NCBI GenBank assembly: GCA_964023275.1
Contig: OZ029927.1
Coordinates: forward strand, 14,919,952-14,983,951
Source: Norana najaformis
Lineage: Eukaryota > Annelida > Clitellata > Crassiclitellata > Hormogastridae
Length of the DNA stretch: 64,000 nucleotides
Direction of reading: 5' to 3'
Part shown: positions 1-64,000 of the stretch, piece after piece
How the letters are laid out: each line of letters starts with the position of its first letter
Position numbering within the stretch: the stretch's first letter is position 1
Program-made: the position numbers and the translations under genes
The notes under the pieces: model-generated
What the model saw: only the letters and a program-made list of their open reading frames with translations
Told to the model about the DNA's origin: nothing
Database searches by the model: none

Positions 1-106
1 TGTTCGGTGATGGACTAATACATCCAAACTGTCCTTCGCTGAATTTGACCATCTGTAAATGCTTTTGTGAATGTGGTTGCGGAGTACACGAAAAATCGAC
101 TGAATT

Positions 107-147
107 GGTTAGGGTTACGGTTAGGGTTAAAGGTTAGGGTTAGGGTT
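107..147 (+). repeat. Interstitial telomere-like TTAGGG tract
   Basis: About six units of GGTTAG, two of them changed (one has TTACGG, one an extra AA). The unit matches the usual animal telomere repeat. Unique-looking sequence on both sides means this is an internal tract and not a chromosome end. It may be a repaired break or simple chance growth; the sequence cannot decide. Confidence 0.75.
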
Positions 148-206
148 CGATTCTGACCCATGCGGTTTTCATAAAGAATTAAGTTCATATTCACATTAAC
201 ATTAAA

Positions 207-314
207 GCCCCTTGGTATTCTTGTTTAGGCGACCACATTGAGGCCCCCTAATATTCCACTTTAGTCGACCAACTTGAAGCCCTCTAGTATTCCAGTTAGG
301 CGACCACTTTGAGG
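207..314 (+). repeat. Three degenerate 36-bp tandem units
   Basis: Units start near 207, 243 and 279. Each begins GCCCC/GCCCT, then has a TATTC core and ends with a version of GGCGACCACTTTGAG. They differ at roughly a quarter of positions, so this is an old array. No coding sense was seen. Confidence 0.6.
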
Positions 315-1680
315 TTTTCTAGCAAAGTCCTTTATTCAAAGCTCTTTTAGGAAACGGATTTTAGCGCAGCTCTGCCGATTCATCTATTATCGCTCATCGA
401 TCATTCTCTTAATCTCCAAAAACAGCAGCTCGCGTACCTACCTAACCGCCGATCAAACGCACATCGTCGACTCGATAGGTCTGGCGGTTCATCTCAGCTC
501 AGTAGTTCGGTACTTTCTTTTGGAGCCGGTATGGTGCGAACTCGGTTCCCAGGCGAAACAGTTCCGAAAACTACTGTGATTGGTTCACATGACCGATGAA
601 GTCAAGTGGCAGTTTGCTGTTCTCTAATTCTCCAAAAACAGCAGAAAAAATAATGTTTAACGTTTGAAATAACGTCAAAATAATGTTCTGTCTCAATCAC
701 GAATGCATTTACAACCGACTGAGATATTGTTTCACATCCAATTATTTGCTCTCAAGACAGCAGAATACTTTAGAATTAGTCTTACTATGTCGTGCCTTGC
801 CAACAAAAGTGAGCGTAGTGGGAACCATTTTCGCCCCTGAACCGATCTCGCACCAAACTGGCATTTTATCGTAGGGGAGGAATAATCGAACATCTGCATA
901 AGGTTTCCTTAAAGCGCCTCCGTGGAGCAGAATACGGAGAATGTGATCGTTGAAGTGCCAGTCGAAACACGTTGAATGTCACAAGGTAAGCGGTCATAAC
1001 GAGTTGGCACGTAAGCGATCGAAGTGGAGCGGTTTCTAAATCAATGAAAGAGTCGTTAATAGTCGCAAAATGTGGGATTTATCCCGTGAAGCATAGAGGA
1101 GTGATTCATGAACGAATAGTTACCTGTATTCTTTGTACTATAAGCGAGGCTACTAGCATGCTAAACAATCAGATAAGCCTAACGCTATGCAGTAAATTTT
1201 GTATTTTTTAAATATGTTTAAAGTCTTTTTTGTTAATCTATATCATAAATATTACCTGAATTATTTATGGCGATGCATATGTATTTTTGAGGCAGTGGAA
1301 TAAGTACCTGTGATTACTTTACAATTGATAAAAAAGGCAATGCCAATAGGTTGTCAAAATGTGAAGTACTATCTCATATTTTCGTTGCTTCTTATAACAA
1401 TGAAACACACGAGATTCTGAGCAAATGATCGTGATAAATCTGTTTCCATTTCAACAGTAAAATTCGTTCACACATTTAGTTTATGAATTCATAATTTGAC
1501 ACTAAAACTGTATGAACATCTAGGCCTAAGATTAAGCAAACTTTAAAGAGATGAAGTTCACTCGCCTGAGTATAACACTTGTCTTTTGAAAAGCCTGGCC
1601 CTTGTTTGAAAAAGCTTTCGGCTGAAGAGCGAAGAAAGCACCAGCAACACAGTGCATATTACCCCCACAATTTGTGTCTT
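315..1680. other. Intergenic, no recognised feature
   Basis: No frame here resembles a known protein. The only internal repetition noticed is the phrase TCTCCAAAAACAGCAG at about 413 and again at 630. Base composition is ordinary and no RNA gene was recognised. Confidence 0.5.
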
Positions 1681-1888
1681 AGTATGTATGTGTGTATGCA
1701 TGCATATATGTAGGCATGTATGAATGAATGTATGTATGCATGTAGGTATTTATTTTATGTATGTCAGTACGCATGTATGTATGTATGTATGTATGTATGT
1801 ATGCATGCATGTATGTGCATATATGTATGTATGAATGTATGTATGAATGTAGGTATGTATGTATGTAGGTAAGTATGTACTGTATGTA
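1681..1888 (+). repeat. (GTAT)n microsatellite, interrupted
   Basis: About 200 bases of GTAT units with scattered GCAT, GAAT and GGTA variants. The same tetranucleotide (ATAC on the other strand) recurs many times in this window, usually next to a retroelement 3' end. Confidence 0.9.
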
Positions 1889-2159
1889 GCTAGTCGGTGT
1901 GGATTAGTTCACCGTCGAGAGGAGAGAGGAACATCCAGGTGATTGAATGGCTTCACCAAACAGTTTAACTCGAGTGCGCACAAAAGCAAGCACTTCTCCG
2001 ACGACCAAAGATAAGGTTCATCTTCGAAATTAGTTTTTACTGAGGGTTGAAAATAGGAGACGAATTATTTTTCACGGTAGTCTCGATGAACACAGCAGTG
2101 TTGGCTGTTTAAATGTCTGTCTGGCTCTCCTGTCAGTTCTAACTGTCTGTCTGCCTGCC

Positions 2160-2260
2160 TGTATATATGTGTGAACATGTATGCAGCTGATCATTTCTAC
2201 AGCCCCTTTAAGCACCTCAGAAAAGCCTAACTAAAGTTATAATTCTAAAATAACTACAAG
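2160..2260 (-). mobile_element. Retroelement 3' end fragment, (ATAC)-tail type, degenerate
   Basis: On the minus strand a GGGGCTGTAGAAAT end is preceded by CTGAGGTGCTTAAA and followed by short ATAC-like repeats. It is a poor match to the family also seen at 18115-18200, 39584-39660 and 62516-62596. Only about 100 bases can be aligned by eye. Confidence 0.35.
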
Positions 2261-2451
2261 TTCGTTTTCGTACGAATGATGCTCATATCATTCAATGGTT
2301 GTAAGTCTGGCTGAGTATATGTCTGCCTATGCATGTGAATGTCTATATGTGTGCGTGGCAGTCTGTCTACCTACTTGTTTTGTCTCTCTTTTTGGCGCTC
2401 GGCGTATCTTCCTCCATATCTGTATCTCTTGAGCGCCATTGAGTATACAAA

Positions 2452-2517
2452 ATAAGTGAATAATGCATTTGTTAACACGCCATATGTCCGTCGGCTGAGC
2501 GAGGAATCGTAGGCATG
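2452..2517 (-). mobile_element. (ACTT)-tail retroelement 3' end
   Basis: The minus strand reads as the shared module of this family: a CGATTCCTCGCTCAGCCGAC segment, then ATATGGCGTGTTAACAAATG, then a short ACTT remnant. At least eight copies lie in the window in both orientations. No coding part remains. Confidence 0.65.
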
Positions 2518-3680
2518 GATGGGTCACAGAGGTCAAACAAAAAAGCAAGACGGTACTAATAGGTCTTAAGCCGCATTACGAAAGCACTAAATAGACGTTC
2601 TAAATGAATATTTCAGCTGTTTTGGGAATCTGTTTGTTTGAACCACATCAAAGGTTTGACATAATCAGTGTTTAATTTCAAGCATGGATGGGTGCAGTCT
2701 ATGGTTGTATCGGGTTGGCATGAGACAGTTAGAGAGAGCGCACGGTAGCTGATGTGGATCGTGTGTGGGAGTGGCCGTGCAAGTTTGCAATGCAGTCGAG
2801 TTTTTGTCGTTTGACCGAGGTAGATGTCTGTTGATGTTTCAGAGCTATTGTATTGAAGTCATCCTGTAAATAAATTGTCATCTATACATACAAAGAAAGA
2901 AATAGCCTTGTGTTATCGGTAATACCGGTCAAGTTCACTGATTGAATGAATGAATGAGTTTCATATCTTACTTCTTTCTGATGAGTCTTCTTTGTATGTC
3001 TTACCTTGTGTCCCTCATATCTGACTACGCTGTATATCTGCATGTTTTACCTGGTCGCTTTCAACCTCCATATTACAATATAGAAATTGTCATTTGGATT
3101 CTCAACCAGTAAGTTCCAAAGTGCTCTCAACAGGCAAATAAACTTTCGTTATTAAGCACCAAATATTGCGCGAAAACTTCACACAAAAAATGTTATATTG
3201 GCCATGATCAGGTGTGGAGTTGTCTCAATATATTCGTCGTAGCACTCTTCACTCGATGATGGAGCTTTGTTAGAGGAGCGGGAGTACGCAGTAGGGAGCG
3301 CGAATCGGTAGCACACCTCCTATCGGGCAGCAGAGTGCTAATGGGTGCGGTGGACGTGAATTTGGACTGATAATAAATTTATGTGGCGCCATGTGACGCA
3401 AGAAACTCACGAGACCCTACCGGGCTACAGAAAAGCCTATTGTGCGATCAATATCCGCAGAGGCGTACCATGCATTAATGTATATCCCTGGAGACCGTGA
3501 AATGCCTTACACGCTGCACTGGCAAAGGATCAGCTACACACGTGGGTTAAAATAGAAGTATATGAAGCAGGAAGTGAATTAGCAACGACATCTGGAGCGA
3601 CAGAATGTAACGCATTAACAAAAACTTTATCTCAGATTGGTGTAAGTTGAATGAAATCCGCATCGTCATAGAACTTAAAA

Positions 3681-3830
3681 TTGAATGAATTGAATTGAAT
3701 GAAAACTTTATTGATTCAAAAGAAACAAAAGAACAAATACATTGACCAGTGTATAGATTATTGGGATACAAATGGTAGACCCAAAAGGGACCTAATCCCC
3801 GCTAAATTAGGGCCGCCTTTTACGAAACGA
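3681..3830 (-). mobile_element. Likely LINE 3' UTR with AATAAAG and ATTCA tail
   Basis: The minus strand ends GAATCAATAAAGTTTTCATT followed by repeated ATTCA, typical of a non-LTR retrotransposon 3' end. Just upstream on that strand is GGTCCCTTTTGGGTCTACC, a phrase also seen in opposite orientation in the dispersed repeat at 19631-19802. No reverse transcriptase coding was recognised. Confidence 0.45.
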
Positions 3831-4271
3831 TGCATGTGGCGACAAAAAATGTTTAACAAATATTAGGTACAACTGAACTAAAAAGAAAGTCTTAATTAAA
3901 ACTTAACTGCTCGATTTAGGTCGCACGATTAGTTTACAGCACGGCTAGACGGTATGGTGTGCAATCCTACTTCATTAGCTCGCTCTCAGTAGAGCAGTTC
4001 GGAAAATGGGTTACACGATCATTTGACTGAAGCGCATACTTGACAAATACAATCAAATACTGCGGTGCATTCCACATGCATCTTAATACTCGACAGAGTA
4101 TATTGCACGACATTGGCTTCCAATATATGAATCAATGAAAATTAGAACTGTTTCAGATAAACCTGATTCATTTAAGGATCTTGCATGCCAAAACACAAAA
4201 ATCTATTGCGATGCTGAATGCCAGTCATTTAATGCCGCGCTCCTGTATGACGGCACGGGCATATTGTGCTC

Positions 4272-5125
4272 TCTTGTGTGTTGAACCGTTCTTCTGGAAC
4301 ATTCTTCCTTTGGAAATTCAAACTCTTCCTCCTCTTGTGTGTTGAACCGTCCTTCTGGAACATTCTTCCTTTGGAAATTCAAACTCTTCCTCCTCTTGTG
4401 TGTTGAACCGTCCTTCTGGAACATTCTTCCTTTGGAAATTCAAACTCTTCCTCCTCTTGTGTGTTGAACCGTCCTTTTGGAACATTCTTCCTTTGGAAAT
4501 TCAAACTCTTCCTCCTCTTGTGTGTTGAACCGTCCTTCTGGAACATTCTTCCTTTGGAAATTCAAACTCTTCCTCCTCTTGCGTGTTGAACCGTTCTTCT
4601 GGAACATTCTTCCTTTGGAAATTCAAACTCTTCCTCCTCTTGTGTGTTGAACCGTCCTTCTGGAACATTCTTCCTTTGGAAATTCAAACTCTTCCTCCTC
4701 TTGTGTGTTGAACCGTCCTTCTGGAACATTCTTCCTTTGGAAATTCAAACTCTTCCTCCTCTTGTGTGTTGTACCGTCCTTCTGGAACATTCTTCCTTTG
4801 GAAATTCAAACTCTTCCTTCTCTTGTGTGTTGAACCGTCCTTCTGGAACATTCTTCCTTTGGAAATTCAAACTCTTCCTCCTCTTGTGTGTTGAACCGTT
4901 CTTCTGGAACATTCTTCCTTTGAAAATTCAAATTCTTCCTCCTCTTGTGTGTTGTACCGTTCTTCTGGAACATTCTTCCTTTGGAAATTCAAACTCTTCC
5001 TCCTCTTGTGTGTTGAACCGTCCTTCTGGAACATTCTTCCTTTGGAAATTCAAACTCTTCCTCCTCTTGTGTGTTGAACCGTTCTTCTGGAACATTCTTC
5101 ATTTGGAAATTCGAACTGTTCCTCC
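4272..5125 (+). repeat. 61-bp minisatellite, 14 copies, derived from a LINE C-terminus
   Basis: Fourteen head-to-tail units of exactly 61 bases fill 854 bases, with one to a few substitutions per copy. One frame of the unit reads WNILPLEIQT, the conserved WNSLPxxIR motif near the C-terminus of CR1/L2/Jockey-type LINE proteins. The array joins in frame to the rest of that C-terminus at its 3' edge. Because 61 is not a multiple of 3, the frame rotates with each copy and produces artificial open frames on both strands (4644-5207 plus, 4203-4424 minus). The array is not a gene. It looks like local tandem growth of one small segment of a retroelement. Confidence 0.9.
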
Positions 5126-5260
5126 TCCAACGGCTCAAAAAACATTCTCGGCCCATCTTAAGACTCACCTTTTTGGAAATGCAAGTCATGCCGCAGTGCC
5201 TTTGTGAGCTTCTTAAAATGCGATATATAAGTTTATGGATACATGCATACATACAGTGCA
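5065..5260 (+). mobile_element. LINE 3' end: C-terminal codons, 3' UTR and (ATAC)n tail
   Basis: The last minisatellite unit continues as WNILHLEIRT, then FSAHLKTHLFG, ending at a stop near 5207. This matches the usual order WNSLPxxIR then FKxxLKTHLF at the end of ORF2 in CR1/L2-like LINEs. A short 3' UTR follows with GTGCCTTTGTGAGCTTCTTA and ATGCGATATATAAGTTTAT, then an ATAC-type tail. The same 3' UTR occurs on the minus strand at 18115-18200, 39584-39660 and 62516-62596. The rest of the LINE is missing. Confidence 0.7.
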
Positions 5261-5279
5261 TAAGTTCTCGTTGTAGGAT

Positions 5280-6890
5280 GGCGGTATGGCGCCATAGATA
5301 CGACACTGGAGAGCACATTGAAGTTAAGCAAAACGCCGAGCACATTTGGCAATTAATATAAAGTCAAAAATGAAGATATCAATGATGCTGTACGCACCAT
5401 GAGATGTAATATGTGAAATCATAGACATTGCCATCTTTAAAATTCTTGAGCAGTAATTACCTTAAGCTCCTTAACAATCTCTAATAATAGAGACTTATTT
5501 CCTGGGTTATATTCTCCTAATCACACATATGCATATTAGGAGCTGCAAGGTTACGCATGGTTGCTCCTAAAAGACGAATTTGGCGACGTGACATAAAGAC
5601 AGCCAGCTCCAATCTCTGCATCTCATAAATATAAGGTGTAGTTGCACACCTACTTGCAATAACACGATTGACTGAGCACAGAAAGCTGGGCTGTGCTGCG
5701 GGCATAACTTCGTTCAAAGCTTTTCTTTGACTACTCGTAACTCTGTAGAAAGCAGTAATAACACTACATATATATATTTATGTTTAATATTGAGTATCGA
5801 CGCTCAGTGAAATGCATTGACGTCATAGTTATAACAATAACAGCCATGAGACATAATAACATAACATACCATAACATAAGCCACTTTGAAATATATAGCT
5901 GTATACGGTGGATGCAATTATGTGTTTCTGAACATACAACGATATTAAAGCGCTATATCAAAACTGCAGCAGACATACAATAATATGTAGGCCTAAAACA
6001 AACAAATACATGAAAACTGAAAACGTTGGATTTAAAACCTGTGGGAAAATATATGCAAAAGCGCTTACGAGTTGCCTTCTTCCTGCAAGTAAGACAAGGT
6101 AAGGTACCTTAACCTACATTATATACTCCGGAGACACACACATCCACTTGATGTCTTCTATTCTTTGTACGCCTCACAGCCAAAGCACAGAGACTAATAA
6201 TGGAATTGACACTCTGCTCTGCGACAGCGATTGATACCTGGCACGAGAGCTACGTAACTTACCTGGTGAAAAAGAAACCACCCTAGAAAAAGAAAACTAC
6301 CCACGATGACGTCATATCCTGCCAGTGAACTCTCGCCGAGCCAAAAACACGAGATTTATTGAAGATAGGTTCCTTTAGCGCATGCATGCCGCACTAACTG
6401 TGACCTGCACATGTCGTAAATTCACCTCGGGCGATGTGTGTGTCTCTCTCTAACGGTCTCAGCTGTGACGCACTTCCTGTGTGACCTAAAGAAAAACTGC
6501 CGTCCACACATTAATCAAAACGTATCCGATAAATAATTGGGAGCAAAAATTTGGACAGAAATTTCAGCATGATGTGCACTTAGCTGTTTGGCAGCTACAT
6601 TGTATTTTTGTAAAGTTGACCATCATTAGTTCATATGAAAGCAAACGCTTAAAATCTTTAGAAATATATTCATGCTATATATAATTTTTATCATTTGTTT
6701 CTCGGCGTTTACTCAGTCACAAAAAGCAAGTTGATCAGTTCACGTGTTCACTTCAAAGTTGATAAAAACAAATGCGAAAAAATATTTTTTTAAATGCAGA
6801 GGTATATATCTGAAAATCCACTAAACATTTCAGGCACAGAATAAAACACAGCACTGCCAAATGTAGCCACTAGTAAGGCAAACTTGGAGC
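5280..6890. other. Intergenic, no recognised feature
   Basis: Ordinary AT-leaning sequence. Open frames at 5517-5717 (minus) and 5780-5983 (plus) are short and resemble no known protein. No RNA gene or clear repeat was seen. Confidence 0.45.
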
Positions 6891-6895
6891 AATTG

Positions 6896-7030
6896 GTGAA
6901 GAGCTAACAGAGGAAGGCAGACAGGCAGGCAGGCAGGGAGGTAGAGAGGTAGGCACGCAGGGAGGGAGGGAAGGAGGGAAGGAGGAAAGAAGGAAGAGAT
7001 GGAGGGAAGGAGGCAGGCAGGTAGGGACAA
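6896..7030 (+). repeat. Purine-rich GGCA/GGGA/GGAA tract
   Basis: An imperfect tract of AGGCAGGC, GGGAGGGA and AAGGAGGG units. The minus-strand frame LPACLPLYLPACL is a translation of the repeat and not a gene. Confidence 0.8.
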
Positions 7031-7559
7031 GCATGAAGGCAGAAATCGTTGATGAATGGATTGATGAATGAATGGCTGCAGATGTGTTTATCGATTATAT
7101 CTAGAAGATATGATTGAGGCGATTCCCATCATCATTAATTCACTCATCGACCCTATACAGGGTCTCTTCCAGATATCGATTCAGAGGCGCTCACAGTCCA
7201 ACCTTGATTCGACCTCAGCTACTGCTCAAACTGATCAGAAACCGGAGTAGGCAGAACTGACGTCGGCCGAGAACGGTCGAATCTCATGATTTATACCTTT
7301 ACACGCGATATTCCGAGATGACTGAAACGTCTGTATGATCCATCGGTCTATTTCTCAGCCGAAATAGGCCTACAGAGACGATCGCTGTTGTGGTAGGCAT
7401 GGATTATTGATGGGCCGATGCAGAGGCCTATCTGGCACTGAGCTGGTGCTGGTGGCCGTTGCCTCCTTGGTTCGGGTTATTGCCGTCTATGCATGCACGC
7501 GCGTGTTTCATATCTGCCGTCGTCAGTGGTCGATGTATAGTGCTCGATAGCGTGATCTT

Positions 7560-7740
7560 CAGTAGCAGCAGCCGCAGCCGCAGCGGAGTTGGTTGGCTTC
7601 AGCGGCAGCAGCAAAAGCAGCAGCAACGGTCTTCTGGCATTTGTCATCGTCGTCTCCAAACAGACGATTGAGAGAGAGAGAGACAGAGACATTGAGAGAC
7701 AGAGAGAGACAGAGCGAGAGATACAGAGAGAGACCCAGTG
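7560..7740 (+). repeat. CAG-rich stretch followed by (GA)n
   Basis: AGCAGCAGCCGCAGCCGCAG and related units, then GAGAGAGACAGAGA repeats from about 7670. Overlapping frames on both strands are translations of the repeat. Confidence 0.7.
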
Positions 7741-8261
7741 AGGCATCGACGCATAGCAGGTGGCACAGATAGACATCATGAGTAAAACTGAGTAGCAGAG
7801 GGAGGCATATACAGATACAGAAGCAGCTCTACAAAGAGGCACATCCAGACGTACACGTAAAGTCAAAGACAACATCATCAGAATAGAACGGGTTGTCTAT
7901 ACAGACTCATTTAGACCCAGGAGCATCACAGACAGGTCTTCTTCACAGACAGCCACAGGGAGAAGGACACATAGAAATAGCGAGACAAGTAGAGAGACAA
8001 AAAGACAAAGAGGAGGAGGCATCATATCTAAAATTGAAACAGACGAAAAATCGTCTATTCGTTTCCAACTGGATGCTCTGTCCTCCTTCCTTCCTCTCTT
8101 CCGTCTGCTGCAGGTGAAAGGTTCGCTGGCATCGTCCATCGCCGTCTGAATTCACGTGAGTCTCATTATCAACGTCACTAATCATACACGGTTTTATTTC
8201 AGCGAAATTGGAAGAACGTTCAGGCGATGCTTCAATCATTTACTCATTGGTGTATTGGTTT

Positions 8262-8496
8262 GGTTTGTTCGTTCATTTGTCCATTCGTTCGTTCATTCGA
8301 TCCTGGTTCATTTCAGTGAGTCAGTCATTCATTCACTGATTCAGTCAGTCAGTCAGTCTCTTCGCCAGTCAGTCAGGTATTCAGTCAATCAGTCATTCAG
8401 TGAGTCAGTGAGTCAGTCATTCATTCATTGATTCAGTCAGTCAGTCAGTCAGTCAGTCAGTCAGTCAGTCAGTCAGTCAGTCAGTCAGTCAGTGAC
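8262..8496 (+). repeat. (CAGT)n microsatellite with CATT variants
   Basis: Starts as GTTC/CATT units and becomes pure CAGT over the last 75 bases. The plus-strand open frame SQSVSQSFIH over this tract is an artefact of the repeat. Confidence 0.9.
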
Positions 8497-9191
8497 TCTT
8501 TCAAATATCAGTGAACTTTAAAGATTTAAGTAAAGCATAAGCTTATACTGTAAAGTGGAGGAATTAGTATTCACTGATGATCAGGATGATCGTAAATAGT
8601 AATGTCTGCCTAAATTATAGACTATAATATATGTAGCTTGTACATAATGGTCTTTTGTATAAGTCACAGTGAGTGTGTCTGGCGCTGTCTCTATGCATAC
8701 ATACACAGACCCATGTATATATATACATAAGCATATACACATATAGACGTATATACCTATGCATATATACGCATGCATATATACATATATATGCATATAT
8801 ACACGGAACATTTGCAAGTCTATCGCTGCCGAACCGCTAGAAGAAATAGCTATCGTCGAGTTGGCTTAGGAAAAGGTCTGGGTCAGCCAGCCTCTCCGTA
8901 GATCAGGGATTGTCAAACAGACGGAGGTATATGCATACGTGAACAGCCACCAGCTTACGGTTTCTGTCGGCTCGTCAAACCAGAGTACACCCTTTGCTAT
9001 AATGTCTGATAAGGGCATACACTAGTGTCGCTAGAACACTCGGAAAACATAGGTATCGTCTCAAAGCGCATTTGTCGTCTCCTGCTACCAGCTAGTTGTG
9101 TCTAGCTACTTCAAACAGTAACCTATGCACATGCATGCATCTTTTTCTTCATGATAAGCTACTCACCAACGCCTTTGAAAAGAGGTTAATT

Positions 9192-9410
9192 AAAGGTACT
9201 ATATTAATATATAGATGTATTAACATATAGGTATATTAATATATAAATATATTAGTATATGGATATACTAATATATAGATATATTAATATATAATTATAT
9301 ATAGGTACATTAATATATCCATATATTAATATATAGATACATCATTATATAGATAAATTAGTACATAAATATATTAATATATAGATATGTTATTATATGA
9401 TACACTAAAC
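9192..9410 (+). repeat. AT-rich tandem repeat, about 15-22 bp period
   Basis: Repeated ATTAATATATAGATA-like units with single-base changes run for more than 200 bases. The composition is nearly pure A/T. No coding content. Confidence 0.75.
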
Positions 9411-9747
9411 ACTAAATATTCAAGATAATTCTTCAGCAGTTGCCTCTAAACGCATTAATATTGCACCCGCATTTAAGTAACGGCCCTGTTTAATGACTAG
9501 GCATCAACCGTTGCTGATAAGCCCTTAATTGTGCTTCAAGTGCTTGTTCAAATTCTTAGCCACCGTCTTGGGTGAGACCAGAACCCGTAGTCTGTTCCTT
9601 ACAAGGCTAGTCATCATCCACCGTTCATAGTTAGGATGTATACAGCCGAACTATGAGTTCACGAAGTTGTGCACGGTATCGAAGGTTATATGATAGACGC
9701 ACGTGTGTATTTAAAGCACACTAATGTTGTCTCATTGTTGCCTCTGA

Positions 9748-9860
9748 ATAGTTTCTTCTGAAAGAGACGTTATAATACAGTGCTATGCAACACCCCCAAC
9801 TGCGATGATTAGGCCACTTAGGATGCAAGCCGTGCATAGGATGCTGGGATTGTAGGAACG
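9748..9860 (+). repeat. Dispersed repeat copy 1 (pair with 11664-11779)
   Basis: About 113 bases beginning AGTTTCTTCTGAAAG and ending GGATGCTGGGATTGTAGGAA are closely matched at 11664-11779 in the same orientation. The shared part spans a degenerate CGTTATAATAC end and the following GATTAGGCCACTTAGG block. Confidence 0.8.
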
Positions 9861-10454
9861 GCGCCATTGGGCTACTTTTGTGCAACGCTGCTACCTACAA
9901 GGAGGCATATAGACAGATCTACCATCCAGATATCCACCACTTCATTCCACTCGATTTTGAGCAAGGTTGAACCGTCTGGATGTGGCGCCGGCGGCTAAGT
10001 GGAAAAGCTGCTAATGTGCGAACGAACTCTCTCGAATGCACAGAGCGTGCTTCGAGGAACTATGCTCCTGTTTCTCCTTAGCCATCATCGAGACTCGTGA
10101 TTACGTAGGTTCTTACGCCTCATGTGTAAGCTATCATCACAGGGTGCTGCTCGGCACAGCAGCAGTGTTAACAGTCAGTTGCTTAAGCATATGAACCGGC
10201 GTATTCTGACTCCCTTATAAGTTCAGAACCCCTGAACCGATTGACTTGAGATTTGATAGGGGTCACTAATTTGAAGAGATCTCCACCCTTTAAAAGTTTG
10301 GTAATGATCGGATTACCGGTGACGCCTTGCAACGACAACCAGCACATACACCCTCTTTTATTTCTCTTAATTTTCTCGGATTCGTCTACAGTTCAAACAC
10401 CCACACCGATTTTTACGCTCAGCACCTTATTCGATGGCCGTTCTTGGTGTAGAA

Positions 10455-10560
10455 ATGTGTATATATGTATGTATGTATCTGGTTGTTTATATAGCACCTT
10501 TAAAGAACCTCAAAAACCCCTAAAACATGGTTATTTAACAGTTCCAAAAAGGTGTGATTT
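10455..10560 (-). mobile_element. Retroelement 3' end on minus strand with short ATAC tail
   Basis: On the minus strand, AAGGTGCTATATAAAC is followed by ATACATACATAC. This is the shared 3'-end motif of the window joined to its microsatellite tail. Upstream sequence is not recognised. Confidence 0.45.
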
Positions 10561-10589
10561 AATATGAATTGAATAGGTTTCTTTCTTTC

Positions 10590-10757
10590 ACTCACTCACT
10601 CAATCAATCAATCAATTAATCATTCATACATGTATGCACATACATACATACACACATAGATACATAAATGCATACATACATACTTACATACATACATACA
10701 AGATAGCTGAAGCAACGGTTGGATATAAATGTGGTGTTCTCTTGCAAATCCTATTTT
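10590..10757 (+). repeat. Microsatellite block followed by dispersed repeat
   Basis: CACT, CAAT and ATAC units run to about 10701. They are followed by AGATAGCTGAAGCAACGGTT and about 35 more bases, which recur at 11593-11655, again directly after an ATAC microsatellite. Confidence 0.7.
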
Positions 10758-11309
10758 GCGCTATATCAGATTTGTCATAACTGTAGGCAATTTATTGACG
10801 CTTAATGACAAGGTGCCAGCTCAGAGCGACTTCTGTGGGTCGTTGCTGGCACCGTGATTATCATTTCTAATTAAGTTTTTCTAGCGCCAGCAGAAAAGAC
10901 GAGATGGAATATGGTTCGTAAGAGATATTGATTTGTGTTGCGCGCTGCGATGGCGAAGCCCAATGTTGCTCGGAAAAAAGGATTTCAATCTGCTTCGCCA
11001 GATGGGAATTAGGATTAACCTGCGGCAGCTATTAACGGGCCTTTCTTGCCAATCTCAGATTTTTTGAGTAACGAGGCCTTCTGTGCTATTTTTGGACCGA
11101 TTTGCGAAAGCGCTTCACGCATGCGCAACGAAGCCAATTGCGCCGGGGACGTTTAATTTGTCAGACCATTGTTTGCAGTCGTCGTGTGAAAGCTGGAATG
11201 GTTTATTGCGCTGGGGTCGAAGGAAACAAATACGGTTGGGTTGTCTGCATGAGGAGAGATGCATGAGCGGATGCGGGCGCAATTAGCTTTTTCAGTGTTA
11301 ATGTTAAAA

Positions 11310-11508
11310 TACATACATACATACATACATACATGCATACATATATACATACATAATCAAATACATACATACATTCTTACATACATACATTCTTACATAC
11401 ATACATACATACACACATACACACATGAATACATGCATACATACATACATACATACATACATAATCAAATACATACATACATACATACATTCTTACATAC
11501 ATACATTC

Positions 11509-11539
<31 letters not shown>

Positions 11540-11592
11540 CATACATACATACATACATGCATACATACATACATACATACATATATACATAC
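11310..11592 (+). repeat. (ATAC)n microsatellite
   Basis: About 280 bases of ATAC with ATTC and ATGC variants. Long frames here on both strands ([16 protein letters not shown]) are repeat translations. Confidence 0.95.
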
Positions 11593-11779
11593 AAGATAGC
11601 CGAAGCAACCGTTGGATATACATGTGGTATTCTGTTGCAAATTCTATTGCAAATGTATGTATAATAGTTTCTTCTGAAAGAAACGCTATATAATACAATA
11701 CAATACAACACCGCCCATTGTGATGATTGGGCCACTTAGAATGCAAGCCGTGCATGGGATGCTGGGATTGTAGGAACGC
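11593..11779 (+). repeat. Dispersed repeat copy containing both shared blocks
   Basis: This copy joins the AGATAGCCGAAGCAAC block (also at 10702) to the TTTCTTCTGAAAG block (also at 9748). Between them lies AACGCTATATAATAC followed by a short AATAC tail, the 3'-end motif typical of this window. It is the most complete of the three copies. Confidence 0.7.
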
Positions 11780-11829
11780 CGCAGATAGGTCTAAGTTGCT
11801 AGATAAATTATGAAAAACCTTAAAGCAAC

Positions 11830-12015
11830 GGGGCACGGTAGCATATTGGATAGAGCGCTGGGTTGTGACGCGGAGAGTACGGGTTCGAGCCTCTTTCGAG
11901 ACGGTTACTGTGTAAGAAGTTTGAGCAAGTCCTTCACTCACAATTGCACGGCGCCATCGATTAATGCTAAGTTATGAGATAATGGCGCCTAACAAATGCA
12001 GAAATAATAATAATA
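11830..12015 (+). mobile_element. tRNA-derived SINE, type 1
   Basis: The head GGGGCACGGTAGCATATTGG and the later GGGTTCGAGCC resemble the A and B boxes of a tRNA gene, with a TTGTGA-like anticodon loop between. The body contains GAGCAAGTCCTTCACTCACA and a GGCGCCATCGATTAATG segment. It ends AATGGCGCCTAACAAATGCA followed by AAT repeats. Close copies lie at 37374-37516 and 53713-53900, with fragments at 28643-28700 (plus) and 26075-26237 (minus). About 185 bases is a normal SINE length. Confidence 0.85.
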
Positions 12016-13734
12016 GGCCTATAATAACAAGAACGTGTTCCACACTGTTCTACTGTTCGTTTACCACTTAAATTTATAGTTTTGTAGACATTTGCTTGTA
12101 CGTGTTCGCGCATTTATAGATCTACAGCGCATTTGGAAAAACTCTCAATGTCACTTCATTTTGCTTCATCTTCGTGCGCCGTTTTCATATTCTGCCTAAT
12201 TTTTCTGCGTAAATGTGTCGCATTTGCATATATTTATTTATACATTTGCCAGTTTTGATTCGGATGTCTGAATGCTTTGAACATATCGAACAATGTATTT
12301 TTCAACAGCAAATGCTATAACCTAATAGCAAATGCACCTGAGTCTATAGGAGAAGAGTAAAATTTCCTTTCAGGTTGTTTCAGGCAATTTCCATGAGATA
12401 CGTATTATCCATTCATATTACTCCGGCTGATACTTCTTTCCTCTCTCTGCTTCTACCCGCAACTCTGCCACTGAAACTACCCTAATGGAAAACAGCTGTC
12501 ATCTCTAAGCTACAGTAAGGAATAATCTATAACAGGGGACAGCTATAACTAGGTTGCTTGCGATTTGTGTTTGGAAGCAATGAGAAGAGAAGCAGTCGGC
12601 ACCAGCTTAAAGCCTGGGAAAACCGCAGCCTAGTTTCAGTATAGTCTGGATCAGTTAGGAGAAATCTTCTCCTTTTCCTTGTGGATATCCTTATCCTTTC
12701 ATAGCTGTATAACCGGGACTATTCAGAAATGCATTGACACGTCGCCTCGACTGTCGTCAACATCCACTCGGTTCTGCTTTCTTTATTTATTCACAAATAG
12801 TCCTTTGAAGCGAACCGAAAATCGAAGCGACTCATTACGGCAGCATTGACGTCATTCATCTCCTTTATTGTCGCCCGCCTTCGTCTGATTTCAGAGGACG
12901 CCGACCGTATGAACTTGAGGATGGCGCGCATTTTCTGAATGCCCAATTTATCCAAATTTGTTTCGAAACTAGATGGAATTTCTACGGCCTTCTCTGTTCA
13001 CTTTCGACACTTCATGCTAAACTGCCGGTAGCTCGTGACTCTGATGGTGAAAGATGATTGAATGATAGGGAAATAACTGCTACTAAACGAACAGCAGTAG
13101 TTCATATAAAGCAGTTCATCCATTTTTGAAAACAGCTACTTTGCCAGCCAGTTGCTTTATTGGTTGGACAGAAGAACGGGAGAATCGGCTTGTCTTTTTG
13201 CCCACGTGCTATCTGTAGTACAGCCTTCTCGAATTTTTCTAACGGTACCTTGTTTAGGTCTACTTTAGACGTGCTCTGGTGCCCAGTTTACAGCTCAACG
13301 GAAAGAGTCGTGCTCAGAGATAGCGAACCAGGGTTTGTTCGCAAATGAACCGCGGGGCTCTGCAAAGCCTCTTAACGCAGACCGCAATAACACTGCAAGC
13401 CCGTTCTTGATTCACAAGTGTAGACAAGTGTTTTGGACCTTGCCAACATAATGATAGCCCTGGCATGTCTTATGCTTGCTAAGCAACAGCAAGAACCCCT
13501 TCCCTTTGACTAGTGATAGGTTAAAAGTAATTCTTGTCGTCCTTTTCTGCTAATGATCATGTCACCTGTTTGCCTGATTGCAGTCCTCCGTCTTTTCAGC
13601 TCTCATGATAGTGGTATTAGTGGCCAATCTGTCCAGCTGTAATTTGTTCTGGCTCACGGGCTGGCTGGCTTTTTACCAGGTCTCAGTTCAGTCTGGTAAT
13701 AACCATTGCGCTTCTAATTGGCTATCTTGAAGAG
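12016..13734. other. Intergenic, no recognised feature
   Basis: About 1.7 kb of non-repetitive sequence without a recognisable gene. The only frame over 60 codons, at 13160-13348, is not similar to anything I know. Confidence 0.45.
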
Positions 13735-13866
13735 GAGGACTGACTGACTGACTGACTGACTTTGACTGACTGATTGACTGACTGATTAAATGAATGAATG
13801 ATTAAATGAATGAATAAATAAATGAATGAATGAATGAATATGAATATGAATGAATGAATGAATGAT
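13735..13866 (+). repeat. (GACT)n then (TGAA)n microsatellites
   Basis: GACT units to about 13790 change to TGAA/TAAA units. No coding content. Confidence 0.9.
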
Positions 13867-14577
13867 ACGGTTCTTGGAGCGTGTTTTCTCTTATGGTGAC
13901 TCCAGTCTCAGGGACTTTCTTCAGGCGGGTGTGGGTGTTCATGTGTGTGTGTGTGTGTCTGTGCTAGATTGGCTTCAAATGGCAAACATCAATTTAAGAA
14001 CAGGAGCCGATAATTACATCGAATCACAGTGAAAACGCACATGACAGCCGAAAACGATTAGCAAAAGAAACAGTATCAGAACTGGTTATATTTGTGTAGT
14101 TCTGAAGCGCCCACGCATCACCTTGACTTCGTGTCTACCTGATATGAGCATAAGGGCAGAGCGACGGTGAATCGAATGCATCTGCTGCTGCTCTTCTATA
14201 GATAGTATGCCAAGCAAACACATCCACGTTGGGCCAACATTGTGCCACATTGACCCAGCGTGTGTGTGCTGGTTGGGTGGGTTGTTAAATTTCCAAGTAA
14301 AAGTTAACCGTTAATTAACAACAAAATGCAAACCTACATAGATTACACGCATATTGTGTTTAAACTACATTATGTAACAGCGAAAAGACCTGCGCTTTTA
14401 TAGGTCTGTACTGCACAGCCTACTAGGCATCCATTAGGCTTTAACAAGACGCATAGATAATATAAACAATGGCATAAGGAAACTTGGCCTAACCCTAATA
14501 ACAGCCTCAATTTGACAAATGATCGAAAAGAGTGATCATTTATTCGCATCCATCGCCGCCATAAGGCTGGCGTCAGG

Positions 14578-14580
14578 AAC

Positions 14581-14633
<53 letters not shown>

Positions 14634-14667
14634 GTGATGATGGTGATAATGATGATGATGATGATGC
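14578..14667 (+). repeat. (GAT)n microsatellite
   Basis: About 17 pure GAT units and then GGT/AAT variants. The poly-aspartate (plus) and poly-histidine (minus) frames over it are artefacts. Confidence 0.95.
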
Positions 14668-14807
14668 ATTATTTCATATTAGTCTGTTCCACTGTCATTT
14701 ATGTTGCATATATATATATATATAGACACATATATGCATAATATGAAAGATATATACATATGTATAATATGCATAACATTATGTATGATACAGGCGCTCG
14801 TTTACAT

Positions 14808-15098
14808 GTAGTTGTAGCCTTAACAGAAACAACCTGTCTTACATCAAAATGCCATTGGCTGTTTCCGATATGACATTTTATGAGCAATAATAGAGACATG
14901 ACGCCCAAGACGCACGATACGTCTCCTTTATATATACATATATATATGTGTGTGTGTAGTATATATAGCTCTATGGCTATATATGTAGGGACCTTTCGTG
15001 CGTCTTGGACATTATGGCTCTCTTATTATTGATCATAACGAGTCGAAACGGTAAAAGCCAACGGTATTTGATTACAAGGTATCTTGCCTCAATCAAAC
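14808..15098. mobile_element. Degenerate long inverted repeat (possible fold-back element)
   Basis: The left arm includes GAGCAATAATAGAGAC and CCCAAGACGCACGA. The right arm, read on the other strand, has GATCAATAATAAGAGAG and TCCAAGACGCACGA in the same order. Similarity continues outward through CATTGGCTGTTT versus CGTTGGCTTTTA. Arms are about 100-120 bases, around an AT-rich centre near 14930-14990. This could be a MITE or two head-to-head copies of one repeat. Confidence 0.6.
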
Positions 15099-15112
15099 AC
15101 TATATAATTGAA

Positions 15113-15113
<1 letters not shown>

Positions 15114-15157
<44 letters not shown>
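15114..15157. repeat. (TA)n microsatellite
   Basis: Pure TA dinucleotides, about 22 units, just beyond the right arm of the inverted repeat. Confidence 0.95.
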
Positions 15158-15158
<1 letters not shown>

Positions 15159-15726
15159 GATACTTCAAATATATAGTGTTCATATATATAGTGTTTATAT
15201 ATATATAATTTTTTATATTGGCCGATATTAATGGTACATAACAGAGGCGACGCATAGTCCGCCATCGCGCATTTATTGACTGATGTCCGACAACAAAGCG
15301 CAGTGGATGAAAAGACGATAGAAAGGACGTTAGAGGGCGGACGAATGTCCTAAAGTGGAATTGCCATCGGCAGATTATGGATTTCAGTCGAGTAATGCGA
15401 GTTGCCAAGGAAACTTTATGGACGAATAAACCGTGTCATTGAAATGTACAGAATTTCAATATTCAAGACGACGGTTTAAGGCAAGTATTGAAATATGGGG
15501 AAAAATGAGAAAAACAAAAACAAGCAAAACTAGTAGAACTATTGCAAAAGAGGCGGATGGTCATTGCAGGATGTAAGCACCGCTATAAAAACGTGGATGA
15601 ATATAACTTTGACTTTAACTATAATAATAGTTTCGCCAAACTTTTGATAGAAAAAGTCGATATCATTGACTTTGACAGTAGAAAATGGACAACATAGAAT
15701 ACGTGTTTAACTGTAACGATACTCTC

Positions 15727-15728
<2 letters not shown>

Positions 15729-15774
<46 letters not shown>
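15729..15774. repeat. (TA)n microsatellite
   Basis: About 22 TA units with one interruption at the left edge. Confidence 0.95.
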
Positions 15775-15776
<2 letters not shown>

Positions 15777-15837
15777 CAAAACATTTAATAGAAATAGAAA
15801 AAGTGGATGACTTTAATTTTGACTTTATAACAATACT

Positions 15838-15990
15838 AGCACAGTCCGTACTTGGGGGCCTTAAATGGCGTGGCGCCCATTCAAACGGGCATCGGTAGTG
15901 AAGGATCAATTCATTGAAAAATGAGCAGGGTCGAGGCCATACGCGTTCGCTACATAAAACCGTGTACATTTACATTTAATTTACATTTAC
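15838..15990 (+). mobile_element. (ACATTT)-tail retroelement 3' end
   Basis: Contains TTAAATGGCGTGGCGCCCAT, a shortened middle and GTCGAGGCCATACGCG. It then has TTCGCTACATAAAACC, GTGTACATTTACATTT and further repeats of the tail. About seven copies of this module occur in the window: plus at 15.8, 19.6 and 57.0 kb; minus at 39.3, 46.3, 54.7 and 56.6 kb. Confidence 0.75.
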
Positions 15991-15999
15991 TGTCAGCAA

Positions 16000-17770
16000 A
16001 ACTTGTGGTTCGCTTTCTGTAAGAGATGACTTAGATATGTAAACAACAGTTGCTCGCCACTATCAAAAGTTCAGATCATATCGGATCATTCAAGTGAAGC
16101 GCAAAAACCGACAGAGCAATCTTACAGCCGAACAACATTGCACTGGATTTTGGATGACGGAAACAAACTGTCAGGCAGCACGACCTTGGGTGGTGATTCG
16201 AACCCTGGGCCAGGTGGGTACGGCGGGGAATAACCGAAGAGACAAATGAAGTTTCCTAAATGGCTGCAAATAATAAAAGATATTAAGAACATTTTGCAGA
16301 CTGTGTCGCTCTTCGTCTATTATTCACTACCTATTATTTGACCCATGTGTTTTTTTAATGGAGACGAAAAAACAAGGTACTCTAAACTATTAACTGACTC
16401 GAGGATTCCGTTCGGAAAGAAACTGAATTAATAATTAGTAACTTCTAATGCGTCGGTGTATAATGCATAAGACATCAACCGATGGCGCACCAAAGCCAAA
16501 CTGCAAATTAGTATTAATGAATTAGAGAATTAGAATTTATTAGCGGTCGTGCAGTTGTGTGTTGAGACCCTTGGGCTTTGATTTCGCTCGTGTAAATTCC
16601 TTTCCATTATCCTTCCCAAAGACGAGCATGACGTTCCTATTATGAATTAGGCTCCCCGTGGTCTAATGTTGATGCTGTCTTTTCTAGCTCGCAGCTGTTT
16701 TGAGATCGCGGTTTCGATGGCGAGCGAATATATTCACAGCTGGTCAGAAATTAAACTATGACGCCATCTTGACAGTTTGCAGAGAGACGTTGGTCCTGAA
16801 CGGATTACATAAATACACACATATGAATATAAAACAGGATTAAAAGATAGTTGAAACCACAGTAAGAGTATTTTACAGGCAAGCCAGTTTTCGGCTTTTT
16901 CCTGGGTACAGTCTGCGCACAAAATCTTTCTATCGAAGAACCTCGCTGACGACCTATCACAGTAGTTGAAAGTGATATATTGCAATTCTATAAATAGCAG
17001 AGACTGATAAACGAAGCACTTCTGTCAGGAGAGAGAGAGAGGAGGAAGCGGAGTTGGCACAGCATTCAAACACCTTGCAGGCTGCCTTTGATGTCGCCAC
17101 GTCAAGAAATTTCCAAGTTGGCGCCGGTTTCTGTCCGTCGACAAAGTGGGCTGACAGAGCGAAGACTCGCGTAGGCCGACGTTGCTGAATGGAACCGACA
17201 TAACATTTACGACTCGAGCATTATTTTGATGTGCCGTGGCCGACTGCCCGGGGCTTGGATGACAGTGAACCAAAGACTGACAGGTGATGATATATGCTAC
17301 AACGTTCTCTTAGCTGATCGCGTATGCCGCTTTATGGTGATTCTTTGTCCTCGGCATGCTGCTAGGGTGATATTATTTGTATCATGTAAAACATACAGCT
17401 TCTCGTAAAAGCCTCACAGCTGTTGTTCTGTAGTTAATTATGTATGCGCTGAATAATTCAGCTAAAACGTAAATATTTGTCCTCTGTTATTGCAGTATTT
17501 ACGTGGTTTAACTATGGACGAAAATTGGTGCGAGCGCTGAGGGTGCCGTCTCCAGCTTTGCACATCTTTCAGCTAAATGCAAACCATACAGCGTTATGGC
17601 CCCACGTGAGCGCTTAGCTCAGCACGTGATCAGAAATATGATCAAGACAGGCGCTAACGCAGGAGATAATGGCGGAACTGAAATGAGATTCTATAAGCTT
17701 ACAAGCAATGCCAGCCAGTCGCTGACGATAGGTTAGCTCTTGAGAGGTTTTCTGAAAAGCTTTATGTAAA
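16000..17770. other. Intergenic, no recognised feature
   Basis: No protein-like frame. A GATTCGAACC phrase near 16196 resembles a reversed B box, but I could not find a matching A box, so no SINE is called. Confidence 0.4.
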
Positions 17771-17778
17771 AGCTCAGA

Positions 17779-18118
17779 TACATGTATGTATGTTTTTGCG
17801 TATTATGTAAATATGAATGTATGTATGTATGTATGTATGTGTGTACCAATATATATGTATGTATGTCTGTATGTATTCATGTACGTATGTATGTATACAT
17901 ATATGAATGTATGTACTTATGTATGTATGTATGTATGAATGTATGCATGCATGAATGTATGTATTTATGTATGTATGTATGTATGTATGTTTGTATGTAT
18001 GAATGTATGTATGTATATATGTATGTATGTATGTATGTTTGTATATATGTATGTATGTATGTATGTACTGTATGTATGTATGTATGTACTGTATGTATGT
18101 ATGGATGTGTGTATGTGA
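17779..18118 (+). repeat. (ATGT)n microsatellite
   Basis: About 340 bases of ATGT with AATG, CTGT and TTGT variants. It runs directly into a minus-strand retroelement 3' end at 18119, so on the minus strand it is the tail of that element. Confidence 0.95.
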
Positions 18119-18200
18119 ACACTTTATTTAGCGTCTTTTAAGTATCTCACAAAAGCGCTGCCTTCGCTAACCTAAATACTGTTAAAGTCGTTACGAATAA
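18119..18200 (-). mobile_element. (ATAC)-tail LINE 3' UTR fragment
   Basis: On the minus strand GGCAGCGCTTTTGTGAGATA, CTTAAAAGACGCTAAATAAAG and then GTTCACATACAC lead into the ATAC array. The same 3' UTR follows LINE codons at 5131-5235, which identifies this fragment as the end of that LINE family. Confidence 0.65.
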
Positions 18201-18654
18201 AAAGTTATAATCTGACGCAAAGCCTCTTACCATCAAAACGAAATCCTTGCATCCACATACGTGTATGTTCAACTGTATCTGCATGTATAATGAAGCATAC
18301 ACTTAGGCTTACATGTACGCATATACATACACATACATATGCACCTATACAGCAGACTAGTATGCATACACATCCAGATGTAGCCTATGAAAACTAGTTT
18401 CCTGTATCGCAAGGAATTCGATAAGTGACAGGATTTTATTAATGCAGTGTAATGGCGGGTTATCGCAGCGCCATCTTTCAAAACGTCCGTCTGCATTGTT
18501 TGTCGATGCTGTACATTTCATGCCAGCTGCAGCAACCGGTGTGAGCACGTACACACTCTACAGGCACTTGCGCGTAATCCAATGATGCGCTTAGGGATAG
18601 GCGTGTGGTTAGGAGAACTAAGCCAATAACTACACCGACACCCACTCAGGAACA

Positions 18655-19170
18655 GGCATACTTAAACAGAGACACATATTCAAAAAGAGACACACATATA
18701 CAAACGGAGACACACATATACAAACACACACACATACAAACAGACACACACATATACAAACAGAGACCCATATACAAACAGAGACACACATGCAAACAGA
18801 GACATATACAAACAGAGACCCATATACAAACAGAGAACTACAAACAGAGACACATATACAAACAGAGACACACGTGCAAACAGAGACATATACAAAGAGT
18901 GACATATACAAACAGACACACACATATATACACACAGAGACACATACGCACAGACACGTACAGGCATAACATAGAGACACACATGAACACATACGCACAG
19001 TCAACGTAAGCACACACAAATAAAGACAAAGAGACGCATAAACATACATTCACAAACGCAGGAGCACTCAGGCAGCCTATACGAACACACACACAGGCAC
19101 TACGACATACACAGGTACACAGATACATTTCACACTGACACACACACACACACACACACACACACCAACA
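18655..19170 (+). repeat. CA-rich tandem array with AAACAGAGACACATATAC units
   Basis: Irregular units of about 16-20 bases (ACAAACAGAGACACATAT) run for 250 bases. Looser ACACAC/CACATA sequence follows, with a pure (CA)n block at about 19138-19164. All long frames on both strands here are repeat translations. Confidence 0.9.
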
Positions 19171-19630
19171 CATAAAATACACAGCCTATGGAAGAACACA
19201 TCCGCGTCGGTTACGAATAATAGTCGTTGTTATCCGCAAGTCTGCCATACAAAACGCATTCAGGGCCATTCCCAAATTGGCTGCTATCGGCCATACACGC
19301 AACTCAAGTGCCTTCGTGGAGTATACGCTGGCATGCGATTCCGCCCTAAACACGCCTGGGATTCATGTGGTCAGGCATTTCTACTCGTTGGCTGGTCGTA
19401 ACACGACGCTTCTACAGGTTGTCTTGTCTGGCTGTAGCAATAGCGAATGTTTTCAATTCTAATCTAATAGGGGCACTTCTATCGCGCCATTATCGCAATA
19501 CATAAGACAGCAATCGATGGTAACTTCGACGTGAAACGGCGTTCCATGATCGCGATTTGCTTTGGACAGAACCAAGATTCGTTCGTTCGTTCGTTCTATC
19601 TGTCTTTCCTCAATGTTTCAGGCATTTATA

Positions 19631-19802
19631 GGGTAGACCCAAAAAGGGACGGAAGTCCCGCTTAATACAGAGATTTGAATCTCGGGCTAAGAAAGGTCCG
19701 TGCACGGGGACCTTAAATGGCGTGTAGCAGTGGTGAAGGGTCTCACCCGTTAAGGTCAAGGCCATACGGTCGCTATAGAAAAACGTGTACAATTTACAAT
19801 TT
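19631..19802 (+). mobile_element. (ACATTT)-tail retroelement 3' end, extended copy
   Basis: Begins GGTAGACCCAAAAAGGGACG and GAAGTCCCGCTTAATACAGA. It continues with the CCTTAAATGGCG core, then GCCATACGGTCGCTATAGAA and AACGTGTACAATTTACAAT. It reaches further 5' than the other copies and shows that the GGGTCTACC phrase near 3770 belongs to related elements. No coding was recognised. Confidence 0.7.
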
Positions 19803-20269
19803 TTTCATATGAGAGTCGTCTGTGTAACATCGAATGAGTTTAAACTGAAGGGTGATCACGGAACAGCAATGAGTTAAACCGGCTACGTAATCATGGGCGT
19901 TAAAATCGCATTAGTGTCTCGTGCTTGTGGGCACTGGTTTTAGAAGTACAGGCAGCACAACTGCATATCTGTCTAGGCCAAGTCAGCTCAGCCATTTTCT
20001 CTCAAACTGTGCTATTTATCGTATAGTTGTTAATACAGCCAATGAGAAGACATTTGGACAGTATTGCGCATTCAGTCTGTCTTTGTTTGGAGACACAAAG
20101 CCATCGAACGACAACGGTTCGAATACATGACTGTTCGTCGAGACATGGTTTTTATGGGGCTACGGAGGCTGCGCGGCTCCGAGACGAATTACTGGGACGA
20201 GTGCAGCGTCTTTTGTGCTTGGTCCACATGCTGTGGCGTGTACCATGTAACTGAGTTGGATGCCAGGCA

Positions 20270-20475
20270 GCTTCTTTCTGTACTTCTGTCTGTCCTGTCT
20301 GTCCTTCTCTCTCCTCTCATTCTCCTTCTGTCTCTCCTTTCCTCTCCTTCTGTCACTCGTTCTTTCTTCCTTCTCTCTCTCGTTCTGTCTCTCCTTCTGT
20401 CTCTCCTTTCTCTCCTTCTTTCTCTCCTTCTTTCTCTCCTTCTTTATCTTCTTCTCTCGCCTTTCAATATCTCAT
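20270..20475 (+). repeat. Pyrimidine-rich CTTT/CTCT/CTGT tract
   Basis: Units such as CTCTCCTTCTTTCTCTCCTT repeat irregularly. Frames rich in Leu/Ser are artefacts. Confidence 0.85.
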
Positions 20476-20562
20476 TCATTTTCTGTCTTAATCCTCAAGC
20501 CCTTCTCTCACGCAAATTGTTTTTTATTCACTCAGTCTTTCTTCGTCTCCCCTCTGTCTGTT

Positions 20563-20680
20563 CTTCTGTCTGTCTGTCTGTTTGTCTTCCTGTCCCTTCG
20601 TCCGTCCGTCCGTCAATCCTTCAGTCCCTCAGTTCGTCCGTCCGTCCGTCCGTCCGTCCGTCCGTCTGTCTGTTTGCCCT
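20563..20680 (+). repeat. (CTGT)n and (CCGT)n microsatellites
   Basis: CTGT units followed by CCGT units, with two CCGT blocks separated by CAATCCTTCAGTCCCTCAG. The VRPSVRPSVRPS frame is a repeat translation. Confidence 0.9.
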
Positions 20681-20689
20681 CCTATTTCC

Positions 20690-21960
20690 CTTAATTACAA
20701 CTTCTCTGTATATTTTTATTTAATCGAAAATTCCATTTTCTTGTTGCAGCAATATGCTCGTTGAAAGACAAATCTGTACTACCGACATCTTATGCTCTTG
20801 AAACGCGATGTGTCGCAGCCAATAGTGCCCAGCTGTGAACTTTGTATGCAACTGTAGGTCAGCCAAATAGAGTTGAAGCCGTCACTCTGTATGACCGGCT
20901 GAGATGAGATGAAAGGAGACAGCTGGGAAGTAATGAATAGGACGGAACTGAGCATTCGATAGGGCACAGTGGAACATGGTAGACAGAGAAGGAGACATGG
21001 TGACAGATAGAAGACATAAATACACATTAAATCTGTCAGCTGTACTAACGTCTTGAAGCAACAACGCTGAAGATATTTTGCCTCGCATTTGCGTCGAGTA
21101 TACAATTCCAAACCTATTTTCCACGCTTCCTTTCGTTCTCCGTTTCGCCCCTTTAATTAAATTGCGATCCGTTTTCTGCCATCTTCCTTTCAGTTCTGTT
21201 TTCGTTCAGTCATGTTCCTTTAATTTCTTTCCTCTTTGTTCATTTTCGGTGTCTTTCCCTTGTATTCCTTTCCATTAACTCCTCGTCTCTTATTTCAATT
21301 ATCCATCTTCCACTGAGCTCCTGTGCATTTCATCACCCTGTTTTCCCGGCCTGACCATCGACGAATTCTAATCTGGCACCGTGACTGAGCCAACAGCCTG
21401 ACTCTTATAGTCATTGATATATAGTCATGAGGCCCCTTTTCAGAAACCTTCATGTAGGTTAAACTGCGGCTGGGTTGCAAACATGTACACGTTCGCAGGT
21501 CTCAGTGTGTTGGGGGACCCTGCCCCAGCTCCTGCAAATTATACTTTAGGTCCATTAGGTTCTTGGCACCACAGTCCAGACCCAAAGCGGTGCCTCAGAA
21601 TACAGCAGGCGTAGAGACTCGAAACTGTCACCTCGGGTTGAACTGCAATGCACTTAGCTCAGAACAAAGTGAAAACGATTGCATGTTAAATATTTGTTAA
21701 GTTGCCTAAGATGTGAGGACCTGAATATAAAGACAACTCGGACCAACATGAAACAGCCGACGACAACGACTGAAACTAGATGGATTTGGCCAGACTCTAT
21801 TACAGCTGTAGACGCTCTGTTACCTTCATCAGTTAGAAGCCGGATGCTTCTAGATAAGATTAGCTTTATCGGCTTTAACTCAATTCGTGGACTCATCGTA
21901 TGACGGCAGGAAACAACGGACGTGACCCGGAAATTCTGTGAAACATGGTAAACCGTCCTG
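20690..21960. other. Intergenic, no recognised feature
   Basis: No protein-like frame or RNA gene recognised. Short frames on both strands are unconvincing. Confidence 0.4.
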
Positions 21961-21965
21961 GCGCC

Positions 21966-21968
<3 letters not shown>

Positions 21969-22000
<32 letters not shown>
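21969..22000 (+). repeat. (CTG)n trinucleotide repeat
   Basis: Ten to eleven CTG units. It lies in frame upstream of the LINE fragment at 22.1 kb but is separated from it by unrelated sequence. Confidence 0.95.
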
Positions 22001-22001
<1 letters not shown>

Positions 22002-22124
22002 CTGCAAGAATCTCATATTTGCCTACATTCATCCTCTTTCCACTCTATCCATCCTCCTCCGTCTCCTCCCCTTTTCTTCCTCATTATGTCGCGTCCTCTG
22101 TCGTATTTGCTTTTTCGTGTAGCA

Positions 22125-22467
22125 CTCGATCAATGGACAATGAATCTTGTTGTGCCTCGTACCAGGACAGCATTGGATTCTCGAGGGTTCTCGGTTGTAG
22201 TTCCACGGCTTTGGAATTCGCTTCCGAGTTCTGTTCCTTCTGTCAGTTCTTTGATGTCGTTCAGGTCAAAACTTAAGACGCATCTCTTTCAACTTGCTTA
22301 TCGACCGTAGCCATACTTCTGGTTTCTCTGACCTATCGAAATTCGACCTGGATTCTCCAGTGGATCATGAATTTTATTACAATTTCACTCGAAGCGACCA
22401 TCGACTGATGCAGTGGGCATTATGATAACGGCGCTATAGAAGTCATTAGATTAGATTAGATTAGATC
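22125..22467 (+). mobile_element. LINE (CR1/L2-like) C-terminus, 3' UTR and (AGATT)n tail
   Basis: A frame from about 22140 reads NLVVPRTRTALDSRGFSVV, then PRLWNSLPSSV, then SFRSKLKTHLFQLAY and a stop at 22310. This is the usual C-terminal order in CR1/L2-like LINE ORF2 after the reverse transcriptase: VPRTRT, GxRxFSVxxPRLWNSLP, FxxxLKTHLF. The 3' UTR continues through GAAGCGACCATCGACTGATG to ACGGCGCTATAGAAGTC, then ATTAGATTAGATTAG. The polymerase domain is absent, so the copy is 5'-truncated and cannot move itself. Related 3' ends lie at 55747-55840 (minus) and 62840-62936 (plus). Confidence 0.85.
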
Positions 22468-22599
22468 CTGCGCTAAATATATGTCGATAAACACACACAG
22501 CTCAGCCACAAAAATTCAAATGACGAGAACACTGTAAATTTTCTCTGTCTCTGTCTGTCTCTGTCTCTGTGTCTGCCTCTGCCTCTGTCTCTCTCCCTC

Positions 22600-22700
22600 T
22601 GTAATGTAATGACATGCATTCTGGCATTTATGTAGCGCCACCTTAAGCAAATTCTCACCCAACAACACCAGTGCATTCAAGGCACGTTTCAGCCTTTGAC
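22600..22700 (-). mobile_element. LINE-like 3' end with ATTAC tail, minus strand
   Basis: On the minus strand GGTGGCGCTACATAAATGCC is followed by AGAATGCATGTCATTACATTAC. The end motif and ATTAC tail match the better-preserved LINE at 50.05-50.69 kb. Coding part not recognised. Confidence 0.5.
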
Positions 22701-22719
22701 GACATAAAGACATAGAATT

Positions 22720-23520
22720 CCTAAGGAGTTTTTGTGTTGAGTTATTTGTTAAACCGTTTCAGCATAAACTAACCAATTGTAAATATTTTAGCCTAATATT
22801 TAGTGTTTTGAATAATAGTACTCTGTCTTATATTAGCATGTGGCTTTTAAAACTAACATGCTAGCATTGTTATGCGTAATAACTATTCTGAATTCAATAG
22901 GAAGTGACCTATAGTAAGAAAGACAAACATATACGTGCGCGCACATTCATATGAACATACACAGCCACAGACAGACATGTACAGAAATACATGTAAACAA
23001 ACAGGCAAATACATCAGACAGACAATCGCTGAAACAAAGACATACACGAGAATTACAAAATTGATCAGAAACAGAAATTAAAAGGAAATAAACACAAGGA
23101 ATAATTTGACTCGTCTTCCAATTCATTTATAGTTTACAGCTCCAATTATATGCTACAGATGTCGTGTGTGCTGTTTTATGCTAATGGTTTTCTTTGTATG
23201 ACGACAATAGTAGTTCGTTTATGCAATAAAACTATTTAACCGAGATGAACAGGAAGTCGGACAGTCAGAAATAAATTACACCTGGTTTCAGGTGAGTTCG
23301 TGAGTCAGTATTTGAAGGATTTTGAAAAGTAGGGAAGCCCATAGGAGACATGCGATCATTTTTATTTATCTATTGCGCACTGGATAAATAACATAATAGC
23401 ATGTCCCCTATTGGCGTCCGTAGAAAAGCGAGGTAAATTAACGAAATAGACTTTGAAGTTCACTGAGCAAACGGCAACGAGTTGCTGAGGCAGAAGATGT
23501 GGAGTTGCTTTTAAAAGCGA
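22720..23520. other. Intergenic, no recognised feature
   Basis: Ordinary sequence with a short run of ACAGACA/ATACA units near 22920-23050. No gene recognised. Confidence 0.4.
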
Positions 23521-23544
23521 CTTACTGAGGTGATATAATGATGA

Positions 23545-23910
23545 GTGGCACTGGTCGATGGGAGGATGGGAGAGATTTACATGGCATCGAGGCTTAAGAC
23601 GATTACAGGGAAGGCTGCTAGGATGAGGAGAAAGGCGAGGATGCTGAGCAAGGCGATGCTAAGGATATTGAAGGCTGTGACGTCCGTGTTGGTGCTGGTG
23701 ATGATAACGAGGATGCTGATGAGGACGATGATACTGATAACGATTCGGTTGATTAGCGTAAGGATGAAATCGATGGTGAAAATGGCGCTATATGTTTAAT
23801 GATTTTAGGATGATGATGATGGTGGTGGTGATGGTGATGGTGATGATGATGATGGTGATGATGATGATGAAGATCACAATGTTAACGAGGCTGATGATGA
23901 CATGGATAAT
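23545..23910 (+). repeat. GAT/GGT-rich region with (GATGAT/GGTGAT)n core
   Basis: Loose GATGAGGATGCTGA-like sequence becomes near-pure GATGGTGATGAT from about 23808 to 23880. The methionine-rich plus frames (MMMMVVVMVMVMMMM) are artefacts. Confidence 0.75.
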
Positions 23911-24097
23911 GGTGATTATACTTTTATCAACACTAAAAACCTGTGGCCCCTCGCAGACATGCGTTACTATCGATTCTACAATCTTCTCCAAACACTACGA
24001 GCTCATTTCGAATTCCACACAGCATGCAGTTCTGTTACTACCATGATGCATATGTCTGCCATTTTTAATCTAGTCTCATTCCTTATGACAATGCTCT

Positions 24098-24226
24098 CAC
24101 CAACACCAACACCGCCAACACCACCACCACCAACACCACCACCGCCAACACCACCACCACCAACACCACCACCGCCAACACCACCACCGCCAACTCCACC
24201 ACCACCACCTCCTCCTCCTTCTCCTA
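24098..24226 (+). repeat. (CCA)n array with ACACCACCACCGCCA units
   Basis: About 130 bases of CCACCACCAACACC and CCGCCA units. It gives PTPPPPTPPPP on plus and VGGGGVGGGG on minus; neither is a credible gene. It resembles the larger array at 34817-35506. Confidence 0.9.
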
Positions 24227-24473
24227 AATACAACCAGGAAGACTGATTTTCTTGATCTTAAACTGATTATAACTTTATCTCTTGTTTAACAGCGTCCAGT
24301 CACTGGCTTCCCTGTCAGGGCAAGCATGCATACTCTGAGAACAGAAGATGAGATTTTTATGCAATCGACCGTTGGTTTATTATGACCAGTGACTGGGAAT
24401 CATAAAGTCAACGTTGAAACAAACCAAGGATTCTGTACGTCGTGGCAGATCTACTAAATTTGTTTTCAATTCT

Positions 24474-24488
24474 GGTAGTTTAATTGGT

Positions 24489-24544
<56 letters not shown>

Positions 24545-24636
24545 CTATATGCCAATTTACACGGTGTTCTAAAGTGACCGTATAAAACCGTGAACATTGA
24601 CATATATAGTGTGTGTGTACCACCAATTAAACTACC
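24474..24636. mobile_element. Near-perfect hairpin element with (CA)n in one arm
   Basis: The left arm starts GGTAGTTTAATTGGTG and the right arm ends with its exact complement CACCAATTAAACTACC. The inner edges pair as CACGGT with ACCGTG around a 21-base loop (24566-24586). The left arm carries about 57 bases of CA units (24489-24545) and the right arm only about 6 GT units. The form suits a MITE or fold-back element. No transposase is present and no target-site duplication was obvious. Confidence 0.8.
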
Positions 24637-25204
24637 TGATATATATGCCATCTTCTAGTCTATTTTTATGTATCATGATTGTACGTTGCAGCTATTTTGT
24701 TCTCTTGCATTCTCTTTGGTCACTGGTATATGCAAGAAAGGTGTAAATGCACACTGAATGTTTTTAAGATTTTATAGAATTTCGGCTGTAAATTTTCTAT
24801 ATATTAATGCAGCAAAAGCAAAGAACTGAAAAGCGTATGTATCCAAAATAATCAAGATACATTAGGATACGATTGTAGTTCTCGTATAATATTATAATGT
24901 CCACACATAACTATGTCGGTTCATGCATAAAACCATAAGACGTCATCTTTAACACCTATAAAAAAATGCAAGAAGACAAAATCAGCCCAAAATGAGGCCA
25001 GTTCAACGCAACTTGACCCAATAATATTTGTGTCGGGTCGAATGCTTTACTTCCGTATGTGGACAATCCAGAAGCTGTGCATATGACCCAAAACTTATAA
25101 AAGGCATTAAATGTCATTTGCGGTGACTGGATTGAAGAGCACGTACCCGCAAGCTGAGAGCACTTTGATATAAATGGTTCGGTTCTTTGCACCGACTAAG
25201 ACGC

Positions 25205-25650
25205 AATCCAATTGATTTGATGAGTGCTTGGCTGGATGGGTGAGTGGAGGAGCGGGTAGGTGAGTGAATGGGTGAGTGGATGCGTGAGTGGATAAGTGAA
25301 TGGGTGAGTTGGGGGATGAGTGGATGTGTGAGTGAATGGAAGGGCGGGTGGGTGGATAAGTGAGTGTAGGAGTGAGTGGTGGGTGGGTGGGTGGTTGAGT
25401 GGATGGAAGGGTGAGTGAGTCGATTGGTAGGTGGATGTGTGAGTGGGTAAGTGAATGGGTGATGAGTGGGTGAGTTGGTGGATGAGTGGATGGGTGAATG
25501 GATGGGTGGGTGGATGAATGGGTGGGTGGGTGAGTGGGTAGATAAGCGAGTGTAGGAGTGAGTGGTGGGTGGATGGGTGAGTGAGTGGGTGGGTATACAT
25601 GGATGTACGGGCGAATGCGGGCGAGATGGATTGATGGGTGAGGAGGAGAT
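25205..25650 (+). repeat. GTGA/GTGG/GGAT tetranucleotide array
   Basis: About 440 bases of GAGTGGGTGAGTGGATGG-like units, G-rich on the plus strand. The minus frames (HPPTHPLTHS) of 154 and 192 codons are repeat translations. Confidence 0.9.
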
Positions 25651-26074
25651 CGGATGGCATCCTTTGATCTGCCCCGTCTACTCAATTAAAACGTTTGCTG
25701 GTCACTTTTTATAGAGCGTTTCCTTGCCGACAAAGAACTAGCTACCCCGAGATAAATTATAGCCGGGGGTAGGTGCAGGAGATGTGCGACCAAGGTGTCT
25801 CGCTGGCAAGTCGTCCACGCATCTGCTTCCACCGTCTTCCTTGACAAGCTCGACACAGAAACCATTAAAAAATTTGGAAGCCTTTGTAAAGCGTATGCGA
25901 AGATGTCTTCTTCGCGTCAAGATGACATTCACGCAGCCATATAGATTCCCGAATATGCAACAGAAAAGCAACAGCTTATGTCTGAAATATGACGTTTCCG
26001 TTGGCATACGTGATCAGGAATATACATATGACAATATTCCCATATGCTCATGTACAGTACTTAATTATCGTTTT

Positions 26075-26237
26075 TCATAATCCGCATTTATTAAGCGCCA
26101 CCATCTAATGACTAAGAATAAATTGTGAATGAAGGACTTATTCAAAGTCCATACACAGTAACTGTCCTAGGAGAGGTTCGAACCCCTCCTCTCCGCTTTA
26201 CAAGCCTAGAGCTCTAACCATGCGGCTACCCGAACAT
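26075..26237 (-). mobile_element. tRNA-derived SINE type 1, minus strand, diverged
   Basis: Read on the minus strand: GGTAGCCGCATGGTTAGAGC, then GGTTCGAACC, then ACTGTGTATGGACTTTGA, and an end GGCGCTTAATAAATGCGG. This is the same order as the plus copies at 11.8, 37.4 and 53.7 kb. A and B box phrases are visible. It is more diverged than those copies and lacks an AAT tail. Confidence 0.7.
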
Positions 26238-26334
26238 AAAAGGACTTACGAGTGTAACGGTCAAAGTGCTGGACTATAACTCTGTAGCGAATTCGGATAA
26301 AAACTAAATCCATCGACCGTACAGTGTATTTTCT

Positions 26335-26480
26335 TTTTTAATTTTCTTCTTATTTTTTCTACTTCCTCTTCTTTCTTCTTGTTCTTCTTCCTTCTTTTTT
26401 CCTCTTCTTCCTCTTCTTCTTTTTCTTCATTTTCTTCTTCTTCCTTTCCTCCTCCACTTTCTCATTCTGTCCCTCATCTT
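26335..26480 (+). repeat. (TTC)n pyrimidine tract
   Basis: Irregular TTC/TCC/TTTTC sequence. The lysine/arginine-rich minus frame is an artefact. Confidence 0.85.
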
Positions 26481-26754
26481 CTTCTTTCCACAGATCTGTT
26501 ATATAAATAGACCTGGTACATAAGCTGAAGAGGAATACAAGCAATGTTGTCATAAATGTGTCGTGTACGGCATATGAATGGATTATTTGTCGTTAGTCTG
26601 TGTTTGAACACGTGCTTGCGTGGGCATATTTGCTCCAGATGCATCCGCACTTCATTCTGTCCAATAGCTGTCTACAGAACTGGCACGGTTGTCGCTGCAT
26701 CCTTCACAGTGAACTTAACTGGATGGCTAGTTTGTAAGCTGCTGTAAATGAGGT

Positions 26755-26935
26755 GTAATTGTAATTTGAGATTCATAAAGCCCCTCTTAGAGGATAAACT
26801 CAATAGAGGTGCTTCCGACCCGAAACGGTAAAATCGCTGTTAAACAGTACAGTCTTCAGGCGACTGCAGAACACTTGGGAGGGGGAGAGAAAGGAACTCA
26901 AGTCGCAATTCTCGAGGAAGACGATTTTCGTTGAA
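26755..26935 (-). mobile_element. LINE 3' end (C-terminus and UTR), minus strand
   Basis: On the minus strand a frame reads SRLKTVLFNSDF, the FxxxLKTxLF end of CR1/L2-like ORF2. A GAGTTTATCCTC UTR follows and the end is GGGGCTTTATGAATC, then ATTACAATTAC. A matching copy lies at 31450-31620. The upstream reverse transcriptase is missing. Confidence 0.7.
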
Positions 26936-26937
26936 CT

Positions 26938-27010
26938 CTATTGTATTGCATTGTATTGTATTGTGTTTGGCAACTTATATAGCTCTTCTTACGGAACAAA
27001 CTACTCAGAG
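26938..27010 (-). mobile_element. Retroelement 3' end with (AATAC)n tail, minus strand
   Basis: On the minus strand AAGAGCTATATAAGTTGCC is followed by AATACAATACAATGCAATAC. It abuts the neighbouring LINE end and so forms a pair of nested or adjacent insertions. Confidence 0.55.
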
Positions 27011-27105
27011 GCGTTTCCAGCATAAGAACCCCGCGGAAATAAGAAATAACTCCAATAAAATGTACATGTATCACACTTATGCTACTGACATATGTGCTAT
27101 TTTCA

Positions 27106-27445
27106 AGGTGGTCAATTCAATTAGCGCGCTCGGCACTTTGTATAACGAGCCTGGGCAAGGTGTTGTGGACACGTGTCTCTGTCACCAGGCTAAACCTGCC
27201 TATATAATTATATATACATATATATATATAATTATATATAATTATATACACATACATATATGTCGAATAATTACACACATATATATCGTATAGGTTTGGT
27301 ACCGGCGCGTGCTAGAAAGTAAGCAACAACTGCTGCGATGCACTGGTCCCGCTTCAAGAACCTTCGGATTCGTCACTTGCCAGCTCAAGGGCTTAAGAGT
27401 AGGAAATGAGGCGTGACCTGCTTTCATCCATGCGCCTTCGTATGC
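27106..27445 (+). mobile_element. SINE type 2, interrupted by an AT-rich microsatellite
   Basis: Shares with 38815-39109 the segments GTGTCTCTGTCACCA, GGTACCGGCG, CTGCGATGCACT, GGCTCAAGG and AGGAAATGAG in order. A block of TA-rich sequence at about 27198-27290 splits it. The tRNA-like head is too diverged to read boxes with confidence. Confidence 0.6.
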
Positions 27446-28109
27446 TTCGATTAAAAGTCACCTGAACTATGGTCACGGAGTTTGAAGAATCTTTAGGTTG
27501 AAGCGCAAGCGCGACGATATCATGGCGTCTTTAACTCTTTCAAAATGCGTTTGTACTCAAATAACTACCTCGCAAGGATAGAGAGATGAGTTGGCCCAGA
27601 TGACCTGGATTGTTCACCTATTCTATTTGCGCTCGATGCTGTTTAAAGTAATTGGGCGTCACAGCACCATCTCCGCGGCACCAAGTCGCATTATTTACAC
27701 GGATGAGTGACTACAAATTGCATACTGTGGCACAACAAATACTGACACTTATGCCCTCAAACTGTACACAAAAAGATGAACATTGTAATTTGCAAATGGT
27801 TACTTCTGGGCAAACGCTGATGCAGGAACACAAGACTCAACGTAAGTCCCGTGCGGACAATTCCAGCTGACCATGAAATTGCACTCGAGTCGAGATACGT
27901 GCGTGAGAGTATCACAGTGGATGCCTTTGCGGAGACGGCCAAAGGTGACAGCTTCAAGTGATTGTATAATTCGGTTGTCTGCTTCTTTTTCTCTCGACAG
28001 ACGGGATAAAAATTTGTCTGTCCCTTTGTTTGGTAATCGGTAATACTGACTAACGGACTCCAATATGTGCAGGCTGTCAGACAGATAGACAGACAAGAAG
28101 ACGCAAAAG

Positions 28110-28395
28110 CATACAAACTGAAGTGGTTGATTGACTGACTGACTGGCTGACTGACTGACTGACTGACTGACTGACTGACTGATTCACTGACTGACTGACC
28201 CACTGATTCACTGACTGACTGACCCACTGATTCACTGACTGACTGACCCACTGATTCACTGACTGACTGACCCACTGATTCACTGACTGACTGACTGACC
28301 CACTGATTCACTGACTGACTGGCTGACTGACTCACTTACTCACTCACTCACCCACTGACTGAATGACTGACTGACTCACTGGCTGACTGGCTGAT
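28110..28395 (+). repeat. (GACT)n array with a 24-bp higher-order unit
   Basis: Tetranucleotide GACT is organised into repeats of GACTGACTGACCCACTGATTCACT, about five times between 28180 and 28316. The minus frame SQSVSESVGQSVSESVGQ shows the period and is not a gene. Confidence 0.9.
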
Positions 28396-28642
28396 TTAAA
28401 GAGGCAGTCATGCAGGCACAAATTGCGAAGCCATGCGACATCTCGACTACTAACAGAATTAAGCTGCACGAGTGCTCCTTCTTCTCCACGGCTTCTTTTG
28501 CACGGGCTCCTCACAGCAGAGAACATCGAAACTGCGAGTAGAAACTAATTTAAAGTTTAATGAGGTACATATCCGCCTTTCTGTTATTAAACACAACACA
28601 TTCAGGTCTAAGTAAATCAATCGCTCAGTTACCGTTTCTGCT

Positions 28643-28760
28643 GGGACACGGTAGCCGATTGGCTTGTAACGAGGAGAGTACGGGTTCGAACCTTGTAACG
28701 CGTAACGCATGCATGCATTCATTCATGTATGTATTCATGTGAACATTCATATAGCGACGA
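28643..28760 (+). mobile_element. SINE type 1 head fragment, internally deleted
   Basis: GGGACACGGTAGCCGATTGG runs straight into CTTGTAACGAGGAGAGTACG and GGTTCGAACC. The ATAGAGCGC part seen in other copies is missing. The body after the B box is lost and ATGC/ATTC repeats follow, running into a minus-strand AGCGACG end motif at about 28745. Confidence 0.6.
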
Positions 28761-28834
28761 TCCGGAGCCTCCAACGGCGTTATATAATATAGATTGTTAA
28801 GATCAGTTTCTTAGGCGAGTGGAGAAGTGATCAT

Positions 28835-28990
28835 TGTTTTGATTTGATTTCTCTTTATTAAAATGTTATTACTGAACAAAACCTTCCTGGCATTAGACGA
28901 TGCAAGCAACGGCAGAAACGATCGCAAAAGGATCAAGATCGAAAGCTAGGGCTTAGACCTATACATAACCGAGAACACATTTCTCGATTA
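28835..28990 (-). mobile_element. Possible LINE 3' end with AATAAAG and ATCAA tail, minus strand
   Basis: The minus strand ends TTTAATAAAGAGAAATCAAA followed by TCAAAAC. This looks like a non-LTR element tail. No coding was recognised. Confidence 0.3.
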
Positions 28991-29269
28991 GCAGCAAAGT
29001 CAGAATTTGTTTATGAGTGGTGAATGAGCAATTTCATTTCCGATTGTTTGAATTGGGAAGCCTGATGAACGAATGAGCTCCTTCTTCCAAATATTTACAG
29101 CAACTCATAACATTTCATGCATTGACAGTGGATTTCTGTAACTATCCATTTTGTTTCCAGATAAATTTATGTTGGCCAGCACATAACAAGCCATGTAATT
29201 TTTCGCTGTCTCTGATATTAAATTATAAGACCCACATATGTATGCATATATATTTGTTCATACGTATTA

Positions 29270-29420
29270 TCTAGTATGTATATATGTATGTATATATATG
29301 TATGCATGTATGTATGTAGGTATCAATATGTGTATGTAAATGTTTGTATGTATGTATCAACCTAGACATTTAATATAGCGCCTGTCAGGTTGCTCTCTAA
29401 ACGCTAACTGATCTAAACAA
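29270..29420 (-). mobile_element. (ATAC)-tail retroelement 3' end, minus strand
   Basis: GTAT units at 29275-29356 run into a segment which on the minus strand ends CAGGCGCTATATTAAATG. The GAGAGCAACCTGA part just upstream is not known from other copies. Confidence 0.5.
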
Positions 29421-29431
29421 CTGTGTTTTAA

Positions 29432-29875
29432 GACAGACATGCATACATACATACATATATACATACATACATTCATACATACATACATACAATCATACAT
29501 ACATACATACGTACATACATACATACATACATACATATATACATAAATACATACAAACATACAAACATGCATAAATACATACATACATATATACATAAGC
29601 ACATGCATACATATATACATACATACATACATATATTTATACATACATACATGCATACATACATATATACATACATACATATATTTATACATACATACAT
29701 GCATACATACATATATACATACATACATACATACGTACATACATACATACATACATATATACATAAATACATACATACATATATTCATACATACAAACAT
29801 ACATGCATACATACATACATATATACATAAATACATACATACATATATACATACAGATATACATACATAATTAAG
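29432..29875 (+). repeat. (ATAC)n microsatellite with ATATAT/ATAA variants
   Basis: About 440 bases. A block of about 63 bases containing ATATTTATACATACATACAT occurs twice near 29632 and 29685, showing local duplication. Frames over it are artefacts. Confidence 0.9.
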
Positions 29876-29879
29876 CGCA

Positions 29880-30375
29880 GTGTACATCTTTTAGCAACCC
29901 ATACAGTTACAATTGATCTGGTCATTTATACGGCACCTTCTAGGAGGCGAAAGGATCTTAATTCTTAGTAATTTTAGTACGCATGCGTCATCACCTGGTT
30001 GACCTCGAGCCCGCGCTATGACTGACCCCATTTACACTCGCTCGCGGTCTAGTTGACCTTGTCATCACCTTATGTTGATCACTGACGTCGACTGGTGTGA
30101 CTTCTGGCCATCGATCGATCAATCAGCATCATCAGCATCACATCACCAGCAGCAGCAGCTGTGCAGAAGCCAGCCAGTGCTGTTGTCAATCATGGAGTAG
30201 CCATCACAAGCACGACGCTCCGACGTTGCGTCCGTCCTGAACAATAAGTCACCCACAGGATTCTCTGATTCTGTCGTCGTACTGTATCTCTTCTCCCTCT
30301 ACATCTGTTTCTGGCTCTATGCCTCCCTAGCTCCTTCTCTGTCTCTGTGCCTATGCTTTCCTCTCTGTCACTCTG
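29880..30375. other. Intergenic; one weak retroelement end
   Basis: A CATTTATACGGCACCTTC phrase at 29923-29940 is a weak minus-strand copy of the shared 3' end. The rest, including a CAG cluster near 30150, shows nothing recognisable. Confidence 0.4.
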
Positions 30376-30377
30376 TC

Positions 30378-30400
30378 TCTGTCACTTTCTGACTGCCTTC

Positions 30401-30447
<47 letters not shown>

Positions 30448-30705
30448 TTCTCTCTGTTTCTCTCTGTTTCTCTCTCTCCTCTTTTTCACTTTATCTCTCT
30501 CTGGCTTCCTGTTTCCCTGCATCTTTCTATCTTTCTATGATTACTTGTCGCTATTTTCCTTTCTTTCTCTTCTTTCTGTTCTTTTATCAGCATTATCAGC
30601 ATTAAATATTTTCCTTTATCTCTCTCCTCTCTGTTCTTTTGTCTGTTATCTACCTCCCTACGTTTCTGTCTCATCATATCTGCCATTCTGTCTCCCTGCT
30701 TCATT

Positions 30706-30762
<57 letters not shown>

Positions 30763-30763
30763 A

Positions 30764-30800
<37 letters not shown>

Positions 30801-30805
30801 GATCA
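30378..30805 (+). repeat. Pyrimidine-rich region with two (TC)n blocks
   Basis: Pure TC dinucleotides at about 30402-30444 and 30709-30800, joined by CT-rich sequence. Serine/leucine and arginine/glutamate frames are artefacts. Confidence 0.9.
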
Positions 30806-31449
30806 AGTCTCCCTGCCTGTCTGTTTTTCTGCCTCCTACTCTGCCCATCTTGTGCCTCATTTTCTGGTTCCCTGTCTCTGTCTCTCAATACCTCTTTTCT
30901 TCCATCGTCTGTATCGGTCCCTTTCTTGATTTTTTCTGTGGCTGAATTCCAGAGCCGTCGATCCGCTGTGAAGAATGGGGGACCCGGTATATGACGAGCG
31001 GGATGTTCGAGCCTATAATGGAGGTCTGGGGCGAAGTCCCAGTGGGGTCCATAGTTCAAAACCCGTGGTCTGAGGGAGATGTAACGACAGTAGCGTAGGA
31101 TAGTTTAAATATACATTAAATCGTTAAGTAAGTCAGGTATGGAACTTTTGTCAAGCCACAGTGACACAGAGACACCAAGCTGCCTTAACGATTTTGCAGC
31201 TCAAATATTGCCAAGGCCCGACCATTGGCTGGGTCCCCTTCTCAAATTATTGCCGGGGCCCCTATGATCTACGCCCCAGCAGAGTTCTCATTCTCTCACG
31301 CTTTTCATCTTCCATTCCATCTCTTCCAAGCTCCTTCTTCACTTGCGACACGAATCTCCAACTGTAACACGCATCGACCTACTTTACCTAAATATAGCAG
31401 TATACACGTATCCTATACCTCTTCACTCATATAGGCCTATGCACATAAA

Positions 31450-31620
31450 TTGCTATTGTAATTGTAATTTGAGATTTATAAAGCGCCTCTTGGAGGATAA
31501 ACTCAACAGAGATGCTTCCGACCCGAAAAAATAGAATCACTGTTGAACAGTACAGTCTTCAGGCGCCTGCGGAACAGTGAGAGGGGGAGAGAAAGGAGCT
31601 CAAGCTATTTATCTAGAGCC
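31450..31620 (-). mobile_element. LINE 3' end, second copy of the 26.8-kb family
   Basis: Minus strand: RLKTVLFNSDS, GTTGAGTTTATCCTCC, AGAGGCGCTTTATAAATC and ATTACAATTACAAT. It matches 26755-26935 nearly base for base over 150 bases, apart from small indels that shift the frame. Confidence 0.75.
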
Positions 31621-32390
31621 TATAATCGTATACATCTCTATAGTTCTATAGTTCTGTGTTTTCATGTCAGTGTTTGGTTCGGTTTCGGTTACTCCTGCTT
31701 GACTTAATACGCCTAAAACAAGATACGAATATAGCACATTTTATTTTTACTTTTATATTTCAACCATAAATTTGTGTACACATTCTGCATCGCGGTACAA
31801 GTTTGTAAAGTCTATTTGTTTTGCCTGTAATATCTTAACGAATCTTGACTCGGATTTCTGACTGCGTCTGTATAAGACCGGAGTCACGCACATGCTCTCT
31901 GTCAGGGCTTTTCCTCAAGCCAGAGAAGGGCGACTGAAGCTCGTCTGTTGTCATGCGCCGCAGCTTCAGTCTCAGGGCGTCTGATCCGTTGCAGCCCACC
32001 CACGCTGCTGCAATCTTGACATGCTGCAGCCTCAGCTTCTGTGCTATTATAGCGCCCACGCGCGGGCAGAATCCGGACCTTGCCTATTGTGGATGCTATT
32101 TCCTAGTCACGTTCTCAGTTCTTCAATCAACACTGCATTTAATGCGGTAAGACGGACTGAACACCAGGAGATACAAGAGGCTAGTCCAATGATGAGGAAC
32201 AGAAAGCAAGGCCAGTGCTGAGAGAAGGAGAAGAGGCAAGGCCAACGCAGAGGGACAAAAGGTAAGATCGTCACAAGGATCGCAATCGTTTCTAAGCATA
32301 CGCCCTTCCGCAAATCGCCATCTTTCGAAATTCGCAGTAGAAGCGAGAGCATCGCTTTAGCTTCCCGCATCAGCATTATCAACATCATCA
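31621..32390. other. Intergenic, no recognised feature
   Basis: No convincing gene. A modestly GC-rich part at 31850-32060 gives frames on both strands that I do not recognise. Confidence 0.4.
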
Positions 32391-32392
32391 TT

Positions 32393-32420
32393 AGCAGCAG
32401 CAGCAGCAGCAGCAGCAGCA
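32393..32420 (+). repeat. (CAG)n trinucleotide repeat
   Basis: Nine CAG units. Confidence 0.95.
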
Positions 32421-33453
32421 ACGACATGCAGTAATAACTAGATGCACTGACAACGAAGACGTCGGCAACAACGAAGTGCTCATTTGGATCAGTTCGACGC
32501 GATAGATGGCTCCATAATCGTCAGTTCGACTCCTGCTATTCGGTCGAGGTAGGCCACACTGTGTACTCGAGCAGTGCGTTGCTTTTCGGATGAGGGAATT
32601 TCTGGAGTTTGTAGTTGGATTACCATCAAGGGTCACGTGCCCAACACCTGCTTCTGCATTGTATACGTAGGCATCTGAACATTTATGATAGAGCCTTCTA
32701 TTGTCTCGCCATTGTATCGTTGGTTCGCTTTACGGCGCCATATAAGTTGTCTTATTAAATACATAAATAGTAGTAATAGTAATGGTAGTGGTAGTAGTAG
32801 TAGGCCTAGTAGCAGTAAATTTATATCTACGACCTACTCTTGTCTTAAGGCTTACTCATATTCAGCATATGTTCTTTCGTACTTTTTATGTGTGCCTTGA
32901 ACATGCCTGTATGTATGCCTTGCATATGCCTTTATTCATAACTTGCGTATGCCTATATGTATACCTTGCATATGTCTGTATGAATGCCTTGCCTATGCCT
33001 GTATGCACGCATTGAAAGTCTGGTCTTGTCAGTACTTTGCCATTTCAGTGGGTTCGGTGGTTAATCAGTTGGATGTTATTGATCGATGTCGGGAACTTGA
33101 TGAGCGGCTCCTATATAGTCACTAGATTTCCTTGATTAGCTTGTCTTTCATCTGCCGCCACAATACAATCGATTCTACAGCTGATGTGAACAAAAAGCAT
33201 GAGCTGTTGGAAGCAAGCGACCACGCATTATAAACCATCCGTCTTTTTTAGATTGAACCACAAAATCAGCTTCATAGATGTACAGTATCTGCTGAGGCTG
33301 AGCTGAAGTAGGTCTCTGAAAAGCCTACCATTGTTTCCACGCGCTCATCAAAGTACGGATTTGTTCAGCGAGGCAGTCCTTTGGCAATGTATTCGTGATT
33401 AACTGGATCGGGGAAAAGTCGAATTGAATGGACGAAAACTGCATACATAAAAT

Positions 33454-33473
33454 GCCACACATACATGCATACA

Positions 33474-33507
<34 letters not shown>

Positions 33508-34110
33508 CATATATACATTCATACATGCATACACACATATATACATTCATACATACATACATATACACATTCATACATACATACATACATACGTACATAC
33601 ATACATACAGTAATACATACATACATATATACATTCATACATACATACATATTCACATACATACATTCATACATACATCCATACATATATACTTACATAC
33701 ATACGCACATACATACGTTCATACGTACATGCATACATACATATATACATACATACATATATACATTCATACATGCATACATACATATATACATTCATAC
33801 ATACATACATATACACATTCATACATACATACATACATACGTACATACATACATACAGTAATACATACATACATATATACATTCATACATACATACATAT
33901 TCACATACATACATTCATACATACATCCATACATATATACTTACATACACACGCACATACATACGTTCATACGTACATGCATACATATATATATACATAC
34001 ATATATACATACATACATACCTATATACGTACATACGCACATACCTCCACACATGCATTCATACATACATACACACATACATACATACGTAAGTACGTAC
34101 GTACGCACGC
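33454..34110 (+). repeat. (ATAC)n microsatellite with a 248-bp internal duplication
   Basis: About 650 bases of ATAC with ATTC, ATGC and ATAT variants. The variant pattern around a CAGTAATAC landmark repeats: the landmark is at 33608 and again at 33856, an offset of 248. The flanking variants match over most of that length. The 235-codon plus frame is an artefact. Confidence 0.9.
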
Positions 34111-34816
34111 ACACACATAAAAAGACAGACAATAGGACATGCAGGAAGACAGACGTGTGCAGCGTGCATTAGCATACATAGAGATATCAGGAGATGCGTA
34201 GTTAACGATGGACCACGCAGCAGAAGGACCAGGGCGATGTGTTATCGTTAGCGAAGGTCCTTTAAAGGCTGCTGCTGATGCTGACGAATTCTGCAGCTGA
34301 AGGCACCGTCGCATCCCGAGCAGAAGCAGCAACAACAGCATCATAATATACGATGATTACCAACTGGATCGTTAGGCCTCGTTGTCGTTGCTGTTTCTGG
34401 TCGTTTAATCATATCTACCACAGGGTCATCATCTGTGTTATTCTTTCGCCATCGCTTTCATCACAACGATAGTTATTTCAGATCAACGCCTCGTATTCGA
34501 CGCAGGATGCGATTTGTGGTGGGAGTGAGAGGCCAAACTCATACGTGCGTGCAGGATCGGAATTCATGGGGGGAAATGTGTATTCAGTGCGTGATTGTCT
34601 GAACTAATGGGACAGTTCCCCTTTCGCCTATAAATGGCGCCTGCCTATATCTGTGCCATCTTATTTATCATGATATCATTATTGTCGTCGTCGTCATCAG
34701 CATCATTGTCGTTATCGTCTTCATAATATCATCATCAATAAGTCAGTTAACGTCACCGATCATCAGCAGCATTATCGTCATCATCAACACTATCGTTATC
34801 TTCGTCATTGTCGTGG
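34110..34816. other. Intergenic, no recognised feature
   Basis: Contains CAG and CATCATC clusters but no convincing gene. Confidence 0.4.
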
Positions 34817-35506
34817 TCGTCACCACCACCACCACCACGACCACCACCACTACCACCACCACCAACACAACCACTACCACCACCACCAAAATAAACAATA
34901 CCATCAACACCACCACCGCCACCACCACTACCACCACCACCAACACCACCAACACCGGCACCACCAACACCAACACCACCACCACCGCCGCCACCACCAC
35001 CGCCGCCACCACCACCGCCACCACCACTACCACCACTACCACCGGCACCACCACCGCCACCACCACCACCACCGCCACCGCCACCACCACCACCACCGCC
35101 ACCACCACCACCACCGCCACCACCGGCACCACCACCGCCGCCACCACCACCACCACCACCACCACCACCACCGCCACCACCGGCACCACCACCGCCGCCA
35201 CCACCACCACCACCAACACCACCAACACCGGCACCACCAACACCAACACCACCACCGCCGCCACCACCACCGCCGCCACCACCGCCACCACCACTACCAC
35301 CACCGCCACCGGCACCACCACCGCCACCACCACCACCACCGCCACCGCCACCACCACCACCACCGCCACCACCACCACCACCGCCACCACCGGCACCACC
35401 ACCGCCGCCACCACCACCACCGGCACCACCACCGCCAGCACCACCAACACCTCCACCACCGCCAGCACCGCCACCGCCGCCACCACCGCCAGCACCATCA
35501 TCATCG
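34817..35506 (+). repeat. CCA/CCG trinucleotide array, about 690 bp, with a 273-bp duplication
   Basis: A nearly uninterrupted array of CCA, CCG, ACA and GCA triplets. The rare phrase AACACCGGCACCACCAAC occurs at 34951 and again at 35224, and neighbouring variants agree, so a 273-base block was duplicated. It stays open in all three frames of each strand (poly-Thr, poly-Gly, poly-Val), which argues against coding. Confidence 0.95.
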
Positions 35507-35884
35507 TATTCGGCATAGCAAAGAATACACCTTAATGCATTTGTGAACTTTTTCATTAGTGCATGCATAGGTCCAGCCGTATGCTCATATCGCCGCAGAC
35601 AGAGTCGGCTCTGTATAGTATTCCATTTCAGAATGGAGCTCTGATTCTATTATGTGGAAATTGTTTGGAGGGAGTCTGATTTTCTGCAGGTGTTCGGCTC
35701 ATAGCAATGCCGTAAATCAACCTAACCGCCCAATCGACTGCCTAGTTGTAGCAAATCATGGGCAAACCTCGAGTGTAAATGTGCACAAGGAGGCGTTTGA
35801 CTGTAAGAGAGTCATATGGAACATAAAATATATGGACAGTGAAACTATTAGCCTATGACAAGAAAAGTCCAGACGATTCGTACA

Positions 35885-36150
35885 CAGCATAAAGGTAAGG
35901 AGAAGGTTTACACAGCATAAAGGTAAGGAGAATGTAAGTTATTTAAGTATAAACATAAACGAAATAAATTTAATTCAGTTGGAATGAATGAAAAGTAAAG
36001 TAAGACAATTAAGGTAAGGTAAGGCAAGGTAAGAGAAGGTAAGGTAAGGCTGGCAAAGTAAGATAAGGTAAAGTAAGGTAGGGTAAGTTAAAGCTGAGTT
36101 CAGGTAAGATGAGAAAAGATAAGGTAAGATAAGGTAAGGCAGGGTTAAGT
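35885..36150 (+). repeat. GGTAA pentanucleotide repeat region
   Basis: Two copies of ACACAGCATAAAGGTAAGGA lie side by side near 35883 and 35910. Imperfect AAGGT units follow from about 36010 to 36150. AGGTAAGG is also an ideal 5' splice-site sequence, repeated here many times. Confidence 0.8.
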
Positions 36151-36436
36151 AAGATTATAGGTTACTAGTTGTAAGTCTGTTTCAAAATGAGTTCTCAATG
36201 TGAAGTCAGAGGATTGAATGGTCTTCGACTTAAGCGCACATTCGATAACAATTATCCAGCAACCGGACAACCTTTCCTTAAGGGTTTCAAAGCTCTACAA
36301 CAAGTTGTAAGTTTCGCATAACGCATTGGGGTTCGAAACCCGGACTCAAAGTTGAAGGATAAACGAATGAGCACTTTTCAAAGGACATAATGAAATACCA
36401 ACCCATAAGTACATATAGTAATTAATGTTTTCATTA

Positions 36437-36499
36437 CCTACGATGTCTCGCTCAGCCGATGGACCCATGGCGTGTTAACAAATGTCTTACTTACTTGCT
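36437..36499 (+). mobile_element. (ACTT)-tail retroelement 3' end
   Basis: CCTACGATGTCTCGCTCAGC, then CATGGCGTGTTAACAAATG, then TCTTACTTACTTGC. Same module as at 42932-43009. Confidence 0.65.
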
Positions 36500-36547
36500 A
36501 TTATCCCTTGTAACTCTGTTGGAGGGCGATTCTTTCTACGATATCGT

Positions 36548-36725
36548 AATAGTAATCGTAAACTCGAGATTTCTACAGCGCCAAACGAAAGCTTAGTCGC
36601 GGGAACCAGCTTATCTACAAGCACTCAGTCAAAACAAAGTCGATAGGCGAGAAGGGTTCGGCTCCAGATCAAGATCCAAGAGTCAGGCAGGCAGGCAGTC
36701 AGACAGCTACAGTGGATGGTGTTTT
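36548..36725 (-). mobile_element. Dispersed retroelement with (CGTAAT)-like tail, minus strand
   Basis: On the minus strand it reads in the same order as 48356-48541: CTGCCTGCCTGACTCTTGGA, TCTTGATCTGGAGCCGAACC, GGTTCCCGCGACTAAGCTTT, GGCGCTGTAGAAATC, then ACGATTACTATTACG. The two copies form an inverted pair 12 kb apart. No coding was recognised. Confidence 0.75.
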
Positions 36726-36939
36726 AACTGGATCTGCAGGATATAAAACGGGAAGAAGAAGAATCAGGAGAGGATCTGCGGAATAGGAGTCTTTTCAGTT
36801 TTAAGTGGAGATGGCAAGAGGAGAAGTGATGATGAGTTCGTATGAAGGATCAGACCAGCATCTTCTGGGCAGTATGTTATAACCGGCACACATGCATGTA
36901 TGTGTGTATGTGTGTATGTATGTATGTATGCATTCATTC

Positions 36940-37185
36940 ACTCATTCACAGTAGCTGGTCCCAACGGTTGGAACTCTCTACCTCATGTTAACGTCTCTCC
37001 ATCCGGGACTAACTTTCGCTTTTAAACTGAAAACCTTTCCTCTTCCAATCTGTTTATGGTGGATGTTTTGGGTTGCCCGGCTTCAATGCGCGCTGCTGAA
37101 ATTTGTAAGGAGAGCATTAAAAAATTCACCGTCTTGTATTGTATTGTATTGTATTGCATTGCTTGTATTGTATTCTATTAACTAA
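36940..37185 (+). mobile_element. LINE C-terminal fragment with (TTGTA)n tail
   Basis: One frame reads GWNSLPHVNVSPSG and the next frame continues FAFKLKTFPLP. These are the WNSLP and FxxKLKTF parts of a CR1/L2-like ORF2 C-terminus, now split by a frameshift between about 36985 and 37030. A short UTR ends AGAGCATTAAAAAATTC, followed by TTGTATTGTATTGTATTG. The copy is 5'-truncated. Confidence 0.65.
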
Positions 37186-37373
37186 TCGCTGCAGAAATCT
37201 TCAGGAGATCTGAAGTTTGTTCCACGCTAGGTCTATGATTATGATACAAAAATTATTCACAAAATGAGCATGAAGACACGTTGAGATGTGTAAGACAGCA
37301 ACACTTCAGTGCGGCGAAGAAGCACAGGAACTATAATCTATGTTTATGAATTTGTCACTGGAATAAAATTTTA

Positions 37374-37516
37374 GGGCATGGTAGCCGATTGGACAGAGCC
37401 CTTGGCTTGTAACGCGGAGAGTACGGGTTCGAGCCTCTCTAAGACGGTTGCTGCGTCATCACTTGATCCTCAGTCAATAGACAGTGGCGCTTAATAAATG
37501 CAGAAATAATATTAAT
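37374..37516 (+). mobile_element. tRNA-derived SINE type 1
   Basis: GGGCATGGTAGCCGATTGGA, CTTGTAACGCGGAGAGTACG, GGTTCGAGCC, a shortened body, then AGTGGCGCTTAATAAATGCA and AAT repeats. It lacks the GAGCAAGTCCTT segment found at 11.8 and 53.8 kb. Confidence 0.85.
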
Positions 37517-37557
37517 CCGCGGGGAAGATTTTTTACAGACCACGCACAAGGAAATAG

Positions 37558-37780
37558 TCATGCATGCCTGTCTGTACGTATGTACGTATGTCTGTCTGTC
37601 TTTGTGTATGTATGTATTTAGGAACGCATGTATGTATGTATGTTTGTTTGTACGTATGTATGCTTGTCTGCCTCTCTGTCTTTATGTATGTATGTGTGTA
37701 TGTATGTATTTTTATATGTATGCACACATGTATTTATGTATGTATGAATATATATATATATGTTTGTATATAATATGAAT
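37558..37780 (+). repeat. (ATGT)n microsatellite with CTGT variants
   Basis: About 210 bases. Overlapping Cys/Met/Tyr-rich frames are artefacts. Confidence 0.9.
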
Positions 37781-37999
37781 GTGCGTACACGAATGATGCA
37801 GGCTAGTGCACACACGCATGCACAACGGACTGTCCGTGACTGTGATAATGACAGGGGCCGTTTTTTAGATAACTTCTCGTGGGTGGCAAATTGCCTGAGG
37901 CCAAGCGCCGTCTAAAACAACTTACAGGGAACGCGATAGTGCAACCGTAATTCGCAAGCATTAGTGTCATTTTCACAGTTCGACCACTTTATCTCTAGT

Positions 38000-38450
38000 C
38001 CATGGAACATATATATATATATATAATATATATACCTGTGGCTCACGTACTATAGTTGCTATACTCAACATATTATTGTATTGAAATCACACTGTTAATA
38101 TACACACGAGAATATAAATAGGCCTGTGTGTCACCTACGAATACCGAGCGATGGCAGTTTCATCTATGCATAATATATAAATGTACTCCCTCAGATTATG
38201 TATATTATATACATACTGTATATACATAGTATAGGCATATACGTATATATATATATATGCATAGTATATATGCATATGATATGCATTACATATTTTAATA
38301 CATATATTGTAGCATATGAATATCTTTGTAGATGCATAGTACAAATATATATATATAGATGTATAGCATATATATACATAAACCTATATATATATATATA
38401 TTCACAGTACAGAATATGGATTTTAGCGCCTATATATATATATTAATGTC
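38000..38450. repeat. AT-rich region with several short (TA)n tracts
   Basis: TA-rich stretches near 38010, 38240, 38345 and 38385 within generally AT-rich sequence. No gene recognised. Confidence 0.7.
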
Positions 38451-38814
38451 TCATCATAAACGAGGCGTCCGCAACAGTTTATTTCTACGTTACCATGGTT
38501 ACAGTGTGCTGTGCTATCGTTGACACGTTATTCGGCTGGTGATGCTGATCTTTCATGCATCGTTAACCCCACCGGATGCGGACGCTGGATGTTTTGCTGG
38601 CCAGGATTTATCCGCCTCACAGTATCCTGGCTTCTGGCACCGGCATCGCACGCATCTCTGACTTCTCCAGCGCCATCTGGTGATGCGCATCGTGGCGGTG
38701 TTCGTTTGGTCCGTCGCTTGGCGGAACCACGTTTCCCATTATGGCAAATCTGACAGCTCGCCAGGTGATTCTTGCGTCAACAAGATGTCTGATTCATTAA
38801 TAATGTAACGCGCA

Positions 38815-39109
38815 GGTGCGGCACGGTGGTCTAACGGTAACGAGTTTGGTCAGGGAGCATGCGGTTGCGGGTTCTACTCCATGTAGCAGCCATGGGCAGT
38901 TGTTTGCACACACCGTGCCTCTGTCACCAAACAGTATAATATGGTACCGGCGTAAGCTGGGAAGTAAACGGAAAGTCCTGCGATGCACTTGTCCAGGATC
39001 TTGGTATTCGTCCATTGCCGGCCGGCTCAAGGACCTAAAGAAAAGGAAATGAGCGCCTTCCCTACGTATCACTTCTGGGATATGGAATACTTTACTTACT
39101 TTTACTTAA
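38815..39109 (+). mobile_element. SINE type 2 with intact-looking tRNA-like head and (ACTT) tail
   Basis: The head has TGGTCTAACGG (fits the A-box pattern TRGYNNARNGG) and GGTTCTACTCC (near the B box GGTTCGANTCC), spaced as in a tRNA gene. The body holds CGTGCCTCTGTCACCA, GGTACCGGCG, GCGATGCACTTG and AAGGAAATGAGCGCC. It ends in TACTTTACTTACTTTTACTT. A second copy is at 27106-27445. It is distinct from type 1. Confidence 0.75.
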
Positions 39110-39263
39110 CGCACATCCACACAGTTACACTTACAAAAACATTTACAATTACATACGCAAATTCAGAATTTACAAATACACACGTACAGCAAAGCTTATA
39201 ACTATGAGACCGCCTCTCTTATATCTTCCGTGACAAGAAGTTCATTCCATTGTCTGCGATATA

Positions 39264-39400
39264 CAATGTAAATGTACAAGTTTTCTATAGCGACCGTATG
39301 GTCTCGACCCTACTCATTTTTCAGTGAACTTATCGAGTGAGATCCTTTACTACCGCTGCCCGTTTGAATGGTCGCCACGCCATTTAAAGTCCCCTACTGA
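39264..39400 (-). mobile_element. (ACATTT)-tail retroelement 3' end, minus strand
   Basis: Minus strand: TTTAAATGGCGTGGCGACCA, TCACTCGATAAGTTCACTG, GGTCGAGACCATACGGTCGC, TATAGAAAACTTGTACATTTACATTG (given here in parts). Same module as 46321-46505 and 56600-56740. Confidence 0.75.
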
Positions 39401-39460
39401 ACATATTGGTGCTATCGCCTAAGTAGGCCTAATAAATGAAAAAGAAGTCCATTAAGGTAT

Positions 39461-39660
39461 ATGTATGTATGCATGTATGTATGTATGTATGTATGTATGC
39501 ATGCATGTATGTATGTATGTAAGTTTGTATGTATGTATGCATGTATGTATGTGTGTATGCATGTATGTATGTATGTATGTATCACTAAATTTGTATAGCG
39601 CCTTTTAAGTAACTCACAAAGGCGCTGCAGCACGGCTACCTAATGAACTCTAAATAGGAA
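39461..39660 (-). mobile_element. (ATAC)-tail LINE 3' UTR with its tail
   Basis: On the minus strand CTGCAGCGCCTTTGTGAGTT, ACTTAAAAGGCGCTATACAA and ATTTAGTG lead without a gap into about 120 bases of ATAC units (39461-39583). This is the clearest case in the window of a microsatellite being the tail of a retroelement. Confidence 0.75.
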
Positions 39661-39859
39661 CGTCTTGAGACGGGCATGCAGGAAATGTAGTGTATATATA
39701 GGGTAAGCTGGCCTAATAGACTATAAATAAATCAATTATCATATATATAATCAATTATATATATAGAATATATATCGGTCCATTTTTCTGGATTAACCTA
39801 CGGCGTGATCTCGTTGTTCTTTCTCTGCCTCGGTTTTGTAAGCTCTTGTAAGCAATCTG

Positions 39860-39940
39860 TTTCAACGTGGTCTTGTATTGTGAGGTCGGGAGAGCCTTTG
39901 ATGAGTTTCTTTTGAAAAGGCGCTATACAAATTTGTGATC
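39860..39940 (+). mobile_element. Retroelement 3' end fragment
   Basis: GAGTTTCTTTTGAAAAGGCG and CGCTATACAAATTTGTGATC: the shared end motif in plus orientation, with no clear microsatellite tail. Upstream coding not recognised. Confidence 0.45.
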
Positions 39941-40129
39941 CCGATTACGACATATATCTGCCTGTCGGTATCTGTTTTTGACATGTGTTCGTATACGTGT
40001 TTGTGTGGGTCGAGCAACGCGTCGCTGCATGTTGATATATTGATGTGCATTGATGGCGAAAACTGAACAACGATAGTGCATCTGACAAATAGCGGCGCAG
40101 TCTATGGAGGCATATCAGCTCGAGTCGAT

Positions 40130-41395
40130 TTAAAGAACGGGTAGAAGTAGGAGGAAGAGGAGGAACAGAAGAAGCAGAAAGAGGAGGAGGAGGAGCTGTT
40201 GTAAGAAGGCAGTGAGGATGGGCGGGAGGAGGGGGAAGAGGAGGGGCAGGAAGATGAGGAAAAGAAGGTTGTAGGAAGACAGTAAGCATGAGTAGGAGGA
40301 GAAAGAAGAAGAGCAGGAAGAGGAGGAGCAGGAAAAGAAGGATAAGAGGAGGATGAGGAGGAGTAAGAAAAAAGGCTTATGGTAAGAAGAGGATGTTGAG
40401 CAGTATGAGGACGAGAAGGAAATGGAGGAAGAAGAAGATTTTTAGTAAGAAGTGGAAAAGGAAAATAGATGGAGAAGGAGAAAAAGGAGGAAGAAGACGA
40501 GTTGAGGTAAGAGGGAATGAGAAGTTGAAGGAAAAGGGAGGAGGAGGAGCAGGAGAAGGGGAGGAGCAGGAGGAGGAGGAGGAGGGCGGCTTGAGACGGA
40601 AGACAAAGCAAGACAACAAGACGAAGGCAGAACTTGATTAGACGGGGGACTGTCTCTGGCGTCCGAATGATCACCTCCGTCGCCTGAACGGGCTTCACTC
40701 TTGCAGACAGAAGTTATTAGTTAGGCTCGTTAAGGAAGGGATTGGAAGAACAGGATGGGGAGAAGGATTCAGCGGACAAGAGATGGATGAAGACTGAATA
40801 CTGAGGAGATGAAATTGAGCACAGCAGGGATTCGGATTCGGAGCAGCGATAAGTGAAAGAGATGGAGGACGCACAAGGAGAGGATTACAACGTGTGAGGA
40901 TCAAAACAAGGAGAGGATAATTGGGATTTAGCAGAAAGCAGGATACTGCATGAAGAGGAGGATTGAGGAGAGGATAACGAGAAAGGCATTGCATTGGCTT
41001 ATGAGGAATGGTGTGGGGAATAAGAAGAAGGGACGGAGAGTTCAATGGACAAATGGAAGAAAGTGGATAAGGTGGAAGGTTAAAGAGAGAAGATTAGGAG
41101 ATCATATGAAGAGGATGCCAATGGATTGAATTTGGTGTGAAGGGGTGTGAGGACCGGAGAAAGAGAACGCAGGATGGTGCAAGGAAAATGGAATGGGAGG
41201 ATGGGGATGAAGAGAAGATAAAGGTTGCTGCTTAGAGAAGCCGAGATTTAAGACCAAAGCAGGAGATACAAAGCAGAGCGAAGAGAAATGGAACAAAAAG
41301 GATAAAAGAAGATAAAGGAGTAGAAAAACACAAAGAAGAACAAAAATAGGTAAAAGAAACAAGAATATATAAGAATTAACTGGAAAAAAGGTCAT
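40130..41395 (+). repeat. Long purine-rich (GGA/GAA) region
   Basis: About 1.25 kb of the plus strand is mostly A and G, most strongly 40130-40610 with GGAGGAAGAGGAGG units. A phrase resembling TTGTAAGAAGGCAGTGAGGA recurs at roughly 60-90 base steps, so the tract may be an old minisatellite. Long minus frames (Ser/Leu/Pro-rich) are artefacts. Confidence 0.8.
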
Positions 41396-41485
41396 GGAAA
41401 AGCATGCAGATAATAAAGAAGAAATAAGAAACTACAACTATATATAGGTTAATTATATAAACAGAAATATATGTAATCTTCATAT

Positions 41486-41489
<4 letters not shown>

Positions 41490-41554
<65 letters not shown>
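41490..41554. repeat. (TA)n microsatellite
   Basis: About 32 TA units. Confidence 0.95.
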
Positions 41555-41559
<5 letters not shown>

Positions 41560-41984
41560 TACAAATATGAGACTATGTGGTCAGTCTATTCATATGGATG
41601 CTGCCGCTGACGTTTGACTGCCTTTATCTGTTTTTCCATGGGCTACTTAATCCTATCACCTGAATTCCGTCTCATCTTTTGTATCATTACACAAGATACC
41701 ATAGTTCTGAAAAGAGACGGAATATGAAGCCTGTCTAGCATCTGTAACATTATAAGCCTGATGTGTCCGTCTTCTTGTTCTTTTATGTCCGTGTGTTTGG
41801 CGTTCTCTCTGTCGCTAGATTGAACTCGTTTAATAAATCCGCAGTAAAAGTTTCTTTTACCACATACATCCAACTTCCTGTCGGCGTTTAAACAGTTAAC
41901 CGGCCCATTCTTCGCAGATGCGCTTTTCTCCCTTAAACGATCACACGCATTGGCGATAAACAACGGTAATTGCTGTGCTGTAGG

Positions 41985-42297
41985 CGGTAAGCAGAAAGTA
42001 AGCAGCACTGTAATCTGTAAACTGTAACCAGTAAGCTGTAACCACCAAAACTGTAGCCAGTACACTGTAACCAGTAAAACTGTAACCAGAAATACTGTAA
42101 CCAGTAAACTGTAACCAGTAAACTGTAACCAGTAAAACTGTAACCAGTAAAACTGTAACCAGTAAAACTGTAACCTGTAAACTGCAACTAGTAAAACTGT
42201 AACCAGTAAAATTGCAACCAGTAAAACTGCGACCAGTAAAATGTAACCAGTAAACTGTAACCAGTAAAACTGTAACCAATAAAACTGTAACCAGTTT
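41985..42297 (+). repeat. 15-bp tandem repeat, about 20 copies
   Basis: Units GTAAAACTGTAACCA, some one base shorter, over about 310 bases. Because 15 is divisible by 3, the minus strand keeps an open frame with LLVTV/YWLQF units (306 codons). That frame is a product of the repeat and I do not call it a gene. Confidence 0.9.
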
Positions 42298-42299
42298 CG

Positions 42300-42930
42300 G
42301 GCGGAACGCATTGTAGTAATACAAAACGAAAGAGAAGGAATAAACGAAGCGAATGTGATATTAAATGAAAGAAAAGATGGAGTTGATGACACGGAATGAA
42401 CAGACGTGAGACAATGTAGAGCAGAGGTCTTTGTTGTTTGGTCAGGCGGCCAAAGGTTCAGATGATAGGGTGTTTGGATTTTGTTTGAAAGTTTTTCATT
42501 GACAAACATACACCCATCTATGCAAAAATGTAGACTGTTGTTTAGGAAGTCTTTCAGAAACAAATATCATCTGTGTGAAAATGTAGAGCAGGTTGTTTTC
42601 TGGTGAGGTTCAGGTTGTCATTATATCTGCTTTGAGGATAAATATACCTACTACATTCGTCCTTTCAAATATATATATATATACATTACATATACATGTA
42701 TTTATTAAATATATATATATATATATATACATTGTATAGACATGTATCTAATACACATCCTCGTTAGATCAGGTGACAAATGTTAAAGCTTTATGAGATG
42801 TTATCAAAAAGCGCTATATAAATATTAAAAATGCTTTTTATTAATTGTTTCTAATACTAGGCTGAAATTCATATGTTCTTCCGCTGTAGCTGAGTGTCAT
42901 TATGTGTATTTAATTGTTTACATGTTTGTC
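42300..42930. other. Intergenic upstream of the kinase subunit; two (TA)n tracts and one end motif
   Basis: Short TA tracts at about 42670-42682 and 42710-42729. AAAAGCGCTATATAAATAT at 42807-42825 is a plus-strand copy of the shared retroelement 3' end. No promoter elements could be identified with confidence. Confidence 0.45.
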
Positions 42931-42931
42931 G

Positions 42932-43009
42932 ATGCCTGCGATTCCTCGCTCAGCCGATGGACATACGGCGTGTTAACAAATGCATTACTTACTTACTTTA
43001 CTTACTTCC
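42932..43009 (+). mobile_element. (ACTT)-tail retroelement 3' end just upstream of the kinase gene
   Basis: GCCTGCGATTCCTCGCTCAG, CATACGGCGTGTTAACAAAT, then CATTACTTACTTACTTTACT. It ends 79 bases before the start codon of the kinase subunit. Its pyrimidine-rich tail runs into TTCCGTTGCAG, which could serve as a 3' splice site (AG at 43015-43016). Confidence 0.75.
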
Positions 43010-43087
43010 GTTGCAGTTGCTGAATCTGAGCCGAGAGCATCCCGAATTCATTTCTCGCATCGATCCTCAGTCATCCCCCTATCGACG

Positions 43088-44197
43088 ATGAATTGCGAGA
43101 TACCGGACGGACTGAGCGAGCTACTTCGAGACTTCACGGTCGCCGTTCTCCGGCACCGTCCGGAAAACCTGTACGAATTCGCGGCCGACTACTTCGCCAA
43201 GGTACGCAACGCCCGGACGTCCAACGCCGTCCCTATGTACATCGTCGTTCAGGACGATGCCGACGCTCGCGAGCCAGACCCGGCCGTCTTCAAGCCGAAG
43301 ACGGTCAAGCAGAACCGATTCGGTCGACGGCACTCCGTCTCGGCTGAGCGCTACGACCCGGAGGCGGACGAGGAAGAGGAGGACGAGGAGGAGCGGAAGG
43401 TGACCTACGCCAAGAACGACTCTCAGCGCCAGCGACTGAAGGATGCGGTGAGCGGGATCCTCATCTTTCGGTCTCTGGAACCGGAACAGATGAATGACGT
43501 AATCGACGCCATGTTCGAGAAGAAGGTCGTGCCGGAAGAGCACGTGATCGAACAGGAAGACGACGGCGATAACTTCTACGTCATCGAAAGCGGTGCTTAT
43601 GACGTCATGGTCAAGATGGAGGGAGGCGAACGGCGCAAGGTGCATCGCTTCGAGGACAAAGGGAGCTTCGGAGAGCTGGCGCTCATGTACAACATGCCAC
43701 GCTCGGCCACCGTGGTCGCCGTCACCCCTGGGACGTTGTGGGCTATGGACAGGAAGTCCTTTCGACGTATCGTCCTCAAGAGCGCCTTCCGCAAGCGCAA
43801 GATGTACGAACAGCTGCTGGAGACGGTTCCGATGTTGCAGGCCTTGGAGAACTACGAACGGATGAATCTCGCCGATGCTCTGATATCGGCCATCTTCGAA
43901 GACGGGGACTGCATCATCCGCGAGGGTGCAGAGGCGGATGGCATGTACTTCATCGAGGACGGGGAGGCCAAGGTGACGATCACCAAGGACGGAAAGGAAA
44001 CGGAAGCGGCGCGCGTCCTCAAGGGCAGCTACTTCGGCGAAATGGCGCTCGTTGAGAACGCACCGCGGTCGGCTAGCGTTTATGCCGTCGGGAAAATGAA
44101 GGCGGCATTCCTAGAGCGGAAATGCTTCGAACGTCTGCTTGGACCGTGTCTAGATATCATGAAGAGAAACATCACCACGTACCAGAAGAGTTCTTAA
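43088..44197 (+). CDS. PRKAR2: cAMP-dependent protein kinase type II regulatory subunit (single coding exon)
   Basis: An intact 369-residue protein. Residues 7-45 form the dimerisation/docking helix pair that binds A-kinase anchoring proteins. R80-R81-H82-S83-V84 is the inhibitor sequence that occupies the catalytic subunit's active site; a serine there marks type II. An acidic linker (93-102) follows. Cyclic-nucleotide domain A has FGELALMYNMPRSA at 194-207 (Glu196, Arg205 contact cAMP). Domain B has FGEMALVENAPRSA at 316-329 (Glu318, Arg327). Length is slightly below the roughly 400 residues usual in vertebrates. I chose the ATG at 43088 because its product starts directly at the docking domain and the base at -3 is A. 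An in-frame ATG at 42980 lies inside a retroelement tail. The frame has no introns although vertebrate genes of this family are split, so it may be a retrocopy or an intron-poor gene. In cells it holds the catalytic subunit inactive until cAMP binds. Confidence 0.95.
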   Translation: MNCEIPDGLSELLRDFTVAVLRHRPENLYEFAADYFAKVRNARTSNAVPMYIVVQDDADAREPDPAVFKPKTVKQNRFGRRHSVSAERYDPEADEEEEDEEERKVTYAKNDSQRQRLKDAVSGILIFRSLEPEQMNDVIDAMFEKKVVPEEHVIEQEDDGDNFYVIESGAYDVMVKMEGGERRKVHRFEDKGSFGELALMYNMPRSATVVAVTPGTLWAMDRKSFRRIVLKSAFRKRKMYEQLLETVPMLQALENYERMNLADALISAIFEDGDCIIREGAEADGMYFIEDGEAKVTITKDGKETEAARVLKGSYFGEMALVENAPRSASVYAVGKMKAAFLERKCFERLLGPCLDIMKRNITTYQKSS

Positions 44198-44780
44198 GTG
44201 CGACATCTTGCGTCAAACGATGAAATTCCGGGAATTGGTTGTACTTGAGCCTCGTGAACGCTGGCTGCATCGGGATGAGAGGAAACGTGGTTACGACGGG
44301 AGAATTTATTTTCAGTATTGGTTGCGTAGAACAGAGGACTTCTGATCTGCTTCGATTGTCTCGTCGTCTGGATCTCCAGGCACTGACCTTTAACCTTTGA
44401 CAGCTTCTGTATGTGTATGTGTGTGTCACTGTACAAGAAAACAAGGAATTTTTTATTTATTTTTCATTATTTTGTTAAACTGCTTAAAAAGCGCTTAAGT
44501 CGGTTCGACAGTTGATAGAATTGTTTGTGAAATTGTACTTGACTCTGTAAGTTTTACACACACTAAAAATTCTTAGCTAATTTTTGGATGAGGAGATACG
44601 CCATGCTAAGGCTAATCCTCGTCTTTGGTAAAAATAAGTGTGATCTCCGATACGCAAGAAGAGGTTATTAAAAATCAAATCGGCCTTTTATGACGACATA
44701 GCATGACGTATTCCCTGCGATATCGATGCCAGGCAGAGATGACAGATCTGTGTCATTACTCAACCGATAAATCGTCATCG
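44198..44780 (+). other. Presumed 3' UTR and downstream of the kinase gene
   Basis: No poly(A) run or flanking duplication was seen after the stop codon. The first plausible poly(A) signal is ATTAAA near 44668; there is no AATAAA nearer. Short minus frames at 44172-44444 are not recognised. Confidence 0.35.
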
Positions 44781-44854
44781 CTTGAGTCAACACTGGCTAC
44801 GTCAAAAATGTCATGACATTCGAGATCTATCCATGGAAGAGAACCAGACTGTTT

Positions 44855-45036
44855 TCTCCTCTGCCTCTCTGTCTACTTCTCTTTTTGTCTGCTTGACATC
44901 CTGCCTTTCCTCGTGCTTGTCTCTCTGTCTCCTTGCGCTCGAGATAATGTTTGTAGCACTTTTGCTGAATGGCCAACACGACATGGAACTAAGCACTCGT
45001 GTGACAATCAAACACCCGCTATCTATGACCAATCTA

Positions 45037-45068
<32 letters not shown>

Positions 45069-45410
45069 CATACGTTTCTCGTTCTCTTTCTCTTCTAGCC
45101 GTGACTCTCTTACGGCCTGTCTGTCATCATCTATCTGGTCTGCTTACCTGTCTATCTCTTTCTATCTCTTTCTGTCTATATGTATATAAGTCTATCTCTC
45201 TGTCTGTCTATCCATTCATCCATCTGTCCATCGCTCGATCGATCCATGATCCATCCATGCATCCATTCATCCATCTATCTATCCATTTATCCATCCATCC
45301 CCAATCAGTCAATCCATCTCTCTGTCTCTATCTATTGATCGATCGATCTATTTATCGATCTATCGATCTATCGATCTGTCTGTCTGTCTGTCTGTCTGTC
45401 TGTCCAGAGT
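44855..45410 (+). repeat. CTGT/CTAT/CCAT/GATC tetranucleotide region
   Basis: Pure CTGT at about 45036-45065 and 45380-45405, with CTAT, CCAT and ATCGATCT units between. The Ser/Cys/Leu frames are artefacts. Confidence 0.85.
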
Positions 45411-45621
45411 GCAAACCACTTGTTCTTCAGCCGAGAAATGTTTCAAACCAATCGCAATACCTATGAAGACCTCTAGAAGAACGTTCCAAGTGCTTAAAGC
45501 TGAAGGTCAACCTGGAACCACCGTTGAATGTCCATTGCGACTACATCTATTGTCACTGCATGTAGGTCATCGCATTGATACATTCGGATGAAGTATCGAG
45601 TCATTCGCGTCCCATTCGATT

Positions 45622-45690
45622 TAATGTAATAATAGAATTTATATAGCGTCAGACTAGAAAGCAGCCTCTTAGGCAACAGTTCATGAATAT
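45622..45690 (-). mobile_element. Retroelement 3' end with ATTAC-like tail, minus strand
   Basis: Minus strand: GCCTAAGAGGCTGCTTTCTA, GTCTGACGCTATATAAATTC, then TATTATTACATTA. Short, with no coding. Confidence 0.45.
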
Positions 45691-45699
45691 CTGTATGAG

Positions 45700-46080
45700 T
45701 TGGAGCTGCTCTAAGTGAACCAGGAACATGATAAAGTCATGCGGTGATGTAATTGAATTCCCACTGGTTTTGGTATGTTTTCTCAGTGACTCGGGCGGCT
45801 ATGCAGAAGGGAGGAAAACTTACTCCCCTGGGTTAGACTATATAATAGTTGCCTGGGATGATATTTTCCCAGCGCATTTCGTCTCTGCCCGCGGGTCTTC
45901 CTCAACAGTTGCCAACCACAAATAGCAGTCTAGCATTAGTCAATAGCTGACGAAAGAGTCATAGGGAATTGCAAAGTGCAGGCCTGGTGGAAACTCTATT
46001 GACGAATGGACACTCCTACAAACTGGAATAGTCTCCCTACCAAAGCCAAGGTCAAGTTTACTAATGCTTCAGGCTGAAGA
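45700..46080. other. Intergenic, no recognised feature
   Basis: No recognised gene or repeat. Confidence 0.4.
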
Positions 46081-46086
46081 AAACAG

Positions 46087-46151
46087 AAAGTAAGTAAGAA
46101 AATAAGTAGGACATTTGTTAACATGCCATGTGTCCATCGACTGATCGGCTG
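46087..46151 (-). mobile_element. (ACTT)-tail retroelement 3' end, minus strand
   Basis: Minus strand: AGTCGATGGACACATGGCAT, GTTAACAAATGTCC, then TACTTATTTTCTTACTTACT. Same module as 42932-43009, diverged. Confidence 0.6.
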
Positions 46152-46320
46152 AAAGAAAGGAAAAAGATCGGAATGAGGTTCGTGAAATTCAAACGATATA
46201 CTTCGCATCATCAGTAGACCTACCGACCTGGCATCAAGAGATGCGCCGTTGAGATTCTTTAATAAATTCTCCATCTGAGCGGGGCTTCAGCCGCATAGCT
46301 ATAAGCTCGCTACTTACGTA

Positions 46321-46505
46321 AATAAATATAAATGTAAATGTACATGTTTTCTATAGCGACCATATGGCCTCGACCCTGCTCAATTTTCAAAGAATTTATC
46401 GGGTGAGATCCTTCACCACCGCTGCCCGTTTGAATAGGCGCCACGCCATTTAAGGTCCTGTGTACGGACCGCGCTAACTCGAGATTCGTATCTCTAAAAT
46501 AAGCG
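46321..46505 (-). mobile_element. (ACATTT)-tail retroelement 3' end, minus strand, long copy
   Basis: Minus strand: TTAGCGCGGTCCGTACACAG, CCTTAAATGGCGTGGCGCCT, GAAGGATCTCACCCGATAAA, GGTCGAGGCCATATGGTCGC, TATAGAAAACATGTACATTT. With the 19.6-kb copy this defines at least 170 bases of the element. Confidence 0.75.
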
Positions 46506-46509
46506 AACC

Positions 46510-47020
46510 GGCATCCTCACTACTTAAGGGAGGTTGAAATTGCCTTTGGAGCTGACCGTGGCGGAACTGTGCGTATCTTTATTAGACGACAGACTGTTCC
46601 AGAAGGACCGTCTATTGCACAGGAATGTGCAGTGTGTGCGCGACTGTGCTAATGCAAGACTTAGCGATCTACTAATAGCACAGTAATTGAAGAGAAATGT
46701 ACAAAATAAAAAATAGCATCACAGCTGAAAATGTAATTGGTCAGTTTTCGAATGTTAAAGTATGTTGAAGTATTTAAGTCAACCCGCGGATCAACTGGAA
46801 TGACGCTGCTGGCTAAATCTGGCCCCCAAGCTGAAGTTTCCCCAGGCCTAGCAGAGGGATATATCCCATAAAGTTTACAGATGAGCTGGTTATCAATCTA
46901 ATCTCATCTTGTCTGATTCAATGTAATCTAATCTAATCTCATCACATCTAAAGTACATTTACGTAGAGAAATATATTATAAGACGCGGAAAACACAATAA
47001 TTTGTTATCGCCATCCATCT
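46510..47020. other. Intergenic; short (AATCT)n near 46890-46950
   Basis: A cluster of CTAATCTCATC phrases resembles the tail of the (AGATT)-type elements on the minus strand, but no GGCGC end motif was found next to it. Confidence 0.4.
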
Positions 47021-47026
47021 TTTCTT

Positions 47027-47066
47027 GCCATTAAATGTCCATCGACTAAGCGAGCAATCGTAGTTA
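47027..47066 (-). mobile_element. (ACTT)-tail element fragment, minus strand, tail lost
   Basis: Minus strand: CTACGATTGCTCGCTTAGTC and GATGGACATTTAATGGC. Only the middle of the module is left. Confidence 0.45.
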
Positions 47067-47216
47067 TGTACGTGCTGGACAAATTTTCGGAAAATAAATA
47101 ATGCAGACAACACGACAGGCGCCATGTCGAGTCTGTAATTTCAGCATAATAAACTACGTGTGAGATTACCTCTGCCTGTCACTAAGTGGCATCACGTGTC
47201 ATCCTGTAAATAGTGT

Positions 47217-47330
47217 CCTAGTTTTGAAGTGTATGTGTATGCATGTGTGTATTAATGTATGTAGGCATGTATGTATGTTTATATGTGAATATGTGTATGT
47301 ATGAAAGTGCGTATGCATGAATGTGTGTGT
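47217..47330 (+). repeat. (ATGT)n microsatellite, interrupted
   Basis: Irregular ATGT, GTGT and GAAT units. Confidence 0.85.
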
Positions 47331-47337
47331 TTGTATG

Positions 47338-47433
47338 CAAGTAAGTAAGTAAGTAATGCATTTGGAATCGTAAGTAAGTAAGTAATGCATTTGTTAACAC
47401 GCCATATGTCCGTCGACTGAGCGAGCAGTCGTA
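47338..47433 (-). mobile_element. (ACTT)-tail retroelement end with duplicated tail
   Basis: Minus strand: ATATGGCGTGTTAACAAATG, CATTACTTACTTACTTACG, then ATTCCAAATGCATTACTTAC and ACTT units again. The end of the element and its tail are present one and a partial time, as from a tandem slip or an insertion into another copy's end. Confidence 0.65.
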
Positions 47434-47720
47434 TGTATGTATGTGCATATAAGTATGTGCATATAATTATGTGTGTAGGTATGTATTTATGTATGTATTC
47501 ATGTATATATGTGTATGTATGAATGGACATCTGTAGGCATGTATGTATTAAAGAATGTGTATTTGTATATGTATGTATGTGCACATGTGTGCATATATGT
47601 AGGCCTATATATACCTGTATGTATGTATATGTACGTATGTACGAAGGTATGTATGCATATATTTAGACACTTAACATAGCGCCTTTAGGACGTCTAGACG
47701 CTCATCGTTCAAATTCTCGC
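47434..47720 (-). mobile_element. (ATAC)n tract with retroelement 3' end, minus strand
   Basis: ATGT units at 47434-47660 run into ATTTAGACACTTAACATAGC and GCCTTTAGGACG. On the minus strand this is AAAGGCGCTATGTTAAG followed by an ATAC tail. It resembles 29357-29420. Confidence 0.55.
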
Positions 47721-48135
47721 AATCGGAAATGCCGGAAATTGCATCGAAAAGAAAATAAGAGAAAAAGCATTTTCCATTTGCCCCCGTCATAGATATAATA
47801 TGTGTCCGTGCGTTTGCTTGTCCGTTTTGTGTGTGTGTTTGTCTGCGTGTCACAGTTCGTGTGTGTTTGTACAGGATCTGGGCCTAGTTGTCAGGGCAAA
47901 AGCAGTGGCTGCTGACGAATGGGAGTGACATATGCAGGTGGGTCATGAATCCAGGAAGTGGAAAGCCGTGTTTCCGCCAGCCTTCCACTTAACCTTGACA
48001 GGTTAATTTCGAAAGATAGTGGAGCGTCTTTCTCTCCGACAAAACCACCCACCGTCTCACCCATCCAATCTCCTTCATTTTCGCAAAAGGGTGACTCAAT
48101 TATAACGTGGCTGAGATCTCACGGGTTTCATAAAC

Positions 48136-48296
48136 AACTACGCCTACACTCAGTCGATCGACATATGGCGTATTAAGAAATGCATTACTAACTAATTTAC
48201 TTACTTACTTTCGTACTTACTTACGTGCTTGGTTGCTTACTTACTTACTTACTAACTTAAGAACTTACTTACTTAAGAACTTACTTGAGAACTTAC
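48136..48296 (+). mobile_element. (ACTT)-tail retroelement 3' end with long tail
   Basis: CTACGCCTACACTCAGTCGA, CATATGGCGTATTAAGAAAT, then more than 100 bases of ACTT with AACTTAAG variants. The longest tail of this family here. Confidence 0.7.
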
Positions 48297-48355
48297 TCTA
48301 AACAACGATACTTCATTGATCACCAAAGGTTAATACAATATACAGACACTCGGGT

Positions 48356-48541
48356 GTTCATCATCCACCATAGCCGTCTGCTGACTATCTGCCTGCCTGA
48401 TTCTTGGATCTTGATCTGGAGCCGAACCCTTCTTGCCTGTTGATTATGTTCTGACTGAGCGCCTGTGAACAGGCTGGTTCCCGCGACTTAGCTTTCGCTG
48501 GGCGCTGTATAAATCTCCACTTACGATTACGATAACGATAC
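48356..48541 (+). mobile_element. Dispersed retroelement with (CGATTA)-like tail
   Basis: Plus-strand partner of 36548-36725: CTGCCTGCCTGATTCTTGGA, TCTTGATCTGGAGCCGAACC, GGTTCCCGCGACTTAGCTTT, GGGCGCTGTATAAATCTCC, ACTTACGATTACGATAACGA. Another partial start of a similar element may lie at 48560. No coding was recognised. Confidence 0.75.
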
Positions 48542-48599
48542 TGATCACAAACAGTTTAGACACCATACAGACACTTGGGTATTAGTCAGTGGGCGTCAG

Positions 48600-49430
48600 A
48601 GGAAGAATTCAGAAAAGAACCAAATTGGTCTCACAATAAAGAGTTTGGGTAAGACATTCGCATCTTCGTACAAATAATAATGCAGCAAGGCGTAACCCAG
48701 TCACACAATTCGAAAGGTTAAGGCGACCGAAAGAAAGGATACGGTTGATAAACATGTTGATACCAAATGAGGTTTTAATCTCGAGCTGTCCGGCGTTAAA
48801 TATTGACAGAGTGGACAGAAATGGACGGAAAATTAACGTGTCACCTTCGATCAACAACCAGCGAGACGGCTTGAGAGGCAAACACTCCTGGTGGGAGGAA
48901 CTGCAAGAGCCGGAGTTCAGTTTATCAAGCATAATATTTGTTGAGCTGGGGGCGAGGAATGTATACATTCACAGTCTTTGAGATATTCATAAAAGGTGCT
49001 ATACAAATATCTAGCTACGTTCATGCATATACATTCCTAGCTTCCTACGTAAACCACCATCTCATAACTCCTATCTCTTGAAGGGTCATTTCCTCACATC
49101 CATGAACACGTGATGCGATTAGGCCAAAGATGAATATTTCATAGTGTTTCCTCCTTGTCGCCATACCTAATCTCAATAGAAATGAGATATAATCTCATAT
49201 AGTCTCCGGCCGCATACAGCATTTTGCCGATTGTCCAGAGGATACGACAGACCTTTACAGAACGTCGCGAAACAGTCGGAAAGAGACCGGAGATTAACAA
49301 CTGAGGAGGGACCCGCCGAGTGGGCTCGCCGTGTGCACCAATTCTAGATGCGCATTTCTGATGCGATTCCGACGGCGTATACTTTGCCCAGAGCAAAGGT
49401 CGACGTCACAGAACCAATTTATACTTCGAA
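48600..49430. other. Intergenic; retroelement end motif at 48991-49010
   Basis: AAAAGGTGCTATACAAATAT at 48991-49010 is a plus-strand copy of the shared end. The open frames before it (48745-48981 plus, 48609-48968 minus) overlap on opposite strands and I do not recognise either. The plus frame may be eroded retroelement sequence, given its position. Confidence 0.4.
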
Positions 49431-49589
49431 TTGAATAGAAGTGGCCTCATTAACAGTCATCGCTGTAGGCTTATGCGACTCTAATCGATACATACATATA
49501 TATAACATAGCGTGCATTAGAATAGCAGTTCATATTTATATAATATGTAGGTATATACTGGCCTATACTGTGTGCACTTTCATGGTTGT

Positions 49590-49590
<1 letters not shown>

Positions 49591-49678
<88 letters not shown>
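49591..49678. repeat. (TA)n microsatellite, longest in the window
   Basis: About 44 pure TA units. Confidence 0.95.
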
Positions 49679-49683
<5 letters not shown>

Positions 49684-49770
49684 TGCATATCACATATGCA
49701 CTTTAATATAACATATGAACGAAGTTAAGTATTAAATGAAGTCTCTTACAGTACGCTTTGTCATTTTACA

Positions 49771-49967
49771 CTGCAGACAGGCTACATTGACGTCACTTTA
49801 CAATGCAGACAGCGTATACATTGACGCCACTTTTCAGTGCAGACAGCCTACACTGACGTTCTTCATGATCTTCTGCGTATTGGGAAATTAACTGTCGGAA
49901 CAATTTCTGTTCCACTAATTGCCACTTTCAGTGTTTGGTTGATTATATAATTAAATACAACTAATTA
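49771..49967 (+). mobile_element. Left arm of an inverted repeat pair, with tandem ends
   Basis: The 139 bases from 49829 (ACTTTTCAGTGCAGACAGCC) to 49967 match, inverted, the sequence at 51048-51186 with few differences. Just outside the arm two more partial copies of its first 35 bases (CACTGCAGACAGGCTACATT and CAATGCAGACAGCG) stand in tandem. Between the arms lies a LINE. Confidence 0.8.
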
Positions 49968-50046
49968 GATAGAATTTAAATATAATTATGTTCAAATGCA
50001 TAAATATATTCACGTGTATAAGCATATATACATATTCACGTACTCA

Positions 50047-50700
50047 TATGCGTAATGTAATGTAATCAAAAATTTATAAAGCGCCACTTCAAGGTAAACT
50101 CCTCAGAAGCGCTCCCGGCCCTACAACCCAGAAGCACTGGGGAATAAGAAGGTTTTCAATATCTTGCGGAAAAGAGGAGGAGATAGACTAGGAAGTTCCT
50201 GGCGTAGGTCATTAGGAAGCCCATTCCAGAAAGCGGGACCAACTACAGCAAAACTTCTGCGCTGGGCCGTAGCTGTTCGGACTGATGGGACAAGCAAGTC
50301 ACCCCGTACCGCCGAACGAAGTAGTCTGCGGCCCGGAATGGAGGAGGCCAAAACTCAGAGCTCCCTGAGAAAAATGGGGCGCAACCTAAGAGGCAATTAC
50401 GTACAAGGGCCAGGATTTTAAATTTTATACGCTCCTGGATAGGCAGCCAGTGAAGCTCCCGTGAAATGTTAGCAGAGATGTGGCCAAACTTAGGAATACT
50501 TCCGATCAGACGAGCAGCAGCGTGCAAGATAGACTGTAGTTGCGAGATGCAGGAGAGACTCAAGCCAGCAAAGACAGCATTGCCATAGTCAATCCTGGAA
50601 CAGATAAACGCATGGACCAGAATGGTAGCAGCCTGGGTCGTGAGAGAGTGGCGGATGCCTAATATGTCCGCATATATATTACATATGGCCATGAATATTC
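50047..50700 (-). mobile_element. LINE (CR1/L2-like) ORF2 C-terminal third, 3' UTR and ATTAC tail, minus strand
   Basis: Minus strand, in order: ILGIRHSLTTQAATILVHAF, SRIDYGNAVFAGL, QLQSILHAAARLIG, ELHWLPIQERIKFKILALV. After one frameshift near 50340-50375 it continues LLVPSVRTATAQRRSFAVV, GPAFWNGLP and ILKTFLFPSAS. This is the standard order downstream of the reverse transcriptase catalytic site in CR1/L2-like LINEs (SRxDYxN, LQxxxxAAARLI, LHWLPxxxR). The UTR ends GTGGCGCTTTATAAATTTTT, then GATTACATTACATTACGC. The 5' part, with the catalytic motifs, is absent. It is the longest LINE remnant here and is dead. Confidence 0.9.
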
Positions 50701-51047
50701 TATTTTGTGTGTGTGAAATTGCAGTCGACACATACGGTCGGTTGGCTCTTTTCGGTCGTTTGGCGAAGCACATCGGACAAACACTTACGTATTCTGGCAA
50801 ATGGCGCGAAAACGACCAAGTGGATTGTCTATGTGACATTCACGATGGGCGTCATCATTCCCGAATCAGTTCGTCTATCCAACCTTCTGTCTGTTTGCCT
50901 CTCTGCCTCTCTGACCATCCTTCTGTTCTTAGTTTTCTTTCCGTATATCCATCCTCTTCTCTGTAAGTCTTGTTCTCTCAACATATCTTTTGTCTGCTTT
51001 CTCCTCTCTGTCTATCTAAAATTTGAACTTATATTTATGCTTAATTT
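50701..51047. other. Sequence between the LINE and the right inverted arm
   Basis: No gene recognised; includes CT-rich stretches from 50880. The minus frame 50243-50839 extends into it, but its recognisable LINE similarity stops near 50690. Confidence 0.45.
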
Positions 51048-51186
51048 AATTAGTTGTATTTATTTATGTAATCAACCAAAAACTGTAAGATGGCAATTAG
51101 TGGAACAGAAATTGTTCCGGCAATTAATTTCCCAATACACAGAAGATCATGAAGGACGTCAATGTAGGCTGTCTGCACTGAAAAGT
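51048..51186 (-). mobile_element. Right arm of the inverted repeat pair
   Basis: Complement of 49829-49967: CAATGTAGGCTGTCTGCACT near the outer edge, TTCTGTTCCACTAATTGCC and GGTTGATTA toward the inner edge when read on the minus strand. The tandem extra ends of the left arm are not repeated here. Confidence 0.8.
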
Positions 51187-51644
51187 TCCCTTGTCTGCTA
51201 GTCTTTCTCTCCTTCCTTCTTTCAGTCCATCCTTTGCCATCCTTCCTTATATTGCGGCGTTGTTCGCATTATCATTCTGTTCAATCACTGCCCGCACTCA
51301 ACAACCAAAAGTGCTGACTCAGCCACGATGGCATTCGCTATAGCATCTCAGCATCCTATTCCTCTTCAACAACAGCAGCAGCAGCAGTAGCTGCTGCCCC
51401 ATCATCCGACGAAGCCTCTCATCAGCTTAGACGTCGACCGAGATGCTTCGGTGTCGTCACTATCATTATCGGCGCCATCAAGTTACGTATCAGTCAGGAA
51501 AATCTCGTATCAGTCTAGTCTGTCCTGCACAGCAATATGCCACTTGACTATTATGGGTACGGTCTACCACTCAGCTTAGCCTACTGGTCATGTTTATTGA
51601 TGTATATTTTTCATGTGGATGTGTGCCTTTATTACATAGGCTTC

Positions 51645-51860
51645 CTCATTTTCTTCTTCTTCTTCTTCTTTTGTCATCATCATCTTCTTCTTTTCATCTT
51701 TTTCCTCTTCTTCTTCTTCTTCTTCTTTTATCATCTTCTTTTCTTTTCTTCTTCTTCTTTTTCTTTTTTTCCTTCTTCTTCTTCTTCTTCTTTTTTCATC
51801 TTGTTTTTCTTCTTCTTCTTCTTCTTCTTCGTCCTTCTTTTCGTCGTTCTTTTCGTCCTC
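51645..51860 (+). repeat. (TTC)n pyrimidine tract
   Basis: About 200 bases of TTC/TTTTC/CATCTTC. The phenylalanine- and serine-rich frames are artefacts. Confidence 0.9.
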
Positions 51861-52249
51861 TTCGTCATCCTCCTACGCTCAGTGCTGCAACTGATGTGGC
51901 TGCATTCAGTTGTATTCGATGCCTGGAATTGAGTTTCACGGAGTAAATAGACGCTGGAGTTAGCATATCAGCGACATGTCGTCACCTATTCTTCTCGTTT
52001 GACATTGAAATCTAGTGATAAACAGTTAATGTTTGGTCCTGGCCAGTTCGAAATGGCAACACCGCATATTGCTCGAACGAAAATCCAGTTCGACGTGCCT
52101 CTTCCATATCAGCGTCATTATTTTTCCATTATAGTTGAACGGCGGCTGGAGAGTGTGGACCTTTTGATCAAGTGCACTAGGATTCGGCCTTCGATATAGG
52201 ACCCATCGACCAGAGAATAAAAAATAATTCGATAGGGAATAATCAACTG

Positions 52250-52325
52250 CCTCTGTCTGTCTGTCTGTCTGTCATTGTACTGTCTGTCTGTCTGCCTGTC
52301 TGTCTGTCTGTCTGTTTGTCTGACT
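52250..52325 (+). repeat. (CTGT)n microsatellite
   Basis: Two CTGT blocks split by CATTGTA. Confidence 0.9.
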
Positions 52326-52667
52326 AAACTAAAACTAGTTTCAGAACTGAAGTCCCTGTAGGTTTCAAGAGTAATAAGTTACCTGGCAATGGACAAAGCG
52401 GGTGGGGCTTGGATAACTTCGTCCTTGAATTTCACGGAAGTGAACTACACCTATTAAGTAAAGTGGAAGTAAAATGTGTGAATTTGTGTCAAAAAGAAGG
52501 TAATTAATTAATGAAATTTTTGATTTAATGATACAAGCAAAATTTGTTGTATCATGCTTGAGAAATATACCGTTGAAAGGCAGTTAAGAAGCTATACAAC
52601 GAAAGGCAGAAAAATCAGGAGAGAAAAGCAAATATGACTTCAGCGCTAGCGCTAGGACGACCTTTTC

Positions 52668-52880
52668 ACATTTATTCACTTTTCTTCACTTTTCACTTTG
52701 CTTCACTTGTCTAATTCACTTTTACCTACATTTTATTTTTCGCAGTTTACTCTTCACTTTTCGCTTTTTCATTTTTGACTTATCTTCATTTTCCACTTAT
52801 TACTTTTCAATTTTCTTCACTTTTCTTCGCTTTTCTTCACTCTTCTTCACTTTTAACTTTAATTCACTTTCATCCTCACT
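52668..52880 (+). repeat. TTCACTTTTC-type decamer repeat
   Basis: About 200 bases of TTCACTTTTC units with GC, AA and single-base variants. Old and imperfect. Confidence 0.8.
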
Positions 52881-52889
52881 GTTGGAATT

Positions 52890-53590
52890 CATCTTCATTG
52901 ACATTTCTATTGGAATCATTTTCACGTTCGAAAAGAACCTCCCAAGGTCAGTGAGAAATGCCACGCCACTGCTGCTGATGGGGTCATTTTTCGGAAAGCA
53001 TTTCATCTTGTTTTTGGAAACTCGAGCAAGATGAGTTCAAACGCTGGATGTCGTACACCCTCGTTCTGGTGATTCTTTATCCTTGCTCTCTTTCCATGAT
53101 ACGAAAATTACTCAGTCAAACGAAAACTGATCGATAATATAGCAGAATCCTTCAATCCGGCGTTATTAAATGCTCCACTCCACGTCTATTTTTATACGTC
53201 TGAGTGCATGGAATTGTGCGTGTACCTTCCTGCCTGGCTCCCTGCTGGTCTGTTTAATATTTCTATGCTTTGGCTCCACGATTTCCTGTCGTGTAGTTTC
53301 TCCTAAGTCTGCCCCCAAAGCGTGTACACAGAGGGCGCCAATAAATGTCGTCTGGTCTCAGTGCCCTGTCAACACTGGACAGGATATGGGGAGGGGAGAC
53401 ACGCCCAGACCGTCCTCGCTCTCCTCCAGTGTCAACAGGCGCTGCCAGATGGCGGTAAACAGTCCGCAGGATATGATGAGTAGAAGGCGATCGAGCGTTG
53501 ACGCTGAACGAAAACATCCATGAAAGTGGGCGTCATTATGACGTCACTGGAAAGTACCAGCACGTCAACACTGGCGTTATATTAAATGTT
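52890..53590. other. Intergenic, somewhat GC-rich, no recognised gene
   Basis: Overlapping frames on both strands at 53170-53523 and 53263-53517; neither resembles a known protein. Confidence 0.4.
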
Positions 53591-53712
53591 AGATATATGT
53601 ATATACAGATACATGCATACATACATATGCACATACATGCATATATGCATATATGTGGATACTTACGTACATGCGTACATTGATGCATACATACATTCAT
53701 TCATTCATTTGT

Positions 53713-53900
53713 GGGGCACGGTAGCATATTGGATAGAGCGCTCGGCTTGTAACGCGCAGGGTACGGGTTCGAGCCTCCTCCGAGACGGTTACTGTGTAGG
53801 GACCTTGAGCAAGTCCTTAACTCACAATTGCTCGGCGCCATCGATTGATGGATATCATTAGATAGTGGCCCCTAATAAATGCAGATATAATAATAATAAT
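53713..53900 (+). mobile_element. tRNA-derived SINE type 1, best-preserved copy
   Basis: GGGGCACGGTAGCATATTGG, TAGAGCGCTCGGCTTGTAAC, GGTACGGGTTCGAGCC, GACGGTTACTGTGTAGGGAC, TTGAGCAAGTCCTTAACTCA, CGGCGCCATCGATTGATGG, CCCTAATAAATGCAG and AAT repeats. The TTGTAAC loop would place a TGT (threonine-type) anticodon. ATAC-type repeats lie on both sides. Confidence 0.88.
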
Positions 53901-54682
53901 TCATAGATACATTCATGCACACGTATACACACATACACACATGCACATATGCACACATACATACGTGAATACACATACATACATGCATATGCATAATACT
54001 CTGTAGCAGCATATGAATCTCCCGTCTACGCAACTCGAACAAATTCGGTGGTCTCGTATGATATTGAGTCGATGCTTCTCTTTCACTCGGTAGATGACAG
54101 CACAGGTCGTCGTGGACGTTAAAAGGCGGCCTCTACCGAATTCAGCCGTTAATGCTGAGCAAGCCACATTCTGTCGAAATAGTTAATAGGCCTAATCCCC
54201 AATCATGTTCCACAGTTTGAGTAGGTCATTTCTGATCATATTCCGCCTACCTTCACTATCCTAAATGCACAGATATGCAGTGGTAAAGATGGGGGACTTG
54301 CATTTTTCAAGACATATCTCCCACTGATTATGCTCACTTTGCCTATTCCAGAAACACGTCATTTGAGGGCATGACTGCTACTTTACCCTACAGCTTGAGA
54401 AACTTGGCCCAGCAAGGGTTAAGCCCTGTTGCTAAGAGTAGTATTAACCGAAGGCATGATATTCAGAGGACCTAGTTTAAGTTCATATGCTAAAGTTCTG
54501 TAACGCAGGGTTGGATTCGTACGTTCGATGTTTAAACTTTAGATTTTAGTAGGCCTATTCGGATCTGGCAACGCTGAGAAACACGGAATGCAGTCCGATA
54601 GATAGCCAGCAGGCTGGTCGCTTATAAGTCGAAACGAAGGAAATTTTTGACTAGCAGTCTGTCTGCGTTGGAGTCGTATAAG

Positions 54683-54745
54683 GTGTAAATGTAAATGTAT
54701 AGGTTTTATATAGCGCCCGTACGGCTCGTGTAGACCGACTACCCA
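54683..54745 (-). mobile_element. (ACATTT)-tail retroelement end, short, minus strand
   Basis: Minus strand: CACGAGCCGTACGGGCGCTA, TATAAAACCTATACATTTAC. Only the last 60 bases are left. Confidence 0.55.
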
Positions 54746-54749
54746 CATA

Positions 54750-55550
54750 ATTTTCATAAATAAAAACATTCTTGCCAAATATGCAACACTCTTGGTTGGA
54801 ATAAATCCAGTGGAAATGAAAGGTCAAACCATCAGTCTCCCATTTCTCTGCTTAGAGCGATCTTGCAAATGAAACGCAGCGAGAAGTTCACGTAGGGTGA
54901 GGGAGAAAATCATACAGATGGTGAGAGAAGGCACCAGGCATAAAAGCAAAGAAAGACACAGATAATATATTGAGGGACAGATAAAATGATCAAGGGTTGG
55001 ATAGAATTACAGGTTAGGAGACGAAAACTGATCAGATTAGGGATTAGACAACAAAGCCTATACAGAGGCAGATCAAAAGGCAGGCAAAGAAGCAGACTGA
55101 GAAATCGACAGATACCGTAGCAGACAGAGGGAGGGGCGTGTAGGCTGCAAATAACAGATACAATAGGGGGACAGAGTGACTGATAAGGCAAACGAGCGCC
55201 AATCATTGTGGAACAGACAGAGGGACCGGAAAGCATACAGGGCTGGACAGATTATAGCAGAGCGAGAAAGAGATAGGAGTCAGTTGCAAATAGAGCTCAT
55301 GATGACTCCCGATGGACTGGCCAAATAATATCGGCTTATATGTGTATTATTCTATCGGCGCTGATGCGCTCCGGCTTCATGGTCAACTCTAATGCATGTT
55401 GTCTTTCCATAGTAAAAATGATGACGCATCACTTATGTAAGTTATTACGCATTCTGTTCGGCGTAGGACCAGCGCTGCAGGCATGCGGTTCGAACGCATG
55501 AAATTTACGCAGAAATTTGCCAGTTACTAATACATTGATGTTAGCTTAGC
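54750..55550. other. Intergenic, no recognised feature
   Basis: A/G-rich on the plus strand between about 54900 and 55280, with AGACAGAGGGA-like phrases but no regular repeat. No gene recognised. Confidence 0.4.
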
Positions 55551-55554
55551 GTGG

Positions 55555-55710
55555 ATAAGGTATTGCTTGTTCTCTCACGAATAAGGTATTACTTGTTCTC
55601 TCACGAATAAGGTATTACTTGTTCTCTCACGAATAAGGTATTACTTGTTCTCTCACGAATAAGGTAATTCTTGCTCTCTCACGAATAAGGTATTACTTGT
55701 TCTCTCGCGA
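55555..55710 (+). repeat. 26-bp minisatellite, exactly six copies
   Basis: Unit ATAAGGTATTACTTGTTCTC plus TCACGA. Six units fill 156 bases with only a few substitutions, so the array is recent. Confidence 0.95.
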
Positions 55711-55746
55711 TGATGCAATGTGTTTAAACATCTTCATCTGTTCTCT

Positions 55747-55840
55747 AATCTAAACTAATATCTAATCTAATGACTTCTATAGCACCGTTTCATAATGCTC
55801 AAGGCATCAATCGATGGTCGCTTCAAGTCAAATCGCAGTC
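55747..55840 (-). mobile_element. (AGATT)-tail LINE 3' end, minus strand
   Basis: Minus strand: GCGACCATCGATTGATGCCT, TGAGCATTATGAAACGGTGC, TATAGAAGTCATTAGATTAG. It matches the 3' UTR of the LINE at 22380-22467. Confidence 0.7.
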
Positions 55841-56214
55841 AAAAATCATATACCGTTGGAGAAGCCGGGTCGAATTCCGATGGGTCAGAGAAACCAGAAG
55901 CCAAGCTATGGTGGGTAAGCGAGTCGACTATGCAAGCGCTCTTTTAGTGTGTACTAACTGGATATCAGTGCAAGGCTTGACAAGATGTAAGTCAATCGTT
56001 CAATATGATGTCATTGGAACAGCAGATTCTTTGTTGTATGCCTTTTTTATATGCTCAGTAGTTTTCTTTGTTTTTCTGTCCAGCTTTTCGATAATCTTCA
56101 CCTACACTGTCCGTTTCATCAATTCAGTTATTTCAATCTCACTTAGGCCTAATCAACAAGCCTGTCACTCATTTATTCAGCTACTCAATGAATCAGTCAA
56201 TCACTTAATCACTT

Positions 56215-56278
56215 TCTCTCTGTCTCTGTCTGCCTGTCTCTGTCTGCCTGTCTCTCTGCCTGTCTCTGTCTGCCTGTC

Positions 56279-56311
<33 letters not shown>

Positions 56312-56315
56312 TAGT
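56215..56315 (+). repeat. CTGT/CTCT repeat with CTGCCTGT units
   Basis: Imperfect CTCTGTCTGCCTGT units and TC dinucleotides. The 226-codon plus frame that crosses it is low in complexity and not recognised as a gene. Confidence 0.8.
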
Positions 56316-56599
56316 GAGTTTATTACTCAACCCGATCTCTTTCTTTGTCTTTCGTCCCTCTCACCTTTTTATTGTCTGCCATACTGCCTTATCTTTTTGC
56401 ACAATTCGATGGCTCTTTGTGTAACTTCTTTACTGCCTGTGTTTGATTAAATCTTTCTATCTGTCTTCTTGACCTTCGATGGCTTTCGATTCTCTTTCAA
56501 ATGTCCTTTGACTGTCTCTTGTTCGGCACTACATTTATAGGGCCTATGACACAGAGGAAACATGGATAAAAAGTTCCGAAGGTGTGCAAAAGTGTTAGG

Positions 56600-56740
56600 T
56601 AAATTAAATGTACACGTTTTTCTATAGCGACTGTATGGCCTCGACCCTGCTTAATTTTCAGTGTTTTGGTTGGATGAGATACTTCACCACCGCTGCCCGT
56701 TTGAATGGGCGACGCGCCATTTAAGGTCCCCGTTTACGGA
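56600..56740 (-). mobile_element. (ACATTT)-tail retroelement 3' end, minus strand
   Basis: Minus strand: CGTAAACGGGGACCTTAAAT, GGCGCGTCGCCCATTCAAAC, GGTCGAGGCCATACAGTCGC, TATAGAAAAACGTGTACATT. Confidence 0.75.
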
Positions 56741-56969
56741 TTTCTCAAAGACTTTGCAGTTATCAAGGCCAGCCCGAGGTAGAAGGCAAAGTCCAGAACT
56801 TTGCCTTTCTAATCTAATCTAAATCTAAATCTGATCAGTTCCTTTATGATCTAATCTAATAAGATATTATTGGGAACTAAAAAAACAGCAAGGCTTCTGA
56901 CTGGTAATACATATCTACGTGTTTATGTTTCCATGGCTCTTTTTATAAACCCCTCAAAGGCGATGAAAC

Positions 56970-57115
56970 ATGGCTAGGGCGTGGCGCTCATTAAAATGCA
57001 CAGCGGTGGAAAAGGATCTCACCCGATTAATTCATTGAAAATGAGTAGGGTCGAGGCCACACGGTCGCTATAGAAAAACGTGTACAGTTACATTTGGTAA
57101 CACGCCATATGTCTG
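56970..57115 (+). mobile_element. (ACATTT)-tail end adjoining an (ACTT)-type fragment
   Basis: GTGGCGCTCATTAAAATGCA, GTCGAGGCCACACGGTCGCT and ATAGAAAAACGTGTACAGTT lead at about 57090 into ACATTTGGTAACACGCCATA, which on the minus strand is the end of the (ACTT) family. Two elements meet here tail to tail. Confidence 0.65.
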
Positions 57116-57234
57116 AGAGAGATTTAACAATTCGGGCACGTTCTAAGATAAACTGAAAATGTTTCCTGATCTATTTCCGATGGCAAAGTTCTAATATTGC
57201 GATTGGAATATTGGTATATGCTTGTAAGATGTAT

Positions 57235-57380
57235 CGCTTTTTTGAATTGGGATCAATAAACGAGATGAATGAATGAATCAATCAATCAATCAACAAACGA
57301 GATGAATGAATGAATCAATCAATCAATTAATCAATCAATAAATAAACGAGATGAATGAATGAATGAATGAATGAATGCAG
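57235..57380 (+). repeat. LINE-like 3' terminus amplified as ATAAACGAGATGAATGAATG units
   Basis: GAATTGGGATCAATAAACGA followed by TGAA and TCAA repeats, with the AAACGAGATGAATGAATG phrase three times at about 50-base steps. The GGGATCAATAAA phrase is common at the 3' end of CR1-like elements. It appears that the terminus and tail were duplicated. Confidence 0.65.
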
Positions 57381-57858
57381 GTGGTTGCAGGTTTTTGCTT
57401 CAGAACCAGTTGCTTTATGGCGCGAATTCAACCGACTCACGAGTACAAGTACTGAGTTTAAGGTGATTAAATCACCCCTGCGATCGATATAAGCGTCCAC
57501 CGTCTGCCAGGACTCCCTTAAGGAGGCTGTGGTTAGGAGATGCACAGGCTGCTTAAGAGCATCCCGTGTTCCATGTACGGAGACATGCTCGCATACGCAT
57601 GACGACCTCTTCAAATACTGCCACCTGTAAACACGGGATCAGCTGCCATCATAGACGTCAGCCGAATGACGTTGTGGATCTGTCTCGGGCCAGAGTCCAC
57701 CGGCTCTGGGCGTCAGTTGTCCGTGGGCGATGACCAGACCGGCTGTGGCGACGATGCTCGAGTGAAAGAGAGAGGTGGGATTATGGAACGATAAGGACAA
57801 GCACAGGCAAGCGGACAGAGAAAGAGGCGAAACAGTAAGTGAGAGAGAAAATGGTGAC

Positions 57859-57958
57859 AAAAGACAGTGACAGGTAAGAAAGAGAGGAAGAGAAAGAGAC
57901 AGGTAGAGATAGGAAGAAAGACAGAGTACGAAATAAATATACAAACAAACAGATAAGT

Positions 57959-57975
<17 letters not shown>
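57859..57975 (+). repeat. Direct duplication, copy 1 (pair with 60010-60128)
   Basis: AAAAGACAGTGACAGGTAAG through AGAGTACGAAATAAATATAC to AGATAAGTAG matches 60010-60128 with only a few changes. Confidence 0.85.

Positions 57976-58040
<65 letters not shown>
57962..58040 (+). repeat. (GA)n microsatellite
   Basis: About 38 GA units; expanded relative to the few units after the other copy of the flanking repeat at 60116-60128. Confidence 0.95.
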
Positions 58041-58042
<2 letters not shown>

Positions 58043-58398
58043 CAGAGAGTACTTGATGAGGATCACGCAGACAGATGGAATTAAAAGACAGAGTTTGGGA
58101 CAAACAACCAGAGAGACAGAGAAAGCAGTGGAGTAGATAAGAGGACCCAAAGCGTCAGATTCTAGTATAAGGCTCGAGGCCCTGCGTATTCGCCGCACTG
58201 GCCTTTCCCGTATTTTAGTTTTTTTATTCATTTCTTCGTGAGTATCGCTTGCCTTCATCAAAAATGAAGCGACAGAAACCAGTTTAGGAAACTGCGAGAG
58301 AATAGAGAAACAGCTGCAGTAAGTTTGTGGACAGCTTTTTTGAGAGTCAGTAAATCAGTAATTCTTCAGCAGTTTCTAACGACCAAGACAATGAATGC

Positions 58399-59029
58399 CA
58401 GTGGTGTAGCTAGGTATGTTAGCACCTGTGTCGACTGATGACAATTTTCTCCCCTCTACTTCAAGACCACAAAACAGCCTCGCACACCGTTCTACAAATC
58501 CAGCATTTAGAAGCCCAGGAGTTAAAACATGGTTTGAACAAAAGTGGGCCTACTAATGACCAACTCCAACAAGAAATTGCTAAAGAAGCTGATAAGTGAA
58601 AAGAAATTCCTGAAAGTAGAGAAACTTCAACCTTTCAGACCCCAGCTCAACAAAATCTGCCTCTTCGAGGTCACACGAATCACTGGTCAGCAATACCAAC
58701 CCATGTTGAAGCACCTGGCCTATTTTAACTAATCTGAGAGACCGTTTGGGCAGCTTAAGCTAAATTCGGCTGCTTCTCAAACTCATCCCCAGACATTCAA
58801 ATGAGAATGACATTTAGTCGCTTCCATCAATTCCGGTGAAATTCTCAAAGACTTTGCAGCTATCAAAACTAGAAAAGAATTATTTTGAGGCTCTGGTAAA
58901 TGTTACAATTTTATCTCATCGACTAATGTTCAACATAATAATGTTTGTATAATTGCTGTTTGTCGTTAAAATTCAAGATTTCTGTACGGATGGGGGCGAT
59001 TGCCATCAAAATACCTAGCTACTCCACTG
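58399..59029. mobile_element. Non-autonomous hAT-like element, 631 bp
   Basis: The left end CAGTGGTGTAGCTAGGTAT and the complement of the right end CAGTGGAGTAGCTAGGTAT differ at one of 19 bases. CAGTGG(C/T)GTAGC starts are typical of hAT transposons in invertebrates. The flanking octamers (58391-58398 and 59030-59037) do not match, so target duplication is not preserved or the ends were recombined. The interior has a 62-codon frame (58544-58732) of no known function and a segment (58520-58640) found again at 60138-60258. No transposase. Confidence 0.75.
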
Positions 59030-59369
59030 ATACAAAGACACACGGATGAAAGGACGAACGGAAAAAGTCAAAACAGAGACAGGTAAAGACAGACAGACAG
59101 ACGGACGGACAGACAGACAGACAGGGAGAAGACACACGAATGACAGGACGGACCGATGGACGAACGGCGTGAGCGTTGACCATCAAAGCAACCGCAACAG
59201 GCTGTTCGCATGACCCATCCATACACCGTATACCATGAAGAGGAGGAGGAGGCACCGCGCAGGCCTTCATAATCAATGGCCGATCGATAGCCCGGTCGTC
59301 GGCGGAAGATGTGTTTGTATAATTACACAGTCCGGCTCGTAAATCACAGATCAAGTCCAGCTCAAACGG

Positions 59370-59500
59370 TTCTTTCTCTCTCGCTCTCATCTGCCGCCGC
59401 CGCCGAAGCCGACGCTCCCTCGCTCGCCCGCTCTCTCTCCCGTCGTCCGCTCTCAGCGCCGCCGACGCCGACGCCGCCGCCGGCTCGGTCTGTGTAAACT
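59370..59500. promoter_or_regulatory. CpG-rich spot, candidate promoter or first exon
   Basis: The segment with GCCGCCGCCGCCGAAGCCGA and GCCGCCGACGCCGACGCCGC has many CpG dinucleotides, unlike the surrounding AT-rich, CpG-poor sequence. About 130 bases later an ATG at 59581 opens MPFRRPRTAIVKQSRG. It runs into GGGAATGTAAGTAAG, a strong 5' splice-site match at 59630/59631. No downstream exon was recognised. The minus strand is also open here. The GTAAGT units might instead be a retroelement tail. Confidence 0.25.
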
Positions 59501-59647
59501 CAGTCGTTGACGGTTGCTTGGCCGAGGTCTCTTGATCGGCGCCCGTCATACCGTCCCGCTTCTCCTAGTCCTACTCCTACATGCCGTTTCGAAGGCCGCG
59601 GACTGCTATTGTAAAGCAATCGCGGGGAATGTAAGTAAGTAAGTGTA

Positions 59648-59774
59648 GCCTTATCTGACACGTAGCTGCCTGACTTTATGGCTGACTCGTTGATCAATTT
59701 AAATAATTACTGTCGAATCTTGTTCTCGTATCATCCTTCGGAATAGAGAGTTTGCAGTTCTAACGTGACAATCT
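59648..59774 (+). repeat. Direct duplication, copy 1 (pair with 62568-62705)
   Basis: CCTTATCT, CTGCCTGACTTTATGGCTGA, TTGATCAATTTAAATAATTA, CTGTCGAATCTTGTTCTCGT and TTCTAACGTGACAATCT occur in the same order at 62568-62705. They are over 90 percent alike by eye across the last 110 bases. Confidence 0.85.
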
Positions 59775-60009
59775 TTAAGTATTTGAATCTCATTGAAAGA
59801 CAAGAAAAGGAATTTGTAAATCAGGCAGATATTGGGAGTGGCATGTATATCTGACAAGGTACGAGAAGCCAGGTTGAAATGGTACGGTCAAGTGATGAAG
59901 ACAGAGATGGAAAGCTACATTAAAAGAATTATGAGAGCAGAGGTTTACGGACGCCGCAGTCGGGGCATGACAAAAGAGGAAATGGGGAGACATGATTTAA
60001 ACAAGACCT

Positions 60010-60258
60010 AAAAGACAGTGACAGGTAAGAAAGAGAGGAAGAGAAAGAGACAGATAGAGATAGGAAGAAAGACAGAGTACGAAACAAACATACAAACAAA
60101 CAAACAGATAAGTAGGAGAGAGAGAGAGCATTGAAAAAGTTAAAACGTGGATTCAACAAAGATAGGCCTAATGATGACCAACTCCAACAAGAAAGAAGCT
60201 GATAAGTGAAAAGAAATTCTTGATAGTAGGCCTACGTGAAACTTCAACCATTCAGACC
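60010..60258 (+). repeat. Fused second copies of 57859-57975 and 58520-58640
   Basis: 60010-60128 copies the segment at 57859. After about 10 bases, 60138-60258 copies the interior of the hAT-like element at 58520. The intervening 540 bases of the first locus, including the hAT left end and the long (GA)n, are absent here. Confidence 0.8.
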
Positions 60259-60356
60259 GAAGAAGGAAGATACTGGAGATAGAAAGAAAGGAAAAGAAGG
60301 ATCATGTGGCTTAACCTTCCCCTAGGAAGGATTAATTCCAGCCAGAATAAGACAGA

Positions 60357-60430
60357 GAGTAAGTAAGTAAGTAAAGCATTTGGTAACACGCCATATGTCC
60401 GTCGGTTGATCGAGGAATCGTAGGCCTGGA
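60357..60430 (-). mobile_element. (ACTT)-tail retroelement 3' end, minus strand
   Basis: Minus strand: CCTACGATTCCTCGATCAAC, ATATGGCGTGTTACCAAATG, CTTTACTTACTTACTTACTC. A well-preserved copy. Confidence 0.75.
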
Positions 60431-60814
60431 CAAACACACAAACAGTTAAACATATGACACAGACAAACAAATAAAAGAAGATGCACAGCCACAGATGCAG
60501 ACATACAGAATGACACTGAACCACAAAGACCGCAATATAAATCTCCGAAATACATCTAAGTATAAAAAAGCTGCGTCAGGAAGACCAGTCCATTAACTGG
60601 CCCTGTATAAAATCAAGTCCGCAAGAACTAGGTTGTTAGGTCAGTTTCGGTGTCAGGTCAGAATCCGAGGAGGGGCCGTAGCAGACAGCGTATTGTTAAG
60701 GTGGGAATCCAGTGTACAGTCTGGCGATGAATTCGCGAACGATGCTCACAGCAGAGGCCATGTTGGTTCATTGGGAGCATGCAGTGGGCGAGGAATCGTG
60801 GAGAGTGTTAAAAT

Positions 60815-61110
60815 CTGTCTGTCTGTCAGTCTGTCTATCTGTCTATCTGTCTGTCTGTATATGTATGTAGTAGGCACTTATGTATGTATGTATGGATGGA
60901 TGCATGCACTTATGTATGTATGCATGTACGTATGTATGTTTGTATGCATTAATGTATGTATGCATGTATGTGTGTATGTATGTATGTATGCATGAATGTA
61001 TGTATGTATGTATGTATGTATGCGTGTACTGATGTATGTTTGTATACATATTCATTTTTAAGAATGTATGTACGTATATATGTACGAATGCATGTGCGCA
61101 TGCATGTATT
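60815..61110 (+). repeat. (CTGT)n then (ATGT)n microsatellites
   Basis: CTGT/CTAT units to about 60858, then ATGT with ATGC and GATG variants. Cysteine/methionine-rich frames are artefacts. Confidence 0.9.
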
Positions 61111-61237
61111 GAGCCACGCGTTGCGCGCGGACATACCACCCATGTACCATCGTTCAGAAGTCCACGAAGACCCGTCACCATCACGAGCGATCGGCTGATG
61201 AGAACGGTCAACACTAGCGACAGGAGCTGTGGCAGCG

Positions 61238-61238
<1 letters not shown>

Positions 61239-61272
<34 letters not shown>
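61239..61272 (+). repeat. (CTG)n trinucleotide repeat
   Basis: Eleven CTG units, the third such tract in the window. Confidence 0.95.
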
Positions 61273-61629
61273 GGAAGAGAAGGATGGGGAGGAGAATGGC
61301 AGAACGGGAACGTGCTTCCCAGAGGATGGACGATGCCTGGTTTCGGTTCTGTGGCAGACGACCACGAATTGTCTTAAACTATTTGCCCGAATGATTATCC
61401 GTCCATTATATGAATGTCTGATCGATAGGTCCACGTGTGTGGTCGAAGGAGAGTATGTTCCTGGCGTCTTCCGCGTTGCCCGCTGGTCAAGAAACAGCTG
61501 AACAACTGGCATCTTACGCTCAACTTACTGGGTGATGATGACGATGCTTCGATGGAGGACTATTGTACTGAAGGATACCGAGATGGCAACAACTAATCGC
61601 ATGCCTGTGTGTGCTTACTGGTAGGAATG

Positions 61630-61968
61630 TTATCTGTCTATCTGTCTGTCTGCCTGTCTGCCTGTCTGCCTGTCTGCCTGTCTGCCTGTCTGTCTGTCTA
61701 TCTATCAATATATCTATCTATCTATCTATCTGTCTATCTGTCTGTCTGTCTGCCTGCCTGCCTATCTATCTATCTGTTTGTCTGTTTCTCTGTATGTCTG
61801 CCTGCCTAGCTGCCTGTCTATCTATCCATTCATCTGTCTATCAATTAATCAATCAGGCAGTCACTCAGTCAGTCTGTGTGCCTGTGTGTGTCTGTATGTG
61901 TCTGTCTGTCTGCCTGTCTGTGAGTGTGGGCGATATTTAGTAGGCACAGAAGGGCGCTATATAAATCC
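61630..61968 (+). repeat. CTGT/CTGC/CTAT array ending at a retroelement end motif
   Basis: About 290 bases of CTGT, CTGC and CTAT units, then AGAAGGGCGCTATATAAATC at 61949-61968, a plus-strand copy of the shared end. Here the array lies before the end motif, so it is not that copy's tail. Confidence 0.8.
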
Positions 61969-62059
61969 TATAGCATATTGCATTAGACACTTGCTGCAGT
62001 CCGTTGTCTCTCGGTTTCTTAGTAAACGTCGTTCAAATAGGAATCAAAAGTAACGATCA

Positions 62060-62135
62060 ATCATACGGGTCTCACTTGAAGAGGCGCTAAACAAATTTAT
62101 GAATACAATTCCAGCTACAGTTACAATTATATGAC
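62060..62135 (+). mobile_element. Retroelement 3' end with ACAATT-like tail
   Basis: GGGTCTCACTTGAAGAGGCG, CTAAACAAATTTATGAATAC and a loose run of ATTCCAGCTACAGTTACAAT. Upstream coding not recognised. Confidence 0.45.
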
Positions 62136-62324
62136 ATATCAAATATCATAATAATCGATCGCGTTGCTTGGAAATCATTAGCGCTAGTCTAGATCATGGA
62201 TCATCTCTTTAATCAGAGGGTAATCGCTGGTCTGTGTTTCAAGACTAATTCCTTTCAGACTCTCATCTTTGGCTTGTGTTACAGCTTTCGTAGAGACGAG
62301 CTTTGGAAGAGCATGAGAGAGTGT

Positions 62325-62596
62325 GCGAGCGTGCGAGAGAGGAAATGAATGAGTGAGTGAGCGAGTGAGCGAGTGAGAGTGAGAGTGAGCGAGCGAGCGA
62401 GTGAGTGAGAGTGAGAAAGTGAGTGAGCGAGTGAGCAAGTGAGCCAGTGAGTGAACGAGTGAGCCAGTGAGTGAACGAGTGAGCAAGTGAGCCAATGAGC
62501 CAGTGAGAGTATCTACAAACTTAATATAGGCGCCTTTTAAGTGGCTCGCAAAACCGCTGCCTACGCTAACCTTATCTAACAGACGGGCTAAAGTAA
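62325..62596 (-). mobile_element. LINE 3' UTR with (CTCA)-type tail, minus strand
   Basis: GTGA/GAGC units (62330-62512) run into ATCTACAAACTTAATATAGG and CGCCTTTTAAGTGGCTCGC. On the minus strand this is the 3' UTR of the (ATAC)-tail LINE family (GGCAGCGGTTTTGCGAGCCA), but its tail is CTCA/CACT instead of ATAC. Confidence 0.65.
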
Positions 62597-62705
62597 CTGC
62601 CTGACTTTATGGCTGACTCATTGATCAATTTAAATAATTACTGTCGAATCTTGTTCTCGTGTGATTCTTCCGAGCAGAGAGTTCGCAGTTCTAACGTGAC
62701 AATCT
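62568..62705 (+). repeat. Direct duplication, copy 2 (pair with 59648-59774)
   Basis: See the partner. The two copies are about 2.9 kb apart in the same orientation. Confidence 0.85.
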
Positions 62706-62839
62706 CTCCACATTAAATTTGCAGATCTGTCAAGCCCAACTTACGTTAAACCGATTTGATCTTCCGCACTGACTTGATGAATTATTGATGATCTTTCATC
62801 TATCTGCAAGCCTGACATCGGCGTTAAGAGTTCTTAATG

Positions 62840-62936
62840 GACCGACCCTTGGCATTGACTTCATCGATTGAAGTCTAATGTATTATTATAATGGCGCTAT
62901 AGAAGATCTAAGATTAGATTAGATTATAGAAAGGTA
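62840..62936 (+). mobile_element. (AGATT)-tail LINE 3' end
   Basis: TTCATCGATTGAAGTCTAAT, AATGGCGCTATAGAAGATC and TAAGATTAGATTAGATTA. Same end as 22380-22467. Confidence 0.65.
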
Positions 62937-63222
62937 TTGACGTTAATTCTGGACGCAATCTTGATTTACAAGCACATATTTTAACAGGTCTTGCTCTGCT
63001 GCTGAGTTGATGCCAGTTCACAGTTTAATTCTTTTCTTGTTGACGATTTCTCCAGTTTGTCGGATGTATTAAAGCTTTTCAACATCTGCGATGGACAAGG
63101 GTTAAATCGGCCGACATGAATTTTCTCCATAGTACTTTTGCTTTTCCTGACAACTCGCTTTCTTGGTATTGTCCGAATTCGGCTTTGGCCTTAAAATGCG
63201 CGTGGACATCATGCATTTAAAG

Positions 63223-64000
63223 CAGTGGTGCACAACGTCCGGCCCGCGGGCCACATCCGGCCCGCCACGAGCCTTCATGTGGCCCGCGAAGATCAATGCG
63301 AAAGCCGAAAAATTGATAATTCAGTCATATTTTTTCATGACGTTGCGATTGATTAAAAGGCAGCATTACGGTTGCGCACATGTCTAATTCTGCACATCTC
63401 TAATTCATAATGTGTCCCCCATTTTTTGTTTTTGTTTACTTTTACAATCTCGTGTTTACATGACTAATTTCATCAAGTTGTTGTAATTCGTAATTAGTTG
63501 TGTTTTTATATTCCCTCGTAAATACGAAATGTCTAACGGTCGGAAACGAAAAGTTGACAATGAAAACAGACAATTTCATGATGACTGGACAGACCGCTAC
63601 TGTTTTATTCAGCAACAGGGTAACGTCATTTGTCTGTTGTGCCACTCAACAGTAGCTGTAGCAAAGATATCAAGGATTTCCAAAGTGTTGTTGGTGAAGA
63701 AAGAACAGCCAAAATTCAGTCATTGTGTCGTTCACTGAACCAGCAGCAGAAGGTTTTTACCATGTGGTCTGCCGACTTCGATGCATCATGTGAAGTTAGC
63801 TATGACATTTCACTTATGATAGCGAAATCGGGTCGGCCGTTCACCGATGGTGACTTTGTGAAGAACTGTATGATAGCAGCGTCGAAGAAACTGTGTCCAG
63901 ATGCTACTAACAAGCTGCAGACGGTCTCTCTGAACCGCATGACAATACAACGCCGAATTTCAGCTCTGTCACAGGACGTGACTAGGCAACTGGCAGACAA
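63223..64000 (+). mobile_element. Autonomous-type hAT transposon, 5' part, continuing past the window
   Basis: Starts CAGTGGTGCACAACGTCCGG, followed by CCCGCGGGCCACATCCGG, the subterminal GC-rich sequence typical of hAT elements related to Charlie. The eight bases before it (ATTTAAAG) would be the target duplication, testable at the unseen 3' end. About 300 bases of leader precede the transposase start at 63529. The right end is outside the window. Confidence 0.85.
63529..64000 (+). pseudogene. hAT transposase (BED finger/GTF2IRD2-ZBED5-like), N-terminal part, frameshifted
   Basis: From the ATG at 63529 the frame reads KRKVDNENRQF, DDWTDRYCFI, then NVICLLCHSTVAVAK. This is the start of the transposase group that gave rise to host genes such as GTF2IRD2, FAM200 and ZBED5. 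CLLC gives the first two zinc ligands of a BED-type finger. The His pair that should follow about 15-20 residues later is missing. The frame then shifts near 63670. The normal sequence resumes in the second frame at 63675 with DFQSVVGEERTAKIQSLCRS and LNQQQKVFTMWSADFDA, and stays open to the window edge (FTDGDFVKNCM, MTIQRRISALS). A small deletion thus removed half of the finger and shifted the frame. The first frame alone stops at 63738. As read, this copy cannot make a whole transposase. Confidence 0.85.

Follow-up and report, generated by a model that had tools for sequence, protein, structure and literature searches.

The window, i.e., the whole 64-kb stretch of DNA that was analysed, contains one short motif many times over, with different microsatellites behind it. 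What are these sequences, and why does a single motif have several tails? With GGCGCTATATAAAT as query and at most three mismatches, there are 48 matches in the window vs. a mean of 6.01 in 100 dinucleotide shuffles (sd 2.73, maximum 14). An initial annotation, made from the sequence alone, had estimated about 30 occurrences. The count is higher, and the motif is far commoner in the window than the shuffle mean of 6.0. All 23 positions that the annotation named have the motif within 10 bases. At 21 of these it is a match with three or fewer mismatches, and the remaining two are more diverged motifs: AACGCTATATAATA at 11682+, which is followed by AATAC repeats, and GGCGCCTATATTAA at 62521–62534 on the minus strand. 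The latter falls within a covariance-model match (E 1.3e-4) at a locus outside the training set of the model. The motif of the ACTT family is also diverged (GGCGTGTTAACAAATGC, 8 copies vs. 0.25 expected).

Families were defined by grouping the upstream sequences by BLAST (E<1e-3), with some copies placed by alignment or by eye (Table 1). Upstream sequence assigns about half of the motif copies to families. Within groups, shared stretches of very unequal length end at the motif, which represents 5' truncation with a common 3' end. The shared stretches are mostly 23 to 75 bp in the ACTT family and 21 to 170 columns in the other groups.

Table 1. Retroelement ends in the 64-kb window (positions and strands are those of the window)
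Feature	Position	Strand	Remarks
F1 (unit ATAC), best-preserved 3' module	39589..39626	-	stem AGCGCCTTT...AAAGGCGCT, then ATACAAAT
F1	18122..18177	-	tail array 17782-18116
F1	5177..5232	+	ORF2-like C-terminus FSAHLKTHLF directly upstream; ATAC tail
F1	10485..10540	-	placed by alignment and model, not BLAST; ATAC tail
F1-like	48953..49008	+	degenerate tail
F1-like	2193..2247	-	placed by alignment and model; degenerate ATAC tail
F1-like	62520..62576	-	outside model training; one ATAC, then TCAC-like tail; tail-rule exception
F2 (unit ATTAG)	22131..22466	+	ORF2-like C-terminus 22131-22307, 3' UTR, motif 22430, tail
F2	55773..55927	-	81% to 22430+ over 166 columns; ATTAG tail
F2	19475..19536	-	ATTAG tail
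F2	62862..62906	+	ATTAG tail
F3 (unit ACATTT)	39281..39394	-	motif GTCGCTATAGAAAA
F3	46347..46468	-	ACATTT tail
F3	56618..56740	-	BLAST grouping, tail test
F3	56978..57077	+	opposite-strand ACTT-family end 57090-57106 shortly downstream
F3	19751..19782	+	degenerate ACATTT tail
F3-like	54704..54728	-	ACATTT tail
F4a	26771..26902	-	unit AATTAC; 88% to 31474- over 142 columns
F4a	31474..31604	-	ORF2-like C-terminus FRRRLKTVLF; unit AATTAC
F4b (unit ATTAC), longest LINE remnant	50072..50839	-	ORF2-like C-terminal region, module, tail
F4c (unit AATAC)	26973..27033	-	placed by alignment and model
Short copy, AATAC tail	11682..11706	+	
F5 (unit TTACGA)	48359..48540	+	stem AGCGCC...GGCGCT
F5	36569..36721	-	84% to 48501+ over 159 columns; TTACGA tail
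F6 (unit ATAC, spacer TGTCTAG; grouped by eye)	29369..29405	-	
F6	47670..47702	-	stem p 0.032
F6-like	53573..53586	+	ATAC tail
ACTT-family end GGCGTGTTAACAAATGC	2465..2521	-	degenerate tail
ACTT-family end	36469..36485	+	
ACTT-family end	42909..42983	+	
ACTT-family end	46111..46127	-	
ACTT-family end	47387..47443	-	adjoins ATAC-type repeats behind F6 copy 47670-
ACTT-family end	48167..48183	+	
ACTT-family end	57090..57106	-	about 19 to 24 bp common with other copies; without TTAC tail
ACTT-family end	60376..60450	-	
tRNA-derived SINE	11830..12015	+	A and B box; 3' end GGCGCCA...TGGCGCCTAACAAAT; AAT tail
tRNA-derived SINE	53713..53898	+	87% to 11830-12015; AAT tail
tRNA-derived SINE	37374..37516	+	
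tRNA-derived SINE	26086..26230	-	stem 5' arm lost; AAT tail gone

In F1, F2, F4a and F4b, the motif is preceded by ORF2-like C-terminal codons, in agreement with the annotation, which had read LINE ORF2 ends in at least four families. All of these are remnants of the C-terminal part. There is likeness between three of these C-termini: 22430+ and 50072- are similar at 6e-10 (BLASTP) and 5219+ and 50072- at 5e-5, and the similarity of 5219+ to 22430+ is weak (0.007). The ORF2-like region of 50072- is split over two frames, 50839–50243 and 50354–50124. Pfam gave no match, and hence no endonuclease or reverse-transcriptase domain, for its best fragment, positions 50243–50839. A protein scan with this LINE fragment found no relative, and its two matches to solved structures are at chance level (E 0.65 and 1.6). 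From the appearance of the C-terminus, the elements are probably of the CR1/L2 clade. Rfam includes the UnaL2 family; a scan of the window against Rfam, with a cut-off of E 5, gave 136 matches, of which most are simple repeats hit by microRNA models, none is at gathering score and none is named as a LINE element. Three DNA patterns searched in viral contigs gave 0, 0 and 2 stretches, both without a repeat tail. A single prokaryote-genome match (Omnitrophota MAG) lies in coding sequence and is coincidental.

The AAT tails listed in the annotation belong to a tRNA-derived SINE. The SINE copies have a tRNA-like head with A and B box. The A-box pattern has no mismatches in 11882+, 37426+ and 53766+, one in 26184- and four in 28683+; no tRNA genes were found by ARAGORN. 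The 3' end of the SINE is homologous to that of a LINE in the same genome, F2, in two of the three copies tested (26184- was left out), with p values of 0.001 to 0.036 against all four F2 copies. When six other families, represented by a single copy each, were compared with the same two SINE copies, p<0.05 was obtained in 1 of 12 comparisons. The third SINE copy tested, 37426+, does not resemble F2. Alignment reveals an arm and loop that are common to the SINE and F2.

Of 40 placed copies, 15 have a stem with GGCGCT as its 3' arm at p<0.1, where 4 are expected. Over all 48 matches there are 6 at p<0.05 (2.4 expected) and 10 at p<0.1 (4.8 expected). One copy of F1 (39589-; stem p 0.0017, fold z -2.77, tail array 39460–39582), one of F5 (48501+) and one of the SINE (11984+) have a clear stem; the stems of F4a, F4b, F4c, F6 and the ACTT family are suggestive. 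In a bulge-free test, there is none in F3 and that of F2 is not significant. Fold z values of -2 or below are present in 4 of the 48 matches, one of which folds without the GGCGCT stem. Covariation in the F1/F4 alignment is weak, with shuffles matching the score in 47/500 cases and the number of pair types in 482/500. The double change from T-A in F1 to C-G in F4 (4/13 rows) may be a single event. Covariation is unconvincing as proof of a hairpin. Structure-aware and structure-free models have their 14 best matches in common; structure therefore adds little. The common recognition hairpin proposed in the annotation is partly supported, by the excess of stems in placed copies, but F2, F3 and the covariation do not bear it out. 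The motif could have been kept for another reason, e.g., as a signal for processing or polyadenylation of the element or as a site for a host factor, with the hairpin incidental; the weak covariation, the small excess of stems over all 48 matches and the stemless F3 would fit this. However, complementary 5' arms exceed expectation among the placed copies, and the SINE, which is another type of transcript, has the arm and loop of F2. An incidental hairpin is considered unlikely.

Tandem repeats lie 3' of the motif in 27 of the 48 matches and 5' of it in 6; 27% of random positions score as tandem. Conversely, 19 of 43 arrays of family units, in sense reading, are preceded on the 5' side by the motif at a distance of up to 60 nt, compared with 0/43 in an antisense control and 0/62 array readings of other units. 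The tail test covered 34 placed copies (23 of the 48 matches were unplaced there), and 29 of the 34 carry the tail unit of their own family. The permutation mean is 7.1, and none of 20,000 permutations is as high. Five tails best match a unit other than that assigned, including the F1-like copy with the TCAC-like tail. The copies thus share a property of stringent-type LINEs, which terminate at the 3' end in short tandem repeats with a unit that goes with the family. The principal claim of the annotation, i.e., several retroelement families whose tail unit is mostly fixed by family, with tails 3' of the motif in a single orientation, is upheld (29/34; 19/43 vs. 0/43). The units that it listed hold but require corrections. 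In the arrays read as TTGTA (11708-, 26950+ and 37134+), the unit is the antisense reading of AATAC; another correction concerns AATTAC vs. ATTAC. Tails differ between families, yet the exchange implied by the term "exchangeable" finds no support.

Alternatively, the microsatellites would have been there first, and the elements would insert into those with a given unit and not create them. Some LINEs target simple repeats, the window is rich in microsatellites, as the proportion of tandem random positions indicates, and ACTT copy 47387- adjoins repeats of another family's type. A preference for such target sites predicts the unit on both flanks, but the motif lies 5' of arrays in the sense reading and never in the antisense reading. 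The 5' flanks that were scored contain no own-unit repeats in 8/8 ACTT copies (here the region 80 to 125 nt before the motif) or in 4/4 SINE copies (unit AAT), and the explanation is highly improbable. That all copies form a single family, with tails that are random or have decayed and with divergence creating the groups artificially, is barely credible: the F1 and F4 ends align across the hairpin, the ORF2-like ends are homologous and one BLAST group has two units (AATTAC in 26771- and 31474-, i.e., F4a, and ATTAC in 50072-, F4b), but upstream sequences separate by BLAST, apart from copies placed by alignment or eye, and the permutation result disfavours one family with random tails in the window, a possibility raised in the annotation.

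The motif thus very probably represents the 3' termini of 5'-truncated CR1/L2-type LINE families with slippage tails in a probably animal genome, plus a SINE that has borrowed one of these ends. The unit that is mostly fixed by family, the tails on the 3' side in one orientation and the ORF2-like ends fit stringent 3'-end recognition with slippage; recognition by reverse transcriptase, slippage, the clade and the host are inferred. In several families, but not all, GGCGCT in the RNA would be the 3' arm of a stem, with an AGCGCC-like 5' arm upstream across a loop of approximately 7 to 31 nt. The reverse transcriptase of the element may bind this stem loop, and copying would begin in the short repeat, which lies behind a short AT-rich spacer. 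Slippage on the template during copying would then produce a fresh microsatellite at each insertion, so that every new copy carries the unit of its family. Copying that stops early would leave copies that share mostly about 20 to 170 bp, and this may be why mainly the recognition module and tail are seen.

Besides the AAT tail, eight units occur in the window, each 4 to 6 bases long. Written in one rotation, they are TACA, TACT, TACAA, TACAT, TAGAT, TACAAT, TACATT and TACGAT, a step series that is a post-hoc observation. It is conceivable, though unlikely, that many LINE families and a SINE keep one 3' module while the tail unit shifts stepwise behind it. If the module is cross-recognised, all these elements would have a single priming system in common, with the tails as an appendage that evolves freely, and a further class of microsatellites would arise in the genome whenever the unit changes. 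Of the 43 arrays whose units are these tetra- to hexanucleotides, at least 19 trace to LINE leftovers. This is a caution for marker work, since microsatellites of this origin are repeats that are dispersed and have their flanks in common. With so many LINE ends close together in 64 kb, it can also be asked how a tail unit changes while the recognition end stays.

The annotation had considered the arrangement undescribed, which does not hold: a hairpin with short repeats has been published for CR1 and L2 LINEs, and the ends of lepidopteran RTE elements carry microsatellites. LINE ends of this kind are known, and the window provides new members in an unusually rich set. CR1 elements of birds and other amniotes have a 3' hairpin followed by a microsatellite, which is an octamer nearly throughout and a 10-mer in CR1-W (PMC8665684, PMC4316615). 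As in amniote CR1, the 3' unit can vary by family. Unlike CR1 as described there, the window combines its many shorter units in a stretch of 64 kb, and the 3' motif that precedes them is a different one. In fish L2 elements (UnaL2, ZfL2-1/-2 and HAmoL2), a stem loop near the 3' end is described as required for retrotransposition, with loop-specific recognition. Slippage has been proposed for their terminal short tandem repeats, and a partner SINE has the same tail, e.g., HAmo SINE with HAmoL2 (PMC4176376, PMC2653535). The terminal short repeats and the SINE that shares a LINE end are similar here; HAmo and UnaL2 have a GGAUA loop. In Lepidoptera, 3' partial copies of RTE elements together with slippage are reported to explain many microsatellites (PMC2887409). 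Those elements are of the RTE clade and are described as having an extremely short 3' UTR, whereas the elements here are probably of another clade. A published primer for a tetranucleotide locus of the salamander Dicamptodon tenebrosus contains GCGCTATATAAATCC beside (ATAC)18, and the locus is not described there as a retroelement (PMC3002275). This is the same motif with the unit of F1, and it suggests that the salamander locus may be related to a retroelement as well.

The motif GGCGCTATATAAAT, a shared 3'-end signal of retroelement copies, has 48 matches in the 64 kb with up to three mismatches. Dinucleotide shuffles give 6.0 ± 2.7 matches with a maximum of 14, and about six chance matches are expected. 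The initial annotation had described many families with one 3' motif and differing microsatellite tails. This observation is correct, and the evidence from tails and strand is stronger than had been claimed; 21 of its 23 motif coordinates fall within 10 bases of the 48 matches, and the remaining two, 11682+ and 62521-, are more diverged motif copies.

For the core of each family, the 400 nt that precede every match were grouped by BLAST (E < 1e-3). Further copies were placed afterwards by alignment, covariance model or eye, and the family labels are our own. This placed 25 of the 48 matches; two of the 23 unplaced matches, 26086- and 37486+, are part of a SINE, a tRNA-derived element. F4a and F4b are one BLAST group that we divided, with the tail among the reasons. 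Sites 39919+ and 62083+ (joined by BLAST to F1) and 61953+ (joined to F3) were left out of the families; the joins of 62083+ and 61953+ span 27 and 21 bp, motif included. A further family, ACTT, has the diverged end GGCGTGTTAACAAATGC in 8 copies (0.25 expected), and most pairs have 23 to 75 bp in common. The tail units can be ordered in steps around TACAT, an arrangement seen post hoc.

Groups of LINE-like 3' ends, with tail unit and copies (motif coordinate and strand)
Group	Tail unit	Copies	Placed by
F1	ATAC	5219+, 18122-, 39589-, 48995+	BLAST
F1 additions	ATAC	10485-, 2193-, 62520-	alignment or model
F2	ATTAG	19475-, 22430+, 55773-, 62893+	BLAST
F3	ACATTT	19769+, 39281-, 46347-, 56618-, 57064+, 54704-	BLAST
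F4a	AATTAC	26771-, 31474-	BLAST (group common with F4b)
F4b	ATTAC	50072-	BLAST (group common with F4a)
F4c	AATAC	26973-	alignment
F5	TTACGA	36569-, 48501+	BLAST
F6	ATAC (spacer differs from F1)	29369-, 47670-, 53573+	eye

For the tails, seven candidate units were compared by score over the 45 nt that follow the motif; the set comprised 34 placed copies (25 of the 48 matches, 62521- and the eight ACTT copies). The best-scoring unit was that assigned to the family in 29 of 34, a measure of consistency and not of prediction, since the assigned units were read from the same tails. Label permutation gave a mean of 7.1, and 29 or more in none of 20,000 trials. The misses were 48995+, 62521-, 57090- and the F4a pair, 26771- and 31474-, which failed because AATTAC was absent from the seven candidates.

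Tandem repeats lie 3' of the motif in 27 of 48 matches and 5' in 6, compared with 27% at random positions. For eight of the family units, the motif is present within 60 nt 5' of 19 of 43 arrays, a count in which one array may be entered under several units; the ninth unit, AAT, gave no array under the rule applied. Five TACT arrays were scored as misses because the motif of the ACTT family is too diverged. The antisense reading of the same arrays places the motif on the 5' side in 0 of 43, and control units (11 units in both orientations, 22 in all) in 0 of 62 readings. The scored 5' flanks are free of the copy's own unit in 8/8 ACTT copies (interval 80 to 125 nt before the motif) and 4/4 SINE copies (45 nt); in ACTT 57090- and SINE 26086- the unit is missing 3' as well. 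These side and strand results argue against insertion into arrays that already existed as the chief cause. Two ACAT arrays (29433–29869, 437 bp, and 33459–34088, 630 bp) are very long and have no recognisable motif 5'. At 57064–57106 an F3 end and an ACTT-family end abut tail to tail on opposite strands with the letters ACATTT/AAATGT in common, a junction that microhomology during an insertion may have produced.

Five tRNA-like heads of one SINE family were found and four continue to the motif. In SINE copies 11882+ and 53766+, the 60 nt before the motif are similar to each of the four F2 copies (p 0.001 to 0.036); of 12 comparisons of these two with six other families, each represented by one copy, a single one fell below 0.05 (53766+ with F1, p 0.021). 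Copy 37426+, the third in the comparison, showed no likeness to any of these families; the remaining copy, 26184-, has lost its 5' arm. Across the aligned ends of three SINE and four F2 copies, mean column identity is 73%, which counts within-group likeness and the motif itself. On visual reading, pairing is preserved in the SINE stem GGCGCCA...TGGCGCC, with an outer pair unlike that of F2. The tail unit is AAT in the SINE and ATTAG in F2, and thus the SINE may in truth be paired with a related LINE absent from the window. At 28608–28800 (+), a SINE tRNA-like head has another 3' half attached, bearing ATTC-like repeats; this appears to be a chimeric or rearranged copy.

Reading of the 300 nt upstream of 36 sites revealed ORF2-like C-termini before the motif in F1 (5219+, 39589-, and less clearly 10485-), F2 (22430+), F4a (31474-, 26771-) and F4b (50072-), most ending in LKTxLF. 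We take these to be CR1/L2-type ORF2 ends. The C-termini of 22430+ and 50072- are homologous (E 6e-10), as are those of 5219+ and 50072- (E 5e-5), with weak homology between 5219+ and 22430+ (E 0.007). Domain and outside-relative searches with the ORF2-like fragment found neither. Directly before the F1 end at 5219 is a 61-bp minisatellite of 14 copies (4271–5127, +), whose translation resembles a LINE ORF2-like C-terminus (FWNILPLEIQTLP); it was apparently made from LINE coding sequence.

Also in the window is an intact single-exon ORF (42977–44197, +) for a cAMP-dependent protein kinase type II regulatory subunit, with RIIa and two cNMP-binding stretches; its best solved relatives are type II subunits. 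Its presence marks the window as probably animal DNA. The ORF may be a retrogene, or a single exon preceded by an intron. An ACTT-family end contains the start of this open frame. An ORF fragment at 63487–63732 (+) weakly matches a zinc finger of Spin-doc type (E 0.014, below cut-off) and may be a gene or DNA transposon remnant.

The proposed RNA hairpin has GGCGCT as 3' arm and an AGCGCC-like 5' arm. The 9 nt ending in GGCGCT were compared, for the best partner 9 to 50 nt upstream, with random window stretches. All 48 matches gave p < 0.05 in 6 (2.4 expected) and p < 0.1 in 10 (4.8 expected). Forty placed copies, including ACTT and SINE copies, 39919+ and 42810+, gave 7 (2 expected) and 15 (4 expected), in a set assembled after the 48-match test and with copies within a family not independent. 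The best values are 0.0017 (39589-), 0.0043 (SINE 11984+) and 0.015 (48501+). No F2 or F3 copy is among the hits of this gapless test, which would miss the F2 arm AGCGACC pairing with a one-base bulge. Across 13 aligned F1/F4-type ends, pairing holds in 76.9% of cells; shuffles give 75.8%, and sliding the partners gives at most 65%. The covariation score of 0.202 was reached by 47 of 500 shuffles and exceeded by slides of +1 and +3 (0.224 and 0.204). Fold z was -2 or lower in 4 of 48 single matches, three with such a stem (39589-, 48501+, 53573+) and one without (62893+), and of eight hairpin stretches folded alone 39589- was the sole standout. The stem is likely present in several families, though not proven, and the loop varies between families.

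A mechanism of this kind is already known; the novelty lies in the set, with nine end groups and a SINE within 64 kb. No account of this motif set was found in the literature searched, which covers few subscription journals, and a text search with motif strings gave no match on a retroelement, by title. Amniote CR1 has a conserved 3' hairpin and an octamer microsatellite, with a 10-mer in one avian family (PMC4316615, PMC8665684). For fish L2 and partner SINEs, a common stem-loop tail carrying short repeats is described, together with a slippage model (PMC2653535). Known SINE/LINE pairs are dominated by the CR1 and RTE clades (PMC3747384), and 10% of the lepidopteran microsatellites in GenBank are attributed to RTE 3' ends (PMC2887409). 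In a salamander, one microsatellite primer includes GCGCTATATAAATCC next to (ATAC)18 (PMC3002275). A stem in several families with a family-specific loop fits the recognition picture for zebrafish L2, in which the stem is proposed to be recognised by one region of the protein and the loop by another, variable region (PMC4176376).
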